From: Hyphomonadaceae bacterium
Lineage (GTDB): Bacteria > Pseudomonadota > Alphaproteobacteria > Caulobacterales > Hyphomonadaceae
Assembly: GCA_030697555.1 (NCBI GenBank)
Contig: JAUYPV010000148.1
Coordinates: forward strand, 1-64,000
Direction of reading: 5' to 3'
DNA: 64,000 nucleotides
Shown here one piece after another: positions 1-64,000 of this stretch (position 1 is the stretch's first letter; every line of letters starts with the position of its first letter). Below the pieces are notes generated by a model, which saw only the letters and a list, made by a program, of their open reading frames with translations, ran no database searches and was not told where the DNA came from. The position numbers and the translations under genes were made by a program.

Positions 1-164
1 CGCTTGATGTGATGCGAAAGAGAAGATGCGGCCATTCCCACCTTGTCCTGGATTGCGCCTACGGGCAGGCCATCGACGCCCGCCCGCACCAGCAGACGAT
101 AGACCTTCAGCCGGATCGGGTTGCCCAGCGCTTCCAGCTGCGCGGATGCTTTTTCGAGTTTCAT
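1..164 (-). CDS. ArsR-family HTH regulator, N-terminal part (cut by window edge)
   Basis: The minus strand reads an open frame from an ATG at 164 to the window edge, about 54 residues, beginning MKLEKASAQLEALGNPIRLK. The phrase LEALGNPIRLKVYRLL followed by a VGAIQDKVGM...SSLSHHI recognition helix is typical of ArsR-type winged-helix repressors. The rest of the protein lies outside the window, so ligand-binding residues cannot be checked. An inverted repeat sits 44-59 bases upstream of the start and could be its operator. The family call rests on sequence pattern only; the effector is unknown. Confidence 0.75.
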   Translation of the reverse strand, partial: MKLEKASAQLEALGNPIRLKVYRLLVRAGVDGLPVGAIQDKVGMAASSLSHHIK

Positions 165-207
165 GGAAATATGAATAGGGCGCGGCCGGCCCGTCGTCAA
201 GAGCTAT

Positions 208-223
208 TTCGAGTATTATCGAA
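208..223. promoter_or_regulatory. Inverted repeat TTCGA-N6-TCGAA, candidate ArsR operator
   Basis: A perfect 5+5 inverted repeat in an AT-rich patch upstream of the ArsR-type gene. Autoregulatory operators of this family are often short AT-rich dyads in this position. Assignment is by position only. Confidence 0.4.
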
Positions 224-431
224 TGATAGATTTAGCGCCTGCCGCGCATTCAGCGCATGGGGCCTCAGTCCGTTGTGATGTCCTGTTAGCCTCGCCCGAT
301 GACGCATCCGGTGGCGATGTCGGGCGCGGCGACCAGGGGGTGACGCCGTGGCGCTCTTGGTCAGAGGTTATCCGCGCCGGCTGGCCCGGCGGCATTTCGA
401 TCGGTTGCCTCGGGCCCGTTGCGTCCCAGTC
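224..431. other. Intergenic stretch without a supported gene
   Basis: Lies between the ArsR-type regulator and the 3' end of the hydrogenase-related operon. Short open frames exist, but none has a recognisable domain or a convincing ribosome-binding site. Confidence 0.5.
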
Positions 432-974
432 CTAGCCGGGGGTTTCAGCACTGCGCACCTTTGCGTTTGGCTCAAGCAAGCGCAACAGGCCTTCCAGTAG
501 CTGGATAGGCCGCGGCGGGCACCCCCTGATGTGCAGATCGACCGGCACAACGCGCGACACAGCGCCGATTACGGCGTAGCTCGCGCCGAACATTCCTCCA
601 TCGATCGCGCAGTCGCCGACGGCTACAACCCATTTTGGCGCCGGCATTACCTCATACGTGCGCTCCAGCGCTTCGCGCATGTTCTTGGTGACCGGGCCTG
701 TCACCAACAGCACGTCGGCATGTCGTGGCGAGGCGACGAAGCGCAGGCCGAACCGCTCAAGATCGTAGAAAGCATTGCTAAGCGCGTGAATCTCGAGTTC
801 GCAGCCATTGCAGGATCCGGCGTCGACGTGCCGGATCGAAAGCGATCGGCCGAGCTTCCGGTGTGCGGCCTTGTCGAGGCGCCTGGAGAGTTCCGCCAGT
901 TCGCGATCGCCGAACGCGGGTCGCCGTTCGGTGAGCGGCGGAAGCAGGAAAGCGGGCAGGATAAATTTCCACAT
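432..974 (-). CDS. Ehr/hydrogenase-4-like small subunit (NuoB/HyfI family)
   Basis: A 180-residue protein of the complex I 20-kDa/NiFe-hydrogenase small-subunit family, which carries the [4Fe-4S] cluster nearest the catalytic site. The cluster ligands are visible: C55 and C58 (GSCNGCELE), C122 (GDCAIDGG) and C152 (RGCPPRP). The start at MWKFILPAF (974) is preferred: it gives a normal family length and leaves only 5 bases after the large-subunit stop, while the longer frame adds unrelated residues. It is the last gene of a six-subunit operon. The cluster site is intact although the partner large subunit lacks nickel-iron ligands, which suggests that electron transfer is retained and hydrogen chemistry lost. 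Confidence 0.88.
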   Translation of the reverse strand: MWKFILPAFLLPPLTERRPAFGDRELAELSRRLDKAAHRKLGRSLSIRHVDAGSCNGCELEIHALSNAFYDLERFGLRFVASPRHADVLLVTGPVTKNMREALERTYEVMPAPKWVVAVGDCAIDGGMFGASYAVIGAVSRVVPVDLHIRGCPPRPIQLLEGLLRLLEPNAKVRSAETPG

Positions 975-979
975 GGCTC

Positions 980-2482
980 TTAGAGATCGTGTCCCGAATA
1001 GGAGCAGTTGAAGGATTTGTTGCAGAGAGGAAAATCGCCGACAATGTTTCCCTCGATCGCGACTTCCAGCAACGGCCACTGGAACCAGGACGGGTCGCGC
1101 AGGTGGCAGCGCTCGATGGCGCCGCTGGCGCCGAGACGCAGCCAGATCAGGATGTCGCCGCGAAAACCTTCGACTACTCCAGCGCCTTCGCCAGCGCGCG
1201 GCGTGATCGGTGTGCTGAGCGGGCCTTGCGGCAGGTTGTCGGCGATTTGCTCGATGAGATTGAGACTCTGATCCGCCTCGAGAATGCGGATCCGGACACG
1301 CGCGTCGACATCGCCTTGCTGCAGGAGGGCTGTCTCCGGCACAAAGCGGTCATAAGGCGGATAGGGCAAGGCAGTGCGAACGTCGAAGGCGCGCCCCGAA
1401 GCGCGGCCGACAAAGCCTCCCGCGCCGAATTGGCGTGCGAGCGCCGGTTTGAGCACGCCGGTTGCGACCGTGCGGTCTTCGAGGGATGTCGTTTGGTCAT
1501 AGAGTTTGACCAGAGCGCGGAAGCGTCGCCGCCAGTCATGCGTATGCTCACGAAGCTGAGCGGCGCCAGCAGAATCAATGTCACGCGCCACACCACCGGG
1601 AATGATGATGTCGCGCATCAGGCGGTGGCCGAAGCAGGCGTCTGCGGCGCGGAGCACGCGTTCGCGCAGCACGGCGCAATGCGCATGCATCAGCACGAAG
1701 GCGGCGTCATTGCAGATTGCGCCGATATCGCCGAAATGATTGGCGAGCCGCTCCAGTTCCGCCATCAGTCCGCGCAACATCTGCGCGCGAGGAGGCGCCT
1801 CGATGTCGAGCGCGGCTTCAGCGGCGCGGGCGAAGGCGAAGGCATAGGCGACCGTGCTGTCACCCGACGTGCGGCCGGCAAGCTTGGCGCCGCGGTCGGG
1901 ATCAGCGCCCGTCATCAGCCCTTCGATGCCTTTGTGGACATAGCCCAACCGCTCCTCCAGGCGCACGACGGTGTCGCCGCTCGCTGTGAAACGGAAATGG
2001 CCGGGCTCGATGATCCCGGCATGCACCGGGCCGACGGGGATCTGGTGCAGGCTCTCGCCCTCCACCGGAAGAAACGCATACGTACTTGGGCGCAGGTCAT
2101 CGCGAGGACGCCCGAGCGGTGCGCGTGCACCCCAACGGCCATGATCGAGCCAGGGGCGCGGATCGGGCGCACCGGCGGCTTCGAAGCCGAAAAGATCCTG
2201 AATGGCGCGTTCAAGCCGGACCGCGGGCGGATGCGACGCGCCGATGGATGGAAAGCGGCCGTCGGCACAGTCGAGGCTGAGGATCGCGATGTCGCGCGCC
2301 GGCTCATCCAGCAGGGCGAGGTGAACGCAAGCCATATCCCCCCAGAGCCCGAACAGCGTGACTTCGCCGGCAGCAAGTTTTTCGCTTGCGGCGCGCCAGG
2401 CCGATTCCGTGACGACAAAGCGCGGCCACGGCCGATGCCCAGCGATCGGAGTTGCATCAGCGGTGAGGGCAGCGAGCGTCAT
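980..2482 (-). CDS. Ehr/hydrogenase-4-like large subunit, NuoC-NuoD-like fusion lacking NiFe cysteines
   Basis: A 500-residue protein: residues about 20-110 resemble the 30-kDa (NuoC) domain, and about 145-500 the 49-kDa (NuoD/HycE) domain. True group 4 hydrogenases bind nickel-iron by two CxxC motifs. Here the first position reads AGRTSGDSTVA (about 202-212) and the C-terminal one reads DPSWFQW (463-469), both without cysteine. C487 and C493 are nearby but not CxxC. The protein therefore fits the energy-converting hydrogenase-related (Ehr) group, whose substrate is not established. The ATG at 2482 overlaps the stop of the upstream antiporter-like gene (ATGA), which supports this start over the longer frame. 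Confidence 0.85.
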   Translation of the reverse strand: MTLAALTADATPIAGHRPWPRFVVTESAWRAASEKLAAGEVTLFGLWGDMACVHLALLDEPARDIAILSLDCADGRFPSIGASHPPAVRLERAIQDLFGFEAAGAPDPRPWLDHGRWGARAPLGRPRDDLRPSTYAFLPVEGESLHQIPVGPVHAGIIEPGHFRFTASGDTVVRLEERLGYVHKGIEGLMTGADPDRGAKLAGRTSGDSTVAYAFAFARAAEAALDIEAPPRAQMLRGLMAELERLANHFGDIGAICNDAAFVLMHAHCAVLRERVLRAADACFGHRLMRDIIIPGGVARDIDSAGAAQLREHTHDWRRRFRALVKLYDQTTSLEDRTVATGVLKPALARQFGAGGFVGRASGRAFDVRTALPYPPYDRFVPETALLQQGDVDARVRIRILEADQSLNLIEQIADNLPQGPLSTPITPRAGEGAGVVEGFRGDILIWLRLGASGAIERCHLRDPSWFQWPLLEVAIEGNIVGDFPLCNKSFNCSYSGHDL

Positions 2483-3924
2483 CCAAGGCTCTGCGCAACT
2501 TGCTGGAACCACGCCACCAGGGCCGGCGGCAGGAAGATTCCAGCGGTGAATACGAGCGCCAGGTGCGCGAACATCGGCAGATACAGCGCCTTCGTTGGCG
2601 CGCGACTGCCGGTTGGCTCTCCGAACGCAACGGTGCTCACACGCCACAGCAGCGCGCCAAAGGCGATCAACAAGCCGAGCACCAGCAGGATCGCAAGGAG
2701 CGGGGCGCGTGCGAACGTCGAGGTGATGATCAGGAATTCGCTCATGAACAGGCCGGACGGCGGTAATCCTGCGATGGCGGCGACCCCGAGAACCAGGGTC
2801 CAGCCCAGCACAGGATGCGTCTCCGTCAGGCCGCGAATGTCGGCGATCTTCTGGGTGCCTTTCACCTGCGCGATATGGCCTACCGAGTAGAAGATCGCCG
2901 ACTTGGTGAGGCTATGCATCGTCATGTGCAGAAGGCCTGCGAAGTTCGCGAGCGGACCACCTATACCGAAGGCGAACGTGATGATTCCCATATGCTCGAT
3001 CGAGGAATAGGCGAAGAAGCGTTTGATGTCGCGGCGCCTGTAAAGCATGAAGGCTGCAAAGATGACCGAGACGAGCCCGAGCAACACCATCAGCGGCCCG
3101 GGCGCGATCGCCTGTGTATTGGCCGCGAGCAGCAATTTGAATCGCAGCACGGCATAGAGCGCGACATTGAGCAGGAGGCCCGAGAGCACGGCCGAAATGG
3201 GCGTGGGGCCCTCCGCGTGCGCATCAGGCAGCCAGGCGTGCAGAGGCGCAAGGCCCACTTTCGTGCCGTAGCCGAGCAGCAGGAAGACGAAGGCGACATT
3301 GAGCAGCGCGGGATCGAAGGCCGCAACATGTTTGATGAGCACGGTCCACACCATGCCGTCGAGCCCCTCGCCGACCACTGGCCGCGCGGCCATGTAGACG
3401 AGGATCGTGCCGAACAGCGCAAGCGCGATGCCGACGCTGCCGAGGATGAAGTATTTCCATGCCGCCTCGATCGCCTCGTGCGTACGGTAGATCCCCACCA
3501 TCACAACCGTGGTTAGCGTCGCCAGCTCGATCGCCACCCACATCAGTCCGATATTGTTGGCGATAAGCGCCAGGTTCATCCCGAACATCATCACCTGGAA
3601 CAGCGCATGGTAGAAACGCAGGTGGGCGGGCGTGAGCCGTCCGCTTTCCAGTTCATGCGCGATATAGCCCGCGCTGAACACGCTGGTCGTGAAGCCGACA
3701 AAGGCGTTGAGCACGATGAAGACGATGTTGAGATCGTCGATCAGAAGAAAGTCGTCGGCGCGCCGTTCGGCGAAAAACAGGGATGCCGCCGCCGCCAGGG
3801 TGATGAGGCACGCAAGCACATTGAACCACGCGCCCACGCGGTAGGACGGGATGATCGCCAAGAGGGCCGCGGCTGCTGCGGGCGTTCCAAGAATGACGAT
3901 CAGGGGATCGAACGGCAAGATCAT
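2479..3924 (-). CDS. hyfF: Hydrogenase-4 subunit F-like ion-translocating membrane protein (NuoN/NuoM family)
   Basis: A 481-residue, almost wholly hydrophobic protein with about 13-14 likely transmembrane helices, of the Mrp-antiporter/NuoLMN family. Diagnostic segments are WVAIELATL, KVGLAPLHAWLPDAHAEGPTP (carrying a channel lysine and histidine) and FFAYSSIEHMGII. It should form one of the proton- or sodium-pumping modules of the complex. Overlaps by 4 bases with genes on both sides show translational coupling. HyfF and NuoN-like proteins are hard to separate by eye; gene order (E then F, before the large subunit) favours HyfF. Confidence 0.88.
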   Translation of the reverse strand: MILPFDPLIVILGTPAAAAALLAIIPSYRVGAWFNVLACLITLAAAASLFFAERRADDFLLIDDLNIVFIVLNAFVGFTTSVFSAGYIAHELESGRLTPAHLRFYHALFQVMMFGMNLALIANNIGLMWVAIELATLTTVVMVGIYRTHEAIEAAWKYFILGSVGIALALFGTILVYMAARPVVGEGLDGMVWTVLIKHVAAFDPALLNVAFVFLLLGYGTKVGLAPLHAWLPDAHAEGPTPISAVLSGLLLNVALYAVLRFKLLLAANTQAIAPGPLMVLLGLVSVIFAAFMLYRRRDIKRFFAYSSIEHMGIITFAFGIGGPLANFAGLLHMTMHSLTKSAIFYSVGHIAQVKGTQKIADIRGLTETHPVLGWTLVLGVAAIAGLPPSGLFMSEFLIITSTFARAPLLAILLVLGLLIAFGALLWRVSTVAFGEPTGSRAPTKALYLPMFAHLALVFTAGIFLPPALVAWFQQVAQSLG

Positions 3925-4589
3925 CGCCGCTCCCCGCGAAAGCGGTCAAGCGCATGCACGTCGACCGTGTCGAACCGCTCCCGGATGCGGAACAGGAACA
4001 CGCCGATGACGATGAATGCGATCAGCACCGAGAACGCCACGCTGATCTCCACAACCAGCGGCATGCCCTTGGCGCCGGTTGCGGCGAGGATGAGGCCGTT
4101 CTCCAGCGACATGAAGCCGATGATCTGGCTCACGGCGTTGCGGCGCGTCACCATGATGAGCAGCCCCAGTAGGATGACCGCCAATGCGAAAGCCAGATCC
4201 TCCCGCGCCAGCGGATCGGCTTCCGGCGTGACGCGCAGCATCACCATCATGGAGAGGGCGACGAGCCCCATGCCGGCGAGCATGGTCGGCCCGATGCCCA
4301 CGACGGTCTCGATCTCGCGGTGGATTCCCAGCCGGCGGATCATCTGGTGCAGCGCAATGGGGATGACCAGCACCTTGAACGCGACTGCGATCGCGACGGT
4401 CACATAAAGATGCGGCGCCGCCTGCGTGTAGGCCTGCCAGGCGACCGAGAGCGACAGCACGACGGCATGCAGCGCGAATACATTGATCAATGCGTGAAGC
4501 CGGTCCTGATAGAGCATCATGAAGCTGACGAGCACCAGGCCGCCGGCGAACAGGTGCGCAGTGTCGAAAACGTAGCCGTTCATGGTCAC
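3921..4589 (-). CDS. hyfE: Hydrogenase-4 component E-like membrane subunit
   Basis: A 222-residue protein with about seven hydrophobic segments. It matches HyfE in length and in the conserved region around IGFMSLENGLILAATGAKGMPLVVEI. HyfE-like subunits carry a NuoK-like portion with buried glutamates in membrane helices; E in SLENG is visible. It is translationally coupled to hyfC upstream and hyfF downstream through 4-base overlaps. It is expected to sit between the pumping subunits and the peripheral arm. Confidence 0.85.
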   Translation of the reverse strand: MTMNGYVFDTAHLFAGGLVLVSFMMLYQDRLHALINVFALHAVVLSLSVAWQAYTQAAPHLYVTVAIAVAFKVLVIPIALHQMIRRLGIHREIETVVGIGPTMLAGMGLVALSMMVMLRVTPEADPLAREDLAFALAVILLGLLIMVTRRNAVSQIIGFMSLENGLILAATGAKGMPLVVEISVAFSVLIAFIVIGVFLFRIRERFDTVDVHALDRFRGERR

Positions 4590-5536
4590 AGCCCCTCAGA
4601 CACGAAGCGCAGCAAGGTTGCGAGCAGGCCGAGCATCAGCGCCGCGCCGATAAAATCCGGCGCGCGAAACACGCGCAGCTTGGCGATCGTTACCTCGAAT
4701 ATCCCGAGCGCGATGGAGCAGGCGACAAGCTTGCCGAGGTAGAGCGCCGCACCCAGCAGCAGGGCGTTGCGGTCCCCCGTCGCTGACGCAACCCCCCAGG
4801 GCAGGAATACGCAAGCGATGAGCGACATGTAGACGATGAGCTTGAGCGATGCGGCCAGCTCGATCAACGCAAGGTGGCGGCCAGAGTATTCGAGCACCAT
4901 GGCCTCATGCACCATAGTCAGCTCAAGATGGGTCGCGGGGTTGTCGATCGGCATTCGGGCGTTCTCGGCCAGCGCCACCATGATCAGCGCGATCAATGCG
5001 AGACCGAGTGACACGCGCAGCCCCACGTCGGGCGACGCCATGAAAGTTGTGATGGTCGAGAGCTGGGTCGAGCCAGCGATCAGCGCCACGGTGAATACGA
5101 TCATGATAAGGGCGGGTTCAGCGAGCGAAGCGATCATTACTTCCCGGCTGGTCCCGATACCGCCGAATGCCGTGCCGACATCCATGCCTGCGAGCGCCAG
5201 GAAAAAGCGCGCCCCGCCCAGCAGAGCGACAATAGCGATGAGATCGGCGCTCCAGGAAAATATCATTCCCGCAGCGAAGGTCGGCACGAGCGCGGCGGCG
5301 ATCCAGGTGGCCGAGAACACGAGATAGGGCGTGGCTCGGAAGAGCCAGGAGGCGTTGTGCGCGAGCGTTGCCTCCTTGCGGAGAAGGCGAACGAGATCGC
5401 GGTAGGGTTGGAGTAGCGGTGGGCCTTGCCGGCGCAACAGTCGTGCTTTCAGCGAGCGCGCGAGCCCTGTCACCAGCGGCGCGACCGCCAGCACCAGCAG
5501 CATCTGCGCGCCCTGCACGAAGAGATCGCGGATCAT
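4586..5536 (-). CDS. hyfC: Hydrogenase-4 subunit C-like membrane protein (NuoH/HycD family)
   Basis: A 316-residue NuoH/HycD-type subunit that anchors the peripheral arm to the membrane arm. Seen: about eight hydrophobic helices, the early motif RRQGPPLLQPYRDLVRLLRKE, and the charged loop MPIDNPATHLELTMVHEAMVLEYSG, both hallmarks of this family. The start MIRDLFVQ at 5536 overlaps the hyfB stop by ATGA, the pattern used through this operon. An alternative ATG lies 9 bases upstream at 5545. The open frame extends further still, but that extension is not membrane-like. Confidence 0.88.
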   Translation of the reverse strand: MIRDLFVQGAQMLLVLAVAPLVTGLARSLKARLLRRQGPPLLQPYRDLVRLLRKEATLAHNASWLFRATPYLVFSATWIAAALVPTFAAGMIFSWSADLIAIVALLGGARFFLALAGMDVGTAFGGIGTSREVMIASLAEPALIMIVFTVALIAGSTQLSTITTFMASPDVGLRVSLGLALIALIMVALAENARMPIDNPATHLELTMVHEAMVLEYSGRHLALIELAASLKLIVYMSLIACVFLPWGVASATGDRNALLLGAALYLGKLVACSIALGIFEVTIAKLRVFRAPDFIGAALMLGLLATLLRFVSEGL

Positions 5537-7572
5537 TGCGGCCATAGCGCCAGCGCCAGAAGCAGGATGACAAGCGAGGCGAAGACGAAACTGAGGTAGC
5601 TGCGAATGGTCAGAAATTGCAGGTAGTTCAGTTTCTCCGAGGCATAAGAGATGAAGCCGGAGATGGGCTTGTAAAGCGCATCCCAAAGCCTGTCGCGAAC
5701 CTCCACGCGAAAACGGGCGGGGGCGGTCGAGCCGGGCGGCGGCATCTCGACATGCTCAACGGCGCGGAAAACGAAGTCTCCAAACACGCGTCTAATTGGC
5801 TGCGCCACGCTTCCGGCGCCATACTGCGTGATCGGGTTCGCGTCGGGAAAGCCGCAATCCCAGGCCGGTGTTCTCCGTAGCGCGCGCGATGCGAGCCAAT
5901 GGATCGTCAGCGCCGCAATCGTCATCGAGGAGACGATGAAGGCGAACACCAGAAGCCCGTTATAGGAGCTGCGACTTTCCGCAATCGGAACGATCGAGAG
6001 CCATGGAATTTCCGCCTGCGCGCTCATCTGTGCGCCAACGGCTGCCTGCGTCGCCGGCGCGAGCGCATCGATGACGAAGCCGGGCAGCAGCCCGACGATA
6101 AGGCACATCGCCGCTAGCGCACCCATGGCTGCAAGCGACCAGGGGTCGACCTCCCGCGCCTCCGCGGCTTCGCGCGACCGTGGCCGCCCCAGGAACACGA
6201 CGCCGAACGCGCGCACAAAGCAGGCGCCCGCGAGAGCGGCGGATAGGGCGAGCAGCCCGCCGACGCCCGGCGTCAGGATCTTGAGCGGCCACTCTTCAAG
6301 TTGCGGGCTCCACAAAATGGCCTGGAGCGTCAGCCATTCGGAAGCGAAGCCATTGAGCGGTGGAAGGGCGGAGATCGCGGCGCATCCGACCAGGAAGGCG
6401 AACGCCGTCACCGGCATCCGATGGATAAGGCCGCCCTGTTTTTCCATGTCGCGAGAGCCCGTTGCATTGAGCACGGCGCCCGAACCGAAAAACAGAAGGC
6501 TCTTGAACAGGGTGTGGTTGAAAGCATGGAAAAGCGCGGCGGTGAAGGCGAGGGCTGCGGCGGCCGGCAGTCCGTTTGCTTCGAACGCGAGCGCTAGTCC
6601 CAGCCCGACGAAGATGAAGCCGATATTCTCGATCGTACTGTAGGCGAGCACGCGCTTCAGATCGGTCTGGATCAGCGCAAACAGCACACCCAACACCGCC
6701 GTAAGTCCGCCCGCGACTAGGACGACCAGCCCCCACCACCATTGTGGCGCGCCGATCAGATCGAACATGACGCGGATGAAGCCGTAGACGGCGACCTTCG
6801 TCATCACGCCGCTCATCAGCGCCGAGACGTGGCTCGGCGCGGCCGGATGCGCGAGCGGCAGCCAAACATGCAAAGGCGCGAGCCCGGCCTTCGATCCCGC
6901 TCCGACGAGAACCAGCGCGAGCACCAGCGCGGCCGCCAGTGGCGCGGGCGGCGTGGCGCGGATCGAGGCGAAATCATACGCCCCGGTCGCCCCCGCCAGT
7001 ACGCCGAACGCCAGGAGCAGCGCGACCGTGCCGAGGCTTGCCATCAGTATGTAGACATAGCCAGCATGCGCATTCTCCGGTTCGCGATGATGCGCCATCA
7101 CGAGCGCCCACGAACTGAGCGACATGAATTCCCAGGAGACAAGGAACGTGAATGCGTCGGCCGCGAGTACGACGAGATTCATGGCGGCAAGGAACACTGG
7201 AAAGAACGGCAGCACCCGTCCACGCGCATGCTCATGCCGCCCATAGCCGACAGCAAACACGCACGCGCTCGCCGAGCCGAGGTTGAGGATGACAAGAAAG
7301 ACCGACGATAAAGCATCGAGCCGGAAATGCGCGCCTAGCCAGGGCAGCCCGAGCGCCAGCGTCAACGCCTCCGGCGCGCTCCCGCGAAACAGGTGTGTCG
7401 CGCCGGAGACGAGGAGCGCTGCGCTTGCAACGAAGCAAGATAGGTAGATCAGGGCGCTCGCCGCTTTGAGCCGCAGCGCCGCCAACGCCAGGACGCACAA
7501 GGAAAACAGCACCGCGATGCTCGCGAGACTTGCCGTCAGAGACATGACGCTGGCGAACTCGAAGCTAGCCAT
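5533..7572 (-). CDS. hyfB: Hydrogenase-4 subunit B-like ion-translocating membrane protein (NuoL family)
   Basis: A 679-residue NuoL/HyfB-type antiporter subunit, close to the usual 670 residues, with about 16 membrane segments. Diagnostic motifs are WEFMSLSSWALV, GAGSKAGLAPLHVWLPLAHPAAPSHVS and LAYSTIENIGFIFVGLG; the lysine and histidines of these helices are the expected proton-path residues. It is the first structural gene of the operon, starting 9 bases after the short XRE regulator. The C-terminal 130 residues form a hydrophilic loop and a final membrane helix. No HyfA/HyfH ferredoxin subunits or HyfD are found next to it, so the electron entry point is unknown. Confidence 0.9.
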   Translation of the reverse strand: MASFEFASVMSLTASLASIAVLFSLCVLALAALRLKAASALIYLSCFVASAALLVSGATHLFRGSAPEALTLALGLPWLGAHFRLDALSSVFLVILNLGSASACVFAVGYGRHEHARGRVLPFFPVFLAAMNLVVLAADAFTFLVSWEFMSLSSWALVMAHHREPENAHAGYVYILMASLGTVALLLAFGVLAGATGAYDFASIRATPPAPLAAALVLALVLVGAGSKAGLAPLHVWLPLAHPAAPSHVSALMSGVMTKVAVYGFIRVMFDLIGAPQWWWGLVVLVAGGLTAVLGVLFALIQTDLKRVLAYSTIENIGFIFVGLGLALAFEANGLPAAAALAFTAALFHAFNHTLFKSLLFFGSGAVLNATGSRDMEKQGGLIHRMPVTAFAFLVGCAAISALPPLNGFASEWLTLQAILWSPQLEEWPLKILTPGVGGLLALSAALAGACFVRAFGVVFLGRPRSREAAEAREVDPWSLAAMGALAAMCLIVGLLPGFVIDALAPATQAAVGAQMSAQAEIPWLSIVPIAESRSSYNGLLVFAFIVSSMTIAALTIHWLASRALRRTPAWDCGFPDANPITQYGAGSVAQPIRRVFGDFVFRAVEHVEMPPPGSTAPARFRVEVRDRLWDALYKPISGFISYASEKLNYLQFLTIRSYLSFVFASLVILLLALALWPQ

Positions 7573-7581
7573 GACGCCGCC

Positions 7582-7845
7582 TCATCTCTTGCGTCCTGCC
7601 GCCTTCTTCAGCCGCACGCCGCGTCCGCCGTCGTTGCTTGTTGCGCGCTCGGCAATCAGTTCGACGCCCGCTGCGTCCAAGGCTTCGATCAGCTTCGTAA
7701 GTGAATCCACATTGCCTCGTACGACACCGTCGCTTGCTTCCATGCGCTGGATCGTGGGCACGGACAGTCCAGCGAGGTCCGCCAGCCGACGCTGATCGAA
7801 CCCGGCCAGGGCTCTCGCCGCGCGCAATTGCGCTGCCGTTATCAT
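7582..7845 (-). CDS. Short XRE-type HTH regulator, first gene of the Ehr-like operon
   Basis: An 87-residue protein with a Cro/C1-type helix-turn-helix in residues about 5-30 (LRAARALAGFDQRRLADLAG then LSVPTIQRMEA), followed by a short domain ending GGRGVRLKKAAGRKR. It is 9 bases upstream of hyfB on the same strand, so it is probably co-transcribed and may control the operon. It is clearly paralogous to the protein at 8820-9146, sharing AQLRA.RAL.G.DQR.LAD.AG and the GGRGVRL tail. A palindrome and a shared operator-like element lie just upstream. The target and signal are unknown. Confidence 0.8.
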   Translation of the reverse strand: MITAAQLRAARALAGFDQRRLADLAGLSVPTIQRMEASDGVVRGNVDSLTKLIEALDAAGVELIAERATSNDGGRGVRLKKAAGRKR

Positions 7846-7852
7846 GTTCTAT

Positions 7853-7879
7853 ACATCATATATGATGTGCCTAACATGC
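7853..7879. promoter_or_regulatory. Palindrome ACATCATATATGATGT overlapping a TGATGT-N5-ACAT element
   Basis: A perfect 16-bp palindrome (7853-7868) whose right half continues into TGATGT-GCCTA-ACATGC (7863-7879). The second form matches the element before the paralogous XRE gene (TGATGT-ACCAG-ACATCA at 9152-9168). It lies 8-34 bases upstream of the XRE start, a natural place for autoregulation of the operon. Confidence 0.5.
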
Positions 7880-7949
7880 TTCATGCAGGGCCACAATCGA
7901 CTTTTGGAGCTTTGCAACGCGCCTCCCGGCTCGAGGCCGCGCGACCCGG

Positions 7950-8705
7950 TCACTGCGATAGCCGGGGCGCAACCGCAGCGGGCGCCGTGGATCGAGGCAC
8001 AAAGGCGCGCAACGACATCAAATAGAGTCGCGCCTCCAGGGGGCGTTCGTACAAATCGCCTATCTCAATCAGCGCCGTCGGCCCGCGCGAACGAACGTGA
8101 AGAAGCTCATTGCCTTCTTCCCCCAGGTCGGACCGGAACAGGGCTGCGCTCTGGCCGCTCGCAACCATCGCGCATGCCAGCTGCCACGCCACGTCGGGGC
8201 GGTTGCCGTCGCCCGCCAGATTCAGGATCAACGACCCCGTAGGGGTCAGGACTTTCATCGCCGTGAGGAGATTGTCCTGCGTCATGAACGTGGGGACCAA
8301 TCCATGCGCATCGCAGGTATCGATTACCACCGCCTCAAAGCGGCGCGTGCAGGCCTCCAGATAGGCGAGGCCGTCTCCGGTGATCCACGCCACCCGCGGA
8401 TCGAGCCCGAAATAGCGCCGCGCCAGGCTCTCGGCCGCAGGATCGATGTCAACGACGGTGACATCACGGTTTCGGCGCGCCAGCATGGTTGCGAGGCTGC
8501 CGCCGCCGCCGCCGAGCATCAGCACGTTTGGCGCGTCGCCGACGAGGAGCTTGATGGCGTGGACATAACCGAACAGGCTCGTGCCATCCGGCCGCGCCAG
8601 GGTCTGCACGCCGTCGTCGATACAATACAATCGTGCGCCGTCCTGGCGCCGCTCAACGATCCGGACGGTTCCGAACGGACCCTCCCGTCGGGCGAGTTCC
8701 TTCAT
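7950..8705 (-). CDS. Spermidine synthase-like methyltransferase-fold protein
   Basis: A 251-residue Rossmann-fold protein related to spermidine synthases. It has the nucleotide-binding loop VLMLGGGGGSLATML, an acidic VVDIDPAA strand end and ITGDGLAYLE, and lacks a separate transport domain. The start MKELARREGPFG at 8705 is chosen because a GGAAAAGG sequence lies about 9 bases upstream; ten further in-frame residues exist. Proteins of this type in bacteria are often not true polyamine makers, and no partner polyamine gene is near. It lies between two paralogous XRE genes on the same strand. Confidence 0.7.
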   Translation of the reverse strand: MKELARREGPFGTVRIVERRQDGARLYCIDDGVQTLARPDGTSLFGYVHAIKLLVGDAPNVLMLGGGGGSLATMLARRNRDVTVVDIDPAAESLARRYFGLDPRVAWITGDGLAYLEACTRRFEAVVIDTCDAHGLVPTFMTQDNLLTAMKVLTPTGSLILNLAGDGNRPDVAWQLACAMVASGQSAALFRSDLGEEGNELLHVRSRGPTALIEIGDLYERPLEARLYLMSLRAFVPRSTAPAAVAPRLSQ

Positions 8706-8819
8706 GGCGCACAGCCTTTTCCAGGCAGCTCGCAATCTGGATCGTCAGACTGCAGCATGGGAGTCGAAACTCAGCGTTGTAGGTTTGGAAGAGACTGGCG
8801 AGAGCAACACCGAGGCCTC

Positions 8820-9146
8820 CTAGGCGGGCAGACTGTCCGATTTGCCGTACGATCGCTTGTCGCTCGTTCGAGCGGGAATCGGACGCAATAGCGGCAGAGC
8901 GGAGTCGCGCAGGCGAACGCCACGGCCGCCGGCGTCGCTGACGCAATTCTCGGCGATGAGTTCGATGCCTGCGAGCTCAAGGGCTGCGATCACCTTGGTC
9001 AGGGTGTCCACGACACATCGCACATAGCCTTCACTCGCCTCCATGCGCTGGATGGTCGGAAGGGAGACGCCCGCCATATCGGCAAGCGTTCGTTGGTCGA
9101 TGCCGAGCAGGGCGCGTCCGGCGCGTAGTTGTGCAGGCGTCAACAT
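8820..9146 (-). CDS. Second short XRE-type HTH regulator, paralogue of the one at 7582
   Basis: A 108-residue protein with an N-terminal helix-turn-helix (LRAGRALLGIDQRTLADMAG, LPTIQRMEASEG) and the same GGRGVRLRD motif as its neighbour, followed by an extra basic tail of about 25 residues. The start MLTPAQLRAG at 9146 matches the paralogue's start; the longer in-frame extension is not conserved. It has its own dyad 6-22 bases upstream. It probably arose by local duplication. Function beyond DNA binding is unknown. Confidence 0.75.
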   Translation of the reverse strand: MLTPAQLRAGRALLGIDQRTLADMAGVSLPTIQRMEASEGYVRCVVDTLTKVIAALELAGIELIAENCVSDAGGRGVRLRDSALPLLRPIPARTSDKRSYGKSDSLPA

Positions 9147-9151
9147 TGCTA

Positions 9152-9168
9152 TGATGTACCAGACATCA
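9152..9168. promoter_or_regulatory. Inverted repeat TGATGT-N5-ACATCA upstream of second XRE gene
   Basis: A perfect 6+6 dyad with a 5-base spacer immediately before the start codon at 9146. The same arrangement occurs in degenerate form before the paralogue at 7863-7879, so it is a plausible shared binding site for the two regulators. Confidence 0.5.
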
Positions 9169-9261
9169 AAGATACTGGCAATAGCATACATAAGCATGCG
9201 CCAGATAGTGATAGTCACAGGTCGTACTTGCATTCCGACAGGTGTGGCCAAACCCACGCCA

Positions 9262-9289
9262 CGGCCCGGTCTTCCACGGCGCCGGGCCG
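9262..9289. terminator. GC-rich hairpin (8-bp stem)
   Basis: CGGCCCGG at 9262-9269 pairs with CCGGGCCG at 9282-9289 across a 12-base loop, in the non-coding stretch 9169-9378 that otherwise shows nothing recognisable. There is no U-run, so intrinsic termination is uncertain. Confidence 0.3.
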
Positions 9290-9378
9290 CTCGCGCCGAT
9301 GGAGGCGGCGTTCGGAATGCGACTTTTCTGATCTGTTTTCGCGGTTGATTATCGTGAACGACGGATCGGCCCGTGCGA

Positions 9379-9617
9379 TCAGTGGATAAGCGCGATCGCC
9401 CGCGCCAGGGAATACTGGGCGCGATTGTGCTGGGTCACTGCTTGAGTGAAGGCGCGGCGGGCCGCGACCAGTTGCTGCTGTGCCGTGATCGCCTCAAGGA
9501 CGGCCGCAAAACCAAAATCTCTGCGTTGCTGGGAGAGTTCAAGGTTGCGCGATGCGCTTTCGACGTTTCGCCGCGCAAGCTCCATCTGGTCCTGCGCGGA
9601 GCGCCCGGCTCGGCGAA
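9379..9617 (-). pseudogene. TolC-family outer-membrane efflux protein, C-terminal remnant
   Basis: The minus strand encodes about 78 residues typical of the last coiled-coil hairpin of TolC-type channels (SRNLELSQQRRDFGFAAVLE then TAQQQLVAARRAFTQAV...YSLARAIAL), ending at a proper stop at 9379. The frame is closed by a stop at 9646-9648 and has no plausible start, so more than 80 % of the gene is missing. The homology stops near 9617, exactly where sequence shared with the module B promoter begins. The remnant was probably truncated when module A arrived. Confidence 0.7.
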
Positions 9618-9624
9618 GCTTCCA

Positions 9625-9652
9625 TTGTGCCTCGTCTAGGGTCTGCTAGGAT
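9625..9652 (+). promoter_or_regulatory. Predicted sigma70-type promoter of module A
   Basis: TTGTGC (9625-9630) and TAGGAT (9647-9652) are separated by 16 bases. The same hexamers and spacing are preserved in the inverted module B copy (25746-25719), which supports function. The operator-like palindrome begins 2 bases downstream of the -10. Confidence 0.5.
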
Positions 9653-9653
9653 A

Positions 9654-9668
9654 GTTATGAGCCATCAT
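9654..9668. promoter_or_regulatory. Regulon palindrome site: GTTAT-GAGCC-ATCAT (module A)
   Basis: Member of the GTTAT-N5-ATAAC family described in the findings. It directly follows the predicted -10 box, so a bound repressor would block transcription start. Confidence 0.55.
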
Positions 9669-9694
9669 TAACTGGCGGGTCTTGAGGCCTGTAA

Positions 9695-10642
9695 ATGAAG
9701 GATTTGCTGGATCGTCGCGAGGTAGTGGGACTGGCCGGAGCGGCAGGTGTGGCGGTGTTGGCCGGATGCGCCGGCGGGCTTCAGTCCGGCGCCGTTCCGG
9801 GCAAGACGGCAGGCGAACTGGACGTGGTCGAGCTTGCGCCTGGGGTGAAGCTGATCTCCGGAGCAGGTTCCAACGTGCTGGCGGTGGCCGGGCCAGAGGG
9901 CGCGCTGCTGGTCGATGGCGGCCTTGCCCAGCATGCGCCGGGCCTCATCCAGCGGGCGCTGGCCGAGACTGGCTCCGGCAAGATTGCCCGGCTGATCAAC
10001 ACCCACTGGCATCTTGAAGCGACCGGAGCCAACGACCTGCTGGGCGCGAAAGGCACACCAATCCTCGCGCACGAGAACACGCGGCTGTGGATGGGGACCG
10101 AGATCAGCTCACGCTGGCAGGATGAGGTCTATCCGCCCAGAGTCCTCAAAGCGCGGCCGACCGAGACCTTCTACACCACGAAAGAGATCGTTCTGGGCGG
10201 AGAGAGCATTGAACTCGGCCATCTACTGCAGGCCCACACCGATGGCGACATCTACGTCCGCCTGCGCCAAGCCAACGTCATTGCCGCTGGCGGCGTCCTC
10301 TCCGGCCAGGGCTGGCCGATCATCGACTGGCAGACTGGAGGATGGATCGGCGGGATGGTGCGCGGACTCGAAACACTGATCGCGCAAACCGACGACTCCA
10401 CGCTCATCGTGCCCGCTGACGGAGCGCCGCTCAAACGGCAGGACCTCGTCAAGCAGCGCGACATGTATGTCACGATCATGGGTCGCCTGAAGACCATGAT
10501 GGAAAGCGGCTTCAGCGCCGACAAGGTCGTGGCAGGTGCGCCGGCGAAGGAATTCGAGGCCGAGCGCGGAGATGCCTCCGAATTTCTGCGCCTGGCGTTC
10601 AGAAGTTTCTGGGGACACGTCCGCCAGTTCGACGTGGTTTGA
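9695..10642 (+). CDS. Exported MBL-fold protein with altered metal motif (module A)
   Basis: A 315-residue metallo-beta-lactamase-fold protein. The N-terminus DRREVVGLAGAAG resembles a Tat signal, and VLAGC (C25) a lipobox, so it is probably a periplasmic lipoprotein. The usual HxHxDH metal motif is H104-W-H106-L-E108-A109: the aspartate is glutamate and the last histidine alanine. H126 (AHENTR) and H181 (HTDGD) remain. Paralogue B has the same change (HWHPEA). It may bind one metal ion or none. GAGG lies 8 bases before the ATG. It begins a + strand module, with the DUF1592 gene following after 8 bases. Confidence 0.8.
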   Translation: MKDLLDRREVVGLAGAAGVAVLAGCAGGLQSGAVPGKTAGELDVVELAPGVKLISGAGSNVLAVAGPEGALLVDGGLAQHAPGLIQRALAETGSGKIARLINTHWHLEATGANDLLGAKGTPILAHENTRLWMGTEISSRWQDEVYPPRVLKARPTETFYTTKEIVLGGESIELGHLLQAHTDGDIYVRLRQANVIAAGGVLSGQGWPIIDWQTGGWIGGMVRGLETLIAQTDDSTLIVPADGAPLKRQDLVKQRDMYVTIMGRLKTMMESGFSADKVVAGAPAKEFEAERGDASEFLRLAFRSFWGHVRQFDVV

Positions 10643-10650
10643 GGTAAGCG

Positions 10651-13083
10651 ATGCGTTTCAAGCTGCCCCTCGCAATTTCCGCTCTCGCGCTTGTGGCGAC
10701 GGGTGCGCTGTGGGGCGCCTCTGCGCAGGACAAGGGCCCGGCGGTTGCGCGTCCGTTCGAGCGATTGGCTGAAGGATCCGAGCACTGGAAGCTGCTGCAG
10801 GGAAACTGCATCGCCTGCCACAACACCGCCTTCAAGTCCGGCGGCATCGCCTTCGATGCGATGAAACCGGAGACAGTGGGCGAGAACGCCGAGACCTGGG
10901 AGAAAGCCGTACGCAAGCTCCGCGGCCGGATGATGCCGCCGCCCGGGGCCCCGCGTCCGGACGAGGCCAAGACAGAAGCCTTCATCGGCTGGCTCGAAGC
11001 CTATCTCGATCATGCAGCAGCTGAGCACCCCGATCCGGGCCGGGTCGCTCTGCACCGGCTGAACCGGAAGGAATACGCCAACGCGGTGCGCGACCTGCTG
11101 GCGCTCGACATCGACGCAGCAGCCCTCCTGCCGCAGGACGATGTCTCCGACGGCTTCGACAATGTCGCCGACGTCCTCCAGGTCTCGCCTTCTTTCCTCG
11201 ACCAGTACATCTCCGCGGCCAGAACCCTTGCTGTTCAGGCCGTCGGACAACGCACCCTCAAGACTTCGACGGTCAGCCTCCGTCCCCCAGCCGGCGTCAG
11301 CCAGTCCGCCCATATCGAAGGCCTGCCGCTCGGCACGCGCGGCGGCTTCCTTGTCACTCATGCTTTCCCGGCCGACGGCGAGTATCAGCTCTCATTTGGC
11401 GGCGCCGGCGCCGACGTCTATGACAACCCGGTGCTGGACGAGCGCTTCATCGCTCTCCTCGACGGGAAGATCATTTTCGATTCAGCCAAGGCCGGCGCAG
11501 CAGAGCAGGGCGCCTCCGAAGCAGCTCCCCTCGGAACCAGAGGCCGAGGCCGGCGCACAAATGTCCGCCTCCATATTCCGGCCGGCACGCACGAGATCGG
11601 CGCCGCCTACGTCGCCAAAAGCTATCCGGCCTCGCTCTCTCTTCTCGCCGCGCTCAATTCAAGAGGCGGCGCGGCGGGCGCTGCGATAAGCGGCGTCGAT
11701 ATCACCGGCCCCTACAACGCCGTCGGCCTCGGCGTCTCTCCGAGCCGCGATCGCATCTTCATCTGCCGCCCGGCTTCGACAGCCGATGAAATCCCGTGCG
11801 CGAAAAAGATATTCTCCTCCCTTACCCGGAAAGCCTTCCGGCGTCCCGTGACCGATGCTGGCCTCGAAGCCCCGCTGCGCTTCTTCCGCGATGGCCGCAA
11901 GCGCGCCGGATTCGAGACCGGCGTCGAGCAGGGGATCATGGCGATCCTCGCCAGCCCGAAATTCCTCTACCGCGCCACCAGCGTTCCCGCCGGGATCGAG
12001 CCCGGCGCGGCCTATCAGCTGAACGATCTCGACCTCGCCTCGCGGCTCTCCTTCTTCCTCTGGAGCAGCCTCCCCGACGAAGAACTGCTGTCCCTCGCCG
12101 AGGCCGGCCGTCTCAGGGACTCCAGCGTGCTCGAAGCCCAGGTCCGGCGCATGCTGGCGGACAAGCGCGCCGGCGCCCTGGTCACCAATTTCGGCTTCCA
12201 GTGGCTGGATGTGGCCGGCATCGACACCATCGATCCCGATCCCGCGATCTACCCGGAATTCGACGCGGACCTGCGCTTCGCCTTCAAGGAAGAGATGCGC
12301 CTCTTCCTCAACAGCATTCTCCTCGAAGACCGCAACGTCGTGAACCTGCTGACCGCCGACTACACTTATCTCAATGAGCGCCTCGCACGGCACTACGGAA
12401 TTCCGAACGTCACGGGCAACCGCTACCGCAAGATCCATCTTGCCGATTCCAGCCGCAATGGACTGCTCGGCAAGGGCAGCATCCTGATGTTCACGTCCTA
12501 TCCCAACCGCACCGCGCCGGTGCTGCGTGGCGCCTGGATCCTCGAGAACATCACCGGCACGCCGCCCAGCCCGCCGCCGCCGGACGTCGAAGCGCTTCAG
12601 GAGAACGAGGACGGCAAGGAAGCGCTGTCGATGCGCGCGCTTATGGAACGGCACCGCTCCAGTCCGACCTGCAATTCCTGCCACGGCGTGATGGACCCGC
12701 TCGGCTTCGCGCTTGAGAATTTCGACGCCATCGGCGCCTGGCGAGACAAGGACCGCTATGCTCGTACGCTGATCGACTCCTCGGGCGAACTCATCACCGG
12801 CCAGAAGCTCGACGGCGTCAACGAACTGCGCAACGCGCTGGCGGCGAAGCCCGACCAGTTCGTCCAGACCTTCACGGAAAAGCTCATGACCTTCGCCCTC
12901 GGCCGCAAGGTCGAGCATCACGACATGCCGGCGGTGCGCGCCATCGTCCGCGCCGCCGCGAAGGAGGATTATCGCCTCTTCGCGATCGTCATGAACATTG
13001 TGAAGAGCGACCAGTTTCAGATGTCGAAGGCGCCCGGCGAGCCGGGACCAAAGACAAAGCAGAAATCGGCTCAGCAACGCTGA
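10651..13083 (+). CDS. DUF1592-family periplasmic cytochrome-like protein (module A)
   Basis: An 810-residue secreted protein: signal peptide (cleavage likely near GASAQD), a c-type heme motif CIACH (53-57), then the DUF1587/1595/1592/1588/1585 domain series known from planctomycetes and proteobacteria. A second heme-like motif CNSCH lies at 674-678, followed by [14 protein letters not shown]. Biochemical function of the family is unknown; the domains suggest an electron-carrying periplasmic enzyme or partner. The first about 185 codons are almost identical in DNA to module B, after which the genes diverge. It is always paired here with a DUF1552 gene, which follows 53 bases downstream. Confidence 0.85.
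10690..11211. repeat. Near-identical inverted DNA block shared with 24104-24633
   Basis: Compared by eye, the DUF1592 N-terminal coding sequences of modules A and B agree at nearly every base, including third codon positions, from the signal peptide to GACCAGTACAT. Similarity then drops abruptly to protein level only. Such a sharp edge suggests recent gene conversion between the inverted copies. Confidence 0.85.
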
Positions 13084-13136
13084 GGCGAGGCGGATCGCAG
13101 GTTCAACCCGCGACCGCGACTAGGAGGAGACGGCGG

Positions 13137-14459
13137 ATGTACATAACGAAGAAGCACCTGTCGCGGCGGACGTTGCTGCGCGGAGCGGGCGCCGGCCTTG
13201 CCCTGCCGTTCCTCGACGCGATGGTCCCGGCGCAGACGGCTCTCGCCAAGACAGCGGCGGCGGCGAAGCCCCGCCTCGCCTTCGTCTACTTCCCGCACGG
13301 CGCCATCATGGACCGCTGGACGCCAACAGCGGCGGGCCGCGACTTCGAGATGACGCCGATCCTGACGCCGCTCGCCAAGTATCGCGAGAAAATGACGATC
13401 GTCTCGGGCCTCCACAACAAGGCAGGCGAAAGCCCGTCGCCGCACGCCATCACCTCGGGCACCTGGCTAAGCTGCGTTGCGCCGCGCATCAGCCACAGCC
13501 CCTTCGGCGGCGTCACGGTCGACCAGATCGCCGCCAGGCAAGTCGGACAGGACACCACCTTCCCCTCGCTCGAAGTCTCGACCGAACCCGGCTCGACCGG
13601 CGGCAATGGCTGCGACCGCAACTATGGCTGCAGCTACGGCTCGACGATCTCCTTCCGCACGCCGAGCCAGCCCCTGCCGATGGAGAACAATCCCCGCAAG
13701 CTGTTCTATCGCCTGTTCGGCGTCGGCGACACGGCGGAGGAGCGCGCCATCGCCGCCAATCAGTATGCCAGCCTGCTCGACCTGGTGTCGGACGAAGCCA
13801 AGACGCTTCAGCTCTCGCTGGGCGCCCAGGACCGCGCGATGGTGAGCGACTATCTGAGTTCCGTCCGCGAGATCGAACAGCAGGTAAAGAAAGCGGAAGA
13901 GCAGGATCTCTCCAAGCTGAAGCTGCCGAACGTTCCCACCGGCGTGCTGCCGGACTTCGACGCCCGGCTCAACCTGATGTTCGATATTCTCGCCTTGGCC
14001 TACCAGGGCAATCTCACGCGCGTCGTCAACATGATGATCGCGAACGAGGGCAGCGGGCAGACCTACAATCATGTCGGCGTGCCCGACGCCTTCCACCCGC
14101 TATCGCACCACCAGAACAGCGCTGCGAAGATCGATCGCCTGACCAAGATCCAGACCTACCATTCGACGGTGTTCGCCAAATTCCTCGACAAGCTGGCGGC
14201 GACGTCCGACGGCGAGAACTCGGTGTTCGACAACGCGATCATTCTCTACGGTTCGAACATGAGCAATTCCAACAAGCACGACCACTATCCGTTGCCGTCG
14301 GCCGTGTTCGGCGGCGGCTGCGGCAAGCTCAAGGGCGGCCAGCACATCAAGGCCGAGAACCACACCCCGCTCGCCAACCTCCATCTCACCCTGCTCGACC
14401 GTGCCGGCGTCAGAGCTGACTCGTTCGGCGACTCGACCGGCCGGTTCTCGGAGCTCTGA
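13137..14459 (+). CDS. DUF1552 family Tat-exported protein (module A)
   Basis: A 440-residue protein of the DUF1552 family, which accompanies DUF1592 proteins in many genomes. The N-terminus KKHLSRRTLLRGAGAGLALP is a twin-arginine signal, so it is exported folded. Family landmarks include FVYFPHGAIMDRW, TYNHVGVPDAFHPLSHHQN and DNAIILYGSNMSNSNKHDHY, with a histidine-rich stretch that may bind metal; the family resembles DUF1501/sulfatase-like folds. The function is unknown. A GGAGG-type ribosome-binding site lies about 8 bases before the ATG. The next gene starts inside its stop codon (TGATG). Confidence 0.85.
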   Translation: MYITKKHLSRRTLLRGAGAGLALPFLDAMVPAQTALAKTAAAAKPRLAFVYFPHGAIMDRWTPTAAGRDFEMTPILTPLAKYREKMTIVSGLHNKAGESPSPHAITSGTWLSCVAPRISHSPFGGVTVDQIAARQVGQDTTFPSLEVSTEPGSTGGNGCDRNYGCSYGSTISFRTPSQPLPMENNPRKLFYRLFGVGDTAEERAIAANQYASLLDLVSDEAKTLQLSLGAQDRAMVSDYLSSVREIEQQVKKAEEQDLSKLKLPNVPTGVLPDFDARLNLMFDILALAYQGNLTRVVNMMIANEGSGQTYNHVGVPDAFHPLSHHQNSAAKIDRLTKIQTYHSTVFAKFLDKLAATSDGENSVFDNAIILYGSNMSNSNKHDHYPLPSAVFGGGCGKLKGGQHIKAENHTPLANLHLTLLDRAGVRADSFGDSTGRFSEL

Positions 14460-15955
14460 TGCGGCGCGCCGCGGCAGCGATCCTCGCGTTTGTGCTGGCG
14501 GCGCCTGCCTGGGCCGAACCGACGCTGATAGCAGCCGTGCGTTCGGGCGATCGCGCAGCCGCCCGCGCCCTGATCGCGAAGGGCGTCGACGTCAACGCGC
14601 CCGATGCGGACGGCGCAACGGCGCTGCTGTGGGCGGTCCACAATGACGACGCCGAACTCGTCCGCGCGCTGATCGCAGCGAAGGCCGACGTCAAGAAGAC
14701 GAACGAATTCGGCGCGACGCCGATACAGGAAGCGGCCGTCACCGGAAATGTCGAGGTGCTGAAGGCGCTGCTCGATGCCGGCGCTGACGCCAATGTTGCG
14801 ACGCCCGAAGGCCAGACGCCGCTGATGGTGATCGCGCGCACCGCCAATGTCGAAGCAGCCAGACTGCTGCTGGCCCAAGGCGCCAACGTCAACGCAAAGG
14901 AAGTCCTTGAGAACCAGAGCGTCCTGATGTGGGCGGTCGACCGCAACCAGCCGGAAATGGCGAAGCTCCTGATCGCAAACGGCGCCGACGTGAACGCCCG
15001 CACCAAAGCCCACGAACCGGAAGTCCGTGTCAGCGCCGAGCCTCGCGTACGCTACGAGCCCTCCGGCGGCCTGACCCCGCTTCTCTATGCGGCGCGCGAA
15101 GGCTGCCTCGCCTGCGCGCGCTCGCTGGTCGAGGCCGGCGCCAAGACCGACGCCTACGAGCCCGACGGCGTCACGCCGCTGATCATGGCGATCACCAACA
15201 CGCACTTCGATCTTGCGGCCTACCTGATCGAAAAAGGCGCCGATGTGAACCGCTGGGACTGGTGGGGCCGCAGTCCGCTCTACGCAGCCGTCGACTACAA
15301 TACCATCCCGCGCGGCGGCCGGCCGGATCGCCCGACGCTCGACGAGACGACGCCGCTCCAGATGATCGAGATCCTGCTCAAGGCCGGCGCCAATCCCAAC
15401 CTGCAGCTGAAATTTCCGCCGCCGTTCCGCGATGTCGGCGCCGATCGCGGCGGCGACCTCATGCTGACCACCGGCGCAACCCCGCTCCTGCGCGCCGCAA
15501 AGGCGGGTGACGCCGCCGCCGTGAAGCTGCTGCTGGCGGCGGGCGCCCGCACCGATCTTTCCGTCGCGCGGGCCTGGAAGGACAATGTCGGCGGCATCAC
15601 GCCGCTGATGGCCGCGGCCGGCCTCGGCTACCAGCTCAACGACACGCGCGGAAAACTGAAGACCGAGGCGCAGGCCATCGAAACGATCAAGCTCCTCCAG
15701 GCCGCCGGCGCCGACATAAATGCGCGCGACGATCGCGGCCATACGGCTCTCTTCGGCGCGGTGTTCCGCGGCTGGACCGAAGTCGCCCGCTTCCTCGCCG
15801 AGAGCGGCGCAAAGCTCGATGCGAAGAACAATGACGGCGTCACGCTGATGGATGTCGCCAAGGGAAAGATGGAAGTCTTCCGCGGCCAGACCATCGATTC
15901 CAATCCGGACATGGCGCCGCTGCTGGAGCAACTGGCTACAAAGAGAACGCCGTAA
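14459..15955 (+). CDS. Secreted ankyrin-repeat protein (module A)
   Basis: A 498-residue protein with a signal peptide (cleavage near APAWAE) and about ten ankyrin repeats (units such as GATALLWAVHNDDAELVRAL). The regular repeats are interrupted by a conserved CxxC element (EGCLACARSL) and by a segment containing GRSPLYAAVDYNT...GGRPDRP and NLQLKFPPP...DRGGD, also present in the module B paralogue. This non-repeat part may be the functional surface. Export suggests a periplasmic binding or scaffold role for the neighbouring cytochrome and DUF1552 proteins; that is inference. It is translationally coupled to the DUF1552 gene. Confidence 0.85.
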   Translation: MRRAAAAILAFVLAAPAWAEPTLIAAVRSGDRAAARALIAKGVDVNAPDADGATALLWAVHNDDAELVRALIAAKADVKKTNEFGATPIQEAAVTGNVEVLKALLDAGADANVATPEGQTPLMVIARTANVEAARLLLAQGANVNAKEVLENQSVLMWAVDRNQPEMAKLLIANGADVNARTKAHEPEVRVSAEPRVRYEPSGGLTPLLYAAREGCLACARSLVEAGAKTDAYEPDGVTPLIMAITNTHFDLAAYLIEKGADVNRWDWWGRSPLYAAVDYNTIPRGGRPDRPTLDETTPLQMIEILLKAGANPNLQLKFPPPFRDVGADRGGDLMLTTGATPLLRAAKAGDAAAVKLLLAAGARTDLSVARAWKDNVGGITPLMAAAGLGYQLNDTRGKLKTEAQAIETIKLLQAAGADINARDDRGHTALFGAVFRGWTEVARFLAESGAKLDAKNNDGVTLMDVAKGKMEVFRGQTIDSNPDMAPLLEQLATKRTP

Positions 15956-16040
15956 CCGGCACGACTATGGACGGCAAGCGATCAGGCGGAGATCGCGGGT
16001 CGGGGGTACTGAAAACAAGGCCGCCTGGAGGATCTGACCT

Positions 16041-18245
16041 ATGCGCGTGTCCCTGCTTGCTTCGGCATGCCTTGCCCTGATGTTCGCCGCCGCCTGTGGC
16101 GAGCCGCCGGAGGAAAAACTCTCCGGCCCCGCCGCCGTCAACGCCAAGCGGATCGAGAATGCCGATGCCGAGCCGGGACAGTGGCTGACCGCCGGCCGCA
16201 ACTACGAGGAGCAGCGCTTCAGTCCGCTTGCGCAGATCGCGCCGGAAACCATCGGCACGCTGGGCCTCGCCTGGTCCGCCGATTTCGACACCAACCGCGG
16301 CCAGGAATCGACGCCTGTGGTGATCGACGGCGTCATCTATGTCTCGACCGCCTGGAGCAAGGTCAACGCCTACGACGCGCGCACGGGAAAAGTGATCTGG
16401 GCATACGATCCCGAAGTCCCCGGCGAATGGGGCGCCAACGCCTGCTGCGACGTGGTCAACCGCGGCGTCGCTGCGTGGAGGAACAAGATCTATGTCGGCA
16501 CGATCGACGGCCGGCTGGTAGCCCTCGACGCCGCCACCGGCAAGGAAGTGTGGGACGTCAGCACGATCGACAAGAGCCGCCCCTACACCATCACCGGCGC
16601 GCCGCGTGTGGTGAAGGGCAAGGTGATCATCGGAAACGGCGGCGCCGAGTATGGCGTACGCGGTTATGTCACCGCCTACGATGCGGAAACGGGCAAGCAG
16701 GCCTGGCGCTTCTACACCGCCCCCAACCCGAACAAGCAGCCCGACAACGCCGCCTCCGACAAGATCTTCGCAACGGTGGCCAACGCCACCTGGTCCGATG
16801 ACGGCGCCTGGAAGCAGGTCGGCGGCGGCGGCACGGCGTGGGATGCGATCGTCTATGACCCTAAGTCCGACCTCGTCTATATCGGCACCGGCAACGGCTC
16901 GCCGTGGAACTCGCAGGTCCGCAGTCCCGGCAATGGCGACAACCTGTTCCTGACGTCCATCGTCGCGCTGAATCCCGACACCGGAGAATATGCCTGGCAC
17001 TACCAGGAAACCCAGCGCGAGACCTGGGACTACACCGCCACTCAGCCGATCATGATCGCCGACCTCAAGATCGACGGCGCCGACCGCCGAGTCGTCATGC
17101 ACGCGCCCAAGAACGGCTTCTTCTATGTGCTCGACGCCAAGACCGGCCAGTTCATCTCGGGCACGCCGATCATCGACGTCACGTGGGCGACCGGCATCGA
17201 CAAGGCGACCGGCCGCCCGATCGAGAACCCGGAGGCGCGCTTCGAGGTGACAGGCAAGCCCGCCACGGTCGCGCCGCACGCCGGCGGGGCGCATAGCTGG
17301 CACCCCTGGTCCTACAGTCCGCAGACCGGCCTGGTCTACATTCCGGCGATGGACGCCAGCATGACGTATTCCGCTGTCGCCAAATTCGAATACTCGCCCG
17401 TCGGCACCAACACCGGCGTCGGATTCGCCGGCGGCCGCATCGGACTTCCGCCTGCCGCTGGCGCCGCTGCCGGGCCTCCGCCGGCGCCGCCGAAGAGCGA
17501 CGGCATGCTGATCGCCTGGGATCCGGTGGCCCAGAAGGAAGTCTGGCGCGTGCCGTTCGGCAACCGCGGCCGCGGCGGCGGAACGCTGGCGACCGCCGGC
17601 GGCCTCGTCTTCCAGGGCAACTCCAAGAACCAGGAATTCGCCGCCTATCGTGCAACCGACGGCGAGAAGCTGTGGTCGATGCCGGTGCAGACCGGCATCG
17701 TCGCCGGTCCCGCCTCGTTCGAACTCGACGGCGAGCAATACGTCGCGGTTACGGCGGGCAACAACCAGAGCAACTATTACTCGTCGAACCATTCCCGCCT
17801 GCTGGTCTTCAAGCTGGGCGCCACCGCAACACTGCCGGAGGCGCAGCCGGCCTTGGCGCCGCCGCCCTTCGATCCTCCGAAGGAAGCGCCCAAGCCCGAA
17901 ACCGTCGCGCTGGGCGAGGCGGCCTATTCGCGAACCTGCGCCGGCTGTCACGGCATCGATGCACGCAACGGCGGCAATTTCCCCGACCTTCGCCGCAGCG
18001 CGGGACTGAAGGACGCTGGCTTCTTCAAGGCGGTCGTGCTGGATGGGACGCTTTCCGACAACGGTATGAGATCGTTCAAGGAAGTCCTGGGCGAAACCGG
18101 CGCCGAAGACATCCGCGCCTATCTCATCGCCCAGGCCCAGACGGCACAGCGCAATCCCGCCCTCGCACGCGGACGCACCGGCCCCGAAGACGCACCGCCC
18201 CCCGCGGCGCCCGCCACCGCTCCGCCCGGCGCCAAGCCGCAGTAG
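16041..18245 (+). CDS. PQQ-dependent quinohemoprotein alcohol dehydrogenase-like protein
   Basis: A 734-residue protein: a lipoprotein-like signal (FAAAC, C19), an eight-bladed PQQ propeller, and a C-terminal cytochrome c domain with CAGCH (633-637). The adjacent cysteine pair C135-C136 (NACCDVVNRG), which caps PQQ in alcohol dehydrogenases, and the catalytic-type aspartate D330 (ETWDYTATQ) are present. It should oxidise an alcohol or aldehyde in the periplasm and pass electrons to its own heme. A proline/alanine-rich insert (about 470-490) and tail are unusual. It lies 85 bases after the ankyrin gene, is present only beside module A, and may be the oxidase that feeds the DUF1592 cytochrome. 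Substrate unknown. Confidence 0.88.
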   Translation: MRVSLLASACLALMFAAACGEPPEEKLSGPAAVNAKRIENADAEPGQWLTAGRNYEEQRFSPLAQIAPETIGTLGLAWSADFDTNRGQESTPVVIDGVIYVSTAWSKVNAYDARTGKVIWAYDPEVPGEWGANACCDVVNRGVAAWRNKIYVGTIDGRLVALDAATGKEVWDVSTIDKSRPYTITGAPRVVKGKVIIGNGGAEYGVRGYVTAYDAETGKQAWRFYTAPNPNKQPDNAASDKIFATVANATWSDDGAWKQVGGGGTAWDAIVYDPKSDLVYIGTGNGSPWNSQVRSPGNGDNLFLTSIVALNPDTGEYAWHYQETQRETWDYTATQPIMIADLKIDGADRRVVMHAPKNGFFYVLDAKTGQFISGTPIIDVTWATGIDKATGRPIENPEARFEVTGKPATVAPHAGGAHSWHPWSYSPQTGLVYIPAMDASMTYSAVAKFEYSPVGTNTGVGFAGGRIGLPPAAGAAAGPPPAPPKSDGMLIAWDPVAQKEVWRVPFGNRGRGGGTLATAGGLVFQGNSKNQEFAAYRATDGEKLWSMPVQTGIVAGPASFELDGEQYVAVTAGNNQSNYYSSNHSRLLVFKLGATATLPEAQPALAPPPFDPPKEAPKPETVALGEAAYSRTCAGCHGIDARNGGNFPDLRRSAGLKDAGFFKAVVLDGTLSDNGMRSFKEVLGETGAEDIRAYLIAQAQTAQRNPALARGRTGPEDAPPPAAPATAPPGAKPQ

Positions 18246-18259
18246 ACGGCGCTGCCACG

Positions 18260-18293
18260 AAGTCCTCCGCCCGCCTTCGGCGGTGGAGGACTT
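18260..18293. terminator. Strong hairpin downstream of the PQQ dehydrogenase
   Basis: AAGTCCTCC (18260-18268) pairs with GGAGGACTT (18285-18293), with an inner CCGCC/GGCGG stem. It lies 15 bases after the stop codon. No long U-run follows, but position and strength fit a transcript end. Confidence 0.5.
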
Positions 18294-18310
18294 CCCGCGG
18301 CACTCACGAT

Positions 18311-18392
18311 GTCCTCTACCGGCGAAGCCGGGGGAGGTGGCAGCGGCGCTCTTGCGCCGCTGACGAAGGGGGCCGCGCGCCAAAGGCGCGCG
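18311..18392. repeat. Cluster of palindromes, interspersed-repeat-like element
   Basis: Three further hairpins follow in line: CTACCGGCGAAGCCGGGGG, CAGCGGCG...CGCCGCTG (18341-18362) and CGCGCGCC-AAA-GGCGCGCG (18374-18392). Tandem palindromes of this style occur as dispersed intergenic repeats in alphaproteobacteria. Only one copy is present in the window, so the repeat nature is inferred. Confidence 0.45.
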
Positions 18393-18491
18393 GATGCGCA
18401 GCTGCCGCACCGCACACCACCTTAAATTTCTGATAGGAATATTTTCCTAGTCCTGTCGCATCCCTATCTCCCTCCGGAAAGGGAGACAGAC

Positions 18492-19340
18492 ATGATCCAA
18501 CGGTGGACCGACGACGAACGAATAATCCTGAGGGAGGAAGCCGAGCGCCAGGCTCGCGCGGGCTCTAGCCGGCCCGACATCTCGCGCCGGCTCGGTGTGC
18601 CGATGCACACGCTGGCGCGCTGGGCGTTCGAGGGCGGCTGGCGCGACAAGGACATCGCCGCCGAACAGGCGCACGCCCGCGCCGAGGCGCTGAAATCAAG
18701 GCTCACTGTCCAGCGCGCGCACGAGATTCGCCCGGCAGGCGCCCGCCCGCTTCAACCAGGTCATGTCCGCCTGGTCTCGCCCGCGCTCGAATTCAAGAGC
18801 TCCGGGCCGACGGATCAGGCGCCCGATCCGGCCGGGCCCCAACCGGATCAGGCCGGGCCAGACCATGTTGAGCCAGGCTCTGCTGAGCCAGACTCTGCTG
18901 AGCCAGACTGGGCCTCGCCCCATCCGCCAAAACCCACGCCGTCCGTCGCCGAGGCGGTTAAGCGCCTCCGGCGGCTGCAGGCGGAAGAGGATGACTGTCC
19001 CGGCTGGGCCGACCGCGAGGTCCGGGTGAAGACGCCGCCCTGGGCGCCGGGCGGGCAGATCGAGAACCCGGAAAGCTGCGCACTATTCCTGGCGTCGGAC
19101 CTGATGCGCCAGGGCCTGCTGGTCGAGGCTGGCCGGGCGCTGCGCTTCACACGCGACTGGCTCGACCTCTCCGAGCGCGTCTTCCACAAGCGGGACAAGG
19201 AGGACGCCGCCTGTGCGACATGGCAGGAGCGGCGCGAGGCGAAGGACGACCTCGATGTCGCGACGCTCGCCTGGCAGAAGAACCACGGCAGCAGTAGCAG
19301 CAACAGCAGGACTCCCAGCACATACGAGGAAAATGGCTAG
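18492..19340 (+). CDS. Hypothetical protein with N-terminal homeodomain-like HTH
   Basis: A 282-residue hydrophilic protein of unknown function. Residues about 5-50 (EEAERQARAGSSRPDISRRL, PMHTLARWAFEGGWRDKDI) look like a homeodomain-like helix-turn-helix of the type found in small terminase subunits and transposon regulators. The middle is proline/aspartate-rich and includes a 15-bp DNA repeat. The C-terminal half (CPGWADREVRVKTPPW, helical ALFLASDLMRQGLLVEAGR) is distinctive but not recognised. A GGAAAGGGAGA sequence precedes the ATG. It sits between the two inverted modules, converging on the module B ankyrin gene. Confidence 0.55.
   Translation: MIQRWTDDERIILREEAERQARAGSSRPDISRRLGVPMHTLARWAFEGGWRDKDIAAEQAHARAEALKSRLTVQRAHEIRPAGARPLQPGHVRLVSPALEFKSSGPTDQAPDPAGPQPDQAGPDHVEPGSAEPDSAEPDWASPHPPKPTPSVAEAVKRLRRLQAEEDDCPGWADREVRVKTPPWAPGGQIENPESCALFLASDLMRQGLLVEAGRALRFTRDWLDLSERVFHKRDKEDAACATWQERREAKDDLDVATLAWQKNHGSSSSNSRTPSTYEENG
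18870..18911. repeat. 15-bp tandem repeat, 2.8 copies
   Basis: The unit GAGCCAGACTCTGCT repeats in frame (one base varies in the first copy), encoding EPGSA-EPDSA-EPDWA in the acidic linker of the HTH protein. It is likely to vary in copy number between strains. Confidence 0.75.
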
Positions 19341-19360
19341 GAAGGCGCCCGTCTCGCGAC

Positions 19361-20848
19361 CTAAGGCGTCGGCGCCTGCTTCGCCGCAATCAGCGACTTG
19401 AGCAGCGCGACCGTCTCGGCATGCGCCGGCGGCGGGCCGCTGCGCCCGGCGGGCAGATTGCCAGACGCGTAGTCGAGCGGCGCCTTGCCGCTCGCATCCC
19501 TGGCCTCGAGATCGGCGCCGAACTCGGCCAGCACCGCGACCACCGGATTGGCGCCGCGCTGGGCCGCAACATGCAGCGCGCTCTGGCCCTGCGTATTGCG
19601 AAGGTCGGGATCCGCGCCGGCCGCGAGCAGGAGACGCATGCACGCCGCGCCATCCTCATCGGTCTTGAACCGGCCGCGCGTCGGGTTCGCGCCATGGCCC
19701 ATCCCGGCCGCCGCCATCACCGGCGTCACCCCGGTCGAAGTCGGCAGGTCGAGCAACGCCTTATACTCGATCAGCAGGGCGACAGCTTTCGCATCGCCCA
19801 CCTTGGCGGCGTGCAGCAGCGAGGTCGCCCCGGTCGAGAGAACATTGTCGCCGCCGCGGTCATAGATCACGTTGCGATAGGGCGGGCGCAGCTTGAGCTG
19901 CAGATTGGGATTGGCCCCCGCCTTGAGAAGCTGGCGCGCCACGTCGAGCCCGGTGATCGCATCCTCCGACGGCACGTCCGGCCGCCCGCCCTCGGGCAAC
20001 GTGTTCATGTCGATCGCAGCGTAGAGCGGCGAGCGGCCATAGAGGTCCCACTTGTCGACATCGGCGCCCACCGCGATCAGGTATTGCGCAAACTCGAAAT
20101 GCATCGAGAGCAACGCCATCACCAACGGCGTCACGCCATCCGGATCGGCAAGATCGATCCTGGCGCCGCCCTTCACCAGCTCCCGCGCGCACGCGACGCA
20201 GCCCTCGCGCGCAGCGTAAAGCAACGGTGTGAGGCCGCCGCGATACATGTCCTTGGGCCGCGGCTCGGCGGTGATGCGCCGCTGCCAGTCGCGAACCGCG
20301 CCCCGGGCGTTGACATCGGCGCCGCGCGAGATCAGCAGCGCGATCATCTCCGGCTGGCCCTGCGCCGCCGCCCACATCAGCGCCGTCTGCCCGCCCCATT
20401 GCTCGACAGCGTTGACCTTCGCGCCCTTGTCCAGCAGCAGCCTCGCCGCCTCCACCTTGCCGGTCCGCGCGACAGCCATCAGCGCGGTCTGGCCTTCGCG
20501 GTTGGCGGATTCGATATCCGCCCCGGCCTTCAGCAACTGGCCGATGATCGCTGCATTCCCGCTCGCCGCCGCTTCGGCCATCGCGGTCGCGCCATAATCG
20601 TTGGCGAGCCGTACGTTTGCACCGGCCGCGATCAGCCGCGCCGCGAGATCAGCATCCTCATTGTGCGCGGCCCAGATGAGGGCAGTTGCGCCCTCGCCAT
20701 CGCGCGCATTGACGTCGGCGCCCGTCTGGATCAGCGCCAGCGCCGCAGCTCTGTCGCCGTCGCGCGCCGCATCCGTCAGCGGAGTATCGGCCAGAGCCGA
20801 TCCGGCGCCGGCAAGCAGCAAGGCGATTGCGACGAGCGAAGCGCGCAT
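19361..20848 (-). CDS. Secreted ankyrin-repeat protein (module B)
   Basis: A 495-residue paralogue of the protein at 14459: signal peptide (cleavage near GSALAD), about ten ankyrin repeats, the CxxC element EGCVACAREL, and the same insert with GRSPLYAAIDMNT...GGRPDVP and NLQLKLRPP...DRGGD. It starts 3 bases after the DUF1552 gene of module B and ends the module. Conservation of the non-repeat insert between copies, while repeat surfaces differ, suggests a shared structural role with different partners. The function is unknown. Confidence 0.85.
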   Translation of the reverse strand: MRASLVAIALLLAGAGSALADTPLTDAARDGDRAAALALIQTGADVNARDGEGATALIWAAHNEDADLAARLIAAGANVRLANDYGATAMAEAAASGNAAIIGQLLKAGADIESANREGQTALMAVARTGKVEAARLLLDKGAKVNAVEQWGGQTALMWAAAQGQPEMIALLISRGADVNARGAVRDWQRRITAEPRPKDMYRGGLTPLLYAAREGCVACARELVKGGARIDLADPDGVTPLVMALLSMHFEFAQYLIAVGADVDKWDLYGRSPLYAAIDMNTLPEGGRPDVPSEDAITGLDVARQLLKAGANPNLQLKLRPPYRNVIYDRGGDNVLSTGATSLLHAAKVGDAKAVALLIEYKALLDLPTSTGVTPVMAAAGMGHGANPTRGRFKTDEDGAACMRLLLAAGADPDLRNTQGQSALHVAAQRGANPVVAVLAEFGADLEARDASGKAPLDYASGNLPAGRSGPPPAHAETVALLKSLIAAKQAPTP

Positions 20849-20851
20849 CGA

Positions 20852-22162
20852 TCAGATCTCCGACAGGTCGCCGGTCGAATCGCCGATGCCCTTCACCGGG
20901 ATCTGCGCCCGGTCGAGCAGGGTGACCAGCAGGTTGGCGAGCGGCGTGTCAGGCTTGTAGCGCACATGCTGGCCGCCTCTGATCTTGCCATAGCCGCGGC
21001 CGAGTATGGCGGACGGCAGCGGATCGTGGTCATGACGGTCCGAGTTCGACATGTTCGACCCGTAGAGGATGATCGAATGGTCGAGCAGCGTCCCATCGCC
21101 ATCCTTGGTGGCCGCGAGCTTGTCGGCGAACTTGGCGAACATTTCGGTGTGATAGGTCTGCACTTTCGCCAGCCGGTCGAGCTTGACCGGATCGTTCTGG
21201 TGGTGCGAGAGCGGGTGGAAGGCGTCCGCAACGCTGAGGTTGGGATAGCTCCTCATCGAAACCTCGCGCGCCATCATGAAAGTGGCGACGCGGGTGAGGT
21301 TGGCCTGGAAGGCCAAGGCCATGAAGTCGAACATCAGCGTCAGGTGCTCGCCGAAATCGCTGGGCACGCCGACCGGCGCATTTGGCACGTCGAGCGACGA
21401 AGTGTCCTGCGACATCAGCTTCTGGACCCGCCGCTCGATCTCGCGGACGGACTCCAGATAGTCGTCGACCATCGCCTTGTCGCTTCTGCCGAGGTCGAGC
21501 TTGAGGTCGGCGGCGCTGGCGGAAATCGAATCGAGGATCGAATCCGTCTCACGCACGATCCGCGCCCGGTCCGCCGCCGTATCACCTTGGCCAAACAGCC
21601 GGAAGAACACTTTCCGGGGATTGAACTCCATCGGCTGCGGCTGGCTGGGCGTGCGGAAGGAGACGGTATGGCCGTAGCCACATCCGAAGGCCGGATCGCA
21701 CACCGTGCCCGTCTCGGTCGCAAGTTCCAGCGAAGGGAAGGGCGTCTCCTGGCCCATCCTTTGCGCCGCGAACTGGTCGGCGCTGACGCCATGCTCGCCC
21801 GAACGGTCGCCCTTCGGCGCGACGCAGCCGAGCCAAGTGCCGGCGGTTATCGCATGTGGCGCCGGGCTCTCGGCCGCCTTGTTGCGCAGGCCCGAGACGA
21901 TGGTGAGGTGGTCCTTGTGGGCCTTCAGCGGAGCGAGAATCTGCGGCAGGTCGAACGCCTTGCCTTCCGCCGCCGGCGTCCAGCGGTTCATGATCGCGCC
22001 ATGCGGGAAGTAGACGAAGGCAAGTTTCGGCTTGGGCGCCGCCGCCGTTTTCGCCAGTGCCGTCTGCGCCGGGATCATCGCATCGAGAAGAGGAAGGGCT
22101 ACCGCCGCGCCCGCGCCACGCAGCATCATCCGCCGCGAGAGATGTTTCCGGGTGATATACAT
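20852..22162 (-). CDS. DUF1552 family Tat-exported protein (module B)
   Basis: A 436-residue paralogue of the DUF1552 proteins at 13137 and 63764. The start MYITRKHLSRRMMLRGAGAA (22162) gives a twin-arginine signal aligned with the other copies; a six-residue upstream extension is not conserved. FVYFPHGAIMNRW, VADAFHPLSHHQND and HSIILYGSNMSNSDRHDHD carry the conserved histidines and aspartates. It follows the DUF1592 gene by 42 bases on the same strand. The family's function is unknown; constant pairing with DUF1592 implies that the two act together in the periplasm. Confidence 0.85.
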   Translation of the reverse strand: MYITRKHLSRRMMLRGAGAAVALPLLDAMIPAQTALAKTAAAPKPKLAFVYFPHGAIMNRWTPAAEGKAFDLPQILAPLKAHKDHLTIVSGLRNKAAESPAPHAITAGTWLGCVAPKGDRSGEHGVSADQFAAQRMGQETPFPSLELATETGTVCDPAFGCGYGHTVSFRTPSQPQPMEFNPRKVFFRLFGQGDTAADRARIVRETDSILDSISASAADLKLDLGRSDKAMVDDYLESVREIERRVQKLMSQDTSSLDVPNAPVGVPSDFGEHLTLMFDFMALAFQANLTRVATFMMAREVSMRSYPNLSVADAFHPLSHHQNDPVKLDRLAKVQTYHTEMFAKFADKLAATKDGDGTLLDHSIILYGSNMSNSDRHDHDPLPSAILGRGYGKIRGGQHVRYKPDTPLANLLVTLLDRAQIPVKGIGDSTGDLSEI

Positions 22163-22204
22163 CCGCCGTCTCCTTCCCAACTTCCTCAGCTCGCCGCCCT
22201 CAAC

Positions 22205-24664
22205 TCACGGGCCGGTCTTCGCCGCCTTCGCCTCGCTCGCCATCCGCTTCTGAAACAGATCGCTCTCGACGATGTTCAGAACGATCGCCGAGAACCGGTA
22301 ATCATCCTTGCCCGCATCGCGCACGATAGTGCGCACGGCCGGCATGTCGTGATGCTCGATCCTCCGGCCGAGGGCGAAGGTCATCAGCTTTTCGGTGAAG
22401 GTCTGGACGAACTGGTCGGGCTTGGCCAGCAGCGCCGCGCGCAGATCGTCCGGCCCGTTGATCTTGCGGCCGTCCGGAAGTTGGCCCGAGGCGTCGATGG
22501 CCGTACCCGCGAACCGATCCCTGGCGCGCCAGGCGCCGGTGGCGTCAAAATTCTCCAGCGCGAGGCCCAGCGGGTCCATCACGCCATGGCAGGAATTGCA
22601 GCTCGGATTGGCGCGGTGGGCGACCATGCGCTCGCGCACCGTCTTGGGCGTCTGGCCTTCGATATTTTCCTTGAGAGCCTCGACGCCGGGCGGAGGCGGG
22701 GCCGGCGGCGTGCCGACAATGTTCTCGAGGATCCATGCCCCGCGCAGCACCGGCGCCGTGCGGTTGGGATAGGACGTCCCCATCAGGATGGCGCCCTTGC
22801 CAAGAAGGCCCCAGCGCGCCGACTGGACAAGCTCCACGCGGCGGAAACGATCGCCTTTGACGTCCTTGACTCCATAGTGCAGCGCCAGCCGCTCGTTGAG
22901 ATAAGTGTCCCGCGCGGTCAGGAGATCGAGCACGCTGCGGTCTTCGTCGAAGACGCCGCCGATGAAGAGACGCAGCTCCTCCTTGAAGTCGGCGCGCACA
23001 TCGCCGTCGAACCCGACTGTGTCGCGATGCTTGGCGACTGCAGGGAAGAGGTTGGCGTCCGGGATGACGTCGTTGAGCTTGGCGACGTGCAGCCACTGGA
23101 AGGCGAAGTTGGCGGCCAGGGAGTCCGCGCGCTTGTCCGCCAGCATACGCTTGACCTGCGCTTCCAGCACGCCGGGCTCACGCAGGCGCTTCGCTTCTGC
23201 GAGGGCAAGCAATTCATCGTCAGGAACGCTGCTCCAGAGGAAGAAGGAAAGCCGCGAGGCGAGGTCGAGATCGCTGACCGGGTAGATCTTGCCGGGGGCA
23301 ATACCGGCCGGATCGCGCTCGGCCCGATAGAGGAAGCTGGGGCTGGCGAGGATGCGGGTGAGCGCGCTGCGGATACCCTCCTCGAACCCTGCACGCTTCT
23401 GGCCCGCCTCGAAGAAGCGGCGCAGCTCAGCCATTTCGGAGTTCGGGACCGGACCGCGATAGGCGCGATGCGCGATCGTGGAGATGATCTTGTCGGCGCA
23501 GGGCGCTTCCTCCGCCTTGGTCGCAGGGCGGCAAGTGAAGATCTTCCTGCGGCTCGGCGTCTCGGCAAGGCCCGTTGGATTGAACGGTCCGCGCACTTCG
23601 AAGAAATTGACTCGCGGCAGGCGGTCAACGCCGCCGCCGGGGCTCAGCGGCTGAATGCGTCCCTCGGATTCAGCGAAAGTGCGGGCAAGGAAAGTGACGC
23701 CGATCTTGTGCGGGCCGGCAGTCGCCTTGAAACGAATCTTCTTGAGGCGGCCATTGATGGCGTCGACAGCAGGCGATTGCTTCTGGTCAATCGCTTTCAT
23801 GTCCTCATCGCCGCCGATGGTGGTCGAGAACACCGTCTTGCCGTCGAGGACGACCAGCAGCTTGTGCTCGAACTCCATGCCCAGGAAATAGATGCCCAGC
23901 GCCATGTCGGCGATGTTGAGCTCGTACTCGCCATCAGCGGGGAAATAGTGCGTTGCGATAACGCCGCCGCGCGTGCCCAGCGGCAGGCCTTCGACATGCC
24001 CGGTCTGCTTGCCGTCCTGATCGGGCGCGGCCGAATAGGAAGCGCTCGACGGCCGCGGCGCCGCTTCGCCCACAGCCTGGATCGAAACGGATCGCGCTGC
24101 CGATATGTACTGGTCGAGGAAGGAAGGAGAGACCTGGAGGACGTCGGCGACATTGTCGAAGCCGTCGGAGACATCGTCCTGGGGGAGGAGCGCTGCAGGA
24201 TCGATGTCGAGCGCGAGGAGATCGCGCACCGCGTTGGCGTATTCCTTGCGGTTCAAGCGGTGGAGCGCGACCAGGCCCGGATCGGGATGCTTGGTTGAAG
24301 CATGATCGAGATAGGCTTCGAGCCAGCCGATGAAGGCTTCTGTCTTGGCCTCGTCCGGACGCGGGGCCCCGGGCGGCGGCATCATCCGGCCGCGGAGTTT
24401 GCGTACGGCTTTCTCCCAGACCTCGGCGTTCTCGCCTACCGTCTCCGGCTTCAGCGCATCGAAGGCGATGCCGCCGGATTTGAAGGCGGTGTTGTGGCAG
24501 GCGATGCAGTTTCCCTGCAGCAGCTTCCAGTGCTCGGATCCTTCAGCCAATCGCTCGAACGGGGCCGCAACTACCGGGCCTTTGTCCTGCGCAGAGGCGC
24601 CCCACAGCGCACCCGTCGCCACAAGCGCAAGGACGGAGAGGGAAATGACAAGCGGCTCACGCAT
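22205..24664 (-). CDS. DUF1592-family periplasmic cytochrome-like protein (module B)
   Basis: An 819-residue paralogue of the protein at 10651, with signal peptide, heme motif CIACH at 53-57 and a second motif CNSCH at 689-693. The N-terminal part is nearly identical to A in DNA, while the region between about residues 190 and 370 (a carbohydrate-binding-like insert in this family) differs strongly, so substrate or partner specificity may differ. It overlaps the MBL-fold gene upstream by 8 bases. The start MREPLVISLSVLALVATG gives a clear signal sequence. The domain series is DUF1587-1595-1592-1588-1585; function unknown. Confidence 0.85.
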   Translation of the reverse strand: MREPLVISLSVLALVATGALWGASAQDKGPVVAAPFERLAEGSEHWKLLQGNCIACHNTAFKSGGIAFDALKPETVGENAEVWEKAVRKLRGRMMPPPGAPRPDEAKTEAFIGWLEAYLDHASTKHPDPGLVALHRLNRKEYANAVRDLLALDIDPAALLPQDDVSDGFDNVADVLQVSPSFLDQYISAARSVSIQAVGEAAPRPSSASYSAAPDQDGKQTGHVEGLPLGTRGGVIATHYFPADGEYELNIADMALGIYFLGMEFEHKLLVVLDGKTVFSTTIGGDEDMKAIDQKQSPAVDAINGRLKKIRFKATAGPHKIGVTFLARTFAESEGRIQPLSPGGGVDRLPRVNFFEVRGPFNPTGLAETPSRRKIFTCRPATKAEEAPCADKIISTIAHRAYRGPVPNSEMAELRRFFEAGQKRAGFEEGIRSALTRILASPSFLYRAERDPAGIAPGKIYPVSDLDLASRLSFFLWSSVPDDELLALAEAKRLREPGVLEAQVKRMLADKRADSLAANFAFQWLHVAKLNDVIPDANLFPAVAKHRDTVGFDGDVRADFKEELRLFIGGVFDEDRSVLDLLTARDTYLNERLALHYGVKDVKGDRFRRVELVQSARWGLLGKGAILMGTSYPNRTAPVLRGAWILENIVGTPPAPPPPGVEALKENIEGQTPKTVRERMVAHRANPSCNSCHGVMDPLGLALENFDATGAWRARDRFAGTAIDASGQLPDGRKINGPDDLRAALLAKPDQFVQTFTEKLMTFALGRRIEHHDMPAVRTIVRDAGKDDYRFSAIVLNIVESDLFQKRMASEAKAAKTGP
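24104..24633. repeat. Near-identical inverted DNA block shared with 10690-11211
   Basis: Module B partner of the block at 10690-11211; see that entry. The two are in inverted orientation about 13 kb apart, so they could also mediate inversion of everything between them. Confidence 0.85.
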
Positions 24665-25676
24665 CGGGTGTCACATGTCCCCACAGGCTCTCGAAGGCGA
24701 GCGTCAGGAAAAGTTCGGGGTCGCCCATCCTGGCGTCAAATTCCCTGGTCGCCGCCGCTGCGAGTACTTCGTCGGTGCCCAGCCCCTTGTTCATCATGTC
24801 GCGCAGTCTGGCGGCGATGGCGGCGTACATGACGATCTGCGTCTCGACGTCCGCCTTGGTCAGCACCGGCCCGTCAGCCGGAACGATGCGAGTATTGTCG
24901 TCCGCCAGGCTCGCCAGCGTCTGCAGGGCGCCGACCATGCCACCATAGGTGGGCACCTCGACATTGTTGAACGTCGGCCCGCTGCGACTGGCGGCGGCGC
25001 CGATCCACCCACCGGTCTGCCAGTCGATGATGGGCCAGCTGTTGCCGGAGAGGACGCCGCCGGCGGCGATGACGTTGGCTTTGGCGAGACGAACATAGAT
25101 GTCGCCATCGGTGTGGGCCTGCAGGAGGTAGCCGCACTGGAGGATCTCTGCGCCGAGGGCGATGTCCCTAGTGGTGTAAAATGTCTCGGTCGGCCGGGCC
25201 TTCGCCTGACGCGGCGGATAGACCTTGTCCTGCCAGCCCGAGGTGATCTCGGTTCCCATCCACAGCCGGGTGTTCTCATGGGCGAGGATGGGCGTGCCCT
25301 TGGCGCCCAAGAGGTCGTTGGCCCCGGTCGCCTCGGGATGCCAGTGAGTGTTGATCAGCCGGGCCACCTTCCGCGATCCAGTCTCGGCCTGCACTCGCTG
25401 GATCAGACCAGAAGCATGCTGGACAAGACCGCCATCGATCATCACCGCGCCTTCAGGCCCGGCCACAGCCAGAACATTGGAACCCGCTCCGGAGATCAGC
25501 TTGACCCCAGGCGCAAGCTCGGTCGCCTCGAACTCGCCTGCCGTCTTGCCCGGGGGAAGCTTGAAGCCGTCCACTTCAGGCCCGCCGGCGCACCCGGCCA
25601 GACCCGTCAGACCGGCGGCAAGACCAGCCGCCCCGGCCAGCCTCACGACCTCGCGACGATCCAGCCAGTCCTTCAT
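24657..25676 (-). CDS. Exported MBL-fold protein with altered metal motif (module B)
   Basis: A 339-residue paralogue of the protein at 9695, with a Tat-like RREVVRLAGAAG signal and lipobox TGLAGC (C29). The metal motif reads HWHPEA in place of HxHxDH; AHENTR and AHTDGD are kept. An extra segment (about residues 222-240, around SRSGPTFNNVEVPTYGG) is absent from copy A. It is the first gene of module B, with predicted promoter and operator 27-70 bases upstream. Loss of the same metal ligands in both copies argues for a selected, perhaps non-hydrolytic role rather than random decay. Confidence 0.8.
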   Translation of the reverse strand: MKDWLDRREVVRLAGAAGLAAGLTGLAGCAGGPEVDGFKLPPGKTAGEFEATELAPGVKLISGAGSNVLAVAGPEGAVMIDGGLVQHASGLIQRVQAETGSRKVARLINTHWHPEATGANDLLGAKGTPILAHENTRLWMGTEITSGWQDKVYPPRQAKARPTETFYTTRDIALGAEILQCGYLLQAHTDGDIYVRLAKANVIAAGGVLSGNSWPIIDWQTGGWIGAAASRSGPTFNNVEVPTYGGMVGALQTLASLADDNTRIVPADGPVLTKADVETQIVMYAAIAARLRDMMNKGLGTDEVLAAAATREFDARMGDPELFLTLAFESLWGHVTPDA

Positions 25677-25702
25677 CCACAGACCTCAAGACCCGGCAGT
25701 TA

Positions 25703-25717
25703 ATGATGGATCATAAC
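25703..25717. promoter_or_regulatory. Regulon palindrome site (minus reading GTTAT-GATCC-ATCAT, module B)
   Basis: It lies just after the predicted -10 (25724-25719, TAGGAT) and -35 (25746-25741, TTGTGC) of module B, the same geometry as in module A. Confidence 0.55.
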
Positions 25718-25718
25718 C

Positions 25719-25746
25719 ATCCTAGCAGACCCCAGACGCGGCACAA
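25719..25746 (-). promoter_or_regulatory. Predicted sigma70-type promoter of module B
   Basis: Minus-strand TTGTGC and TAGGAT with a 16-base spacer, identical hexamers and spacing to module A although flanking bases have changed. Confidence 0.5.
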
Positions 25747-25769
25747 ATGGAAGCTCAACGCGCCAACAC

Positions 25770-26816
25770 TCAGAGATTGAAGACAATCTCGGCGTTGGTC
25801 TGGAAAAATTTGCGCTTGGTCGCGAGGTCCATGGCCATGGCGTCGAGCGCGACCACCTCCTCGGGCGTCTCCTGATAGGGATAGTCCATGGCGTAGAGCA
25901 CGTTGTCGACGCCGATCGTCGCCTGCGTAAACTTGATGGCCGGCTCCCAGGCGACGCCCGAATTGGTGATGTAGAAATTGTCGCGCAGATATTCGCTCGG
26001 CTTCTTCTTCAACGGCTTCATGAAGTCATAGCGCTGCGAGCGGACCGTGGCGCTGTGCATGAAGTCGAGACGATAGGACCAGAAGGGCAGCGCCTCACCC
26101 ATATGCCCAAGGATAATCTTGAGGTGCGGGAAGCGGTCGAACACGCCCATGACGATCAACCGCATCGCGTGCATGCCGGTCTCGACCCCGAAGCCGAAAA
26201 TGGCGCCGTCCAGTCCTGACTCCAGCATCGGCGTGATCATCGCCTTGGGCGGCGTGTTGGGGTGGATGTAGACCGGCAGGTGATAGGCGTCGGCCGCCTC
26301 GAAGATCGGCCAGAATTTCGGATCGTCGAGATATTCGCCATGCGTGTGCGAGTTGATGATGATCGCCTTGAACCCCAGCTTGGCGCCGCGCTCGATCTCC
26401 TTCGCGGCGTGAGCGGGATCCTGCGGCGCCACGGCGACCATGCCTGTGTAGCGTGTCGGATGCTTGCGGCAGTGCTCGGCGAGCTGATCGTTGGAAAGCG
26501 TGGTCATCGCGACAGCCGTATCGCGATCGAAGATCTGCACGCCCGGCGCCGTCACGGCGACAATCTGCCGGTCAATGCCACGCTCGTCCATGTCGGCGAG
26601 CCGGCGCGCGCCCATGTCCTGCAGGCGTTCAATGATGGCGACCGCACGCGGCGATTTGCTGCCGAGATAAAAACCCCAAAGGCTCTGGAAGCCCGGATCG
26701 TCCGAACCTGTAGCGAGAAGCTTGCGGTAAGCCTGCATCAGCTCCGGTGGCGCGAACGCCTCCTCCGTTGCGATCCGCAGATAGCCTTGGGCTCCGCCGG
26801 TCTTGAGTTCGGGCAT
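25770..26816 (-). CDS. ligW: 5-Carboxyvanillate decarboxylase (LigW-type amidohydrolase)
   Basis: A 348-residue amidohydrolase-superfamily decarboxylase converting 5-carboxyvanillate to vanillate and CO2. The N-terminus LKTGGAQGYLRIATEEAFA closely follows the LigW signature, in which the glutamate (E18/E19) replaces the first HxH of hydrolases as a metal ligand. Other landmarks are VYIHPNT, DGAIFGFGVETGMH, ILGHMGEALPFW, VTNSGVAWEPAIKF-like ITNSGVAWEP and YAMDYPYQ. It is the last gene of the Rieske operon, 2 bases after the aldehyde dehydrogenase. Related decarboxylases act on 2,3-dihydroxybenzoate, but the resemblance here is to LigW. Confidence 0.85.
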   Translation of the reverse strand: MPELKTGGAQGYLRIATEEAFAPPELMQAYRKLLATGSDDPGFQSLWGFYLGSKSPRAVAIIERLQDMGARRLADMDERGIDRQIVAVTAPGVQIFDRDTAVAMTTLSNDQLAEHCRKHPTRYTGMVAVAPQDPAHAAKEIERGAKLGFKAIIINSHTHGEYLDDPKFWPIFEAADAYHLPVYIHPNTPPKAMITPMLESGLDGAIFGFGVETGMHAMRLIVMGVFDRFPHLKIILGHMGEALPFWSYRLDFMHSATVRSQRYDFMKPLKKKPSEYLRDNFYITNSGVAWEPAIKFTQATIGVDNVLYAMDYPYQETPEEVVALDAMAMDLATKRKFFQTNAEIVFNL

Positions 26817-26818
26817 GC

Positions 26819-28252
26819 TCAGCTCCCTTGATGTATTGCTTTGGTGACCATGCAGGCCTCGACGCCTTCGGGGCCGTCCTCGCTGCCGAAGCCGCTTTCC
26901 TTGACCCCGCCGAACGGCGAGTCGGCGCTGCCGATCATCGTCGTGTTGATGGCGACCATGCCGCTCTCGATGGCCGACCCGACGCGCATCACACGCTCGG
27001 CGTCGCGTGTGAAAGCATAGGCGGCGAGCCCATAGGGCAGGCGGTTGGCCATCGCAATCGCTTCATCGAAAGTCGAGAAGCGTGCGACCACGCCGACCGG
27101 ACCGAACGGCTCCTCGTTCATGATGCGGGCGGCAGGGTCGACATCGGCGAGCATGGTCGGCGCATAGAAGAAGCCGGGCCGGTCGAGCCGCTCTCCGCCG
27201 GCCGCCACGCGCGCCCCGAGCCTGACCGCGTCCGTCACCATCGCCTCGATAGCGGCAGGCCGGCGCGGGTTCGCCGTCGGCCCCATTGTGATCCCGTCCT
27301 TCAACCCGTCGCCGACCTTTACGCGGCCCATGCGCTCGACGAAGCCGGAGACGAAGCGGTCGTGGATCTCGTCCTGCACGTAGAAGCGGGTGGGCGAGAC
27401 GCAGACTTGGCCCGCGTTGCGAAACTTCGAGTGAACGAGAAGGTCCAGCGCCTTGTCGAGATCGGCATCGTCGAACACCAGCACCGGCGCGTGACCGCCA
27501 AGCTCCATGGTCGAGCGCTTTACCGTGTCGGCGGCCAGCTTCAGCAGATGCTTGCCCACGGGGATCGATCCGGTGAAGGACAGCTTGCGGATGATCGGGC
27601 TGGCGAGGAGATGCCGCGAGACCTCGTCCGGGACGCCAAACACGACCTGGGCGACATCGCTAGGCAGGCCCGCATCGAGCAGCGCCTGCAGAACGGCCAG
27701 CGCCGAGGCCGGCGCTTCCTCCGCCGGCTTCAGGATCACCGAACAGCCTGCCGCAACCGGCGCACCCAGCTTGCGTGCCGGATTGCCGATGGGGAAATTC
27801 CACGGCGCGAAGGCCGCGACGGGCCCCACTGGCTCCTTGACCACGATCGAGCGCGCGCCTTCCGGCCGCACCAGCACGCGGCCATAGGTGCGGCGGCATT
27901 CACCCGCATAGAAGTCGAACAGTGAAGCTGCGATCTTCACTTCAAGCTGCGTTTCGGCGAGCGTCTTGCCTTGTTCCATCGTCGCGACGCGGGCGATCTC
28001 GTCCGCACGTTGCAGCAGCAGAGCCGCAGCGCCGCGCAGAACGGCGGCGCGTGTATCCGCCGGCGTCTTCCGCCAACGCTCGAAGCCACGCCGAGCGGTG
28101 TCGAGCGCACGATCGAGATCGCCGGCGTTGGCCAGCGGCAGCTCGCCCAGGATCGCGCCGGTCGCGGGATTGAGGACGGCATGGATGCGCCGCCCGCCTG
28201 CCGCGACGCGTTCGCCGTCAATCATCAGCGCGAGTTTGGGATAGGCCTGCAT
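26819..28252 (-). CDS. NAD(P)-dependent aldehyde dehydrogenase
   Basis: A 477-residue aldehyde dehydrogenase of the succinate-semialdehyde/aromatic-aldehyde type. It shows AFAPWNFPIGNPARK (cofactor binding), FTGSIPVGK, the general base E250 (MELGGHAP), the nucleophile C284 (NAGQVCVSP) and EEPFGPV. It lies 13 bases after the SnoaL-like gene and 2 bases before ligW. Because the next enzyme decarboxylates 5-carboxyvanillate, a substrate carrying an aldehyde ortho to the phenol, such as 5-formylferulate or 5-formylvanillate, is plausible; in Sphingobium SYK-6 such a step precedes LigW. Substrate is inferred from context only. Confidence 0.85.
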   Translation of the reverse strand: MQAYPKLALMIDGERVAAGGRRIHAVLNPATGAILGELPLANAGDLDRALDTARRGFERWRKTPADTRAAVLRGAAALLLQRADEIARVATMEQGKTLAETQLEVKIAASLFDFYAGECRRTYGRVLVRPEGARSIVVKEPVGPVAAFAPWNFPIGNPARKLGAPVAAGCSVILKPAEEAPASALAVLQALLDAGLPSDVAQVVFGVPDEVSRHLLASPIIRKLSFTGSIPVGKHLLKLAADTVKRSTMELGGHAPVLVFDDADLDKALDLLVHSKFRNAGQVCVSPTRFYVQDEIHDRFVSGFVERMGRVKVGDGLKDGITMGPTANPRRPAAIEAMVTDAVRLGARVAAGGERLDRPGFFYAPTMLADVDPAARIMNEEPFGPVGVVARFSTFDEAIAMANRLPYGLAAYAFTRDAERVMRVGSAIESGMVAINTTMIGSADSPFGGVKESGFGSEDGPEGVEACMVTKAIHQGS

Positions 28253-28265
28253 CGATTGATCCTCG

Positions 28266-28964
28266 CTATCGGGGGCGTTTCTGCGGCGCGATCGGCTTGC
28301 CGGTCACGGGATGCACGTTGTGGAAGGGCAGCACGTCGTGCTGCGGCCAAAGCCAGACGCTTTTGTCGATTTCATCTGGCCCCGTCGGCTCGCCGTCGGC
28401 GACCGTCTTCTCGAAGAAGGGCAAGTAGCTCGGCCGCGTGTGAGCCCAGCCGGTTTCATAGTCGGCGTGCCATTGCGGATGGTAGTTGAGCACGCTGATC
28501 TTCCAGACGCCGTCCTCGCGGACATATTCGTTTTCGTAGAGTCCGCCCTCCCACCACTGGCGGGGGCCGCCATGATCGGCATGGCGTCCGGCCGCCATGA
28601 AGACGCGGACGCGCGCCTTTGCCGTCCGCCGGTCATGCGCGACATCGATGACATCCTGCATCTGCATGTGGTCGAGCAGGAAACCATCGACCGGGCCGTT
28701 ATGGTCGCCGGTGAAGTTCTTGCGGAAGCGGCCGACATAGAGGCGGCGAACACTCTCCTTGCCTTTCCAGATGCCGCCGAAGAAACGCACGACGCCGTCG
28801 TCGGCGAACAGATCGACCGTCTCCTCGTAGAGACATTTGTCGATGAAATAGCCATAGAGATGATGCAGCTTCCGGATCGCCGCAGCGTCTTCCAGCAGCG
28901 CGAGCTGATGCGACAGTTCTGCGACCTTGCGTTCGAGGGCTGCGATCTGGGCGGTATCAATCAT
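28266..28964 (-). CDS. SnoaL/NTF2-fold protein
   Basis: A 232-residue protein of the SnoaL-like (nuclear transport factor 2 fold) group. An N-terminal coiled coil (IAALERKVAELSHQLALLED) precedes LHHLYGYFIDKCLYEETVDL and DLFADDGVVRFFGG, the usual helix-turn-strand entry of this fold. Such proteins act as small cyclases, dehydratases or oxygenase beta-type subunits; no catalytic assignment is possible here. The gene starts 17 bases after the oxygenase beta subunit. The longer than usual C-terminus ends in a proline/lysine tail. Confidence 0.7.
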   Translation of the reverse strand: MIDTAQIAALERKVAELSHQLALLEDAAAIRKLHHLYGYFIDKCLYEETVDLFADDGVVRFFGGIWKGKESVRRLYVGRFRKNFTGDHNGPVDGFLLDHMQMQDVIDVAHDRRTAKARVRVFMAAGRHADHGGPRQWWEGGLYENEYVREDGVWKISVLNYHPQWHADYETGWAHTRPSYLPFFEKTVADGEPTGPDEIDKSVWLWPQHDVLPFHNVHPVTGKPIAPQKRPR

Positions 28965-28981
28965 GGTGCCTTGGCTTGTCC

Positions 28982-29479
28982 TCAGAGCATGTAGAAGTCG
29001 ACGACGGTGGGGATGTAGTCGTTGAGCAGCAGGATCTTCTTGCGCGCGACGCGCCAGCGATCCCCTTCACGCCTCAGGTCGTGCTCATAGCGGCCGAAGA
29101 AGACGTGCTGCGCTTTCCTGCGCGGATTGAAGACGTGCGTGGCCCACGACGATTTGACCTTGGCAGCCTGGTCCGTCGCGGCCTCAACGAGCACATTGGA
29201 GATGGCATGGGCGGTGCGCTGGATCGGCGTCGAAGCTACCGACAGGCCCGAGCGCAGCCGCCAGACGCGGTCAGCCAGGTTGGAGCGGCCTTCATAGTAG
29301 ATCAGCGACAATTCCGTGTCGGGAGATGCGGTCGGCTCGTCCTCGTTGCGCCAGGCCGGCGTCCAGAAAACCGCGTCTTCGGTATAGAGGTCCAGCCACT
29401 CGTCCCAGCGGCGCTCATCCAGCAGATGCGCCTCCAGGTAGAGCAGGCGCTCCGCGTCCTGATGCGTCAGGCCGCTCAC
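28982..29479 (-). CDS. Aromatic-ring-hydroxylating dioxygenase beta subunit
   Basis: A 165-residue beta subunit of Rieske oxygenases, recognised from LTHQDAERLLYLEAHLLDER, WLDLYTEDAVFWTPAW and the C-terminal RRWRVARKKI-type strand followed by a final helix. A GTG start at 29479 overlaps the alpha-subunit stop (GTGA), giving the normal family length; the longer frame upstream lies inside the alpha gene and is not conserved. Beta subunits are structural, forming alpha3beta3 hexamers. No reductase or ferredoxin gene is in this operon. Confidence 0.82.
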   Translation of the reverse strand: MSGLTHQDAERLLYLEAHLLDERRWDEWLDLYTEDAVFWTPAWRNEDEPTASPDTELSLIYYEGRSNLADRVWRLRSGLSVASTPIQRTAHAISNVLVEAATDQAAKVKSSWATHVFNPRRKAQHVFFGRYEHDLRREGDRWRVARKKILLLNDYIPTVVDFYML

Positions 29480-30900
29480 TGCGCTGCTCCAGTGCCGGAA
29501 CGCTCGATGCCGCGCGTCAGGCGGTCGCGCCACGAACGGTAGTAGGTGTGGAAGACGCTCTCGTCGCACAGGTCGGGTCCTCCAAGCACCGAGCTTTGCG
29601 GCGCGATCCCGAGCCCCTCCGTCAATGGATTGGGCGCGGCGCTCGCAGCTCCGGCGCCGCGGGAATAGCCCTGCAGCCATTCGGCGATCGGCGTCTGGTG
29701 CCCCGCCTGGCAATCCTCATAGAGCACGGCGTCATCAGGCGTCGCCATGCCGCTCGGATTGAAGAAGTCCTCATACTGGCGGATTCGGCGCCGGCGCGCT
29801 TCCGCGCTCTCGCCGATCGGCGCCATGCAATAGGTCAGCATCTCCGTCTTGTCCGGCGCCAGTGGCCGGATGATGCGCAGCTGCGAGGAGGCATTCTCGG
29901 CCAGCTGCACGTTGGGGAACAGCGTCAAATTGCGCGTCCCGAACATCCAGTTGCAGCGTGCTTCTCCGAAGCGCCGGGTCAGTTCCTCGATACGCTCGAA
30001 CAGCGGATGCGCATCCGATGGCTGTGAGATGGACCAGTTGAGCACATGGCCGTTGGCGAAGCTGAACGTGCCGTTGGTGGCGCCCCTCGCGCCGGACTCG
30101 AACGGCCGGTCATTGTCCCAGACCGAGCGGATCGCCCCTCCCGAACCCTGACTCGCTGCGCGCCGGTCGAGCACGCGGAGATAGGAGGGGTGGGTCGAGG
30201 TGAAATGGTAGGCGTCGGAGCAGTTCTCCAGCTGCAGCTTCCAGTTGCCGTTGAAGGTGAAGGTCACATAGCCGGGCACAAGCTCCAGCCCTTCGTTACT
30301 CTGGTCGACCGCAAGGTCGATCAGCTTACGCGCGTCGCCGAGATAATCCTCCAGCGATGGAACATCGGCGCTGAGGCTGCCGAACAGCAGGCCGCGATAC
30401 TCTCCGAACCGCGGCAGGGAGGCGAGGTCGTGGCTTTCGGTCTCGAAGGCCTGGCCATAAGCGCCCTCCGCCCGGCCTTTGATCGCCCGGTTGCGGCCGG
30501 CGCTATCATACGACCAGCCGTGATATGAGCAGACATGCAGCTTGCGGTTTCCGCTCGTCAGCGGGCAGATGATCGCCCCCTTATGGCGGCAGCTGTTGAG
30601 AAACGCGTTGAGGCGTCCTTCACTGTCGCGCATCACTACGACAGGTTGACGCCCGACGGTCGTGGTCAGGTAGTCGTGTGGCCTGGGCAGTTGCGACGCG
30701 AGGCCGAGGAACACCCATCCACTTTCGAAGATGTGCTTCATCTCGAGATCGAAGACCCGTGGATCGCTAAAGACTGTGCGATGGACCCGGAAGGCGCCAT
30801 CCTGCGGCCTGTCGTCGATGAGTGCGCTTAACTCCGCGGCGGTCAGCGCCCCGGCCGCTGGCGGCGACCCACGGGAGATCAGCGTATGTGGGCCGTTCAT
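29476..30900 (-). CDS. Rieske aromatic-ring-hydroxylating oxygenase alpha subunit
   Basis: A 474-residue alpha subunit. The Rieske [2Fe-2S] ligands are C104-x-H106 and C124-x2-H127 (NSCRHKGAIICP, CSYHGWSYD). The mononuclear iron site has D229-x2-H232-x4-H237 (NCSDAYHFTSTH) and a later acidic ligand in YEDCQAGHQ. It would use O2 and electrons from an external reductase to dihydroxylate or demethylate an aromatic substrate. The start at 30900 overlaps the SnoaL-like gene upstream by ATGA. The presence of a beta subunit separates it from single-subunit O-demethylases such as LigX or VanA. The substrate is unknown; operon neighbours suggest a carboxylated or formylated lignin fragment. Confidence 0.87.
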   Translation of the reverse strand: MNGPHTLISRGSPPAAGALTAAELSALIDDRPQDGAFRVHRTVFSDPRVFDLEMKHIFESGWVFLGLASQLPRPHDYLTTTVGRQPVVVMRDSEGRLNAFLNSCRHKGAIICPLTSGNRKLHVCSYHGWSYDSAGRNRAIKGRAEGAYGQAFETESHDLASLPRFGEYRGLLFGSLSADVPSLEDYLGDARKLIDLAVDQSNEGLELVPGYVTFTFNGNWKLQLENCSDAYHFTSTHPSYLRVLDRRAASQGSGGAIRSVWDNDRPFESGARGATNGTFSFANGHVLNWSISQPSDAHPLFERIEELTRRFGEARCNWMFGTRNLTLFPNVQLAENASSQLRIIRPLAPDKTEMLTYCMAPIGESAEARRRRIRQYEDFFNPSGMATPDDAVLYEDCQAGHQTPIAEWLQGYSRGAGAASAAPNPLTEGLGIAPQSSVLGGPDLCDESVFHTYYRSWRDRLTRGIERSGTGAAQ

Positions 30901-31316
30901 GCGCTCTCTCCCACGCGCCGCCATTCGCGCTTGAACGGCGCCGAGCGAATGCGCGCATAGCGGCCATCGCGCAGTTCGTAGATCGCGAAGGTATTTATAT
31001 AGAGCCGGTCGCCCTTGCGCATCGGGCCTGAGGCGAACTCGGGATAATCTTCCAGCGCCAGGAATTCCGATTCCAGTTCCGCCGCTAGCCGATCCCCGCT
31101 CGCGAAAGCCTGCAGGATGCTGATCGTGCGGCGCGTTTTGGAGGTGACTTGTCTGTAAAAATCGACGATCGCCTTGCGACCCTCGAGCTTCGTGCCCCCG
31201 GCGTTCACCAGAAGCACGTCTTCACAATAGAAATCGGTCAGTGCGCCGTAATCGCCTTGGTTGAACGCATCCATGTAGCGATGCAAGGAGGCGACGGTGG
31301 CGCTATCCGGCGACAT
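30897..31316 (-). CDS. SnoaL-like (NTF2-fold) small protein
   Basis: A 139-residue SnoaL-type protein (VASLHRYMDAFNQGDYGALT, DFYCEDVLLVNAGGTKLEG, FAIYELRDGRYARIRSAPF). The start MSPDSATVAS at 31316 is supported by GGGGAGA about 8 bases upstream. It is the first gene of a six-gene minus-strand operon ending with ligW and is coupled to the oxygenase alpha subunit by a 4-base overlap. It may act as an isomerase or dehydratase on the oxygenase product. No catalytic residues can be assigned. Confidence 0.72.
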   Translation of the reverse strand: MSPDSATVASLHRYMDAFNQGDYGALTDFYCEDVLLVNAGGTKLEGRKAIVDFYRQVTSKTRRTISILQAFASGDRLAAELESEFLALEDYPEFASGPMRKGDRLYINTFAIYELRDGRYARIRSAPFKREWRRVGESA

Positions 31317-31442
31317 GTTCGAGTCTCCCCGGCGAGCCGGAACAGCGGCGTCGTCGGCGACCGCCATGATGATCGGTGAGCGAGGCTTCGCCAAGCTTCG
31401 GATGACGGAAGACGGTCTCATTTCGTAGACGCAGATCGGGAG

Positions 31443-31473
31443 CCCAGGCGGCGGGGGAGAGCCGCCGCCTGGG
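31443..31473. terminator. Perfect 10-bp stem hairpin downstream of the TonB receptor
   Basis: CCCAGGCGGC (31443-31452) pairs fully with GCCGCCTGGG (31464-31473), 13 bases after the receptor stop codon on the minus strand. No U-run follows. If it is leaky, the Rieske operon could be read through from the receptor promoter; no separate regulon site is seen in 31317-31485. Confidence 0.5.
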
Positions 31474-31485
31474 GGGCCGGCGAGG

Positions 31486-34065
31486 CTAGAAGTTGCGCCT
31501 CACCGTTATAGCCCATTCGCGCGGACGGCCCGGACGGCCCGAGATCGTCTTGGTCGAACCGCGGTTGTCGAAGATGCCGACATAGTAGAGTTCGTCGGTA
31601 AGGTTGGTGACCTCCAGCGCGGCCTGCCAGTCTTGGTCGCCGGTCTTGTAGGTTAGACGCGCGTTCACAAGGTCTCGCTCTGGCACCTGGTTAAAGGGCG
31701 GCCTATTGACCGCGGTCACGAAGAACGGGTCCTGATGGCTGAAGTCGATGCGCGGGGTCAGCGTGCCGTGCTCGCCCAGGTCGAACTCATATTGCGCGCC
31801 GATGCTGTACTGCAGCTCCTGAACGTAGGGGCCGACCATGTTGAGCGTGACGAAGGACGCCACGGCCAGCGGACTGAGCGTCTGGTACTCGAAATTGAGA
31901 TAGCCGACCGTCGCATCAATCGTCAGGGCGTCGGTCGGACGGAAGGTTGCCTCAAGTTCGGCGCCCGTAACGTCTGCATCGCCCGCATTGATCGGCAGAG
32001 CGCAGGGGTTGGTCTCGACCGGCGTGGGAGCGGGACCGTTGGGGATTCCGGCGACAGGGCAAGGGCCCACCGTCACCAGAATGTCCTCGTACTTGTTGAC
32101 GAAGGCCGAGGCGTTGAGTCTCAGCATGTTGTCGAAGAAATCGCTCTTGAGGCCGACTTCGTAGGCGTTCAGCGTCTCAGGCCCGAAGTTCTGCGCCTGC
32201 GAGAGGAAGAAGGGCCGCGGATTTACGCCACCTGCCTTGAAGCCCGTCGCATACTGCACATAGGTCATCAGGTCCGGCGTCCAGCGGTATTGGAGGGCCA
32301 GCCGGTAGTCCATCTGGTCATCCGAATACGTCCGCGTCACGTTGTTGAGCGAGCGGACGGCTGCGGGAGCGGCGCCGCCGGTCGGAAAGGTTTGACCCGG
32401 GACGCCGCTGTTGCAATTCGTAAGGCAGGTCACGGTGCTGCCCGGGATGCCGCGGCGGCCGTAGGTGAAGCTTTTCTCGATCTCCGTGTAGCGGACGCCG
32501 CCGACCAGATGCAGCGGCTCGATGATCGCCCAGTCCCCTGTTGCGAACAGCGCTCGTGTCTCCGAGGGAACGATATCGTCCTCGATGAAGTCGAGACCGG
32601 CGGGCGGCGAGGGCAGATAGATTCGGGCGTCATAATCGCTGCGCGAATCGAAATAGTAGCCGCCCACGGTGAAATCGAAGACGTCCCCGAGGCTGCCATT
32701 CAGCCTCAGCTCCTCGCTGACTTGCCAGTGATAAATGCGGTTGGTCTGCAGCGTGACGTTGGCTGGAGAGCCTTCCGCCGTGCTGTAGTTGCTCTCGAAC
32801 GCGCGGTAGGCCGTGATCGATGTCACACTGAAATTGTCGCTGATCTGGTAGTCGGCGTTGACGTTAACACCCCAGGCGTCGACTTGGCTGGTGTCGGGCC
32901 CGGCATAAGGCGAGGTGCCGTCCAACGGCGCCGTGATCTGGTAGTTCTCATAGCTGATGTAGGGGCTGGTGCTGAACGTATCGTCCGCCCATTGCGAGCC
33001 GAAAGGCGAATAGCTGACGAACGCTGAACCGGTAGGAGTTCCCAGCGGCACGCCGCCAATGGAGTAGGCGCCGGCGACGCCGGGCGCCACCGTCCCGAGG
33101 CCGTCAACCGCAACGTTGGTAGGCAAGAGGGTCCCAACATAGAGGAGGGTTGAGGGCGCCGCTTCGCTTTCGTCATCGGTGTAATCGGCGGCGATGTTCA
33201 ATTCGAACACATCGCTCGGTTTCCAGCGCAGCGCTGCGCGTGCGCCGACATAGGACCGGCCGCCTTCGGTGCCCAGCTTGCAGCTCGGCCCGATAATCGT
33301 GGACGGGACGGTCGAGGTCGGATGGGTGCAGCGGTAGTCATAGCGCGTGACATAGCCGTCGCGGCTGACGCCTGTGCCCGAAATGCGCGCCCAGAGCTGG
33401 TCGTCTATGAGGGTGATGTCGGTTGCGGCGCGGATTTCGGTGCGATCGAAGTCGCCGTAAGTCGCCTGGACATAACCCTTGCCGCCCTCGCCGGGTTTCT
33501 TCGTGTAGAGCTTGAGGGCGCCGCCGATCGAGTTCTGGCCGGCCAGCGTTCCCTGCGGTCCGCGCAGGACTTCCACTCGCTCGAGATCGAGCAGATCGAG
33601 CATCGATCCGTGCAACGTCGAGAAGTAGACATCATCGATGTAGACGCCGACGCCAGGCTCGAACGCCAGGTTTGTGTCGTACGCGCCGACGCCCCGGATG
33701 AAGGCCGCCGTCGCCGGTCCAAAGGTCGAAGCCGGTTCGGCGAAGTTCACGTTGGGCGCAACGGCCGAGATGCCGGACAGCGCCGTGATACTGCGGTCCT
33801 CGATCATCTCGGTGTTGAACGCGGAGATCGCGAGGGGCGTGTCCTGAATGTTCTGCTCGCGAAACTGGGCAGTCACGACGATGACATCGCGCGCGCCCTC
33901 GGGTGCGGTCTGCTCGCTCGGAGCCGTCTGCGCCGGCTCCGCTGCCGGTGTTTGGGCCAGAGCTGTTCCGCCGCAAAGCCAGGCGCTAGCGGCCAACGCC
34001 GCAAATGATGTAGTTCCCCGCATCCGCAGCCGATTGGAGCGGACCGCCCCAAGTGTCGAAATCAT
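31486..34065 (-). CDS. TonB-dependent outer-membrane receptor
   Basis: An 859-residue TonB-dependent receptor. The start MISTLGAVRSNRLRMRG at 34065 follows a GGGAGG site by 6 bases and yields a signal peptide cleaved near GTALAQ. A TonB-box-like EGARDVIVVTAQFREQN is followed by a plug (AISAFNTEMIEDRSITAL, FIRGVGAYDTN, EVLRGPQGTLAGQNSIGGALKL) and a beta-barrel ending in phenylalanine (VRRNF). It should import a substrate too large for porins, probably a lignin-derived oligomer, given the regulon site before it and its catabolic neighbours. The substrate is inferred. Confidence 0.9.
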   Translation of the reverse strand: MISTLGAVRSNRLRMRGTTSFAALAASAWLCGGTALAQTPAAEPAQTAPSEQTAPEGARDVIVVTAQFREQNIQDTPLAISAFNTEMIEDRSITALSGISAVAPNVNFAEPASTFGPATAAFIRGVGAYDTNLAFEPGVGVYIDDVYFSTLHGSMLDLLDLERVEVLRGPQGTLAGQNSIGGALKLYTKKPGEGGKGYVQATYGDFDRTEIRAATDITLIDDQLWARISGTGVSRDGYVTRYDYRCTHPTSTVPSTIIGPSCKLGTEGGRSYVGARAALRWKPSDVFELNIAADYTDDESEAAPSTLLYVGTLLPTNVAVDGLGTVAPGVAGAYSIGGVPLGTPTGSAFVSYSPFGSQWADDTFSTSPYISYENYQITAPLDGTSPYAGPDTSQVDAWGVNVNADYQISDNFSVTSITAYRAFESNYSTAEGSPANVTLQTNRIYHWQVSEELRLNGSLGDVFDFTVGGYYFDSRSDYDARIYLPSPPAGLDFIEDDIVPSETRALFATGDWAIIEPLHLVGGVRYTEIEKSFTYGRRGIPGSTVTCLTNCNSGVPGQTFPTGGAAPAAVRSLNNVTRTYSDDQMDYRLALQYRWTPDLMTYVQYATGFKAGGVNPRPFFLSQAQNFGPETLNAYEVGLKSDFFDNMLRLNASAFVNKYEDILVTVGPCPVAGIPNGPAPTPVETNPCALPINAGDADVTGAELEATFRPTDALTIDATVGYLNFEYQTLSPLAVASFVTLNMVGPYVQELQYSIGAQYEFDLGEHGTLTPRIDFSHQDPFFVTAVNRPPFNQVPERDLVNARLTYKTGDQDWQAALEVTNLTDELYYVGIFDNRGSTKTISGRPGRPREWAITVRRNF

Positions 34066-34150
34066 GCACGCCTCCCGTAGGCGATATGGCGTGTTCTCCG
34101 CCACCCGGTTTCCGGGTTCGCCTTTGCGTGACAGCCTAAGTCTGGTATTC

Positions 34151-34165
34151 CATATGTCAAATAAC
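34151..34165. promoter_or_regulatory. Regulon palindrome site (minus reading GTTAT-TTGAC-ATATG, TonB receptor)
   Basis: It overlaps a TTGACA -35-like hexamer which, with 16 bases spacing, is followed by TAGGCT on the minus strand, ahead of the receptor gene. Confidence 0.5.
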
Positions 34166-34223
34166 AATTTCCATCCGACGGAAAACCGATCCCGCAAAAT
34201 GGAAAGTATAGATGCCGCTGACG

Positions 34224-35003
34224 TCAGCCCGCGCCCGTGGCGAGTTTGCCGATCTGGGTCGCCGCTTCACGCACGGCCTTCATCATGGCGGTCGCCTTCC
34301 GCAACTGGAATCGGCGCGCCGGAAGGATTATCCCGACTGACCCGACGACAGTTCCATCCGCTCTCAGTACGGGAGCAGCGACACCCGCCAGGTCAACGCG
34401 GTCGTTGCGATGGACAGCTGCACCCTGTGCGCGGACTTGCGCCAGATCGCGCTCCAACTCACGTTTCGAAGGCAGTCGCGCTCCGCTGAAGGGGCCTACA
34501 ACGGGGCTTGCCCGAAGGGCATGCTTCTGCTCCTGGGCGGAAAGATGGGCTAGTATGGCCCGGCCCAGCGAACCCCAGGGCAGCGGGATTTCCGACATCG
34601 GCTCCAGCACGATGCGCAGCGGATGCGGCGCTGGCATAGTCTCGACGATCAGGCCTTTGTGCGCTTGCGCCCGATAGAGGCACAGCACGGTCGTTTCCTG
34701 CCATTCATCCCACAATTCCCGCAGGAATGGCCGAGAGAGCCGGCCGACATCCATGTTTCGGAGCAGGATCCGGGCGAGGCGGAGAAACTCGCCGCCGGGC
34801 CGATAGCGCTGCCTGCCTGCGCGCTCAACCAGACCGGCAGAAATCAGGGGCTGCATCAGGCGATGCACGCTGCTGACTGGAAGGTCCGCTCGCTCGGCGA
34901 TCTCGGTTAGCGAAAAGTCGCCGAGTTCGGCGATAAGCTTGAGAAGCGCGATACTGCGTTCTCCAGATCCGCGGGCGGATTGTGCGGATTGTCGTGCGGT
35001 CAT
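34224..35003 (-). CDS. IclR-family transcriptional regulator
   Basis: A 259-residue IclR-type protein. The winged helix-turn-helix (about 15-75) is seen in RSIALLKLIAELGDFSLTEI and LPVSSVHRLMQPLISAGLVE; the effector domain shows PLPWGSLGRAILAHL, DLAGVAAPVLRADGTVVGSV and VREAATQIGKLA. The family controls aromatic and carboxylic-acid catabolism and commonly binds 15-bp palindromes. Copies of the GTTAT-N5-ATAAC element lie on both sides of the gene (34151 and 35096), so this is one of two candidate regulators for that element. It is divergent from the DUF3237 operon. Confidence 0.87.
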   Translation of the reverse strand: MTARQSAQSARGSGERSIALLKLIAELGDFSLTEIAERADLPVSSVHRLMQPLISAGLVERAGRQRYRPGGEFLRLARILLRNMDVGRLSRPFLRELWDEWQETTVLCLYRAQAHKGLIVETMPAPHPLRIVLEPMSEIPLPWGSLGRAILAHLSAQEQKHALRASPVVGPFSGARLPSKRELERDLAQVRAQGAAVHRNDRVDLAGVAAPVLRADGTVVGSVGIILPARRFQLRKATAMMKAVREAATQIGKLATGAG

Positions 35004-35095
35004 GGCGCCTCACTCCGGCAAGTCCGCGTTGCTCATCACCTGCGCAAGAAAGAATCAAGCGGCTCGTCTCCGACTTCCATAAGCTGGCCCGCTGA

Positions 35096-35110
35096 GTTAT
35101 CACACATAAC
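35096..35110. promoter_or_regulatory. Regulon palindrome site: GTTAT-CACAC-ATAAC (perfect)
   Basis: A perfect 5+5 dyad in the divergent gap between the IclR gene and the DUF3237/stilbene-dioxygenase operon, 44 bases upstream of the operon's first start codon. Confidence 0.6.
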
Positions 35111-35153
35111 GAACGCCGCGTCAGACGGCCTGTCAGGGAGTGAGTGTTCCTCG

Positions 35154-35636
35154 ATGACTGCCGGCCATCCCTTTTTCCCGTCGCTCGAATACGCGTTCTC
35201 GATTGCAATCGACCTCGTGCCTGTCCGCTGGGTCTCGCCGACGGCGATGGGAGACATGCGCGGCGCGGTACTCGCCGCCGCTGGCGTGATAGAAGGGCCG
35301 CGACTGAATGGCCGTGTCATCCCGATGTCAGGAGGCGACTACGCCTTGCAGCGGCCTAACGGCGTGATCGACTTCGATGCGCGCTATCTGCTCGAGGCAG
35401 ACGACGGCGCGGTCATATACCTGCAGAATCGCGGTTATCGCTGGGGCCGCACGCCCGAGATTTCCGAAAAAATGAGGCGCCGGGAGCATGTCGAGCACGG
35501 CGACTACTACATGCGCGTATCGCCCAAGTTCGACGCGCCCGCCGGGCCGCACGAATGGTTGTCCCAGCATGTTTTCGTGGGCGTTGCGGAAAAGCTGCCG
35601 ACCTCGAACCGCATCCACTATTTCGTGGTGCTCTAG
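35154..35636 (+). CDS. DUF3237-domain protein, first copy
   Basis: A 160-residue DUF3237 protein of unknown biochemical function, with landmarks GVIEGPRLNGRVIPMSGGDY, NGVIDFDARYLLEADDGAVI, YLQNRGYRWG and YYMRVSPKFDAPAGPHEWLS. DUF3237 is a small beta-barrel family that often lies beside aromatic or steroid catabolic genes. The start MTAGHPFFPSLEYAF (35154) is chosen because the upstream frame runs through the regulatory palindrome. It opens a five-gene + strand operon; the hydrolase gene starts 1 base after its stop codon. Confidence 0.78.
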   Translation: MTAGHPFFPSLEYAFSIAIDLVPVRWVSPTAMGDMRGAVLAAAGVIEGPRLNGRVIPMSGGDYALQRPNGVIDFDARYLLEADDGAVIYLQNRGYRWGRTPEISEKMRRREHVEHGDYYMRVSPKFDAPAGPHEWLSQHVFVGVAEKLPTSNRIHYFVVL

Positions 35637-35637
35637 C

Positions 35638-37317
35638 ATGGCGGGGCGAGCAGAGATCCAGCTGATCATGCGGCCTGGTGTCGATCCGGCGAGCGCTCCC
35701 AACAAGCCGCTGCTGCCGCCGCGCGACTATGCCCGTCTTCACGAGCAGGGCCTCCTGATCGAGCGCAATGTCGCAGTCCGCCTGCGCGACGGCGTGCATG
35801 TGCTGATTGATCTTTACCGTCCCGAGGGGGAACGAGGCGAAGCCGATCTTCCGGTGCTGCTGTCGTGGAGCCCGTACGGCAAGCATGCGCGCTCGAACCA
35901 GGTTTTCTGGCCAGCCTCCGGCGTCGACCCGGCCTGGCTCTCGCCCCTAACACCGTTTGAAGGCCCCGATCCGGTCGCCTGGGGCGCGCTCGGCTATGCG
36001 GTTGCGGTCGTCGATCCGCGCGGCGCGTGGCTGTCGGAGGGTGACTTTCATCACAATGGCCAGATCGAGGGTGAGGACTGCTGCGATGTGATCGCCTGGC
36101 TCGCCGACCAGGCGTGGTCGAACGGCAAGGTGGGTATGACCGGCGTGTCGTATCTCGCGGCGATCCAGTATCTCGCCGCTTCCAGGCGGCCACCGGCGCT
36201 GGCGGCGATCAATCCATGGGAAGGCTTCTCGGACTGGTATCGCGAATTCGCCGGCCATGGCGGGATTCCCGAGACGGGCTTCTGCCCACGCGCCTCCGAC
36301 AGCATCCAGTACTCGCTGAACCGCACCGAGAACACCTGGGCCAATGTCCAGGCGCATCCGCTGCATGACGCCTACTGGCGGTCAAAGGAAGTCGATCTCG
36401 AAGCGATCGAGACGCCGGCCTTCGTGGTGGCGAGCTGGTCAGACCAGGGTCTGCACACGCGCGGCACGCTGGAAGCTTACAAGCGCATGAGCAGTCAGCA
36501 AAAATGGCTGGAAGTGCACGGCCAGAAGAAGTGGGCGCACTACTACCTGCCCGAGAGCCAGGAGAAACGCGTCGTCTTCTTCGACCATTTCCTGAGGGGC
36601 AAGAAGACCTCGCTCGGCGCCTGGCCGAAAGTGCGCCTCGAAGTACGCGAAGCTGCCGGGCGGTCGACCGTCAGACCCGAAAACGAATGGCCGCTCGCGC
36701 GCACACAGTTCGTGCCGCTCTGGCTCAACGCCTCTGGCACGCTCGGACGCAACCCTGTCGTTGAGCCTGACTCAATCCGCTACGACGCCCTGGAAGGCCG
36801 CGCCATATTCGATCATCGCTTCAATTCGGACAGAGAACTGACCGGCCATGCCAGCCTGAAACTCTGGGTCGAGGCGGAAGGTGCGGACGACATGGACTTG
36901 TTCGTGGCGCTCCAGAAACTCGACGCCAAGGGTGAACCTGTTGGCTTCGTCTTCTATGCCTTCTTCGAGAACGGTCCCGTCGCCCTGGGCTGGCTGCGGG
37001 CAAGCCATCGCGCGCTCGATCCCAAGCGATCACGGCCGGAACAACCGGTTCATCCGCACGACCGCGAGGAGCTGCTGCAAGCCGGCGAACCAGTTCCGGT
37101 TGAAATCGAGATCTGGCCTTCCTCGACGCTGTTCCGGGCAGGGGAGACGCTGCGCGTCGTCGTTCAGGGCTCGGATGTCTACAAGGAGGGCCTTCCCCGT
37201 TTGCCGTTCGCGCGCCACGAAGCGACGCGCAACCGCGGCGTCCACATCATCCATGCGGGAGGTCGCTTCGACTCGCACCTGCTTGCGCCTTTAGTCCAAC
37301 CGGGGGGCGCCGCATGA
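35638..37317 (+). CDS. CocE/NonD-family alpha/beta hydrolase
   Basis: A 559-residue serine hydrolase of the CocE/X-Pro dipeptidyl-peptidase group. The N-terminal hydrolase domain has RDGVHVLIDLYRPEG, LPVLLSWSPYG and the nucleophile elbow GKVGMTGVSYLAA (serine in GVSY). The C-terminal galactose-binding-like domain includes GHASLKLWVEAEG and RNRGVHIIHAGGRFDSHLL. It may hydrolyse an ester or amide bond in a lignin fragment, consistent with the oxygenase downstream. The start at 35638 follows the preceding stop by 1 base. It overlaps the next gene by ATGA. Confidence 0.82.
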   Translation: MAGRAEIQLIMRPGVDPASAPNKPLLPPRDYARLHEQGLLIERNVAVRLRDGVHVLIDLYRPEGERGEADLPVLLSWSPYGKHARSNQVFWPASGVDPAWLSPLTPFEGPDPVAWGALGYAVAVVDPRGAWLSEGDFHHNGQIEGEDCCDVIAWLADQAWSNGKVGMTGVSYLAAIQYLAASRRPPALAAINPWEGFSDWYREFAGHGGIPETGFCPRASDSIQYSLNRTENTWANVQAHPLHDAYWRSKEVDLEAIETPAFVVASWSDQGLHTRGTLEAYKRMSSQQKWLEVHGQKKWAHYYLPESQEKRVVFFDHFLRGKKTSLGAWPKVRLEVREAAGRSTVRPENEWPLARTQFVPLWLNASGTLGRNPVVEPDSIRYDALEGRAIFDHRFNSDRELTGHASLKLWVEAEGADDMDLFVALQKLDAKGEPVGFVFYAFFENGPVALGWLRASHRALDPKRSRPEQPVHPHDREELLQAGEPVPVEIEIWPSSTLFRAGETLRVVVQGSDVYKEGLPRLPFARHEATRNRGVHIIHAGGRFDSHLLAPLVQPGGAA

Positions 37318-37790
37318 ACCGATTCCTGAATGCCGAACTCGAGCATGTTTTCGATGTTACTGTTTTCTTCGGCGCCGACCGGACCAAGATCGGCCCGCTG
37401 CCTGGCGCCGGCTATCAGGGCTACACGCCGCCGGTCGGCGGTCGCATCGAGGGGCCGCGTCTCAGGGGCCAGGTCGTGCCGCACTCCGGCGCTGACTACG
37501 CCAACGTTCGCACCGATGGAGTGGTGGAGCTCAACGCTCACTACCTGCTGCAGGCGGACGACGACACGCTGATCTACATCATGAACAAGGGCTATCTCGT
37601 CCCCGCTCCGGACAAGGGCGCCGAGCTGAACGATCAAGGTCATCCCCAGCCGCGGTATTTCCGCTGCACGCCATACTTCAGGGCGCCCAGGGGATCGCAT
37701 GACTGGCTGAACCGCGTGTGCATCGTCGGCGCCGGCGAACGTCGCACCGATCCTGACCATTCCATCTTCCGCTACTACATCGTGCGTTAG
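37314..37790 (+). CDS. DUF3237-domain protein, second copy
   Basis: A 158-residue DUF3237 protein related to the one at 35154 (GGRIEGPRLRGQVVPHSGAD, GVVELNAHYLLQADDDTLI, YIMNKGYLV, YFRCTPYFRAPRGSHDWLN). The two share the overall pattern but have clearly diverged, so they may form a heteromer or act on successive intermediates. It is translationally coupled to the hydrolase by a 4-base overlap and followed by the transporter after 13 bases. Function unknown. Confidence 0.78.
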   Translation: MNRFLNAELEHVFDVTVFFGADRTKIGPLPGAGYQGYTPPVGGRIEGPRLRGQVVPHSGADYANVRTDGVVELNAHYLLQADDDTLIYIMNKGYLVPAPDKGAELNDQGHPQPRYFRCTPYFRAPRGSHDWLNRVCIVGAGERRTDPDHSIFRYYIVR

Positions 37791-37803
37791 GGGAGGGATC
37801 ATC

Positions 37804-39219
37804 ATGACTCAACTCCCCGATCCTAGCCTGGCGGCGGCGCGACCCGCGGCGCAGACGCGGCTGCTGACAACGAGTTATCGCGGGACGTTTATTGCGGTGA
37901 TGTTCCTGGTCTGCCTGTTCAACTTCGGCGACCGCTCCGTGTTCGCCGTGCTGGGACAGACCCTCAAGAGCGAGTTCCAGCTGACCGACTTCCAGTGGGG
38001 CCTGTTGTCCGGACCCGCCTTTGGCGCACTCTACGCAATAGCCGGCATCCCGCTGGGCCGGCTGGCGGAATACAAATCGCGGGTGCGGATTGTCGCGGCC
38101 TGCACGGCCATCTGGTCGCTGATGACGGTGGCTTGCGGGCTCGCGACCGGATTTTTCACCCTGATGCTGGCGCGTTTCGGCGTCGGCATCGGCGAAGCAG
38201 GCTTCACGGCGCCGACCAATTCGCTCGTGGGGGACAAATTCCCGAGGCAAAGGCGAGCCTCGAGCGTGTCGCTCATCATGCTTGGCACGCCCGCCGGCCT
38301 GCTCACCGGTTCGCTCGTCGGCGGCTGGGTGGCGGCTGAATGGGGCTGGCAGGCAGCCTTCTTCGCCATGGGCATTCCCGGAATTTTCGTCGCCTTGCTC
38401 GTCGTGGTGCTTCTGCGGGAACCCGATCGCGGCCTGGTCGACGGCACGCCCAAGCCAACGACGCCTCCGCCGAACTTCGCCGCGTTCCTGCGCGAGGCGG
38501 GACGCAAGAAGGCGCTTCTTTTCGTGATCCTGGGCGGCGGCATGGTGGGCTTCGCCTCGACGTCGATGTCGACCTACATGCCGATATTCCTGCAGCGCGT
38601 ACACGACATGGACGTTCGCCAGGCCAGCACGTTCTACGGACCGATCTCGGCCGGCTCACTGGCCATCGCGCTGCTGGTCGGATCCTTCGGCGCCGATTGG
38701 CTCGCCAACCGGGGCGATGCGCGCTGGCCGGCCTGGGTTGCTTCTTTCGGGCTCGCGCTGGCCCCTTTCGTCTACTGGTTCGCGCTGACGACGCCGAGCA
38801 TCGCCATCGCTTCGACATTGCTCGTACTCGCCGGCGCGATGCTGATGCTGTTCTATGGTCCAACCTCAGGCATGATCCAGAACATGCTGGAGCCGCGCAT
38901 GCGAGCGACGGGCGCCGCCGTGTTCACCATGCTCAACACGTTCTTCGGATCGGTGTTGGCCCCGCCCTTTGTCGGCTTCATCAGCGACATCCTGGCTTCG
39001 CGCGCATTTGCTGGCGACTTCGCACAGCAATGCCCGAGCGGCCTGCCACCTAAAGGCGCCGCACCCGACATCGTTCAGGCCTGCTCGGCTGCGTCTGCAA
39101 CCGGCGTCCAGCAGGCGCTGACCATCGCCGTCTGCGCAAGTTTCCTGGCTTGTGCTGCTTTCCTGCTCGCCTCGCGCACGCTGCGCCAGTCGATGTACGA
39201 GGCGCCGGGAACAAGCTGA
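37804..39219 (+). CDS. MFS transporter, spinster/aromatic-compound-like
   Basis: A 471-residue major facilitator with 12 predicted helices. The first-half loop motif appears as [20 protein letters not shown] and the helix-4/5 region as [20 protein letters not shown], which resembles spinster-like MFS proteins common in sphingomonad and caulobacter catabolic clusters. GGGGAGGG lies about 6 bases before the ATG. Located between DUF3237 and the stilbene dioxygenase, it probably brings the operon's substrate through the inner membrane after TonB-dependent uptake. Confidence 0.83.
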
Positions 39220-39250
39220 ACACAGGATCGGGCAAGCCAAGGAGGCTGAC

Positions 39251-40699
39251 ATGACCAAGTTTCCGAACACGCCGAGCTTCACGGGAAACAATCGGCCGGA
39301 ACGTTTCGAAGCGGACATCGCCGACCTGGAGGTCGAAGGCGACATCCCTACAGGGATCAATGGCGCGTTTTACCGTGTGCAGCCGGACCCGCAGTTTCCG
39401 CCGCGCCTGGGCGACGACATCGCCTTCAACGGCGACGGCCAGATATCGATGTTCAGCTTCCGCAACGGGCGCGTCGACTTCAAGCATCGCTGGGTCCACA
39501 CCGACAAGTGGAAGCTGGAGAACGAAGCGGGCCACGCCCTCTTCGGCGCTTATCGCAATCCGCTGACCGACGATCCCAGCGTGAAGGGCCGCTATCGCGG
39601 CACCGCCAACACCAACGTCCTGACCTATGCGGGCAAGCTGCTCGCCCTCAAGGAAGACAGCCCTCCGGTCGCGATGGACCCCGAAACGCTCGAGACGTTC
39701 GGCTATGAAGACTTCGGCGGCACACTGACGAGCCCGACCTTCACGGCGCACCCCAAGATCGATCCCGAGACGGGCGACATGATCGCCTTCGCCTACGCCG
39801 CCAAGGGCCTGCTGACGCGCGACATGGTCTACTACGTCATCGGGCCGGACGGCCGGGTGAAGCGCGAAGTGTGGTTCGAGGTTCCCTACTACTGCATGAT
39901 GCACGACTTCGGCGTCACTCGCGACTACGCCATCTTCCATGTCGTACCAATCGTCAGCTCGTGGGACCGCCTCGAAAAAGGCATGCCGCATTTCGGCTTC
40001 GACACCACGCGTGAAATCCATCTCGGCGTGCTGCCGCGCGACGGCGAGGCCAAGGACATGCGCTGGTTCAAGGCGCCCAACTGCTTCGCCTCCCATGTCA
40101 TGAATGCGTTCAATGACGGGACCAGGATCTATTTCGACACGCCCGTCGCCGAGAACAACATGTTCCCGTTCTTCCCGGACGTTCACGGCAAGCCGTTCAA
40201 CCCCATGCAGACCCAGTCACGCCTCACACGCTGGAGCGTCGACATGGGCTCCAAGGGCGAAAGCTTCAGGTCGGCGGAGCGCCTTACCGAACTCTCGGGC
40301 GAATTCCCGCGGATCGACGAACGTTACGCGATGACCGAATATCGCCACGGCTATCTGGCGGGGATGGACGAAACCAAACCGTTCGACATGCCGGGCGGAC
40401 GCAGCGCCGCCGGGCTTCTGATAAACACGCTCGTCCATATCGATCATGCGACCGGGAAGACCCAAAGCTGGTATTGCGGTCCTACCTCCTCGTTGCAAGA
40501 GACCTGCTTCATCCCGAAGTCGGACCGGGCTGCGGAAGGGGAGGGTTATCTCACCCTGGTCTGCAACCGGCTGGATGAGCGCCGCAGCGACTTGCTGGTG
40601 TTCGACGCCCAGCACGTCGATGAGGGGCCGATCGCGGTCGCGAAACTGCCGCTTCGCCTGCGCATGGGGCTGCACGGCAACTGGACCCCGGCGTCCTGA
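39251..40699 (+). CDS. Lignostilbene-alpha,beta-dioxygenase-like carotenoid-cleavage oxygenase
   Basis: A 482-residue carotenoid-cleavage-family non-heme iron oxygenase. The four iron histidines are H167 (TAHPK), H218 (MHDFG), H282 (FASHV) and H475 (LHGNW). F59, Y101 and K134, known in lignostilbene dioxygenases to hold the 4-hydroxy-stilbene ring, are all present at the same numbers. It should cleave the central double bond of 4-hydroxystilbenes to two aldehydes such as vanillin. The start [10 protein letters not shown] follows AGGAGG by 6 bases. It is the last gene of the DUF3237 operon. An isoeugenol-cleaving role is the main alternative. Confidence 0.87.
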
Positions 40700-40727
40700 G
40701 ACGGTCAATCGAGGAAGACGACCGTCT
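40699..40727. terminator. Hairpin between convergent genes
   Basis: AGACGGT (40699-40705) pairs with ACCGTCT (40721-40727). It lies at the meeting point of the stilbene-dioxygenase and purU genes, whose stops are only 5 bases apart, and could end transcripts in both directions. Confidence 0.35.
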
Positions 40728-41577
40728 TCGAGCCGTTGATAAGCACGCGGTCTTCGATGTGGTAGCGAACCGCCCGCGCGAGCACCCGCCGCTCGATATC
40801 GCGCCCCTTGCGAACGAGGCTGTCGGGCGTGTCCGTATGACTCACCGCCTCAACGTCCTGCGCGATGATTGGGCCCTCGTCGAGATCGGCGGTGACATAG
40901 TGCGCCGTGGCGCCGATCAGCTTCACGCCCCGGCTATGCGCCTGGTGGTAGGGTTGCGCGCCCTTGAACGCGGGAAGGAAGCTGTGATGGATGTTGATGC
41001 ACCGGCCATGCAGCTCCCGGGCGAGGTCGGTGGAGAGGATCTGCATGTAGCGCGCAAGCACGACGAACTCTGCGCCGCTTTCCCTGAAGACGTTTCTTAT
41101 CTGGTCTTCCTGTGCGGCCTTCGTGGCCGGCGTCACCGGAAGATGGTGGTAGGGAATGGCGCCAATCAGGCTGACGTTCAGCGCCTCGCGCGGATGGTTG
41201 GAGATGATGCCGGCCGGCGTCATGTTGAGTTCGCCGATGCGGACCCGGTAGAGCAGGTCCCCCAGACAGTGATCGAGCTTCGAAACCATAAGAAGCACGC
41301 GCCGCTTCTCGCCCCGGCTGCGCAGCCGCCAGGCCATTCCGTATTCGTTCGCGAGTGCGGCAAACCCCTCCCGCAGCTGCTCGATGGCTTGCGCGTCATC
41401 GGCAAGCGCGAACACCACACGCATGAAGAAGCGGTCTGTTTCAGTGTCGTCGAACTGCTGGGCCTCCAGAATGTTGCCGCTGCTGCCGAACAGGAAACCG
41501 GTCACCCGGGCAACAATGCCGGGACGGTCAGGGCAGGACAGGCTGAGAATGTAGGCGTTCTCTGCGGCTTTACTCAT
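40705..41577 (-). CDS. purU: Formyltetrahydrofolate deformylase
   Basis: A 290-residue PurU: an N-terminal ACT domain ([20 protein letters not shown]) and a C-terminal formyl-transferase-like domain with the catalytic asparagine/histidine/aspartate region ([35 protein letters not shown]). It hydrolyses 10-formyl-tetrahydrofolate to formate and tetrahydrofolate. Divergent from ligM and metF across a gap with a regulon palindrome, it most likely regenerates tetrahydrofolate during O-demethylation rather than serving purine synthesis. Confidence 0.9.
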
Positions 41578-41659
41578 CGAACTCCCCGCTCCGGATTAGG
41601 CTCATGTAGCAAGATTCGTGGTTCGGGGCGGGCCGGCGCCGCGACCACGCGATCCCTAG

Positions 41660-43156
<1,497 letters not shown>

Positions 43157-43197
43157 GCGATCTTGACGTCCACGCTGCAACAGAACGAGCCAGAGAT

Positions 43198-44067
43198 ATG
43201 ACGACTACGGCGACCGAACGGCCGGCCACCCTGGCTCTCGCAAACCTGCTCCGCCGGTTTTCGGCCGAGGTGACGACGCGCGACGAGGACTCGCTGAAGT
43301 TCGCCGAGATGTCCTTGGCCAAAGGCATGGAAGTGTTCGTCGCTTCCCTGCCCAAGGATCCGCACGAGCGGCTGATCGCGACGGCGTCTCGCCTGCGCAA
43401 GGCGGGGCTAGAACCCGTGCCTCACATTGTTGCGCGCAACCTTGCCTCGAGGGCCGAGCTGGACAGCGTGCTCGCGCGTCTGGCCGGAGAGGCAGGCGTG
43501 CACCGCGCTCTCATTCTCGGCGGCGATCGCGACAAGCCGCTGGGTGAATACGACGCCAGCCTGCAGCTGATCCAGACCGGGCTCTTCGCCAAGCATGGCT
43601 TCACGCACGCCTTTATCGCGGCTTATCCCGAAACGCATCCGCGCATCGACGAAAGCGTTATCGAAGCGGCGCGTGCAGCGAAAATCCAGACGCTGCGCGA
43701 GCAGGGGATGAGCGTCACGCTGGTCAGCCAGTTCGGGTTCGAGTCGAAGCCAATCATCTCGCATACCGAAAAACTGCGGGCCGGGGGAATAACCCCGCCG
43801 TTCCGCGTCGGCGTCGCCGGTCCGACGGAATACGCCAAGCTGGTGAAGTACGCGCTGATCTGCGGCGTCGGCCCATCGCTCCGCGCGCTGAAAGAGCGTC
43901 AGGGCCTGGCCAGGAACATGCTCGGCGGCGAGACGCCGGAAAAGCTGCTCGTCGATGTCGCCCTCGCGCAGGAGGCCAATCCCGCGCTCGGCATCGAAGG
44001 CGTGCACTTCTTCACTTTCGGGGCCCTCGGCGCTTCGTACAATTGGGTCCAGCAGCACGCGGGCTGA
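43198..44067 (+). CDS. metF: Methylenetetrahydrofolate reductase
   Basis: A 289-residue MetF-type flavoprotein: RFSAEVTTRDEDSLKFAEM, AVHRALILGGDR-like GVHRALILGGDRDKPLGEYD, AAYPETHP, SQFGFE and GVHFFTFGALGA. Here it should run in the oxidative direction, turning the 5-methyl-tetrahydrofolate made by LigM into 5,10-methylene-tetrahydrofolate. It lies 41 bases after ligM on the same strand, an arrangement also known for ligM in Sphingobium SYK-6. It is shorter than average MetF and of the subtype found in catabolic clusters. Its stop is 10 bases from the convergent aldo/keto reductase. Confidence 0.88.
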   Translation: MTTTATERPATLALANLLRRFSAEVTTRDEDSLKFAEMSLAKGMEVFVASLPKDPHERLIATASRLRKAGLEPVPHIVARNLASRAELDSVLARLAGEAGVHRALILGGDRDKPLGEYDASLQLIQTGLFAKHGFTHAFIAAYPETHPRIDESVIEAARAAKIQTLREQGMSVTLVSQFGFESKPIISHTEKLRAGGITPPFRVGVAGPTEYAKLVKYALICGVGPSLRALKERQGLARNMLGGETPEKLLVDVALAQEANPALGIEGVHFFTFGALGASYNWVQQHAG

Positions 44068-44077
44068 AGAAGATCCG

Positions 44078-45073
44078 TCAGAATTCCTCGGTATCGATCT
44101 CGGCCTGCACCGTCGCGGCATAGCGCGGCCCGCTCACCGACTTCTGGTTGAAGATCAGTCCGGCGCCGCGAAGGATTTCCGGCGGGAAGTCGAACGCATC
44201 CGCTTCGATATTCTGGCGCAGATGCTCCAGCCGCGTCGTTCCAGGAATAACATGGACATGGCGGCCGCGGCCCAGCACCCAGTTCAGCGCCAGGATCGAT
44301 GGCGGAACGCCGGCCGCCTCATCCGCCAGCGCTTCGAAGGCTTCCAACCGCTCCAGATTCTTCGCGAAGTGCGGCGCCTGGAAGCGCGGCATGCCCTTAC
44401 GGATATCCTTGTCCTGGAACTCTGCAGGATCGCGCACCGACCCACCGAGGAAGCCGCGCGCCAAGGGAGAGAAGGCGACGAATGCCGTCCCCAGTTCGTC
44501 ACAGGCCTCCAGCACGGCGATCTCGGGATTGCGCGTCCACAGCGAGTATTCGGTCTGGACCGCGGCGATCGGATGCACGCGCGCCGCCTTACGCAGTGTG
44601 TTGGCTGACACTTCGGATAGCCCGATCGCGCGGATCTTGCCCGCCTCGATCAGGCGCTTCAGCGCCCCAACCGACTCCTCGATCGGAACCTTCCTGTCCC
44701 AACGGTGCAGGTAATAGAGATCGATCACATCGGTCTCCAGCCGATTCAGCGCCTCCTCGCAAGTGCGTTGGATCGTCTCCGGCCGGCCGTCGATCACGCG
44801 CTTGCCGTCGACGCCGGTCATCCCGCATTTCGACGCGAGCAGGATTTCGCCGCGATAAGGCTTCAGCGTCGATCCCACCAACTCCTCGTTCTTGCCGAAG
44901 CCGTAGAGCGCCGCCGTATCGAAATGGCGAACACCCAGTTCGAAGGCCTCGAGCAGCAGTCGTCGCGCGTCCTCGATCGGCGGCGGGCTGGCATAGGCGT
45001 GGCTGAGGTTCATGCAGCCGAGACCGATGCACTCGACATCGAACGGACCCAGCTTGCGCGTATGGATCGCCAT
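44078..45073 (-). CDS. Aldo/keto reductase
   Basis: A 331-residue NADPH-dependent aldo/keto reductase with the catalytic tetrad visible as FDTAALYGFG (Asp, Tyr), LASKCGM (Lys) and YYLHRWD (His), plus the C-terminal cofactor region HVIPGTTRLEHLRQNI. It is the last gene of the lig operon, 5 bases after ligC. Canonical protocatechuate 4,5-cleavage does not need this enzyme. It may detoxify aromatic aldehydes (for example vanillin or 5-formyl compounds) or act on a ring-cleavage aldehyde. The substrate is not predictable. Confidence 0.83.
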   Translation of the reverse strand: MAIHTRKLGPFDVECIGLGCMNLSHAYASPPPIEDARRLLLEAFELGVRHFDTAALYGFGKNEELVGSTLKPYRGEILLASKCGMTGVDGKRVIDGRPETIQRTCEEALNRLETDVIDLYYLHRWDRKVPIEESVGALKRLIEAGKIRAIGLSEVSANTLRKAARVHPIAAVQTEYSLWTRNPEIAVLEACDELGTAFVAFSPLARGFLGGSVRDPAEFQDKDIRKGMPRFQAPHFAKNLERLEAFEALADEAAGVPPSILALNWVLGRGRHVHVIPGTTRLEHLRQNIEADAFDFPPEILRGAGLIFNQKSVSGPRYAATVQAEIDTEEF

Positions 45074-45078
45074 GGCCC

Positions 45079-46031
45079 CTATCGGCGTGCTTTGGCCAGC
45101 TGCTGGTCGAGATCGTGGAGCACCTTGTAGCAGGGCAGCACCTGCGCGACCGAGGCGTTGGGCTCGCGCCCTTCCTTGATGGCTGCAAAGAATTCGCGAT
45201 CCTGCAGTTCGATCCCGTTCATAGAGACGTCGACCTTCGAGACGTCCACCTTCTCGTCCTTGCCATTCACCAGGTCGTCATAGCGCGCGATCCACGTCCC
45301 GTTGTCGCAGATATAGCGGAAGAACGTCCCCAGCGGTCCTTCATTGTTGAACGACAGCGACAGCGTGCAGACGGCGCCACTGGCCGCCTTGAGCTGTATC
45401 GACATGTCCATCGCGATGCCCAGCTCCGGATGATGCGGGCCTTCCACCGCGTTGGCGATCACGACCGGGCTGCGCGCCTGATAGGCGAACAGGTCCACCG
45501 TGTGCGCCGCATGGTGCCACAGCAGATGGTCAGTCCACGAACGCGGCTGGCCCAGCGCATTCATGTTCTTGCGGCGGAAGAAATAGGTCTGCACGTCCAT
45601 CTGCTGCACGTTGATTTCGCCCGCCGTAATCTTCCGGTGCACATACTGGTGCGAAGGATTGAACCGCCGCGTGTGGCCGACCATGCAGACGAGGCCGGTC
45701 TTCTTCTGCATGTCCATCACGGTTTGCGAGTCAGCCCACGAATCCGCGAGCGGAATCTCGACCTGCACATGCTTGCCGGCCTTCATGCACTGGATCGCCT
45801 GGGCGGCATGCATCTGGGTCGGCGTCGCGAGGATCACGGCGTCCACGCCGGGCTGGGCGAGCGCCTCCGCCAGCTCGGTTGTCGCGTGCTTGACGCCATA
45901 CTTAGCCGCCGCTTCTTTCGTCGGCTCGATCAGCCGGCCGACAACCGACGCCACCTCGATCCCCCCGATCACCTTGATGGCGTCGAGATGCTTGAGGCCG
46001 AAAGCCCCGGCGCCGGCGAGCACGACCTTCA

Positions 46032-46032
<1 letters not shown>
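45079..46032 (-). CDS. ligC: 4-Carboxy-2-hydroxymuconate-6-semialdehyde dehydrogenase (LigC)
   Basis: A 317-residue Gfo/Idh/MocA-fold oxidoreductase, which identifies LigC (unlike normal aldehyde dehydrogenases). The Rossmann motif is VLAGAGAFGLKHLDAI, followed by ILATPTQMHAAQAIQCMKAG and VEIPLADSWADS. It oxidises the LigAB ring-cleavage product, as its cyclic hemiacetal, to 2-pyrone-4,6-dicarboxylate. Its ATG shares one base with the ligB stop (TGATG). Length matches the characterised LigC. Confidence 0.9.
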
Positions 46033-47258
<1,226 letters not shown>

Positions 47259-47259
<1 letters not shown>

Positions 47260-48185
47260 CAGGCTTGCCTCCGCTGTGTTTCTTCGGGCCAGTAGAGCCG
47301 CATCGGGTTGTCGACTAGAAGCTTGCGCTGCAGCTCGTTCGTTGCCGCCATCTTGGGAATGAAATCCACCAGCTTGCCATCATCCGGCGCGTGTGTGGTC
47401 ATGTTCGGATGCGGCCAGTCCGTGCCCCAGAGCACGCGGTCCGGAAAGAGCTCGACGACGCGCTTTGCGAACGGGATCACGTCCTCATACGCGTCCGGCC
47501 CCGTCTTCGAGAGACGCTCCGGGCACGAGACCTTGGACCAGAAATTGGGATGCTCGCGCATCAGCTTCAGAAACAGGCCGAACTCCGGCCCGTCAACCGG
47601 CCTGGTCACGTCCGGCCGCCCCATATGGTCGACCACAACATCGGTCGGCAGCGAGGCGAAGAAGTCGTAGTGCTCGGGCAATTCCTGCGCCTCGAAATAG
47701 ATCACCACATGCCAGCCCATGGGCCTGATGCGCTGCGCGATCTCTGCCACCTCGCCCTTGTCGAGCACATCGACCAGCCGCTTCACGAAGTTGAACCGCA
47801 CGCCCCTGACGCCCGCCGCATCCAGCGCCTTCAGCTCCGCATCCGTCACCGACCGTTTGACCGTCGCTACGCCCCTGGCCTTGCCCTTCGAAGCGTTCAG
47901 CGCATCCACCAGCGCGCGATTGTCCGCGCCATGGCAGGTCGCCTGCACGATCACATTGCGTGAGAAGCCGAGGAAATCCCGTAACGCGAACAGCTGATCC
48001 TTGGATGCATCGCACGGAGTATACTTCCGCTCCGGCGCATAGGGGAAAACGTCTCCGGGCCCAAACACGTGGCAGTGCGCATCCACCGCTCCTGGCGGCG
48101 GCTTGAAGATCGGCTTGCTGGGATTGGAATGCCAATCGATCCAGCCTTTTGTCTTCTCGAAGCCAATCTTCTCTTGAGAGGGCAT
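47259..48185 (-). CDS. ligI: 2-Pyrone-4,6-dicarboxylate hydrolase (LigI)
   Basis: A 308-residue amidohydrolase-superfamily lactonase that opens 2-pyrone-4,6-dicarboxylate to 4-oxalomesaconate. Key features are GAVDAHCHVFGP (HxH pair), DHMGRPD and the catalytic aspartate in LWGTDWPHPN. The start MPSQEKIGF at 48185 shares one base with the ligJ stop codon (TGATG); the much longer frame reaching into ligJ is spurious. Position between ligJ and ligA agrees with the pathway. Confidence 0.9.
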
Positions 48186-49207
48186 CACAAGCCTCTCGCC
48201 TTGAGGATCGCATCGAGCCTCGGATAGACACGGCGGGCATTGCCCTCGAACACCTTGGCCTTGTCGGCGGCCGGAATGGTCAGCTTGTCGACATAGCGCT
48301 TGGTGTCGTCGAAATACTGCCCGGTCTCGGGATCGATGCCGCGCACCGCGCCTACCATCTCCGAGCCGAACAGGATGTTGTCGACGTCGATCACTCGGAA
48401 CAGGAGATCGATCCCGGGCTGGTGATAGACGCAGGTGTCGAAGAACACGTTCTTCATCACATGCCCCGACAGCGCCGGCTTCTTCAGCATATCGGCCAGC
48501 CCGCGATAGCGTCCCCAATGATAGGGCACGGCCCCGCCGCCATGGGGAATGATGAATCTCAGCGTCGGAAAATCTTTGAACAGATCGCCCTGCAGGAACT
48601 GCATGAAGGCGGTCGTATCGGCGTTGATGTAGTGCGCGCCGGTCGCGTGGAAGTTCTCGTTGCACGTGCCCGACACGTGCACCATCGCCGGCACGTCCAG
48701 CTCCACCATCGCTTGGTAGAACGGATACCAGGATTTGTCGGTCAGCGGCTTCGACGTCCAGTGCCCGCCCGAGGGATCGGGGTTGAGGTTGCACCCCACC
48801 ATGCCGAGTTCGGTGACGCAGCGTTTCAGTTCGGCGACAGAGTTGGCAATCGGCGCGCCCGGGCTCTGCGGCAGCTGGCACACGCCGATGAAGGTCTCGG
48901 GATAGAGCGTCGTCACGCGGTGGATCAGGTCGTTGCAGGCCTGCGTCCAGGCCCGGCTGACTTTCTCGTCGCCCTCATGATGCGCCATGGCCGAAGCACG
49001 GGGCGAGAAGATGGTCATGTCCGCGCCGCGCTGCTTGATCAGCTTCAGCTGATTTTCCTCGATGCTCTCGCGGATCTCGTCATCCGAAATCTGCGCCGGC
49101 TTGGGCGGTGGCGCCGATGGATCGACAAAGTGCTTCAGCTGGGCATCGCGGAACTTCTGGTGCGATCCGGGCGCCGTCGTGTAGTGGCCGTGGCAATCGA
49201 TGATCAT
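48185..49207 (-). CDS. ligJ: 4-Oxalomesaconate hydratase (LigJ)
   Basis: A 340-residue LigJ-type member of the amidohydrolase superfamily, which adds water to 4-oxalomesaconate to form 4-carboxy-4-hydroxy-2-oxoadipate. The N-terminal MIIDCHGHYTTAPG carries the HxH metal pair; GMVGCNLNPDPSGGHW, FIIPHGGGAVPYHWGRYRGL and ILFGSEMVGAVRG are LigJ landmarks. Length equals the known enzyme. It overlaps the DUF1932 gene upstream by 4 bases. Confidence 0.9.
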   Translation of the reverse strand: MIIDCHGHYTTAPGSHQKFRDAQLKHFVDPSAPPPKPAQISDDEIRESIEENQLKLIKQRGADMTIFSPRASAMAHHEGDEKVSRAWTQACNDLIHRVTTLYPETFIGVCQLPQSPGAPIANSVAELKRCVTELGMVGCNLNPDPSGGHWTSKPLTDKSWYPFYQAMVELDVPAMVHVSGTCNENFHATGAHYINADTTAFMQFLQGDLFKDFPTLRFIIPHGGGAVPYHWGRYRGLADMLKKPALSGHVMKNVFFDTCVYHQPGIDLLFRVIDVDNILFGSEMVGAVRGIDPETGQYFDDTKRYVDKLTIPAADKAKVFEGNARRVYPRLDAILKARGL

Positions 49208-50097
49208 GCGGCTGCGCCTTTTCGCTTCGCGTCCATCATGTCGCGGATCGCATCGAGCATGCCGTCCAGCTCCGCCTGATCCAGCGCGCTCGCGAATTGC
49301 GGCGCCCAGTCCTGCCGCTCCGCCGCCGCCGTCGACATATGCGGATCGAGCCCTGCCTCGCTCACTGTCCGGGCGACTTCACGCATCTCCTCGGCGCGAC
49401 GCGTCCCATGCTCCAGCGTGCGGGCGATCATATAGCGCGCTAGTTGCCGCCACTCCGGACCAGGGAAAAGGTCATCGAGCGATTTCAGGACCGTCTCTTC
49501 GACATCATAGGCACGCGCCGTCAGCAGCGATTCCGAAAGCAGCGCCTCCATCCCCTTCACGATCACCGACCGGCACATCTTGGCGGCCGAGGCCTTGCCC
49601 GTCTCCGCAGAGAAAAAGCGCGCGCCGCCGAACCCCAGCTCTTTGGCCAGTGGCAGGAACGCCTCCGCATGCGGTCCACCGAGCAGCATCGGCGTGGTGA
49701 TGCGCTTGGGCGGAACCGGGCTCATCACTGCCGCTTCGACATAGCGTCCGCCCGCGGCGGCCACCGCACCAGCCGCCTGGCGTTTCACGCCGGGCGAAGC
49801 CGAATTGAGATCGAGAAAGATCGCGTCCTCCGAAAGGCCGCCGCTTACGGATTGTGCCGCGGCCAGCGTCTGCGCCGCCGTCACCGCCGAGATCACCAGA
49901 TCGCATCCAGCAATCGCTTCCCGCGCCGACGGCGCTGCCCAGACGCCGGTCTCTCTCGCCGCCTCGCTCGGCCCGCTGGAGCGGTCGACGAATTTCAGAT
50001 CGAAGGCCGACAGCCCGACATGTTCTACCGAAAGGTCTTCGCCGAGAATGCGGCCGACCTCGCCAAAGCCGATCAGCGCGATGCGCGCAACGCTCAT
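49204..50097 (-). CDS. 6-Phosphogluconate-dehydrogenase-like NAD(P)-binding protein with DUF1932
   Basis: A 297-residue protein with an N-terminal Rossmann domain (RIALIGFGEVGRILGEDL, IFLDLNSASPGVK) and a helical C-terminal DUF1932 domain (CRSVIVKGMEALLSESLLTA). The ATG at 50097 overlaps the ligU stop (ATGA), supporting this start over a longer frame. It is a beta-hydroxyacid-dehydrogenase relative that recurs in protocatechuate 4,5-cleavage clusters without a proven role. It might reduce or oxidise a keto- or hydroxyacid intermediate such as a shunt product of the oxoadipate branch. Confidence 0.8.
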   Translation of the reverse strand: MSVARIALIGFGEVGRILGEDLSVEHVGLSAFDLKFVDRSSGPSEAARETGVWAAPSAREAIAGCDLVISAVTAAQTLAAAQSVSGGLSEDAIFLDLNSASPGVKRQAAGAVAAAGGRYVEAAVMSPVPPKRITTPMLLGGPHAEAFLPLAKELGFGGARFFSAETGKASAAKMCRSVIVKGMEALLSESLLTARAYDVEETVLKSLDDLFPGPEWRQLARYMIARTLEHGTRRAEEMREVARTVSEAGLDPHMSTAAAERQDWAPQFASALDQAELDGMLDAIRDMMDAKRKGAAA

Positions 50098-51194
50098 GCC
50101 CGCCTCCAGATGCGCGCCGGCACGAAGACCTGGCCTTCCATCAGCTTGCGCGCGGTGCGGAGCAGGGCGGAGCGTTTTACGTTCAGCCCGTCGGGGCCGG
50201 TGTCCACCTCCATATCGACCGTAAAGAAGCCCGTTGGGTGCTCTACCTGGAGCTGCACCGAACCCGTGCCCGAAAACCCGTCGATCTTCGCAACGCCCTC
50301 GGCCACGGATCCTTTGAGCACGCAAGCCGTTGCCACGCTGACTGCGCCGAGAACGCCGATCGCCTCGTGCACGCGGTGTGGAATGAAGGTGCGTGTGCAG
50401 ATGGCGCCGCCGGCGCGAGGTGGTGCGATCAGCGTCATCTTGGGAACCGTCTTCTTGGTCACGTCGCCAAGATTCATGACGTGTCCGGCAGCGAGGCGGA
50501 TCGCCTCGACTTGTCTCTTGAGTGTCGTGTCGGCTTCGAGATCGGCCGGGCTCTCATAGCCCGTCTTGCCGAGATCAGCCGCACGCACCACCACCACGGG
50601 CATGCCGTTGTCGATGCAGGTGACCTTCACGCCCTCGAGTTCGTCGACCGCATTCCCCGTCGGCAGCAGCGCGCCGCAGTTCGATCCTGCAACATCGAGG
50701 AAATCCGTCATCACCGGCGCAGCCGTCCCGGGCACGCCGTCGATCCGCGCGTCACCTTCCTCGTAGTTCACCTGGCCGTTCGGCGTCTGGATACGCGCAA
50801 CGGCAATGGCCTTGGTGTTGACCATGTAAATGCGGACACTTGTCGTTGGCGATCCGGCCTTCATCAGCCCCTTCTCGATCGCAAACTGTCCAACGCCCGC
50901 CAACAGGTTCCCGCAAGGCTGGCTGTCGGAAACCTCCGCTTTGTCGACCACGACCTGAAGGAAGAGGTAGTCCACATCAGCATCCGCGCGCGCCGATTTC
51001 GAGACCACCGCAACCTTTGAAGTCAGCGGATGCGCCCCGCCCATGCCGTCGATCTGGCGGACGTCCGGCGAACCCATGGCGGCGAGCAGCACGGCATCGC
51101 GCGCCTTCGCATCAGCGGGAAGGTCGCGCTCGAGGAAATAGAGCCCCTTCGACGTTCCACCGCGCATCAACGTGCATGGGATAGCTGTCTGCAT
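50094..51194 (-). CDS. ligU: 4-Oxalomesaconate tautomerase (LigU, PrpF family)
   Basis: A 366-residue PrpF/diaminopimelate-epimerase-fold isomerase. The opening IPCTLMRGGTSKGLYFLERD is characteristic of PrpF/GalD/LigU, with further landmarks QIDGMGGAHPLTSKVAVV and SQPCGNLLAGVGQFAIE. It shifts the double bond of 4-oxalomesaconate so that LigJ can hydrate it. The gene begins directly after the ligK stop and overlaps the next gene by 4 bases. Confidence 0.87.
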   Translation of the reverse strand: MQTAIPCTLMRGGTSKGLYFLERDLPADAKARDAVLLAAMGSPDVRQIDGMGGAHPLTSKVAVVSKSARADADVDYLFLQVVVDKAEVSDSQPCGNLLAGVGQFAIEKGLMKAGSPTTSVRIYMVNTKAIAVARIQTPNGQVNYEEGDARIDGVPGTAAPVMTDFLDVAGSNCGALLPTGNAVDELEGVKVTCIDNGMPVVVVRAADLGKTGYESPADLEADTTLKRQVEAIRLAAGHVMNLGDVTKKTVPKMTLIAPPRAGGAICTRTFIPHRVHEAIGVLGAVSVATACVLKGSVAEGVAKIDGFSGTGSVQLQVEHPTGFFTVDMEVDTGPDGLNVKRSALLRTARKLMEGQVFVPARIWRRA

Positions 51195-51878
51195 CTAGTC
51201 CTGGCTCTTCACGTATTTGAGGCCCTTCTCGGCCAGGCGTTCGCGCATCCTGTAGAGATCGAGCCCAAGCACGCCGGCATTGAGCTTGGCGCGCTTTTCC
51301 TCTTCATCGGCCTCACGCTTGCGCGCCTTGGCGAGCACATCCGCCGCCTCGCCCTTGCGTACGACCACGACGCCATCGTCATCGGCTACGATCAGGTCGC
51401 CCGCATTCACAAGCTGCCCGGCGCAGACGACGGGCGTGTTCACATCGCCGATTGTCTCCTTGACCGTCCCCTGGGCGAAGATCGCCTTGGACCAGACCGG
51501 GAACTGCATCTTGGTCAGCTCCGCCGCATCGCGCACGCCGGCGTCGATCACCAGGCCGATCACGCCATGCGCCATCAGAGATCCGGCCAGAAGGTCGCCG
51601 AAATAGCCGTCCTCGCAGGGGCTGGTCGGTGCGACCACCAATACATCGCCCGGCCGGCATTGCTCCACGGCGACGTGAATCATCCAGTTGTCGCCTGGCG
51701 CCACCGAACAGGTCACAGCCGGGCCAGCAATGTGAGCCGGCCGATAGACCGGGCGCATGTGCGAAGCGAGAAGGCCCTTGCGCCCCTGCGCCTCGTGCAC
51801 TGTCGCTACGCCGATCGCGCCGAAACCCTCGGCGATCTTCGCGTTCACGCGGCTGATGTCCGTCACGACGATGGGCAT
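51195..51878 (-). CDS. ligK: 4-Carboxy-4-hydroxy-2-oxoadipate aldolase/oxaloacetate decarboxylase (LigK)
   Basis: A 227-residue class II aldolase of the RraA/HMG-aldolase fold that splits 4-carboxy-4-hydroxy-2-oxoadipate into pyruvate and oxaloacetate, the last step of the pathway. Typical segments are [39 protein letters not shown] and AGVRD, whose arginine and aspartate bind substrate and metal. The start [10 protein letters not shown] (51878) follows a GGGAGAAAG sequence about 11 bases upstream. It is the first gene of a nine-gene minus-strand operon running to 44078. Confidence 0.9.
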
Positions 51879-51976
51879 GGGGTGTTCTTTCTCCCTATCC
51901 GGCGCCTCCGCGAGCAACAGCGGCGCCCTTCATTCTAGCCCATTTCCGCGCCCAATTCCCCTATCCGGCCAAATTG

Positions 51977-51991
51977 GTTGTTTCATATAAC
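51977..51991. promoter_or_regulatory. Regulon palindrome site (minus reading GTTAT-ATGAA-ACAAC, lig operon)
   Basis: It lies in the gap between pobA and ligK, about 100 bases upstream of ligK. One half-site is perfect and the other has one mismatch. It suggests that the lig operon has its own controlled promoter apart from any read-through from pobA. Confidence 0.5.
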
Positions 51992-52016
51992 TATATCGCC
52001 ACAGATGGTCGAGAGG

Positions 52017-53213
52017 TCAGGGCGATAGCGGCAGTCCGGCATAGTTCTCCGCCAGCGCCGTTTGCGCCGCGCGGGAGCGGGAGAGATAGGCCATTTCGGC
52101 GATCTGCAGCTTGCGTTCGATCGGCGTGGCGGTCGGAAACCGGTGGGTCAGATGCGTGAACCACCAGGAAAACCGCTCGGCCTTCCACACCCGCGACAGG
52201 GCCCTGCCGGAATACCCGTCCACCCCGGCCATCGATCCGGTCCGGCAATAATCGGTCAGCGCTTCCGACAGGAACAGGGCATCCGAAGCGGCAAGGTTCA
52301 GCCCCTTGGCGCCCGTCGGCGGCACGATGTGCGCGGCATCCCCCGCCAGCAACAGCCGCCCAAACCGCATGGGTTCGCACACATAGGATCGCAAAGGCGC
52401 CATAGCGGTTTCAATCGCGGGCGCCCGCTCGAGGCCCGCCGCGATCGTCTCGCCCAGCCGGATGGCAAGCTCGCTCCAGAAGCGATCGTCGGGCCAATCC
52501 TCGAGCCTGTCCTCGGCGCCAACCTGCACGTAATACCGGCTGCGTGTGGCCGAGCGCATGCTGGCCAGCGCGAAGCCGCGCTCATGGCTGGCATAGACAA
52601 CTTCCGGCGCGCAGGGCGGAACATCGGCCAGCACGCCAAGCCAGCCGAACGGATAGATCTTCTCGTAGTCAACGAGACGCCCCGATGGAATGCTGGCCCG
52701 GCTCACGCCATGAAACCCGTCGCATCCCGCGATGAACTCGCAATCGATCCGGCGCGTCTCCCCGCCCGACCTCCAGGTCACGAAAGGCCTGTCCCCCTCA
52801 ATGTCGTGCAGCGTCACATCCTCTGCGCCGAACACGACATCGAGCCCGCGCGCCGGCGCTGCATCGAACAGGTCGTGCATGATCTCCTGCTGCCCATAGA
52901 CCGTGATGTGTTTTCCCGTCAGCCCCGCGACGTCGATATGGATCAGCTCGCCATTCCACGAGATCGAGAACCCGCCATGTGGCAGTCCCTCTCGAAGGAG
53001 GCGGCCGGCTAGCCCGACCCGCTGCATTATCTCAACCGTGGTTTGCTCGATCACCCCGGCGCGCACGCGGCCCTCGACATAGGCGCGATCGCGGCGCTCC
53101 AGCACGAGGCAGTCGACGCCCTCCTGCCGCAGCAGATGCCCCAGCATCATCCCGGCAGGGCCGGCGCCGATGATGGCGATGCGGGTTCGCGAGGGAAGGT
53201 TGGAGGCGGTCAT
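52017..53213 (-). CDS. pobA: 4-Hydroxybenzoate 3-monooxygenase
   Basis: A 398-residue group A flavoprotein hydroxylase that turns 4-hydroxybenzoate into protocatechuate with NAD(P)H and O2. It shows the FAD motif IAIIGAGPAGMMLGHLL, RVRAGVIEQTTVEIM, the DG motif CDGFHGVSRASIP, and GRLLLAGDAAHIVPPTGAKG typical of PobA. Length fits the family (about 390). It lies upstream of the lig operon on the same strand and feeds its substrate. No regulon palindrome is seen in the 298 bases before it. Confidence 0.92.
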   Translation of the reverse strand: MTASNLPSRTRIAIIGAGPAGMMLGHLLRQEGVDCLVLERRDRAYVEGRVRAGVIEQTTVEIMQRVGLAGRLLREGLPHGGFSISWNGELIHIDVAGLTGKHITVYGQQEIMHDLFDAAPARGLDVVFGAEDVTLHDIEGDRPFVTWRSGGETRRIDCEFIAGCDGFHGVSRASIPSGRLVDYEKIYPFGWLGVLADVPPCAPEVVYASHERGFALASMRSATRSRYYVQVGAEDRLEDWPDDRFWSELAIRLGETIAAGLERAPAIETAMAPLRSYVCEPMRFGRLLLAGDAAHIVPPTGAKGLNLAASDALFLSEALTDYCRTGSMAGVDGYSGRALSRVWKAERFSWWFTHLTHRFPTATPIERKLQIAEMAYLSRSRAAQTALAENYAGLPLSP

Positions 53214-53511
53214 CGTCAGCGAGTAACCCGCGTTGGCGTTGGATCGTCAATGGTCCAGCCCGAAGGCCTCAGCTGCATCGCCACGGTGAGCATGGGATGT
53301 CTCCACAAGGAGCATGTGCGACGGCGACACCATGCGCCCCGGCTGTCAGTCGAAGGAGGCCGCACGACAGACGGCGCGCCCGATGCGTCTTCCAACGCAG
53401 CGCCGCCGTTGCGGCCCCCCAACCACGCACCTTCGCTCTGCCAGCCGTCACAATCCATGGACAGATAGGCCGCAGAGTTGGACGATTTGGACATTCAGCG
53501 GCCAAGCGGTG
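53214..53511. other. Intergenic stretch before pobA
   Basis: It lies between the pobA start and the ferA stop, both on the minus strand. It should contain the pobA promoter. I see no clear operator, hairpin or small gene; short open frames lack recognisable content. Confidence 0.4.
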
Positions 53512-55041
53512 TCAGGTTTTCAGGAATTGCTTGCGCAGCACGTCCTTGCGCACCTTGCCTGAGCCCGTGCGGGGCAGGGCGTCGATGAAACGGATGTAGG
53601 CGGGCTGCTTGAAACGGGCGAGGCGACCCTGGCAATGGCTTCGAATCGCCTGTTCGTCAGGCGCGCCTGGAGCAGCCTGAACAAAGGCGCACCCCACCTC
53701 GCCCCAACGTTCATCCGCTACCCCGACAACAGCGGCGTCGGCGACGCCCGGCGCCTGGCGCAGCACCGCCTCGACTTCAGCTGGATAGACGTTTTCGCCG
53801 CCCGAAATGTACATGTCCTTCAGCCGATCAACGATGACATAGCTGCCATCCTCCTGCTGGCGCGCGAGATCGCCGGAGCGGAACCAGTCGCCGGACCGGC
53901 TCGCGCGCGTTGCTTCCTCCTGCCGCCAATAGCCGGGCGACACCGATGGGCCGCGCACCCAGATCTCACCGGTTTCCCCCTGCGCCACAGCCTGGCCTTC
54001 CTCGTCCGCGAGCATGAACTCGATGAAGGGCGCCGCGAAGCCGACTGAATGCGCGTTCTTCGCCATGTAGTCCCCATCGAACGGCATGTGCATCGCCGAG
54101 CCCACCTCGCTCATACCGAACCCGTTCACGAGCAGCACGCCACGCCGCTTGCATTGCAGCACCAGGTGTGGCGACAGCGGCCCTCCGCCGCTGAACAGCG
54201 CGGTCATCCGGCTCAGGTCCGCCGTCGCGAAAGAAGGATCGGCCAGCAGCGCCTCGATCATCTGCGGCACCACGAAATAGTGGGTAATCCGCAAGGTCGG
54301 ATCGCTGAGCCGCGCAAGCGTGACTGACGGCACAAAGCGATCCGAGATGAGCACGCACGCGCCCTCGAAGAGCGCGGACCGCGTGATGGCGATGAGGCCG
54401 ACCGTGTGGAACATCGGCGAATCGCAGAGCAGCACGGAATCTGGCGTCACCTTTGCGACGGCGATGAAATTGAGCGCCGAGAACAACGTGTTTTCGTGCG
54501 TTATGATCACCCCTTTCGGCCGACCGGTCGTTCCGGATGTGTACAGCAGGATGGACGGCTCCCCGAAAGCCGCAGGTGTTGGTCCGCTGGCCTCGCTGGT
54601 TTCGCCTGGCCCGGGCGTATGTGCCACTTCTTCGGGAGGCATTCGGTGCGCCACGCAACCCGCCAGTTGCGCCGCCTCCTCAACCGTCGCGGCGAATTCC
54701 TCCTGGCGAAGAATGAGCGCGGGCTCGCAATCCTTCAGCAGGACGGCGAGCTCGGTTGCGGTAAGCCGCCAGTTGAGGGGCACGAAGATCGCCCCGGCGC
54801 GGTCGCAGGCGAGAGTGATCACCGCCAGCAGCGCGCTATTGCGGGAAACTATGACGATCCGCGCGCCGCGGGCGTTCCCGAGCCGCTGAACAAAACCGCG
54901 GGCGCAGGCGTCTGCGTCGGCGGACAGGCGGCGGTAGGTGTAGGAAACTCCCGACGCAAGGTCGACGCAGGCAATCGCGTCCGGGCGGAAACGTGCGTGA
55001 AAAGCGATCGGATCAGATCCGCCGGGGAGCAATTCAGCCAT
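53512..55041 (-). CDS. ferA: Feruloyl-CoA synthetase-like acyl-CoA ligase (FerA)
   Basis: A 509-residue AMP-forming ligase. The ATP loop ILLYTSGTTGRPKGV is at about 165-179; NGFGMSEVG, DWFRSGDLARQQEDGSYVIV, DRLKDMYISGGENVYPAEVE and the terminal catalytic lysine in TGSGKVRKD complete the family motifs. It would activate ferulate or other hydroxycinnamates to CoA thioesters. Assignment to FerA rests on its place beside a MarR regulator, a hydroxycinnamoyl-CoA hydratase/lyase and vanillin dehydrogenase; the motifs alone fit many ligases. The start at 55041 is chosen because the upstream frame is not conserved-looking and overlaps a regulatory palindrome. Confidence 0.8.
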   Translation of the reverse strand: MAELLPGGSDPIAFHARFRPDAIACVDLASGVSYTYRRLSADADACARGFVQRLGNARGARIVIVSRNSALLAVITLACDRAGAIFVPLNWRLTATELAVLLKDCEPALILRQEEFAATVEEAAQLAGCVAHRMPPEEVAHTPGPGETSEASGPTPAAFGEPSILLYTSGTTGRPKGVIITHENTLFSALNFIAVAKVTPDSVLLCDSPMFHTVGLIAITRSALFEGACVLISDRFVPSVTLARLSDPTLRITHYFVVPQMIEALLADPSFATADLSRMTALFSGGGPLSPHLVLQCKRRGVLLVNGFGMSEVGSAMHMPFDGDYMAKNAHSVGFAAPFIEFMLADEEGQAVAQGETGEIWVRGPSVSPGYWRQEEATRASRSGDWFRSGDLARQQEDGSYVIVDRLKDMYISGGENVYPAEVEAVLRQAPGVADAAVVGVADERWGEVGCAFVQAAPGAPDEQAIRSHCQGRLARFKQPAYIRFIDALPRTGSGKVRKDVLRKQFLKT

Positions 55042-55076
55042 CCCGCACCCATGCCTCCAGCCGTCGCGTACAGACG

Positions 55077-55091
55077 CTGATGATGCATAAC
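55077..55091. promoter_or_regulatory. Regulon palindrome site (minus reading GTTAT-GCATC-ATCAG, ferA)
   Basis: One perfect half-site and one partial, 36-50 bases upstream of ferA and downstream of the MarR gene on the same strand. Confidence 0.4.
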
Positions 55092-55126
55092 CATTTTCAG
55101 TCGCCGGGCAACGTCTGTCGGCCCGG

Positions 55127-55672
55127 TCACTTGCCCTTGGGCGGCGCCATGCCGAGAATTCGCACAAGCGCCGCACGGAATTCGCTGACGGACAGAGACC
55201 CGAGCGCCTTCGCCAGCGCCTGTTCATTCTCGGTGTGAGCCGAATTGGCCTGGCGCAGCAATGTCTGGCCCGCCGGTGTCAGCGTGAGCGAATAGGAGCG
55301 ACGGTCCTCCGAGTTGACCGACCGGGCGACCAAGCCTCTTTGGACGAGTTCGTTGATCAGCGCGACCAGGTTGGGCTGCTGGATGCTCAGCGTCTGGCCG
55401 ACTTCCTGTTGCTTGAGGCCGGGCTCCTCATCGATGATCAGCAGCACCGAAAAAAGACTCTGGCGCAGCCCGAGCTTGTCCAGCCGAGCGCCAAAGCGCG
55501 TCTGCGCCACGCCGCTGGCAACGCGCAACATGAACCCGATGCTGTCTCTAATGCCGGACGTCGCTAGGGGCGACGAGTCCTTCCCGAAGCGGACCTGTTC
55601 GGCTAGCCCTCCGAACCGTTCGTGCGAGCGGCTCTTGCGGCTCTTGGGAGGCGACTTTCTTCCAGCGGGCAT
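55127..55672 (-). CDS. ferC: MarR-family transcriptional regulator (FerC-like)
   Basis: A 181-residue MarR-type protein with a basic N-terminal extension of about 40 residues. The winged helix is LKQQEVGQTLSIQQPNLVAL, INELVQRGLVAR and EDRRSYSLTLTPAGQTLL. In Sphingobium SYK-6 a MarR protein, FerC, represses the feruloyl-CoA genes and is released by hydroxycinnamoyl-CoA; the context here matches. Elements of the GTTAT palindrome lie on both sides of the gene (55077 and 55734), so it is one of two candidate readers of that element. It is divergent from vanillin dehydrogenase. Confidence 0.82.
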   Translation of the reverse strand: MPAGRKSPPKSRKSRSHERFGGLAEQVRFGKDSSPLATSGIRDSIGFMLRVASGVAQTRFGARLDKLGLRQSLFSVLLIIDEEPGLKQQEVGQTLSIQQPNLVALINELVQRGLVARSVNSEDRRSYSLTLTPAGQTLLRQANSAHTENEQALAKALGSLSVSEFRAALVRILGMAPPKGK

Positions 55673-55733
55673 TGGAGGCTCGTTTCTGCAGTCCGGCGCC
55701 AGCGTCGACGCCTCGACAGTGAGGTGAAAGACG

Positions 55734-55748
55734 GTTATGTCGTATAAC
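55734..55748. promoter_or_regulatory. Regulon palindrome site: GTTAT-GTCGT-ATAAC (perfect; ferC/vanillin dehydrogenase)
   Basis: A perfect 5+5 dyad in the divergent gap between the MarR gene and the vanillin dehydrogenase gene, 61 and 69 bases from the two start codons. Confidence 0.6.
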
Positions 55749-55817
55749 GATGGGACACAAATGCCTTAGGTGGGCATGGTCGAACAATATCCATCTGAAT
55801 TCAGGGGAGTAAACAGT

Positions 55818-57230
55818 ATGGCAAGCTCGTCAACAAAACTTTTCGAGCGCCGCGATCCTGTAACCGGAAATGTCGCGACCAAGACGAAAGCACTGACCCC
55901 GGAGGAAGCAGTTAAGGCTGTCGACGCGGCGGCCGCGGCTTTCCCCATCTGGTCCGCACTCGGTCCCAACGCTCGCCGCGCCGTTCTCAACAAGGCATGC
56001 GACGAACTTGCAAAGCGCGCCGACGCTTTCGTTCAGCCGATGATCGAAGAACTCGGCTGCAACGAGGGCTGGGCGCGTTTCAACGTGATGTTCGGTACAG
56101 GCCTCCTGCGCGAGGCCGCCGCGATGACCACCCAGATCGGCGGGGAAACCATCCCCTCCGACAAGCCGGGCTGCTTTGCCATGTCGATCCGCCAGCCCGT
56201 AGGGGTCTGCCTCGGCATCGCGCCCTGGAATGCGCCCGTGATTCTCGGCGTCCGCGCCGTCGCCATGCCGCTCGCCTGCGGTAACACCGTGGTCCTCAAG
56301 GCCTCGGAAATGTGCCCGCGCACGTTTGAGCTCATCGCTGAAGCCTTCCATGCTGCCGGCTTGCCGGAAGGGGCGCTGAGCCTCGTCACCAACGCGCCGG
56401 AAGACGCCGCCGATGTCGTGAATGCCCTGATCGATCATCCCGCCGTCCGGCGCATCAACTTCACGGGCTCGACCCGGGTCGGAAAACTGATCGCATTGCG
56501 CGCGGCCCAACATTTGAAGCCGGTGCTGCTCGAACTCGGCGGCAAGGCGCCGCTGATCGTTCTGGAGGACGCCGATCTCGACGAGGCGGTGAAGGCCGCG
56601 GCCTTCGGCGCCTTCATGAACCAGGGCCAGATCTGCATGTCGACCGAGAAGATCATCGTGGTCGACGCCGTGGCGGACGAGTTCGCCAAGCGGTTCGCCG
56701 CCAAGGCGAAAACACTGGTCGCCGGCGCTCCCAGGGACGGCAAGCCGCTGGCCGCCGTCGTCGACAAGAGCGCAAACGACCGCGTGCAACGCCTGATCAA
56801 GGATGCCGTCGCCAAAGGCGCCGACCATCTTGTGAAGGGCGATCCGACCGGCGTCGTGATGTCGGCCAACGTGGTGGATAAAGTGACGCCGCAGATGGGG
56901 ATCTATTCGGAAGAAACCTTCGGGCCGGTGGTTGCCATGGTGCGCGCGCGCAATGCCGATCATGCGGTCGAGCTGGCCAACGACAGCGAATATGGCCTCT
57001 CATCCTCGGTCTTCACGCGCGATATCGTGAAGGGCCTCACGATCGCCCAGAAGCTGCAGACCGGGATCGCCCACATCAACGGACCCACCGTCCATGACGA
57101 AGCCCAGATGCCGTTCGGCGGCACGAAGTCGAGCGGCTATGGCCGGTTCGGCGGCAAGGCCGGCATCGACCAGTTCACCGAGCTTCGCTGGATCACCGTC
57201 GAAACCAAGCCCGGCCACTATCCGATATAG
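55818..57230 (+). CDS. ligV: Vanillin dehydrogenase-like aromatic aldehyde dehydrogenase
   Basis: A 470-residue NAD-dependent aldehyde dehydrogenase with IAPWNAPVILGVRA, FTGSTRVGK, the general base E239 (LELGGKAP), the nucleophile C273 (NQGQICMSTEK) and EETFGPVVAMV. The PWNAPV motif and INGPTVHDEAQMPFGGTKSS are typical of vanillin/salicylaldehyde dehydrogenases. It oxidises vanillin from the FerB reaction to vanillate for LigM. The ATG at 55818 follows GGGGAG by about 8 bases; an upstream 16-residue extension is unlikely. Relatives act on benzaldehyde or salicylaldehyde, so specificity comes from context. Confidence 0.83.
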   Translation: MASSSTKLFERRDPVTGNVATKTKALTPEEAVKAVDAAAAAFPIWSALGPNARRAVLNKACDELAKRADAFVQPMIEELGCNEGWARFNVMFGTGLLREAAAMTTQIGGETIPSDKPGCFAMSIRQPVGVCLGIAPWNAPVILGVRAVAMPLACGNTVVLKASEMCPRTFELIAEAFHAAGLPEGALSLVTNAPEDAADVVNALIDHPAVRRINFTGSTRVGKLIALRAAQHLKPVLLELGGKAPLIVLEDADLDEAVKAAAFGAFMNQGQICMSTEKIIVVDAVADEFAKRFAAKAKTLVAGAPRDGKPLAAVVDKSANDRVQRLIKDAVAKGADHLVKGDPTGVVMSANVVDKVTPQMGIYSEETFGPVVAMVRARNADHAVELANDSEYGLSSSVFTRDIVKGLTIAQKLQTGIAHINGPTVHDEAQMPFGGTKSSGYGRFGGKAGIDQFTELRWITVETKPGHYPI

Positions 57231-57246
57231 GCCGGGCTGCTTTCTC

Positions 57247-57280
57247 CCCGGGCGAACGTCTGCTCAGACTTTCGCCCGGG
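57247..57280. terminator. Bidirectional hairpin at the vanillin dehydrogenase/ferB junction
   Basis: CCCGGGCGAA (57247-57256) pairs perfectly with TTCGCCCGGG (57271-57280), and the loop holds a second stem GTCTG-CT-CAGAC. The element includes the ferB stop codon, so it is partly coding. It separates two convergent genes. Confidence 0.7.
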
Positions 57281-58196
57281 CCTTGGCCGATGCGGATTTC
57301 GGTTTCTCGGCAACCGCTGGCGCCTTGGACCGGTCATAAGCAGCAAGACCGGGCTTATAGCTTTTCTCGTCGATGAACTGGCGGATGCCTTCCTTCCGGC
57401 CGTCCGTGTCGTCGTGGAAGTTTGCGGCCTCCTGGGCGCGCACGAGATAGTCCTCCGCGTTGTCGTAGGTCATCTCCTTGACCCGCCGCACCGCGTCCTT
57501 GGCGGCCTTCAGTATGATCGGGTTCTTCTTGAGGAGAATGCCGGCGAGTTCGACTACGCGCGCTTCGAGCCGCTCAAGCGGTACGGACTCATTCACGAGT
57601 CGCAGCTTCGCCGCGGTCTGTCCGTCCATCATCTCGCCGGTCAGCGAATAATACATCGCGTCGCGCAAGCTCATCAGGTCGACTGCGACCTTTGTGGCCC
57701 CGCCGCCCGGCAGGATCCCCCAGTTGATTTCTGACAGGCCGAATTTCGCTTCGTCCGCGCAAATGGCGAGGTCGCAGGCAAACAGCGGGGCGAACCCTCC
57801 GCCGAAGCACCAGCCGTTCACCATCGCGATGGTCGGCTTCTGGTACCAGCGCAGCCGGCGCCACCAGCTATAAGCCTCGCGCTGCGATTTGCGCACGGCT
57901 CCCAGGCCCTGATTCTCCGTTTCGCGGAAGTATTCCTTGAGATCCATGCCGGCAGACCAGGCGCTGCCTTCGCCTCCGAGCACGAGCACGCCGACATCCT
58001 CGCGAAACTCCAGTTCGTCGAGCACCTCCAGCATACGCCGGTTGACCTTCGGGCTCATCGCATTGCGCTTGTCGGGGCGATTGAAAAATACCCATGCGAC
58101 GCCATTGGCGACCTTGAAGGAAACGACGTCGCCGGCGCTCTCCTCCGGCTCCTGGCGTTCGGAACCGCCATCGGTCTTCATGCTGCTCAACGGCAT
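57264..58196 (-). CDS. ferB: Feruloyl-CoA (hydroxycinnamoyl-CoA) hydratase/lyase
   Basis: An approximately 310-residue crotonase-fold enzyme that hydrates feruloyl-CoA and splits it to vanillin and acetyl-CoA. It closely follows characterised hydroxycinnamoyl-CoA hydratase/lyases: FNRPDKRNAMSP, WSAGMDLKEYFRE, KPTIAMVNGWCFGGGF, ACDLAICADEAKFGLSEINWG (catalytic-type E156) and DEKSYKPGLAAYDR. The start is uncertain: the ATG at 58196 abuts GAAGGAG with no spacing, while an ATG at 58181 is 15 bases away from it. An alanine/lysine-rich tail of about 20 residues is extra. It is convergent with vanillin dehydrogenase and divergent from the transporter. Confidence 0.9.
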   Translation of the reverse strand: MPLSSMKTDGGSERQEPEESAGDVVSFKVANGVAWVFFNRPDKRNAMSPKVNRRMLEVLDELEFREDVGVLVLGGEGSAWSAGMDLKEYFRETENQGLGAVRKSQREAYSWWRRLRWYQKPTIAMVNGWCFGGGFAPLFACDLAICADEAKFGLSEINWGILPGGGATKVAVDLMSLRDAMYYSLTGEMMDGQTAAKLRLVNESVPLERLEARVVELAGILLKKNPIILKAAKDAVRRVKEMTYDNAEDYLVRAQEAANFHDDTDGRKEGIRQFIDEKSYKPGLAAYDRSKAPAVAEKPKSASAKARAKV

Positions 58197-58424
58197 CTCC
58201 TTCTCACCGGACCCGCGAACGAATCCGCCTGTCCAAACTGAACTCTGGTCTTGCACGCGACCCGACAGGCCGGTTGCGTGTCGCCTCGTCTTTCACCCGC
58301 ATGGCCGACTTCGGCGGCGCGGGCAACCGGCATGCGGTCCGTGCGCCGCGAACCTTCGGCCGAAACATCGCTCTCCATCGCCCCCGCGCTCGCAGGACCC
58401 GTTGCGCTCGCTGCGCCTGACAAA

Positions 58425-58439
58425 GATATGACGCATAAT
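58425..58439. promoter_or_regulatory. Regulon palindrome site variant (minus reading ATTAT-GCGTC-ATATC, ferB side)
   Basis: A 4/5 match to the GTTAT half-site, with the C before the second half conserved. It is about 230 bases from ferB, so it is the weakest positional case. Confidence 0.35.
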
Positions 58440-58547
58440 GATTGCATCCCCGGCCAAAAGACAAGCGAATGCTTGTCGCAGGTCTTCCCTTCTATTGGCA
58501 GGGACTCCCCCAGAGAACCACAATAACGTGCCTTGAAGAACCGGAAC

Positions 58548-58562
58548 AATATGATGGATAAC
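58548..58562. promoter_or_regulatory. Regulon palindrome site variant: AATAT-GATGG-ATAAC (transporter side)
   Basis: One perfect half-site; same AATAT variant as the purU/ligM site. It lies 96 bases upstream of the transporter start. Confidence 0.45.
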
Positions 58563-58657
58563 CTTTTAAGCGCTTTCGCCTTGTGTTGGCGCGCAGACGG
58601 GCAGGTTAGGGATACGACCGGACCACAGACGTCCGGACGACTACGGGGAGAAAAGCC

Positions 58658-60046
58658 ATGACGGGAATCGTGGACGCGGCGAGCGGGCGCAGCGCATCGG
58701 GCGCACGCCTCACGATCGCCCTGTGCTTCGGCGTAATGGTTATCGAAGGCTACGATATCCAGGCCCTGGGCGTCGCCGCTCCGGCCTTGGGCAAGGAACT
58801 CGGGCTCGCTCCAGCCGTCCTCGGTCAGGCCTTGTCGGCCGCCAATATCGGCCTGGTCTTCGGCGCCATCGCCGGCGGCTGGCTTGCCGATCTGGTCGGC
58901 CGCAAGCCGGTGCTGATCGGCGCAGTCGCCATATTCGGCGTCTTCACTTTGATGACGATGCAGTCGACCTCCTACGACATGCTGTTCTACGCCCGATTGC
59001 TCACGGGCCTCGGCTTCGGCGCGGCACTTCCCAACGTGATGGCCATCTCGGCCGACCTGTCGGATCCGTCCAAGCGCGGCTCCACCGCCGCCATGATGTT
59101 CTGCGGCATGCCGGTGGGCGGCAGCAGTGTTGCGCTGCTGAGCTGGCTGCAGAGCGGAAGCACCATGGTTCCGCCTTCACTGCAGGTCAGCGCCGACTGG
59201 CGTATGTTGTTCCTGATCGGCGGCGCCATCCCTCTGGTTCTGGCGCCCATCCTCCTGGTCTTCATGAAGGAGACGCAGAAGCCTGCGCGCGAGCCCGCTT
59301 CGCTGGCCAAGGCGCTGCCATGGCTGGCCGCGATTCCTTTCGGCCTGGTCTTCTGGCTCAGCCTCCGGGAACTCGGCGCCCAACCGGGCTTCGCCTCCAT
59401 AGCCGGCATCGCGCCCTGGCTCGGCGGCGTGCTCGGCATCCTCGCGGCCTACATGATCGTCCACCGCGGCCCGCTGTTCGGCGGCAACCGTGCGCTCGCG
59501 TCGGTCTTCCTCTGGGTGATCTTCTTCCCGACGCTGGTCATTCTTTATATGGTTCTCAACTGGCTACCCACTCTGGTGGCTGCCAAGGGTTTCCCGACCG
59601 AGGCCAGCCTCGCTTCGCTCATCTTCAATGCATCGAGCATATTCGGCGCGCTCATTACTGGTCTCTTTGTCGATCGCTTCGGTGTCCGTTGGCCTTTGAC
59701 GCTGTGTTTCGTCGGCCTCATCGGCGTATTGATCGCACTCGGCCAGGCGACCAGCCTCTGGCCGATCCTGATCCTCAGCGGCGGTGTCGGCTTTTTCCTG
59801 CTGGGCGCCAATTACGGCCTCTACGGCGCGGGCGCCGCCTACTATCCAGGCGAGATGCGCGGCCGCGGTTCGGGCGCCGCGGTTGCGTGGGGGCGGCTGG
59901 GCGCGGTCGCCGGTCCCCTCGTCGGCGGTCTGCTGCTACAGAGCGGCGCGGCGCCGGGAGAGGTGGTCTATTCGATGATTCCCTTCGCCGTTGTTGCCGC
60001 CGTGGGCGTTCTCCTGCTTACTTATCTTGCTCGGCAGCAGGCATAA
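58658..60046 (+). CDS. MFS aromatic acid:H+ symporter (AAHS/PcaK-like)
   Basis: A 462-residue 12-helix transporter. The first helix VMVIEGYDIQALGVAAP carries the aspartate typical of aromatic acid/H+ symporters, and the loop between helices 2 and 3 reads GGWLADLVGRKPVLIG, the family's conserved DxxGRK(R) motif. RLLTGLGFGAALPNVMAI follows in helix 4. It should take up ferulate, vanillate, protocatechuate or 4-hydroxybenzoate. It is divergent from ferB with a regulon-type palindrome upstream and a GGGGAG ribosome-binding site. Confidence 0.88.
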   Translation: MTGIVDAASGRSASGARLTIALCFGVMVIEGYDIQALGVAAPALGKELGLAPAVLGQALSAANIGLVFGAIAGGWLADLVGRKPVLIGAVAIFGVFTLMTMQSTSYDMLFYARLLTGLGFGAALPNVMAISADLSDPSKRGSTAAMMFCGMPVGGSSVALLSWLQSGSTMVPPSLQVSADWRMLFLIGGAIPLVLAPILLVFMKETQKPAREPASLAKALPWLAAIPFGLVFWLSLRELGAQPGFASIAGIAPWLGGVLGILAAYMIVHRGPLFGGNRALASVFLWVIFFPTLVILYMVLNWLPTLVAAKGFPTEASLASLIFNASSIFGALITGLFVDRFGVRWPLTLCFVGLIGVLIALGQATSLWPILILSGGVGFFLLGANYGLYGAGAAYYPGEMRGRGSGAAVAWGRLGAVAGPLVGGLLLQSGAAPGEVVYSMIPFAVVAAVGVLLLTYLARQQA

Positions 60047-60309
60047 GAGCGGCTGCCGGGGGCAGAAATGCCCATTACGTTCGCGACGTGAAAGGCGGCC
60101 CGCAGGCAAGTGCAGCTGCGGCATCGCGCCAGTGTGATGCCCTGGCTGTCCTAGAGAAATTGACAATTGCGACCGGCCAATGCCAGTTATAGGTTATAAG
60201 ACATAACGAATTTCCCACGGCGCTCCTCCCCTGCGTCGATCTAACGCCCGTTCCCAATGGAATCGTTGGGCATCGGCGCGTTTGAGTCCGAGCAAGCAAC
60301 AGGGCCCGC
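60047..60309. other. Control region of module C
   Basis: Between the transporter and the module C DUF1592 gene. It holds TTGACA at 60160-60165, an additional GTTAT at 60186-60190 and the perfect palindrome at 60193-60207. Nothing else is recognised. Confidence 0.45.
60193..60207. promoter_or_regulatory. Regulon palindrome site: GTTAT-AAGAC-ATAAC (perfect, module C)
   Basis: A perfect 5+5 dyad 103 bases upstream of the DUF1592 gene; a third GTTAT half-site lies just before it. Confidence 0.6.
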
Positions 60310-62742
60310 ATGAAATCATCGGTCCAGTTTATCGCCATGGGCGGCGCAGCGGTCGCCCTCCTGGGTCTGGTTGCGCTAGTTCCCGCCAGCGAGAGCCAGA
60401 CGACGCTGCCCGGGTCCGCCCCGCAGCGTTACCAGCAGCTCGTCAACACCTACTGCGTCACTTGCCACAACAAGACCGCGGCTGTGGCGGGACTCTCCCT
60501 CGACGCGCTCGATATGAATGATTTTTCGAAGCACGCTGAAGAGTGGGAAAAGGCCGTGCGCAAGGTGCGCACCGGAATGATGCCGCCGGCCGGCATGCCA
60601 AGGCCCGATCGCGCCACGCTCGATGCATTCGCCGAGTATCTCGAAGGCGGTCTCGACAAGGCCGCGGCCAGGGCGCCCAATCCCGGTGCGCCGTCGCTTC
60701 ATCGCCTCAACCGCACCGAATACGCCAACACCATCCACGATCTGCTGGCCTATGACGCCGATGTCGCCACGCTGCTTCCGGCCGACGATGCGGCGGGCGG
60801 GTTCGACAACATAGCTGATGCACTCTCTGTCTCGCCCGCGCTGATCCAGGGCTATGTCGCCGCCGCAATGAAGATCAGCCGCGCGGCGGTCGGCGACCGG
60901 ACGATGCTTCCGACCCGGGTGAACCATCCCGCGCCATCGGGCCTGGACCAGAGCGGGCACATCGAGGGCCTTCCGCTCGGCACGCGTGGCGGGTTCGTGT
61001 TCACCCACACTTTCCCGCTCGATGCGGAGTATGAATTCCAGATCGCAGGCGGCGGCAGGGGAACTGCACCCGCCGGCGCCGGAGCGCTGCCGGGAGGAGA
61101 AGGCCCCCCCGGCGGAGGCGGCGCCCGCCCCGCGGCCGGAGGAGCCGGTCGCGGCGGGCCTGCCGGCCCGGGCGGTCCCGGCGCCGCAGCCGGCGGCGGA
61201 GCGATCACCGTCATCACGATGGATGGCAAGCCGGTCGACGTCGTAAGCGCCCGCAGCTTCAAGCTGCGGGTTCCCGCCGGTCCTCATACCTTTGCCGTTG
61301 CGGTGCTCGACAAGAGTCGCTCGGCCGGCGTGGACGATCTTCATTCCACGCCTTCGCGCTCTGTCGGCATCTCGGGCGCTTTGATCATCGGCCCCAACAA
61401 TCCGACGGCGGCGGGCGACACGCCGAGCCGCCGCAAGATCTTCGTCTGCTATCCCAAATCGGAGCGGGAAGAGGCGCCCTGCGCGCGCAAGCTGCTCACC
61501 AATCTGGCGACCCAGGCCTTCCGCCGTCCGGTGACGGACAAGGACCCTTCCATCAAGACGCTGATGGAGTTTTTCGCGAAAGGCCGGAGCGAAGGCGATT
61601 TCGAGGACGGCGTGCAGCAGGCCCTGGCGCGGTTGCTCGTCGACCCGCGTTTCGTCTTCCGGTTCGAGGAAGAGCCGGCCAGTCTTGCGCCGGGCGCCGT
61701 CTACAGGATCTCCGACCTCGAACTCGCCTCGCGGCTCTCCTTCTTCCTCTGGAGCACGATCCCCGATTCCCAGCTGATCGACGTCGCCTCCAGGAACAAG
61801 CTGCACGAGCCGAAGGTTCTTGAAGCTCAAGTCAAGCGCATGTTGGCCGACCCACGCGCCGACGCGCTGACCAGCAATTTTGCCGGCCAGTGGCTGCGTC
61901 TACGCGACCTCGACAGCGTGAAACCCGATACGCGGGCGTGGGACGGCAATCTGAGGGACGCGTTCCGGCGAGAAACCGAAATGCTGTTCTCGACGATCAT
62001 GCGCGAGGACCGCAGCATCATCGATCTGATCGATGCCGACTACACCTTCGTCGACGAGCGCTTAGCGAAGCACTACGGCATTCCCGGCATCCGCGGCAGC
62101 TATGTGCGGCGCGTAAGTCTCGCGGCCGACAGTCCACGGCGTGGCATCCTCGGCCAGGGCAGCTTCCTCACGACGAGTTCGGTCGCTAACCGGACGTCGC
62201 CCGTCGTTCGCGGCAAGTGGGTGCTCGAGAATCTGCTCGCAGCCCCGCCGCCGCATCCGCCGCCAGGCGTGGAGAGCAATCTCGACGCCAAGGACGCCAA
62301 GCTTCCGGATTCTCTTCGCGAGCGCCTGGAGCTGCACCGCAAGAATCCCGTGTGCGCCTCCTGCCATACCATCATGGATCCGATCGGCCTGTCGCTTGAG
62401 CCGTTCGATCTCGTCGGCGCCTGGCGCACAGAGGACCACGGCAAGCCGATCGACGCCTCAGGTGTGATGGTCGACGGCGCGAAGCTCGCCGGGCCCAGCG
62501 ACCTGCGCAAGGCGTTGCTCGATCGCAAGGACGCCTTCGTCACGGCCGCCGCCGAGAAGCTGCTCGGCTATGCGGTCGGTCGCAGCACTGGCTATTCCGA
62601 CATGCCTGCGGTGCGCAGGATCGCCGCAGGCGCCAAGCAGAACCAGTACAGGTTCTCATCCCTGGTGCTGGGAGTCGTGACCAGCGAACCGTTCCAGATG
62701 CGGGTCAAGCAGGCGTCCGCGCCGGCAAGAGAAAAAGAATAA
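60310..62742 (+). CDS. DUF1592-family periplasmic cytochrome-like protein (module C)
   Basis: An 810-residue protein with the same domain series as modules A and B but much more diverged. The signal peptide is likely cleaved near PASESQ; heme motifs are CVTCH (49-53) and CASCH (682-686, followed by TIMDPIGLSLEPFD). A glycine/proline/alanine-rich insertion occupies about residues 246-298, inside the region that differs among copies. It begins a + strand module and is followed after 14 bases by a VOC protein rather than an MBL or ankyrin protein. The function is unknown. Confidence 0.85.
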   Translation: MKSSVQFIAMGGAAVALLGLVALVPASESQTTLPGSAPQRYQQLVNTYCVTCHNKTAAVAGLSLDALDMNDFSKHAEEWEKAVRKVRTGMMPPAGMPRPDRATLDAFAEYLEGGLDKAAARAPNPGAPSLHRLNRTEYANTIHDLLAYDADVATLLPADDAAGGFDNIADALSVSPALIQGYVAAAMKISRAAVGDRTMLPTRVNHPAPSGLDQSGHIEGLPLGTRGGFVFTHTFPLDAEYEFQIAGGGRGTAPAGAGALPGGEGPPGGGGARPAAGGAGRGGPAGPGGPGAAAGGGAITVITMDGKPVDVVSARSFKLRVPAGPHTFAVAVLDKSRSAGVDDLHSTPSRSVGISGALIIGPNNPTAAGDTPSRRKIFVCYPKSEREEAPCARKLLTNLATQAFRRPVTDKDPSIKTLMEFFAKGRSEGDFEDGVQQALARLLVDPRFVFRFEEEPASLAPGAVYRISDLELASRLSFFLWSTIPDSQLIDVASRNKLHEPKVLEAQVKRMLADPRADALTSNFAGQWLRLRDLDSVKPDTRAWDGNLRDAFRRETEMLFSTIMREDRSIIDLIDADYTFVDERLAKHYGIPGIRGSYVRRVSLAADSPRRGILGQGSFLTTSSVANRTSPVVRGKWVLENLLAAPPPHPPPGVESNLDAKDAKLPDSLRERLELHRKNPVCASCHTIMDPIGLSLEPFDLVGAWRTEDHGKPIDASGVMVDGAKLAGPSDLRKALLDRKDAFVTAAAEKLLGYAVGRSTGYSDMPAVRRIAAGAKQNQYRFSSLVLGVVTSEPFQMRVKQASAPAREKE

Positions 62743-62756
62743 GAGGGGCAGGGAAC

Positions 62757-63698
62757 ATGACTCGACGCACGGGGAAACATCGGGGCGAAGCGGCGGAGAT
62801 ACTGACGCGCCGGACAGTGGTTGCCGGGATCGGCGCCGCAGTTCCGCTGTTCGCCGGCGCCGCCTGGGCTCAGCAGACCCCACCGGGCGGCGGTCCACCC
62901 ACGACCGGCGGTCCGCCGCGGGGCCGGCCAGCAGGTCCGCCTCCCACCGCGGCGGAAAAGGCTGCCGCCCTGCCGCTGAAGAGCGACGGCCTCGAGCATT
63001 TCGGGATGATCGTTCCCGATGTCAGCGTCGCGGCGAAATTCTACTCCAAGGTCTTCAATCCCACCGGACTCCACAAAGAGAAGCAGGGCGACCTTCGCTA
63101 CTATGTGACGCTGGGCGAGCGCGGCTACATCGCCATGGGCACGCGCGCGGTCTACCCGCCCCCTTTCATGGACCATTTCTGCGCGACGGTTCTGGACTAC
63201 AAACCCGCTGCTGTATCGGCGCGCCTCGTCGACGAGAAAATCCCGGCCGGACGGGTCGGCATCCTCCCCGATCCCAACGGCATCGGCCTGCAACTTCTAG
63301 GCGCCCCCGGCGGCCTCGCGGGTTCGATCGAGCCGGCTTCGCGCATCGTCAATGGCGAGGCGCTGGTGAAGCCGCGCGGGCTCGACTCGATCTTCCTGCA
63401 GGTAACCGACTTCGATAAATCGCTGGCCTATTACCGCATGTTCTTTGGCAAGGAAGCGACGCTCGCCGCCGATAAAGCCACGTGGAAAATCGCCGACACC
63501 ACACTCTACATCTACAAAGGATCGGCAACCGAGCCGGCGCGGTTCGACTATTTCGGCGTCAGGGTTGAGGCGTTCGACCAGAAGGCTCTCGAAACGGAGC
63601 TGCGGCTGCTCGGCGCCACGCTCGTCCCCGACGCAGGCGACGGCTTCATGCGCTTCCGCGACCCGTACGGGCTCGGATGTGCGCTGCGGAAAGTATAG
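62757..63698 (+). CDS. Tat-exported VOC-superfamily (glyoxalase/extradiol-like) protein
   Basis: A 313-residue protein with a twin-arginine signal (LTRRTVVAGIGAAVPLFAG, cleavage near GAAWAQ), a proline/glycine-rich linker, and two VOC (beta-alpha-beta-beta-beta) units: LEHFGMIVPDVSVAAKFYSK...DHFCATVLD and LDSIFLQVTDFDKSLAYYRM...DGFMRFRDPYGLG. The family includes glyoxalases, ring-cleaving dioxygenases and resistance proteins, usually cytoplasmic; export is unusual. Candidate metal ligands (histidines and glutamates at strand starts) are incomplete, so enzymatic activity is uncertain. It lies between the DUF1592 and DUF1552 genes of module C. Confidence 0.75.
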   Translation: MTRRTGKHRGEAAEILTRRTVVAGIGAAVPLFAGAAWAQQTPPGGGPPTTGGPPRGRPAGPPPTAAEKAAALPLKSDGLEHFGMIVPDVSVAAKFYSKVFNPTGLHKEKQGDLRYYVTLGERGYIAMGTRAVYPPPFMDHFCATVLDYKPAAVSARLVDEKIPAGRVGILPDPNGIGLQLLGAPGGLAGSIEPASRIVNGEALVKPRGLDSIFLQVTDFDKSLAYYRMFFGKEATLAADKATWKIADTTLYIYKGSATEPARFDYFGVRVEAFDQKALETELRLLGATLVPDAGDGFMRFRDPYGLGCALRKV

Positions 63699-63763
63699 GC
63701 CGCCGGCGCCTGGACGCACCGCTGGCGGACTGGACGACACGACAGGATCGAAGGGATGAGGCC

Positions 63764-64000
63764 ATGACGTACATTCGCAAGAGGCATCTTTCCCGGCGCA
63801 TGATGCTCCGTGGCGCCGGCGCTGCGATCGCTCTGCCGCTCCTCGACGCGATGGTTCCGGCGGCGACCGCGCAGGCGAAGACCGCTGCAGCGGCCAAACC
63901 TCGGCTTGCCGCGATCTACATCCCCCACGGCGCCGTCATGGACAAGTGGACGCCCACGACCGAAGGGACTGGCTTCAAGCTGCCGGCCACGCTTGAGCAG
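63764..64000 (+). CDS. DUF1552 family Tat-exported protein (module C), cut by window end
   Basis: The first 79 residues of a third DUF1552 protein, starting MTYIRKRHLSRRMMLRGAGA: a twin-arginine signal aligned with the copies at 13137 and 22162, then LAAIYIPHGAVMDKWTPT. It is preceded by GGGATGAGG. The frame is open at the window edge. It follows the VOC gene by 65 bases, so DUF1592-VOC-DUF1552 is the order of module C. Confidence 0.85.
   Translation, partial: MTYIRKRHLSRRMMLRGAGAAIALPLLDAMVPAATAQAKTAAAAKPRLAAIYIPHGAVMDKWTPTTEGTGFKLPATLEQ

Follow-up and report, generated by a model that had tools for sequence, protein, structure and literature searches.

A palindrome before plant-phenolic genes of a Hyphomonadaceae bacterium is a predicted operator of a FerC/HcaR/CouR-type MarR regulator

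Genes of the locus

We analysed a stretch of 64,000 nt from a Hyphomonadaceae bacterium, referred to here as the window. Start codons used for assigning intergenic gaps were revised by a start-site check. The genes and operons concerned are the following.

9695..15955, + strand: cluster 1, MBL-fold protein, DUF1592-type cytochrome protein, DUF1552 protein and ankyrin protein (Pfam)
19361..25676, − strand: cluster 2, the gene set of cluster 1, inverted (Pfam)
31486..34065, − strand: TonB-dependent receptor (Pfam), start at 34065 after GGGAGG
34224..35003, − strand: IclR-family regulator, candidate rival regulator (Pfam IclR_C and HTH_IclR)
35488..40699, + strand: S15/PepX_C hydrolase, DUF3237 protein, MFS protein and RPE65-family oxygenase (Pfam)
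41753..43156, + strand: vanillate/3-O-methylgallate O-demethylase, ligM (NCBIfam VanMgalDeMLigM, 807 bits vs 580)
44078..51917, − strand: protocatechuate 4,5-cleavage operon (Pfam; LigB by NCBIfam PRK13366)
52017..53213, − strand: 4-hydroxybenzoate 3-monooxygenase, pobA (TIGR02360, 590 bits vs 538.7)
53512..55041, − strand: acyl-CoA synthetase, ferA-like, named after its neighbours (Pfam AMP-binding)
55127..55672, − strand: MarR-family regulator, FerC/HcaR/CouR-like, proposed repressor (Pfam MarR, 1.2e-10)
55818..57230, + strand: aldehyde dehydrogenase, putatively vanillin dehydrogenase/LigV-like (Pfam Aldedh)
57264..58196, − strand: p-hydroxycinnamoyl-CoA hydratase/lyase, ferB (NCBIfam PRK09120, 469 bits vs cut-off 276)
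58658..60046, + strand: MFS transporter, aromatic-acid type (Pfam MFS_1; nearest NCBIfam model MhpT, below cut-off)
60310..63698, + strand: cluster 3, DUF1592-type protein and a weak glyoxalase-fold match (Pfam)

Concerning the ferA-like protein, the best 25 of its 106 NCBIfam matches all fell under their cut-offs. The aldehyde dehydrogenase displayed 63-69% identity to ferB-adjacent aldehyde dehydrogenases of other genomes. The ring-cleavage operon encodes RraA-like, PrpF-like and DUF1932 proteins, two amidohydrolases, LigA, LigB, a LigC-like protein and an aldo/keto reductase. In cluster 3, DUF1552 and ankyrin genes come next and run past the window end.

A palindrome in the gaps of the window

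The palindrome GTTAT-N5-ATAAC occurs in exactly three perfect copies and eight variants. Checking the letters bore out all 11 positions of the first-pass annotation, as well as its claim that all are intergenic: 11 of 11 lie in gaps, which in our own gene list make up only 6.0% of the window. The sites are listed below without strand; rank (among 63,986 window positions) and score refer to a position weight matrix (PWM) built from foreign sites only, described in the next section.

9654..9668: variant, 26 bp before MBL-fold/DUF1592 cluster 1 (+); rank 15, score 8.5; duplicate of 25703
25703..25717: variant, 26 bp before MBL-fold/DUF1592 cluster 2 (−); rank 13, score 9.1; duplicate of 9654
34151..34165: variant, 85 bp before the TonB receptor gene (−); rank 5, score 12.6
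35096..35110: perfect predicted operator, 92 bp before IclR (−) and 377 bp before S15/PepX (+); rank 3, score 17.6
41680..41694: variant, 58 bp before the ligM start codon (+); rank 8, score 11.8
51977..51991: near-perfect, 1 mismatch, 98 bp before the first ring-cleavage operon gene (−); rank 4, score 13.2
55077..55091: variant, gap after MarR, 35 bp before the ferA-like start codon (−; 55041, chosen by the start-site check, which sets this distance); rank 10, score 9.7
55734..55748: perfect predicted operator, gap between MarR (−) and aldehyde dehydrogenase (+), 61 bp upstream of the MarR start codon; rank 2, score 20.3
58425..58439: variant, ferB/MFS divergent gap, 228 bp before ferB (−); rank 6, score 12.6
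58548..58562: variant, same gap, 95 bp before the MFS gene (+); rank 12, score 9.2
60193..60207: perfect predicted operator before the third DUF1592 cluster; rank 1, score 20.6; overlapped by a partial match at 60186

The palindrome thus stands before most gene sets for plant-phenolic breakdown in the window. The number of units was originally given as eleven. The 11 sites in fact occupy 10 gaps, 58425 and 58548 sharing one, and mark about 12 units, because 55734 and 58425/58548 sit between divergent genes. A further correction concerns site 51977, which follows pobA and precedes the ring-cleavage operon; pobA itself lies downstream of the 55077 site. Sites 9654 and 25703 count as a single observation, since both belong to one duplicated segment (66-92% identity per 50-bp block, 9617 to 10352). 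In the variants one GTTAT half is (nearly) intact and the other reads mainly xATATG or xxGATG. The quoted form GTTAT-NNNNC-ATNAN holds in part: C-A-T occupies positions 10-12 in 10 of 11 sites, but A stands at position 14 in only 7 of 11. With up to 2 mismatches, 13 matches were found in the window against 3.47 expected, a number reached in none of 100 shuffles; beyond the 11 sites these comprise 60186 and 4689, the latter inside a gene. In the stretch 51800-60500 a promoter scan gave one sigma-70-like site versus 1.2 in shuffles, and since this count matches the shuffles, we make no claim on site positions relative to −35/−10 elements.

The same element at MarR genes of other bacteria

We examined 80 ferB loci, the best of at least 589 ferB relatives. 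The element G(T/C)TATG-N3-CATA(A/G)C was present upstream of ferB-adjacent MarR genes in many alphaproteobacteria, and the gene order of the window, MarR, site, aldehyde dehydrogenase-ferB, recurred in at least 11 of the 80 loci. After removal of a same-genus locus (L017), 37 of 62 foreign MarR homolog matches (E<=1e-6) had, within 400 bp upstream, a site at most 1 mismatch from GYTATN5ATARC. Upstream of the foreign MarR genes in these loci, every match to the reversed GTTAT pattern had at least 2 mismatches. In L149, L138, L052 and L088 the foreign MarR genes are preceded by asymmetric sites that combine a GATAT(G/A) half with a GTTATG half. In a class-wide sample of 29 foreign loci, obtained for part of the matches, 28 had a tblastn match at 1e-6 and were counted; a site scoring at least 17 was found at only 7 of these 28 MarR homologs, 2 of the 7 being already among the matrix loci.

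The 37 foreign sites represent 27 distinct sequences, and these, with none from the window, formed the PWM. The 11 sites of the window took ranks 1-6, 8, 10, 12, 13 and 15. Among the top 14 non-overlapping matches, 11 lay in gaps; none of 300 permuted matrices reached 11 (mean 1.9, maximum 10), and the reversed matrix gave 4. At scores of at least 8.4, 12 gap matches were observed, whereas 1000 dinucleotide shuffles of the gaps gave a mean of 0.46 and a maximum of 4. Over the whole window, the real matrix gave 15 such matches and permuted matrices a mean of 5.5 and a maximum of 39, some exceeding the real one. As a same-genome control we used 318,139 bases in 20 stretches, of which 16 were contigs chosen by number and four (C96, C98, C122 and C145) had come up in earlier searches. 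Here 14 matches scored at least 8.4, or 2.8 per 64 kb compared with 15 in the window, and none scored 15 or more, compared with three in the window. The best control match scored 13.9. The eight variants (8.5-13.2) are beyond chance in joint number and position only, because each single score falls within the control range.

The recognition helix of MarR 55127-55672 reads IQQPN. We compared this helix in 83 foreign MarRs, a set from which frames containing stops, duplicate proteins and L017 had been removed. Its Asn was present in 40 of 41 MarRs with a site scoring at least 15 and in 15 of 42 without, counts uncorrected for phylogeny; collapsed at 70% identity, the figures were 15 of 16 and 7 of 22. 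Among the 15 Asn-type MarRs with no site scoring 15 in the scanned stretch, those of L027, L045, L047, L050 and L068 have a perfect site elsewhere in the locus.

Within the family, the MarR was found in 2 of 105 genomes at E<=1e-20, its own included, and the other copy lies in a different context. The only same-genus ortholog found (genome G093; 63% identity over 156 aa) neighbours a histidine kinase and a TPR protein and has no such site upstream, the best match having 5 mismatches. That genome has no perfect copy, and 11 matches with up to 1 mismatch versus 16 for the reversed control.

The element elsewhere in the genome

Three of the four perfect copies in the whole genome (4,979,562 bases) are in the window. 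GTTATN5ATAAC with up to 1 mismatch was found 23 times versus 11 for the reversed control, with 6 of the 23 in the window's contig. The pattern ATNNNNNATAACNAT occurs 10 times, 6 of them in the window (7 forward and 3 reverse, compared with 0 and 1 for the reversed control), and NATATNNNNNATAACNAT matches without mismatch only at the 34151 and 41680 sites. On the other hand, GNTATNNNNNATANC was not enriched genome-wide: both it and its reversed control occur 11 times, and 3 of its own matches fall in the window.

A strong outside site, C6:35611 (score 18.8), lies between an MFS gene, which adjoins an AMP-binding (CoA-ligase-type) gene, and a PQQ-dehydrogenase/RPE65 pair. Further predicted outside sites are C47:4479 and C167:66872, and C6:53209 is a weak one. 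We viewed the surroundings of 15 outside places, 10 of them with domain searches, from a larger set that also includes C29, C43, C48, C51, C96, C100, C101, C112, C122, C152 and C155; another strong site could not be placed. Equal frequency of the element in unrelated genes had been named as evidence against a regulon. The window displays no such pattern; outside it the picture is mixed, with one strong site beside catabolic genes and several at unrelated genes.

The candidate regulator and alternative explanations

We consider it very probable that the palindrome is the operator of MarR 55127-55672, a repressor of the FerC/HcaR/CouR type. This reading is supported because the same element precedes foreign ferB-linked MarR genes and the foreign-only matrix recovers the window sites. 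The protein is a winged helix-turn-helix MarR whose best PDB match is the R. palustris CouR (6c28, E 1.4e-15) and whose best NCBIfam match, to the Saro_0803 model, stays under that model's cut-off (86.8 vs 200 bits). As in that type, a CoA synthetase (its substrate assigned by presumption) and ferB adjoin the regulator gene, and an inverted repeat common to relatives lies before its own and catabolic genes, here at 55734 and the foreign sites. Computation shows where the sites are, that they lie in gaps, that they outnumber chance expectation and that the element stands upstream of ferB-linked MarR genes in other genomes; promoter positions, binding at each weaker site and binding there by this MarR are predictions only.

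Proteins of the IclR family, too, recognize palindromes about 15 bp long, and a perfect site lies 92 bp upstream of the iclR start codon. The first-pass annotation had proposed both regulators. Were IclR (34224-35003) the main binder, 35096 would be its autoregulatory site. However, the element tracks MarR genes. MarR is favoured because none of 14 IclR homolog matches in the ferB loci, distant ones at 27-33% identity with several near-copies, has a site scoring at least 12 within 500 bp upstream; as no IclR homolog was found at E<=1e-30 among the other 384 genomes searched, this comparison covers distant homologs only. IclR as main binder seems to us very unlikely. That AT-rich promoter DNA yields such matches by chance is more improbable still. 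The 3.47 matches expected in the window, and looser patterns that are genome-wide no commoner than reversed controls, speak for chance, but the permuted matrices, the genome control, the gap shuffles and the strand counts of ATNNNNNATAACNAT led us to reject it for the whole set; single weak sites could still be chance.

A weightier alternative, which we nevertheless regard as unlikely, is a division into two layers: the strong sites would belong to MarR, and units such as ligM and the lig operon would be governed by different regulators (a DesR-like MarR, a LigR-like LysR), their weak matches being fortuitous or relics. Published work on Sphingobium SYK-6 assigns ligM to DesR and the ring-cleavage genes to LigR, both separate from FerC (PMC6888825, PMC12710314, PMC5048394). 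The variant scores inside the control range favour this division, as do a match with 4 mismatches to the DesR box IR-B at 51976, overlapping the 51977 site, and another that touches the 55734 site. Against it, even the three best IR-B/IR-M-like matches for each box and strand carry 4-5 mismatches, and ligM is not preceded by any of them, so a DesR box there was rejected. An exact LigR box (TT-N-GC-N6-TTAT) before the lig operon was likewise rejected, the sole exact match lying at 9338. Moreover, the weak sites as a set are far beyond chance in gaps before pathway genes, asymmetric sites of this kind also precede foreign MarR genes, and the next MarR found in the genome is only 26% identical to MarR 55127-55672.

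Proposed mechanism and predicted reach

Under control by MarR 55127-55672, without substrate a dimer would place one winged helix on each GTTATG half; bound close to its own promoter and to those of the catabolic units, it would keep all of them off. On entry of ferulate or p-coumarate, the CoA ligase would make a CoA thioester, and MarR would be released, probably by hydroxycinnamoyl-CoA. Uptake (TonB, MFS) and side-chain removal (ferA, ferB, aldehyde dehydrogenase) would then be switched on jointly with O-demethylation (ligM), ring hydroxylation (pobA) and ring cleavage (lig operon). Repression and the CoA-thioester ligand are predicted from the named relatives.

The idea of one regulon for all units, put forward from the outset, holds unevenly. 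Control by one regulator is strongly predicted for the perfect sites 55734, 60193 and 35096, moderately for 34151, 41680, 51977 and 58425, and more weakly for 55077, 58548 and the 9654/25703 pair. The predicted reach is unusual, covering the ferulate genes, ligM, the ring-cleavage operon, the TonB receptor and three DUF1592/DUF1552 clusters, and repressor control here may extend over much of the pathway, beyond the first steps alone. Tentatively, we raise the possibility that a hydroxycinnamoyl-CoA-sensing MarR is the master switch of the whole lignin-monomer programme, having captured ligM, the ring-cleavage operon, TonB uptake, the second locus (CoA-ligase-type, PQQ-dehydrogenase, RPE65-family) and three copies of a cytochrome-type DUF1592-DUF1552-ankyrin cluster. 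If so, this would give a functional lead for the DUF1592/DUF1552 families, namely phenolic or lignin-fragment oxidation outside the inner membrane.

If the wide regulon is real, it would show how a substrate-entry sensor can gain control of units served by separate regulators (DesR, LigR) in better-known strains, knowledge useful for lignin-converting strains, and the DUF1592/DUF1552 clusters (function unknown in Pfam) would be tied to phenolic catabolism. Searching the 80 ferB loci at E<=1e-15 gave no match to the DUF1592 (60310) and DUF1552 (13137) proteins, and our search for literature with at least two of DUF1592, DUF1552, DUF1588 and DUF1585 returned one paper, on Pseudomonas putida design. 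The analysis also provides a sequence-level definition of a putative ferulate-type MarR operator, G(T/C)TATG-N3-CATA(A/G)C with AT-rich flanks, common to many alphaproteobacteria. As the definition comes with a matching recognition-helix feature, such regulons should be readable from genomes.

Comparison with known systems

Hydroxycinnamate MarR repressors of the FerC/HcaR/CouR type are already known; what is unusual here is the predicted wide reach. The descriptions below follow the available portions of the sources, and for FerC, HcaR and the R. palustris CouR the comparison concerned targets, not operator letters. FerC of Sphingobium sp. SYK-6 is also a MarR regulator of ferulate genes, with operators IR1 and IR2 before ferB; it acts at the ferB promoter, whereas in the window ligM, lig, TonB and DUF1592 units carry the site as well. 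CouR (Rhodopseudomonas palustris) and HcaR (Agrobacterium fabrum) both respond to hydroxycinnamoyl-CoAs (PMC10458429). The targets of CouR are few, couA and couB (PMC10458429), and those of HcaR are five hydroxycinnamate genes (PMC7797058), compared with the wider predicted reach in the window.

CouR of Rhodococcus jostii RHA1 likewise recognizes an inverted repeat with a 5-bp spacer at several promoters, one of them divergent, but its half-sites are ATTGA/TCAAT instead of GTTAT/ATAAC (PMC4737184). Saro_0803 of Novosphingobium aromaticivorans, a MarR acting on the stilbene gene nov1, differs in its inverted repeat GCAATA-N6-TATTGC (PMC10046596). DesR of SYK-6, a MarR for vanillate and syringate, has 15-bp inverted repeats, one before ligM, with half-sites GTTTG/CATAC (PMC6888825). 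LigR (N. aromaticivorans/SYK-6), which controls ring-cleavage genes for several aromatics (PMC12710314), belongs to another family, being a LysR activator whose element lies at −51 to −85. No GTTATG-type operator is printed in the available portions of the literature on these regulators. The palindrome was not found by an exact-text search of papers, a weak test because printed boxes are rarely written in such form, and we do not claim that the operator is unpublished. The best solved relative, CouR from R. palustris, has a Pro-Asn recognition helix like that of MarR 55127-55672; the helix of the foreign MarR in L149 is very close to that of CouR, and GATATGGTCCATAAC lies upstream of its gene.

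The palindrome in the window and in the genome

The first-pass annotation had listed eleven perfect or variant copies of GTTAT-N5-ATAAC, all said to lie between genes. We located the eleven 15-mers at the positions listed, three of them (35096, 55734 and 60193, named by window start) being perfect palindromes. All eleven indeed lie in gaps, non-coding DNA making up 6.0% of the window in our gene list, and they remained in gaps after start codons had been chosen for the TonB receptor (34065), ferA (55041), the aldehyde dehydrogenase (55818), ferB (58196), ligM (41753) and the ring-cleavage operon (51878). With up to two mismatches the window holds 13 matches against 3.47 expected. The whole genome contains four perfect matches, three within the window; the fourth, on another contig (C52:25392), lies between two open frames, has no CAT core and scores 11.1 with the matrix described below.

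We conclude that the element is very probably a real operator of a kind already known, and that the regulon predicted from these sequences is unusually wide. The widest version of this regulon seems to us possible but rather doubtful, because all variant scores fall inside the control range and because the picture outside the window is mixed.

The same element at foreign ferB loci

Eighty loci carrying a ferB homolog were taken from titled records, being the top 80 among no fewer than 589, and the regions 5' of their MarR homologs were inspected. GTTATG-N3-CATAAC or GCTATG-N3-CATAGC was found within 400 bp upstream of these genes. A site with at most one mismatch to GYTATN5ATARC was present at 37 of 62 foreign MarR hits (a count that leaves out L017, from a genome of the same genus), with 27 distinct sequences. 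The layout at 55734, in which the site separates MarR from an aldehyde dehydrogenase with ferB adjoining, recurs in 11 or more of the 80 loci (L035, L036, L052, L054, L055, L061, L072, L077, L087, L090 and L091). A site scoring at least 15 was found in 53/80 loci, many of which are also sources of the matrix.

At Mesorhizobium-type loci (L023, L030, L033, L037-L040, L049, L051, L053, L060, L065, L070, L075 and L083), two operators spaced 24-25 bp precede ferB, one with ACTATG and the other with GCTATG.

Matrix scan against chance

A symmetric matrix was built from the 27 foreign sites and the window was scanned at 63,986 positions. The listed sites took ranks 1-6, 8, 10, 12, 13 and 15; the remaining four places down to rank 15 went to 60186, which overlaps 60193, and to 32940, 60801 and 48283, which lie inside genes. 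Rank alone is partly expected, as the sites had been picked by their resemblance to the palindrome. The independent parts of the test are the number of hits and their position in gaps. Among the top 14 non-overlapping matches, 11 were in gaps, compared with a mean of 1.9 (maximum 10) for 300 permuted matrices and 4 for the reversed matrix. Matches scoring at least 8.4 numbered 15, against a mean of 5.5 for permuted matrices (maximum 39); as some of these exceed 15, the bare count is the weaker half of the test. The gap matches at this threshold numbered 12, against 0.46 (maximum 4) with shuffled gaps. A 318-kb control taken from elsewhere in this genome gave 2.8 matches per 64 kb, against the 15 in the window.

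Candidate regulators and gene content

The reading of the window as an aromatic pathway is backed by its gene content, which includes the following.

34224: IclR regulator gene
55127: MarR regulator gene
31486: TonB receptor
minus strand: ring-cleavage operon with LigA, LigB, LigC-like oxidoreductase, amidohydrolases, PrpF-like and RraA-like genes

The ferB, pobA and ligM products passed NCBIfam cut-offs; ferA and LigV are names inferred from neighbouring genes.

Both regulators are candidate binders of the element. For IclR, none of 14 distant homolog hits in the ferB loci was accompanied by a site scoring at least 12. For MarR, an Asn in the recognition helix (IQQPN in the window's protein) was present in 40 of 41 foreign homologs with a site scoring at least 15 and in 15 of 42 without, kinship being ignored among these 83; after homologs were collapsed, the figures were 15/16 and 7/22. 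At five loci whose MarR is of the Asn type but has no site upstream (L027, L045, L047, L050 and L068), a perfect copy is present at another position of the locus. In a class-wide sample chosen independently of ferB, a site scoring at least 17 was found at 7 of 28 MarR homologs, five of them new and two (L151 = L035 and L159 = L054) already in the matrix; 1.4% of random 500-bp windows of ferB loci reach this score. Evidence to the contrary comes from the same-genus ortholog (L017, G093 C18:40669; 63% identical over 156 residues), which lacks the operator and has a histidine kinase gene and a TPR-protein gene as neighbours.

Among sites scoring at least 12, operator position 2 is T or A for all five Pro-Asn helices, the window's included, and C in at least one half for 29 of 35 Ala-Asn helices. 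This difference hints, in a small set, that the helix may read this position. The nearest solved structure to the window's MarR is CouR of R. palustris, and the best NCBIfam model, although below cut-off, is Saro_0803. The MarR of foreign locus L149 has a helix very near that of CouR, with GATATGGTCCATAAC upstream.

The variant sites

The eight variants score 8.5-13.2, and the 318-kb control contained 14 matches of at least 8.4, the best at 13.9; none is thus distinguished by score alone, and their support is their joint placing in gaps. Sites combining a GTTATG half with a GATAT(G/A) half occur upstream of foreign MarR genes (L149, L138, L052 and L088), and 34151, 41680, 58425 and 58548 are of this type, three of the four also without the outer G in the weak half. 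The exact sequence NATATNNNNNATAACNAT occurs twice in the whole genome, at 34151 and 41680; with up to one mismatch it occurs at 15 places, six of them in the window's contig, one of which (4686) is intragenic. An outer flank NA(T/A), outside the pattern originally described, is present on the better side of 10 of the 11 sites, the perfect three carrying it on one side only, and many foreign sites have similar flanks.

An MBL-fold/DUF1592/DUF1552/ankyrin cluster is duplicated in the window, and sites 9654 and 25703 lie upstream of one copy each. As both promoters are inside the duplication, the two sites count as one observation. A third DUF1592/DUF1552/ankyrin cluster, from 60310 onward, is preceded by the top-scoring site, 60193. 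We are least sure of 55077, 58548 and the 9654/25703 pair.

The three clusters, with cytochrome-type DUF1592 genes, occupy 9695-15955, 19361-25676 and 60310-66800 of contig C167, each with an operator site before it. The first two are inverted copies flanking a PQQ-dehydrogenase gene (16041-18245). Across the MBL-fold duplication, 50-bp blocks are 80-92% identical, except for one at 66% (10167-10216 against the copy near 25.2 kb). The best local alignment ends at 10352, so the two MBL-fold proteins may differ terminally. Downstream of the TonB receptor and on the same strand, 25770-31421 carries genes for Rieske-type ring-hydroxylating dioxygenase alpha and beta subunits, a SnoaL-like protein, an aldehyde dehydrogenase and an amidohydrolase.

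Sites outside the window

The expectation that a genome scan would find the element before aromatic genes held in part: among the places inspected, three sites fit, and several others lie at unrelated genes.

Sites outside the window (contig:position, matrix score where given, setting)
C6:35611, 18.8, flanked on one side by an MFS gene, itself beside an AMP-binding gene, and on the other by a PQQ-dehydrogenase/RPE65 pair; fits
C167:66872, 14.1, 5' end of a frame coding for a TPP enzyme; fits
C6:53209, 8.0, 5' end of a frame coding for a TonB receptor; fits
C47:4479, 17.7, before a SnoaL-like gene; neither
C9:5218, before a TetR gene; unfitting
C9:13019, between AraC- and LacI-type genes; unfitting
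C63:16039, before a methionine sulfoxide reductase gene; unfitting
C23:31785, before a gene without Pfam match; unfitting
C32:6816, within an open frame; unfitting

Thiolase, enoyl-CoA hydratase, SDR and CoA-transferase genes are found near C6:35611. Genome-wide, GNTATNNNNNATANC showed no excess (11 against 11 for the reversed control), nor was the palindrome with up to one mismatch enriched in G093, a genome of the same genus (11 against 16). The enrichment therefore belongs to the window's contig rather than to the genome at large.

Two genes of the RPE65/carotenoid-oxygenase family were noted, at 39152-40699 and, downstream of the C6:35611 site, at L128:17897-19357; we presume that they may encode lignostilbene-type dioxygenases.
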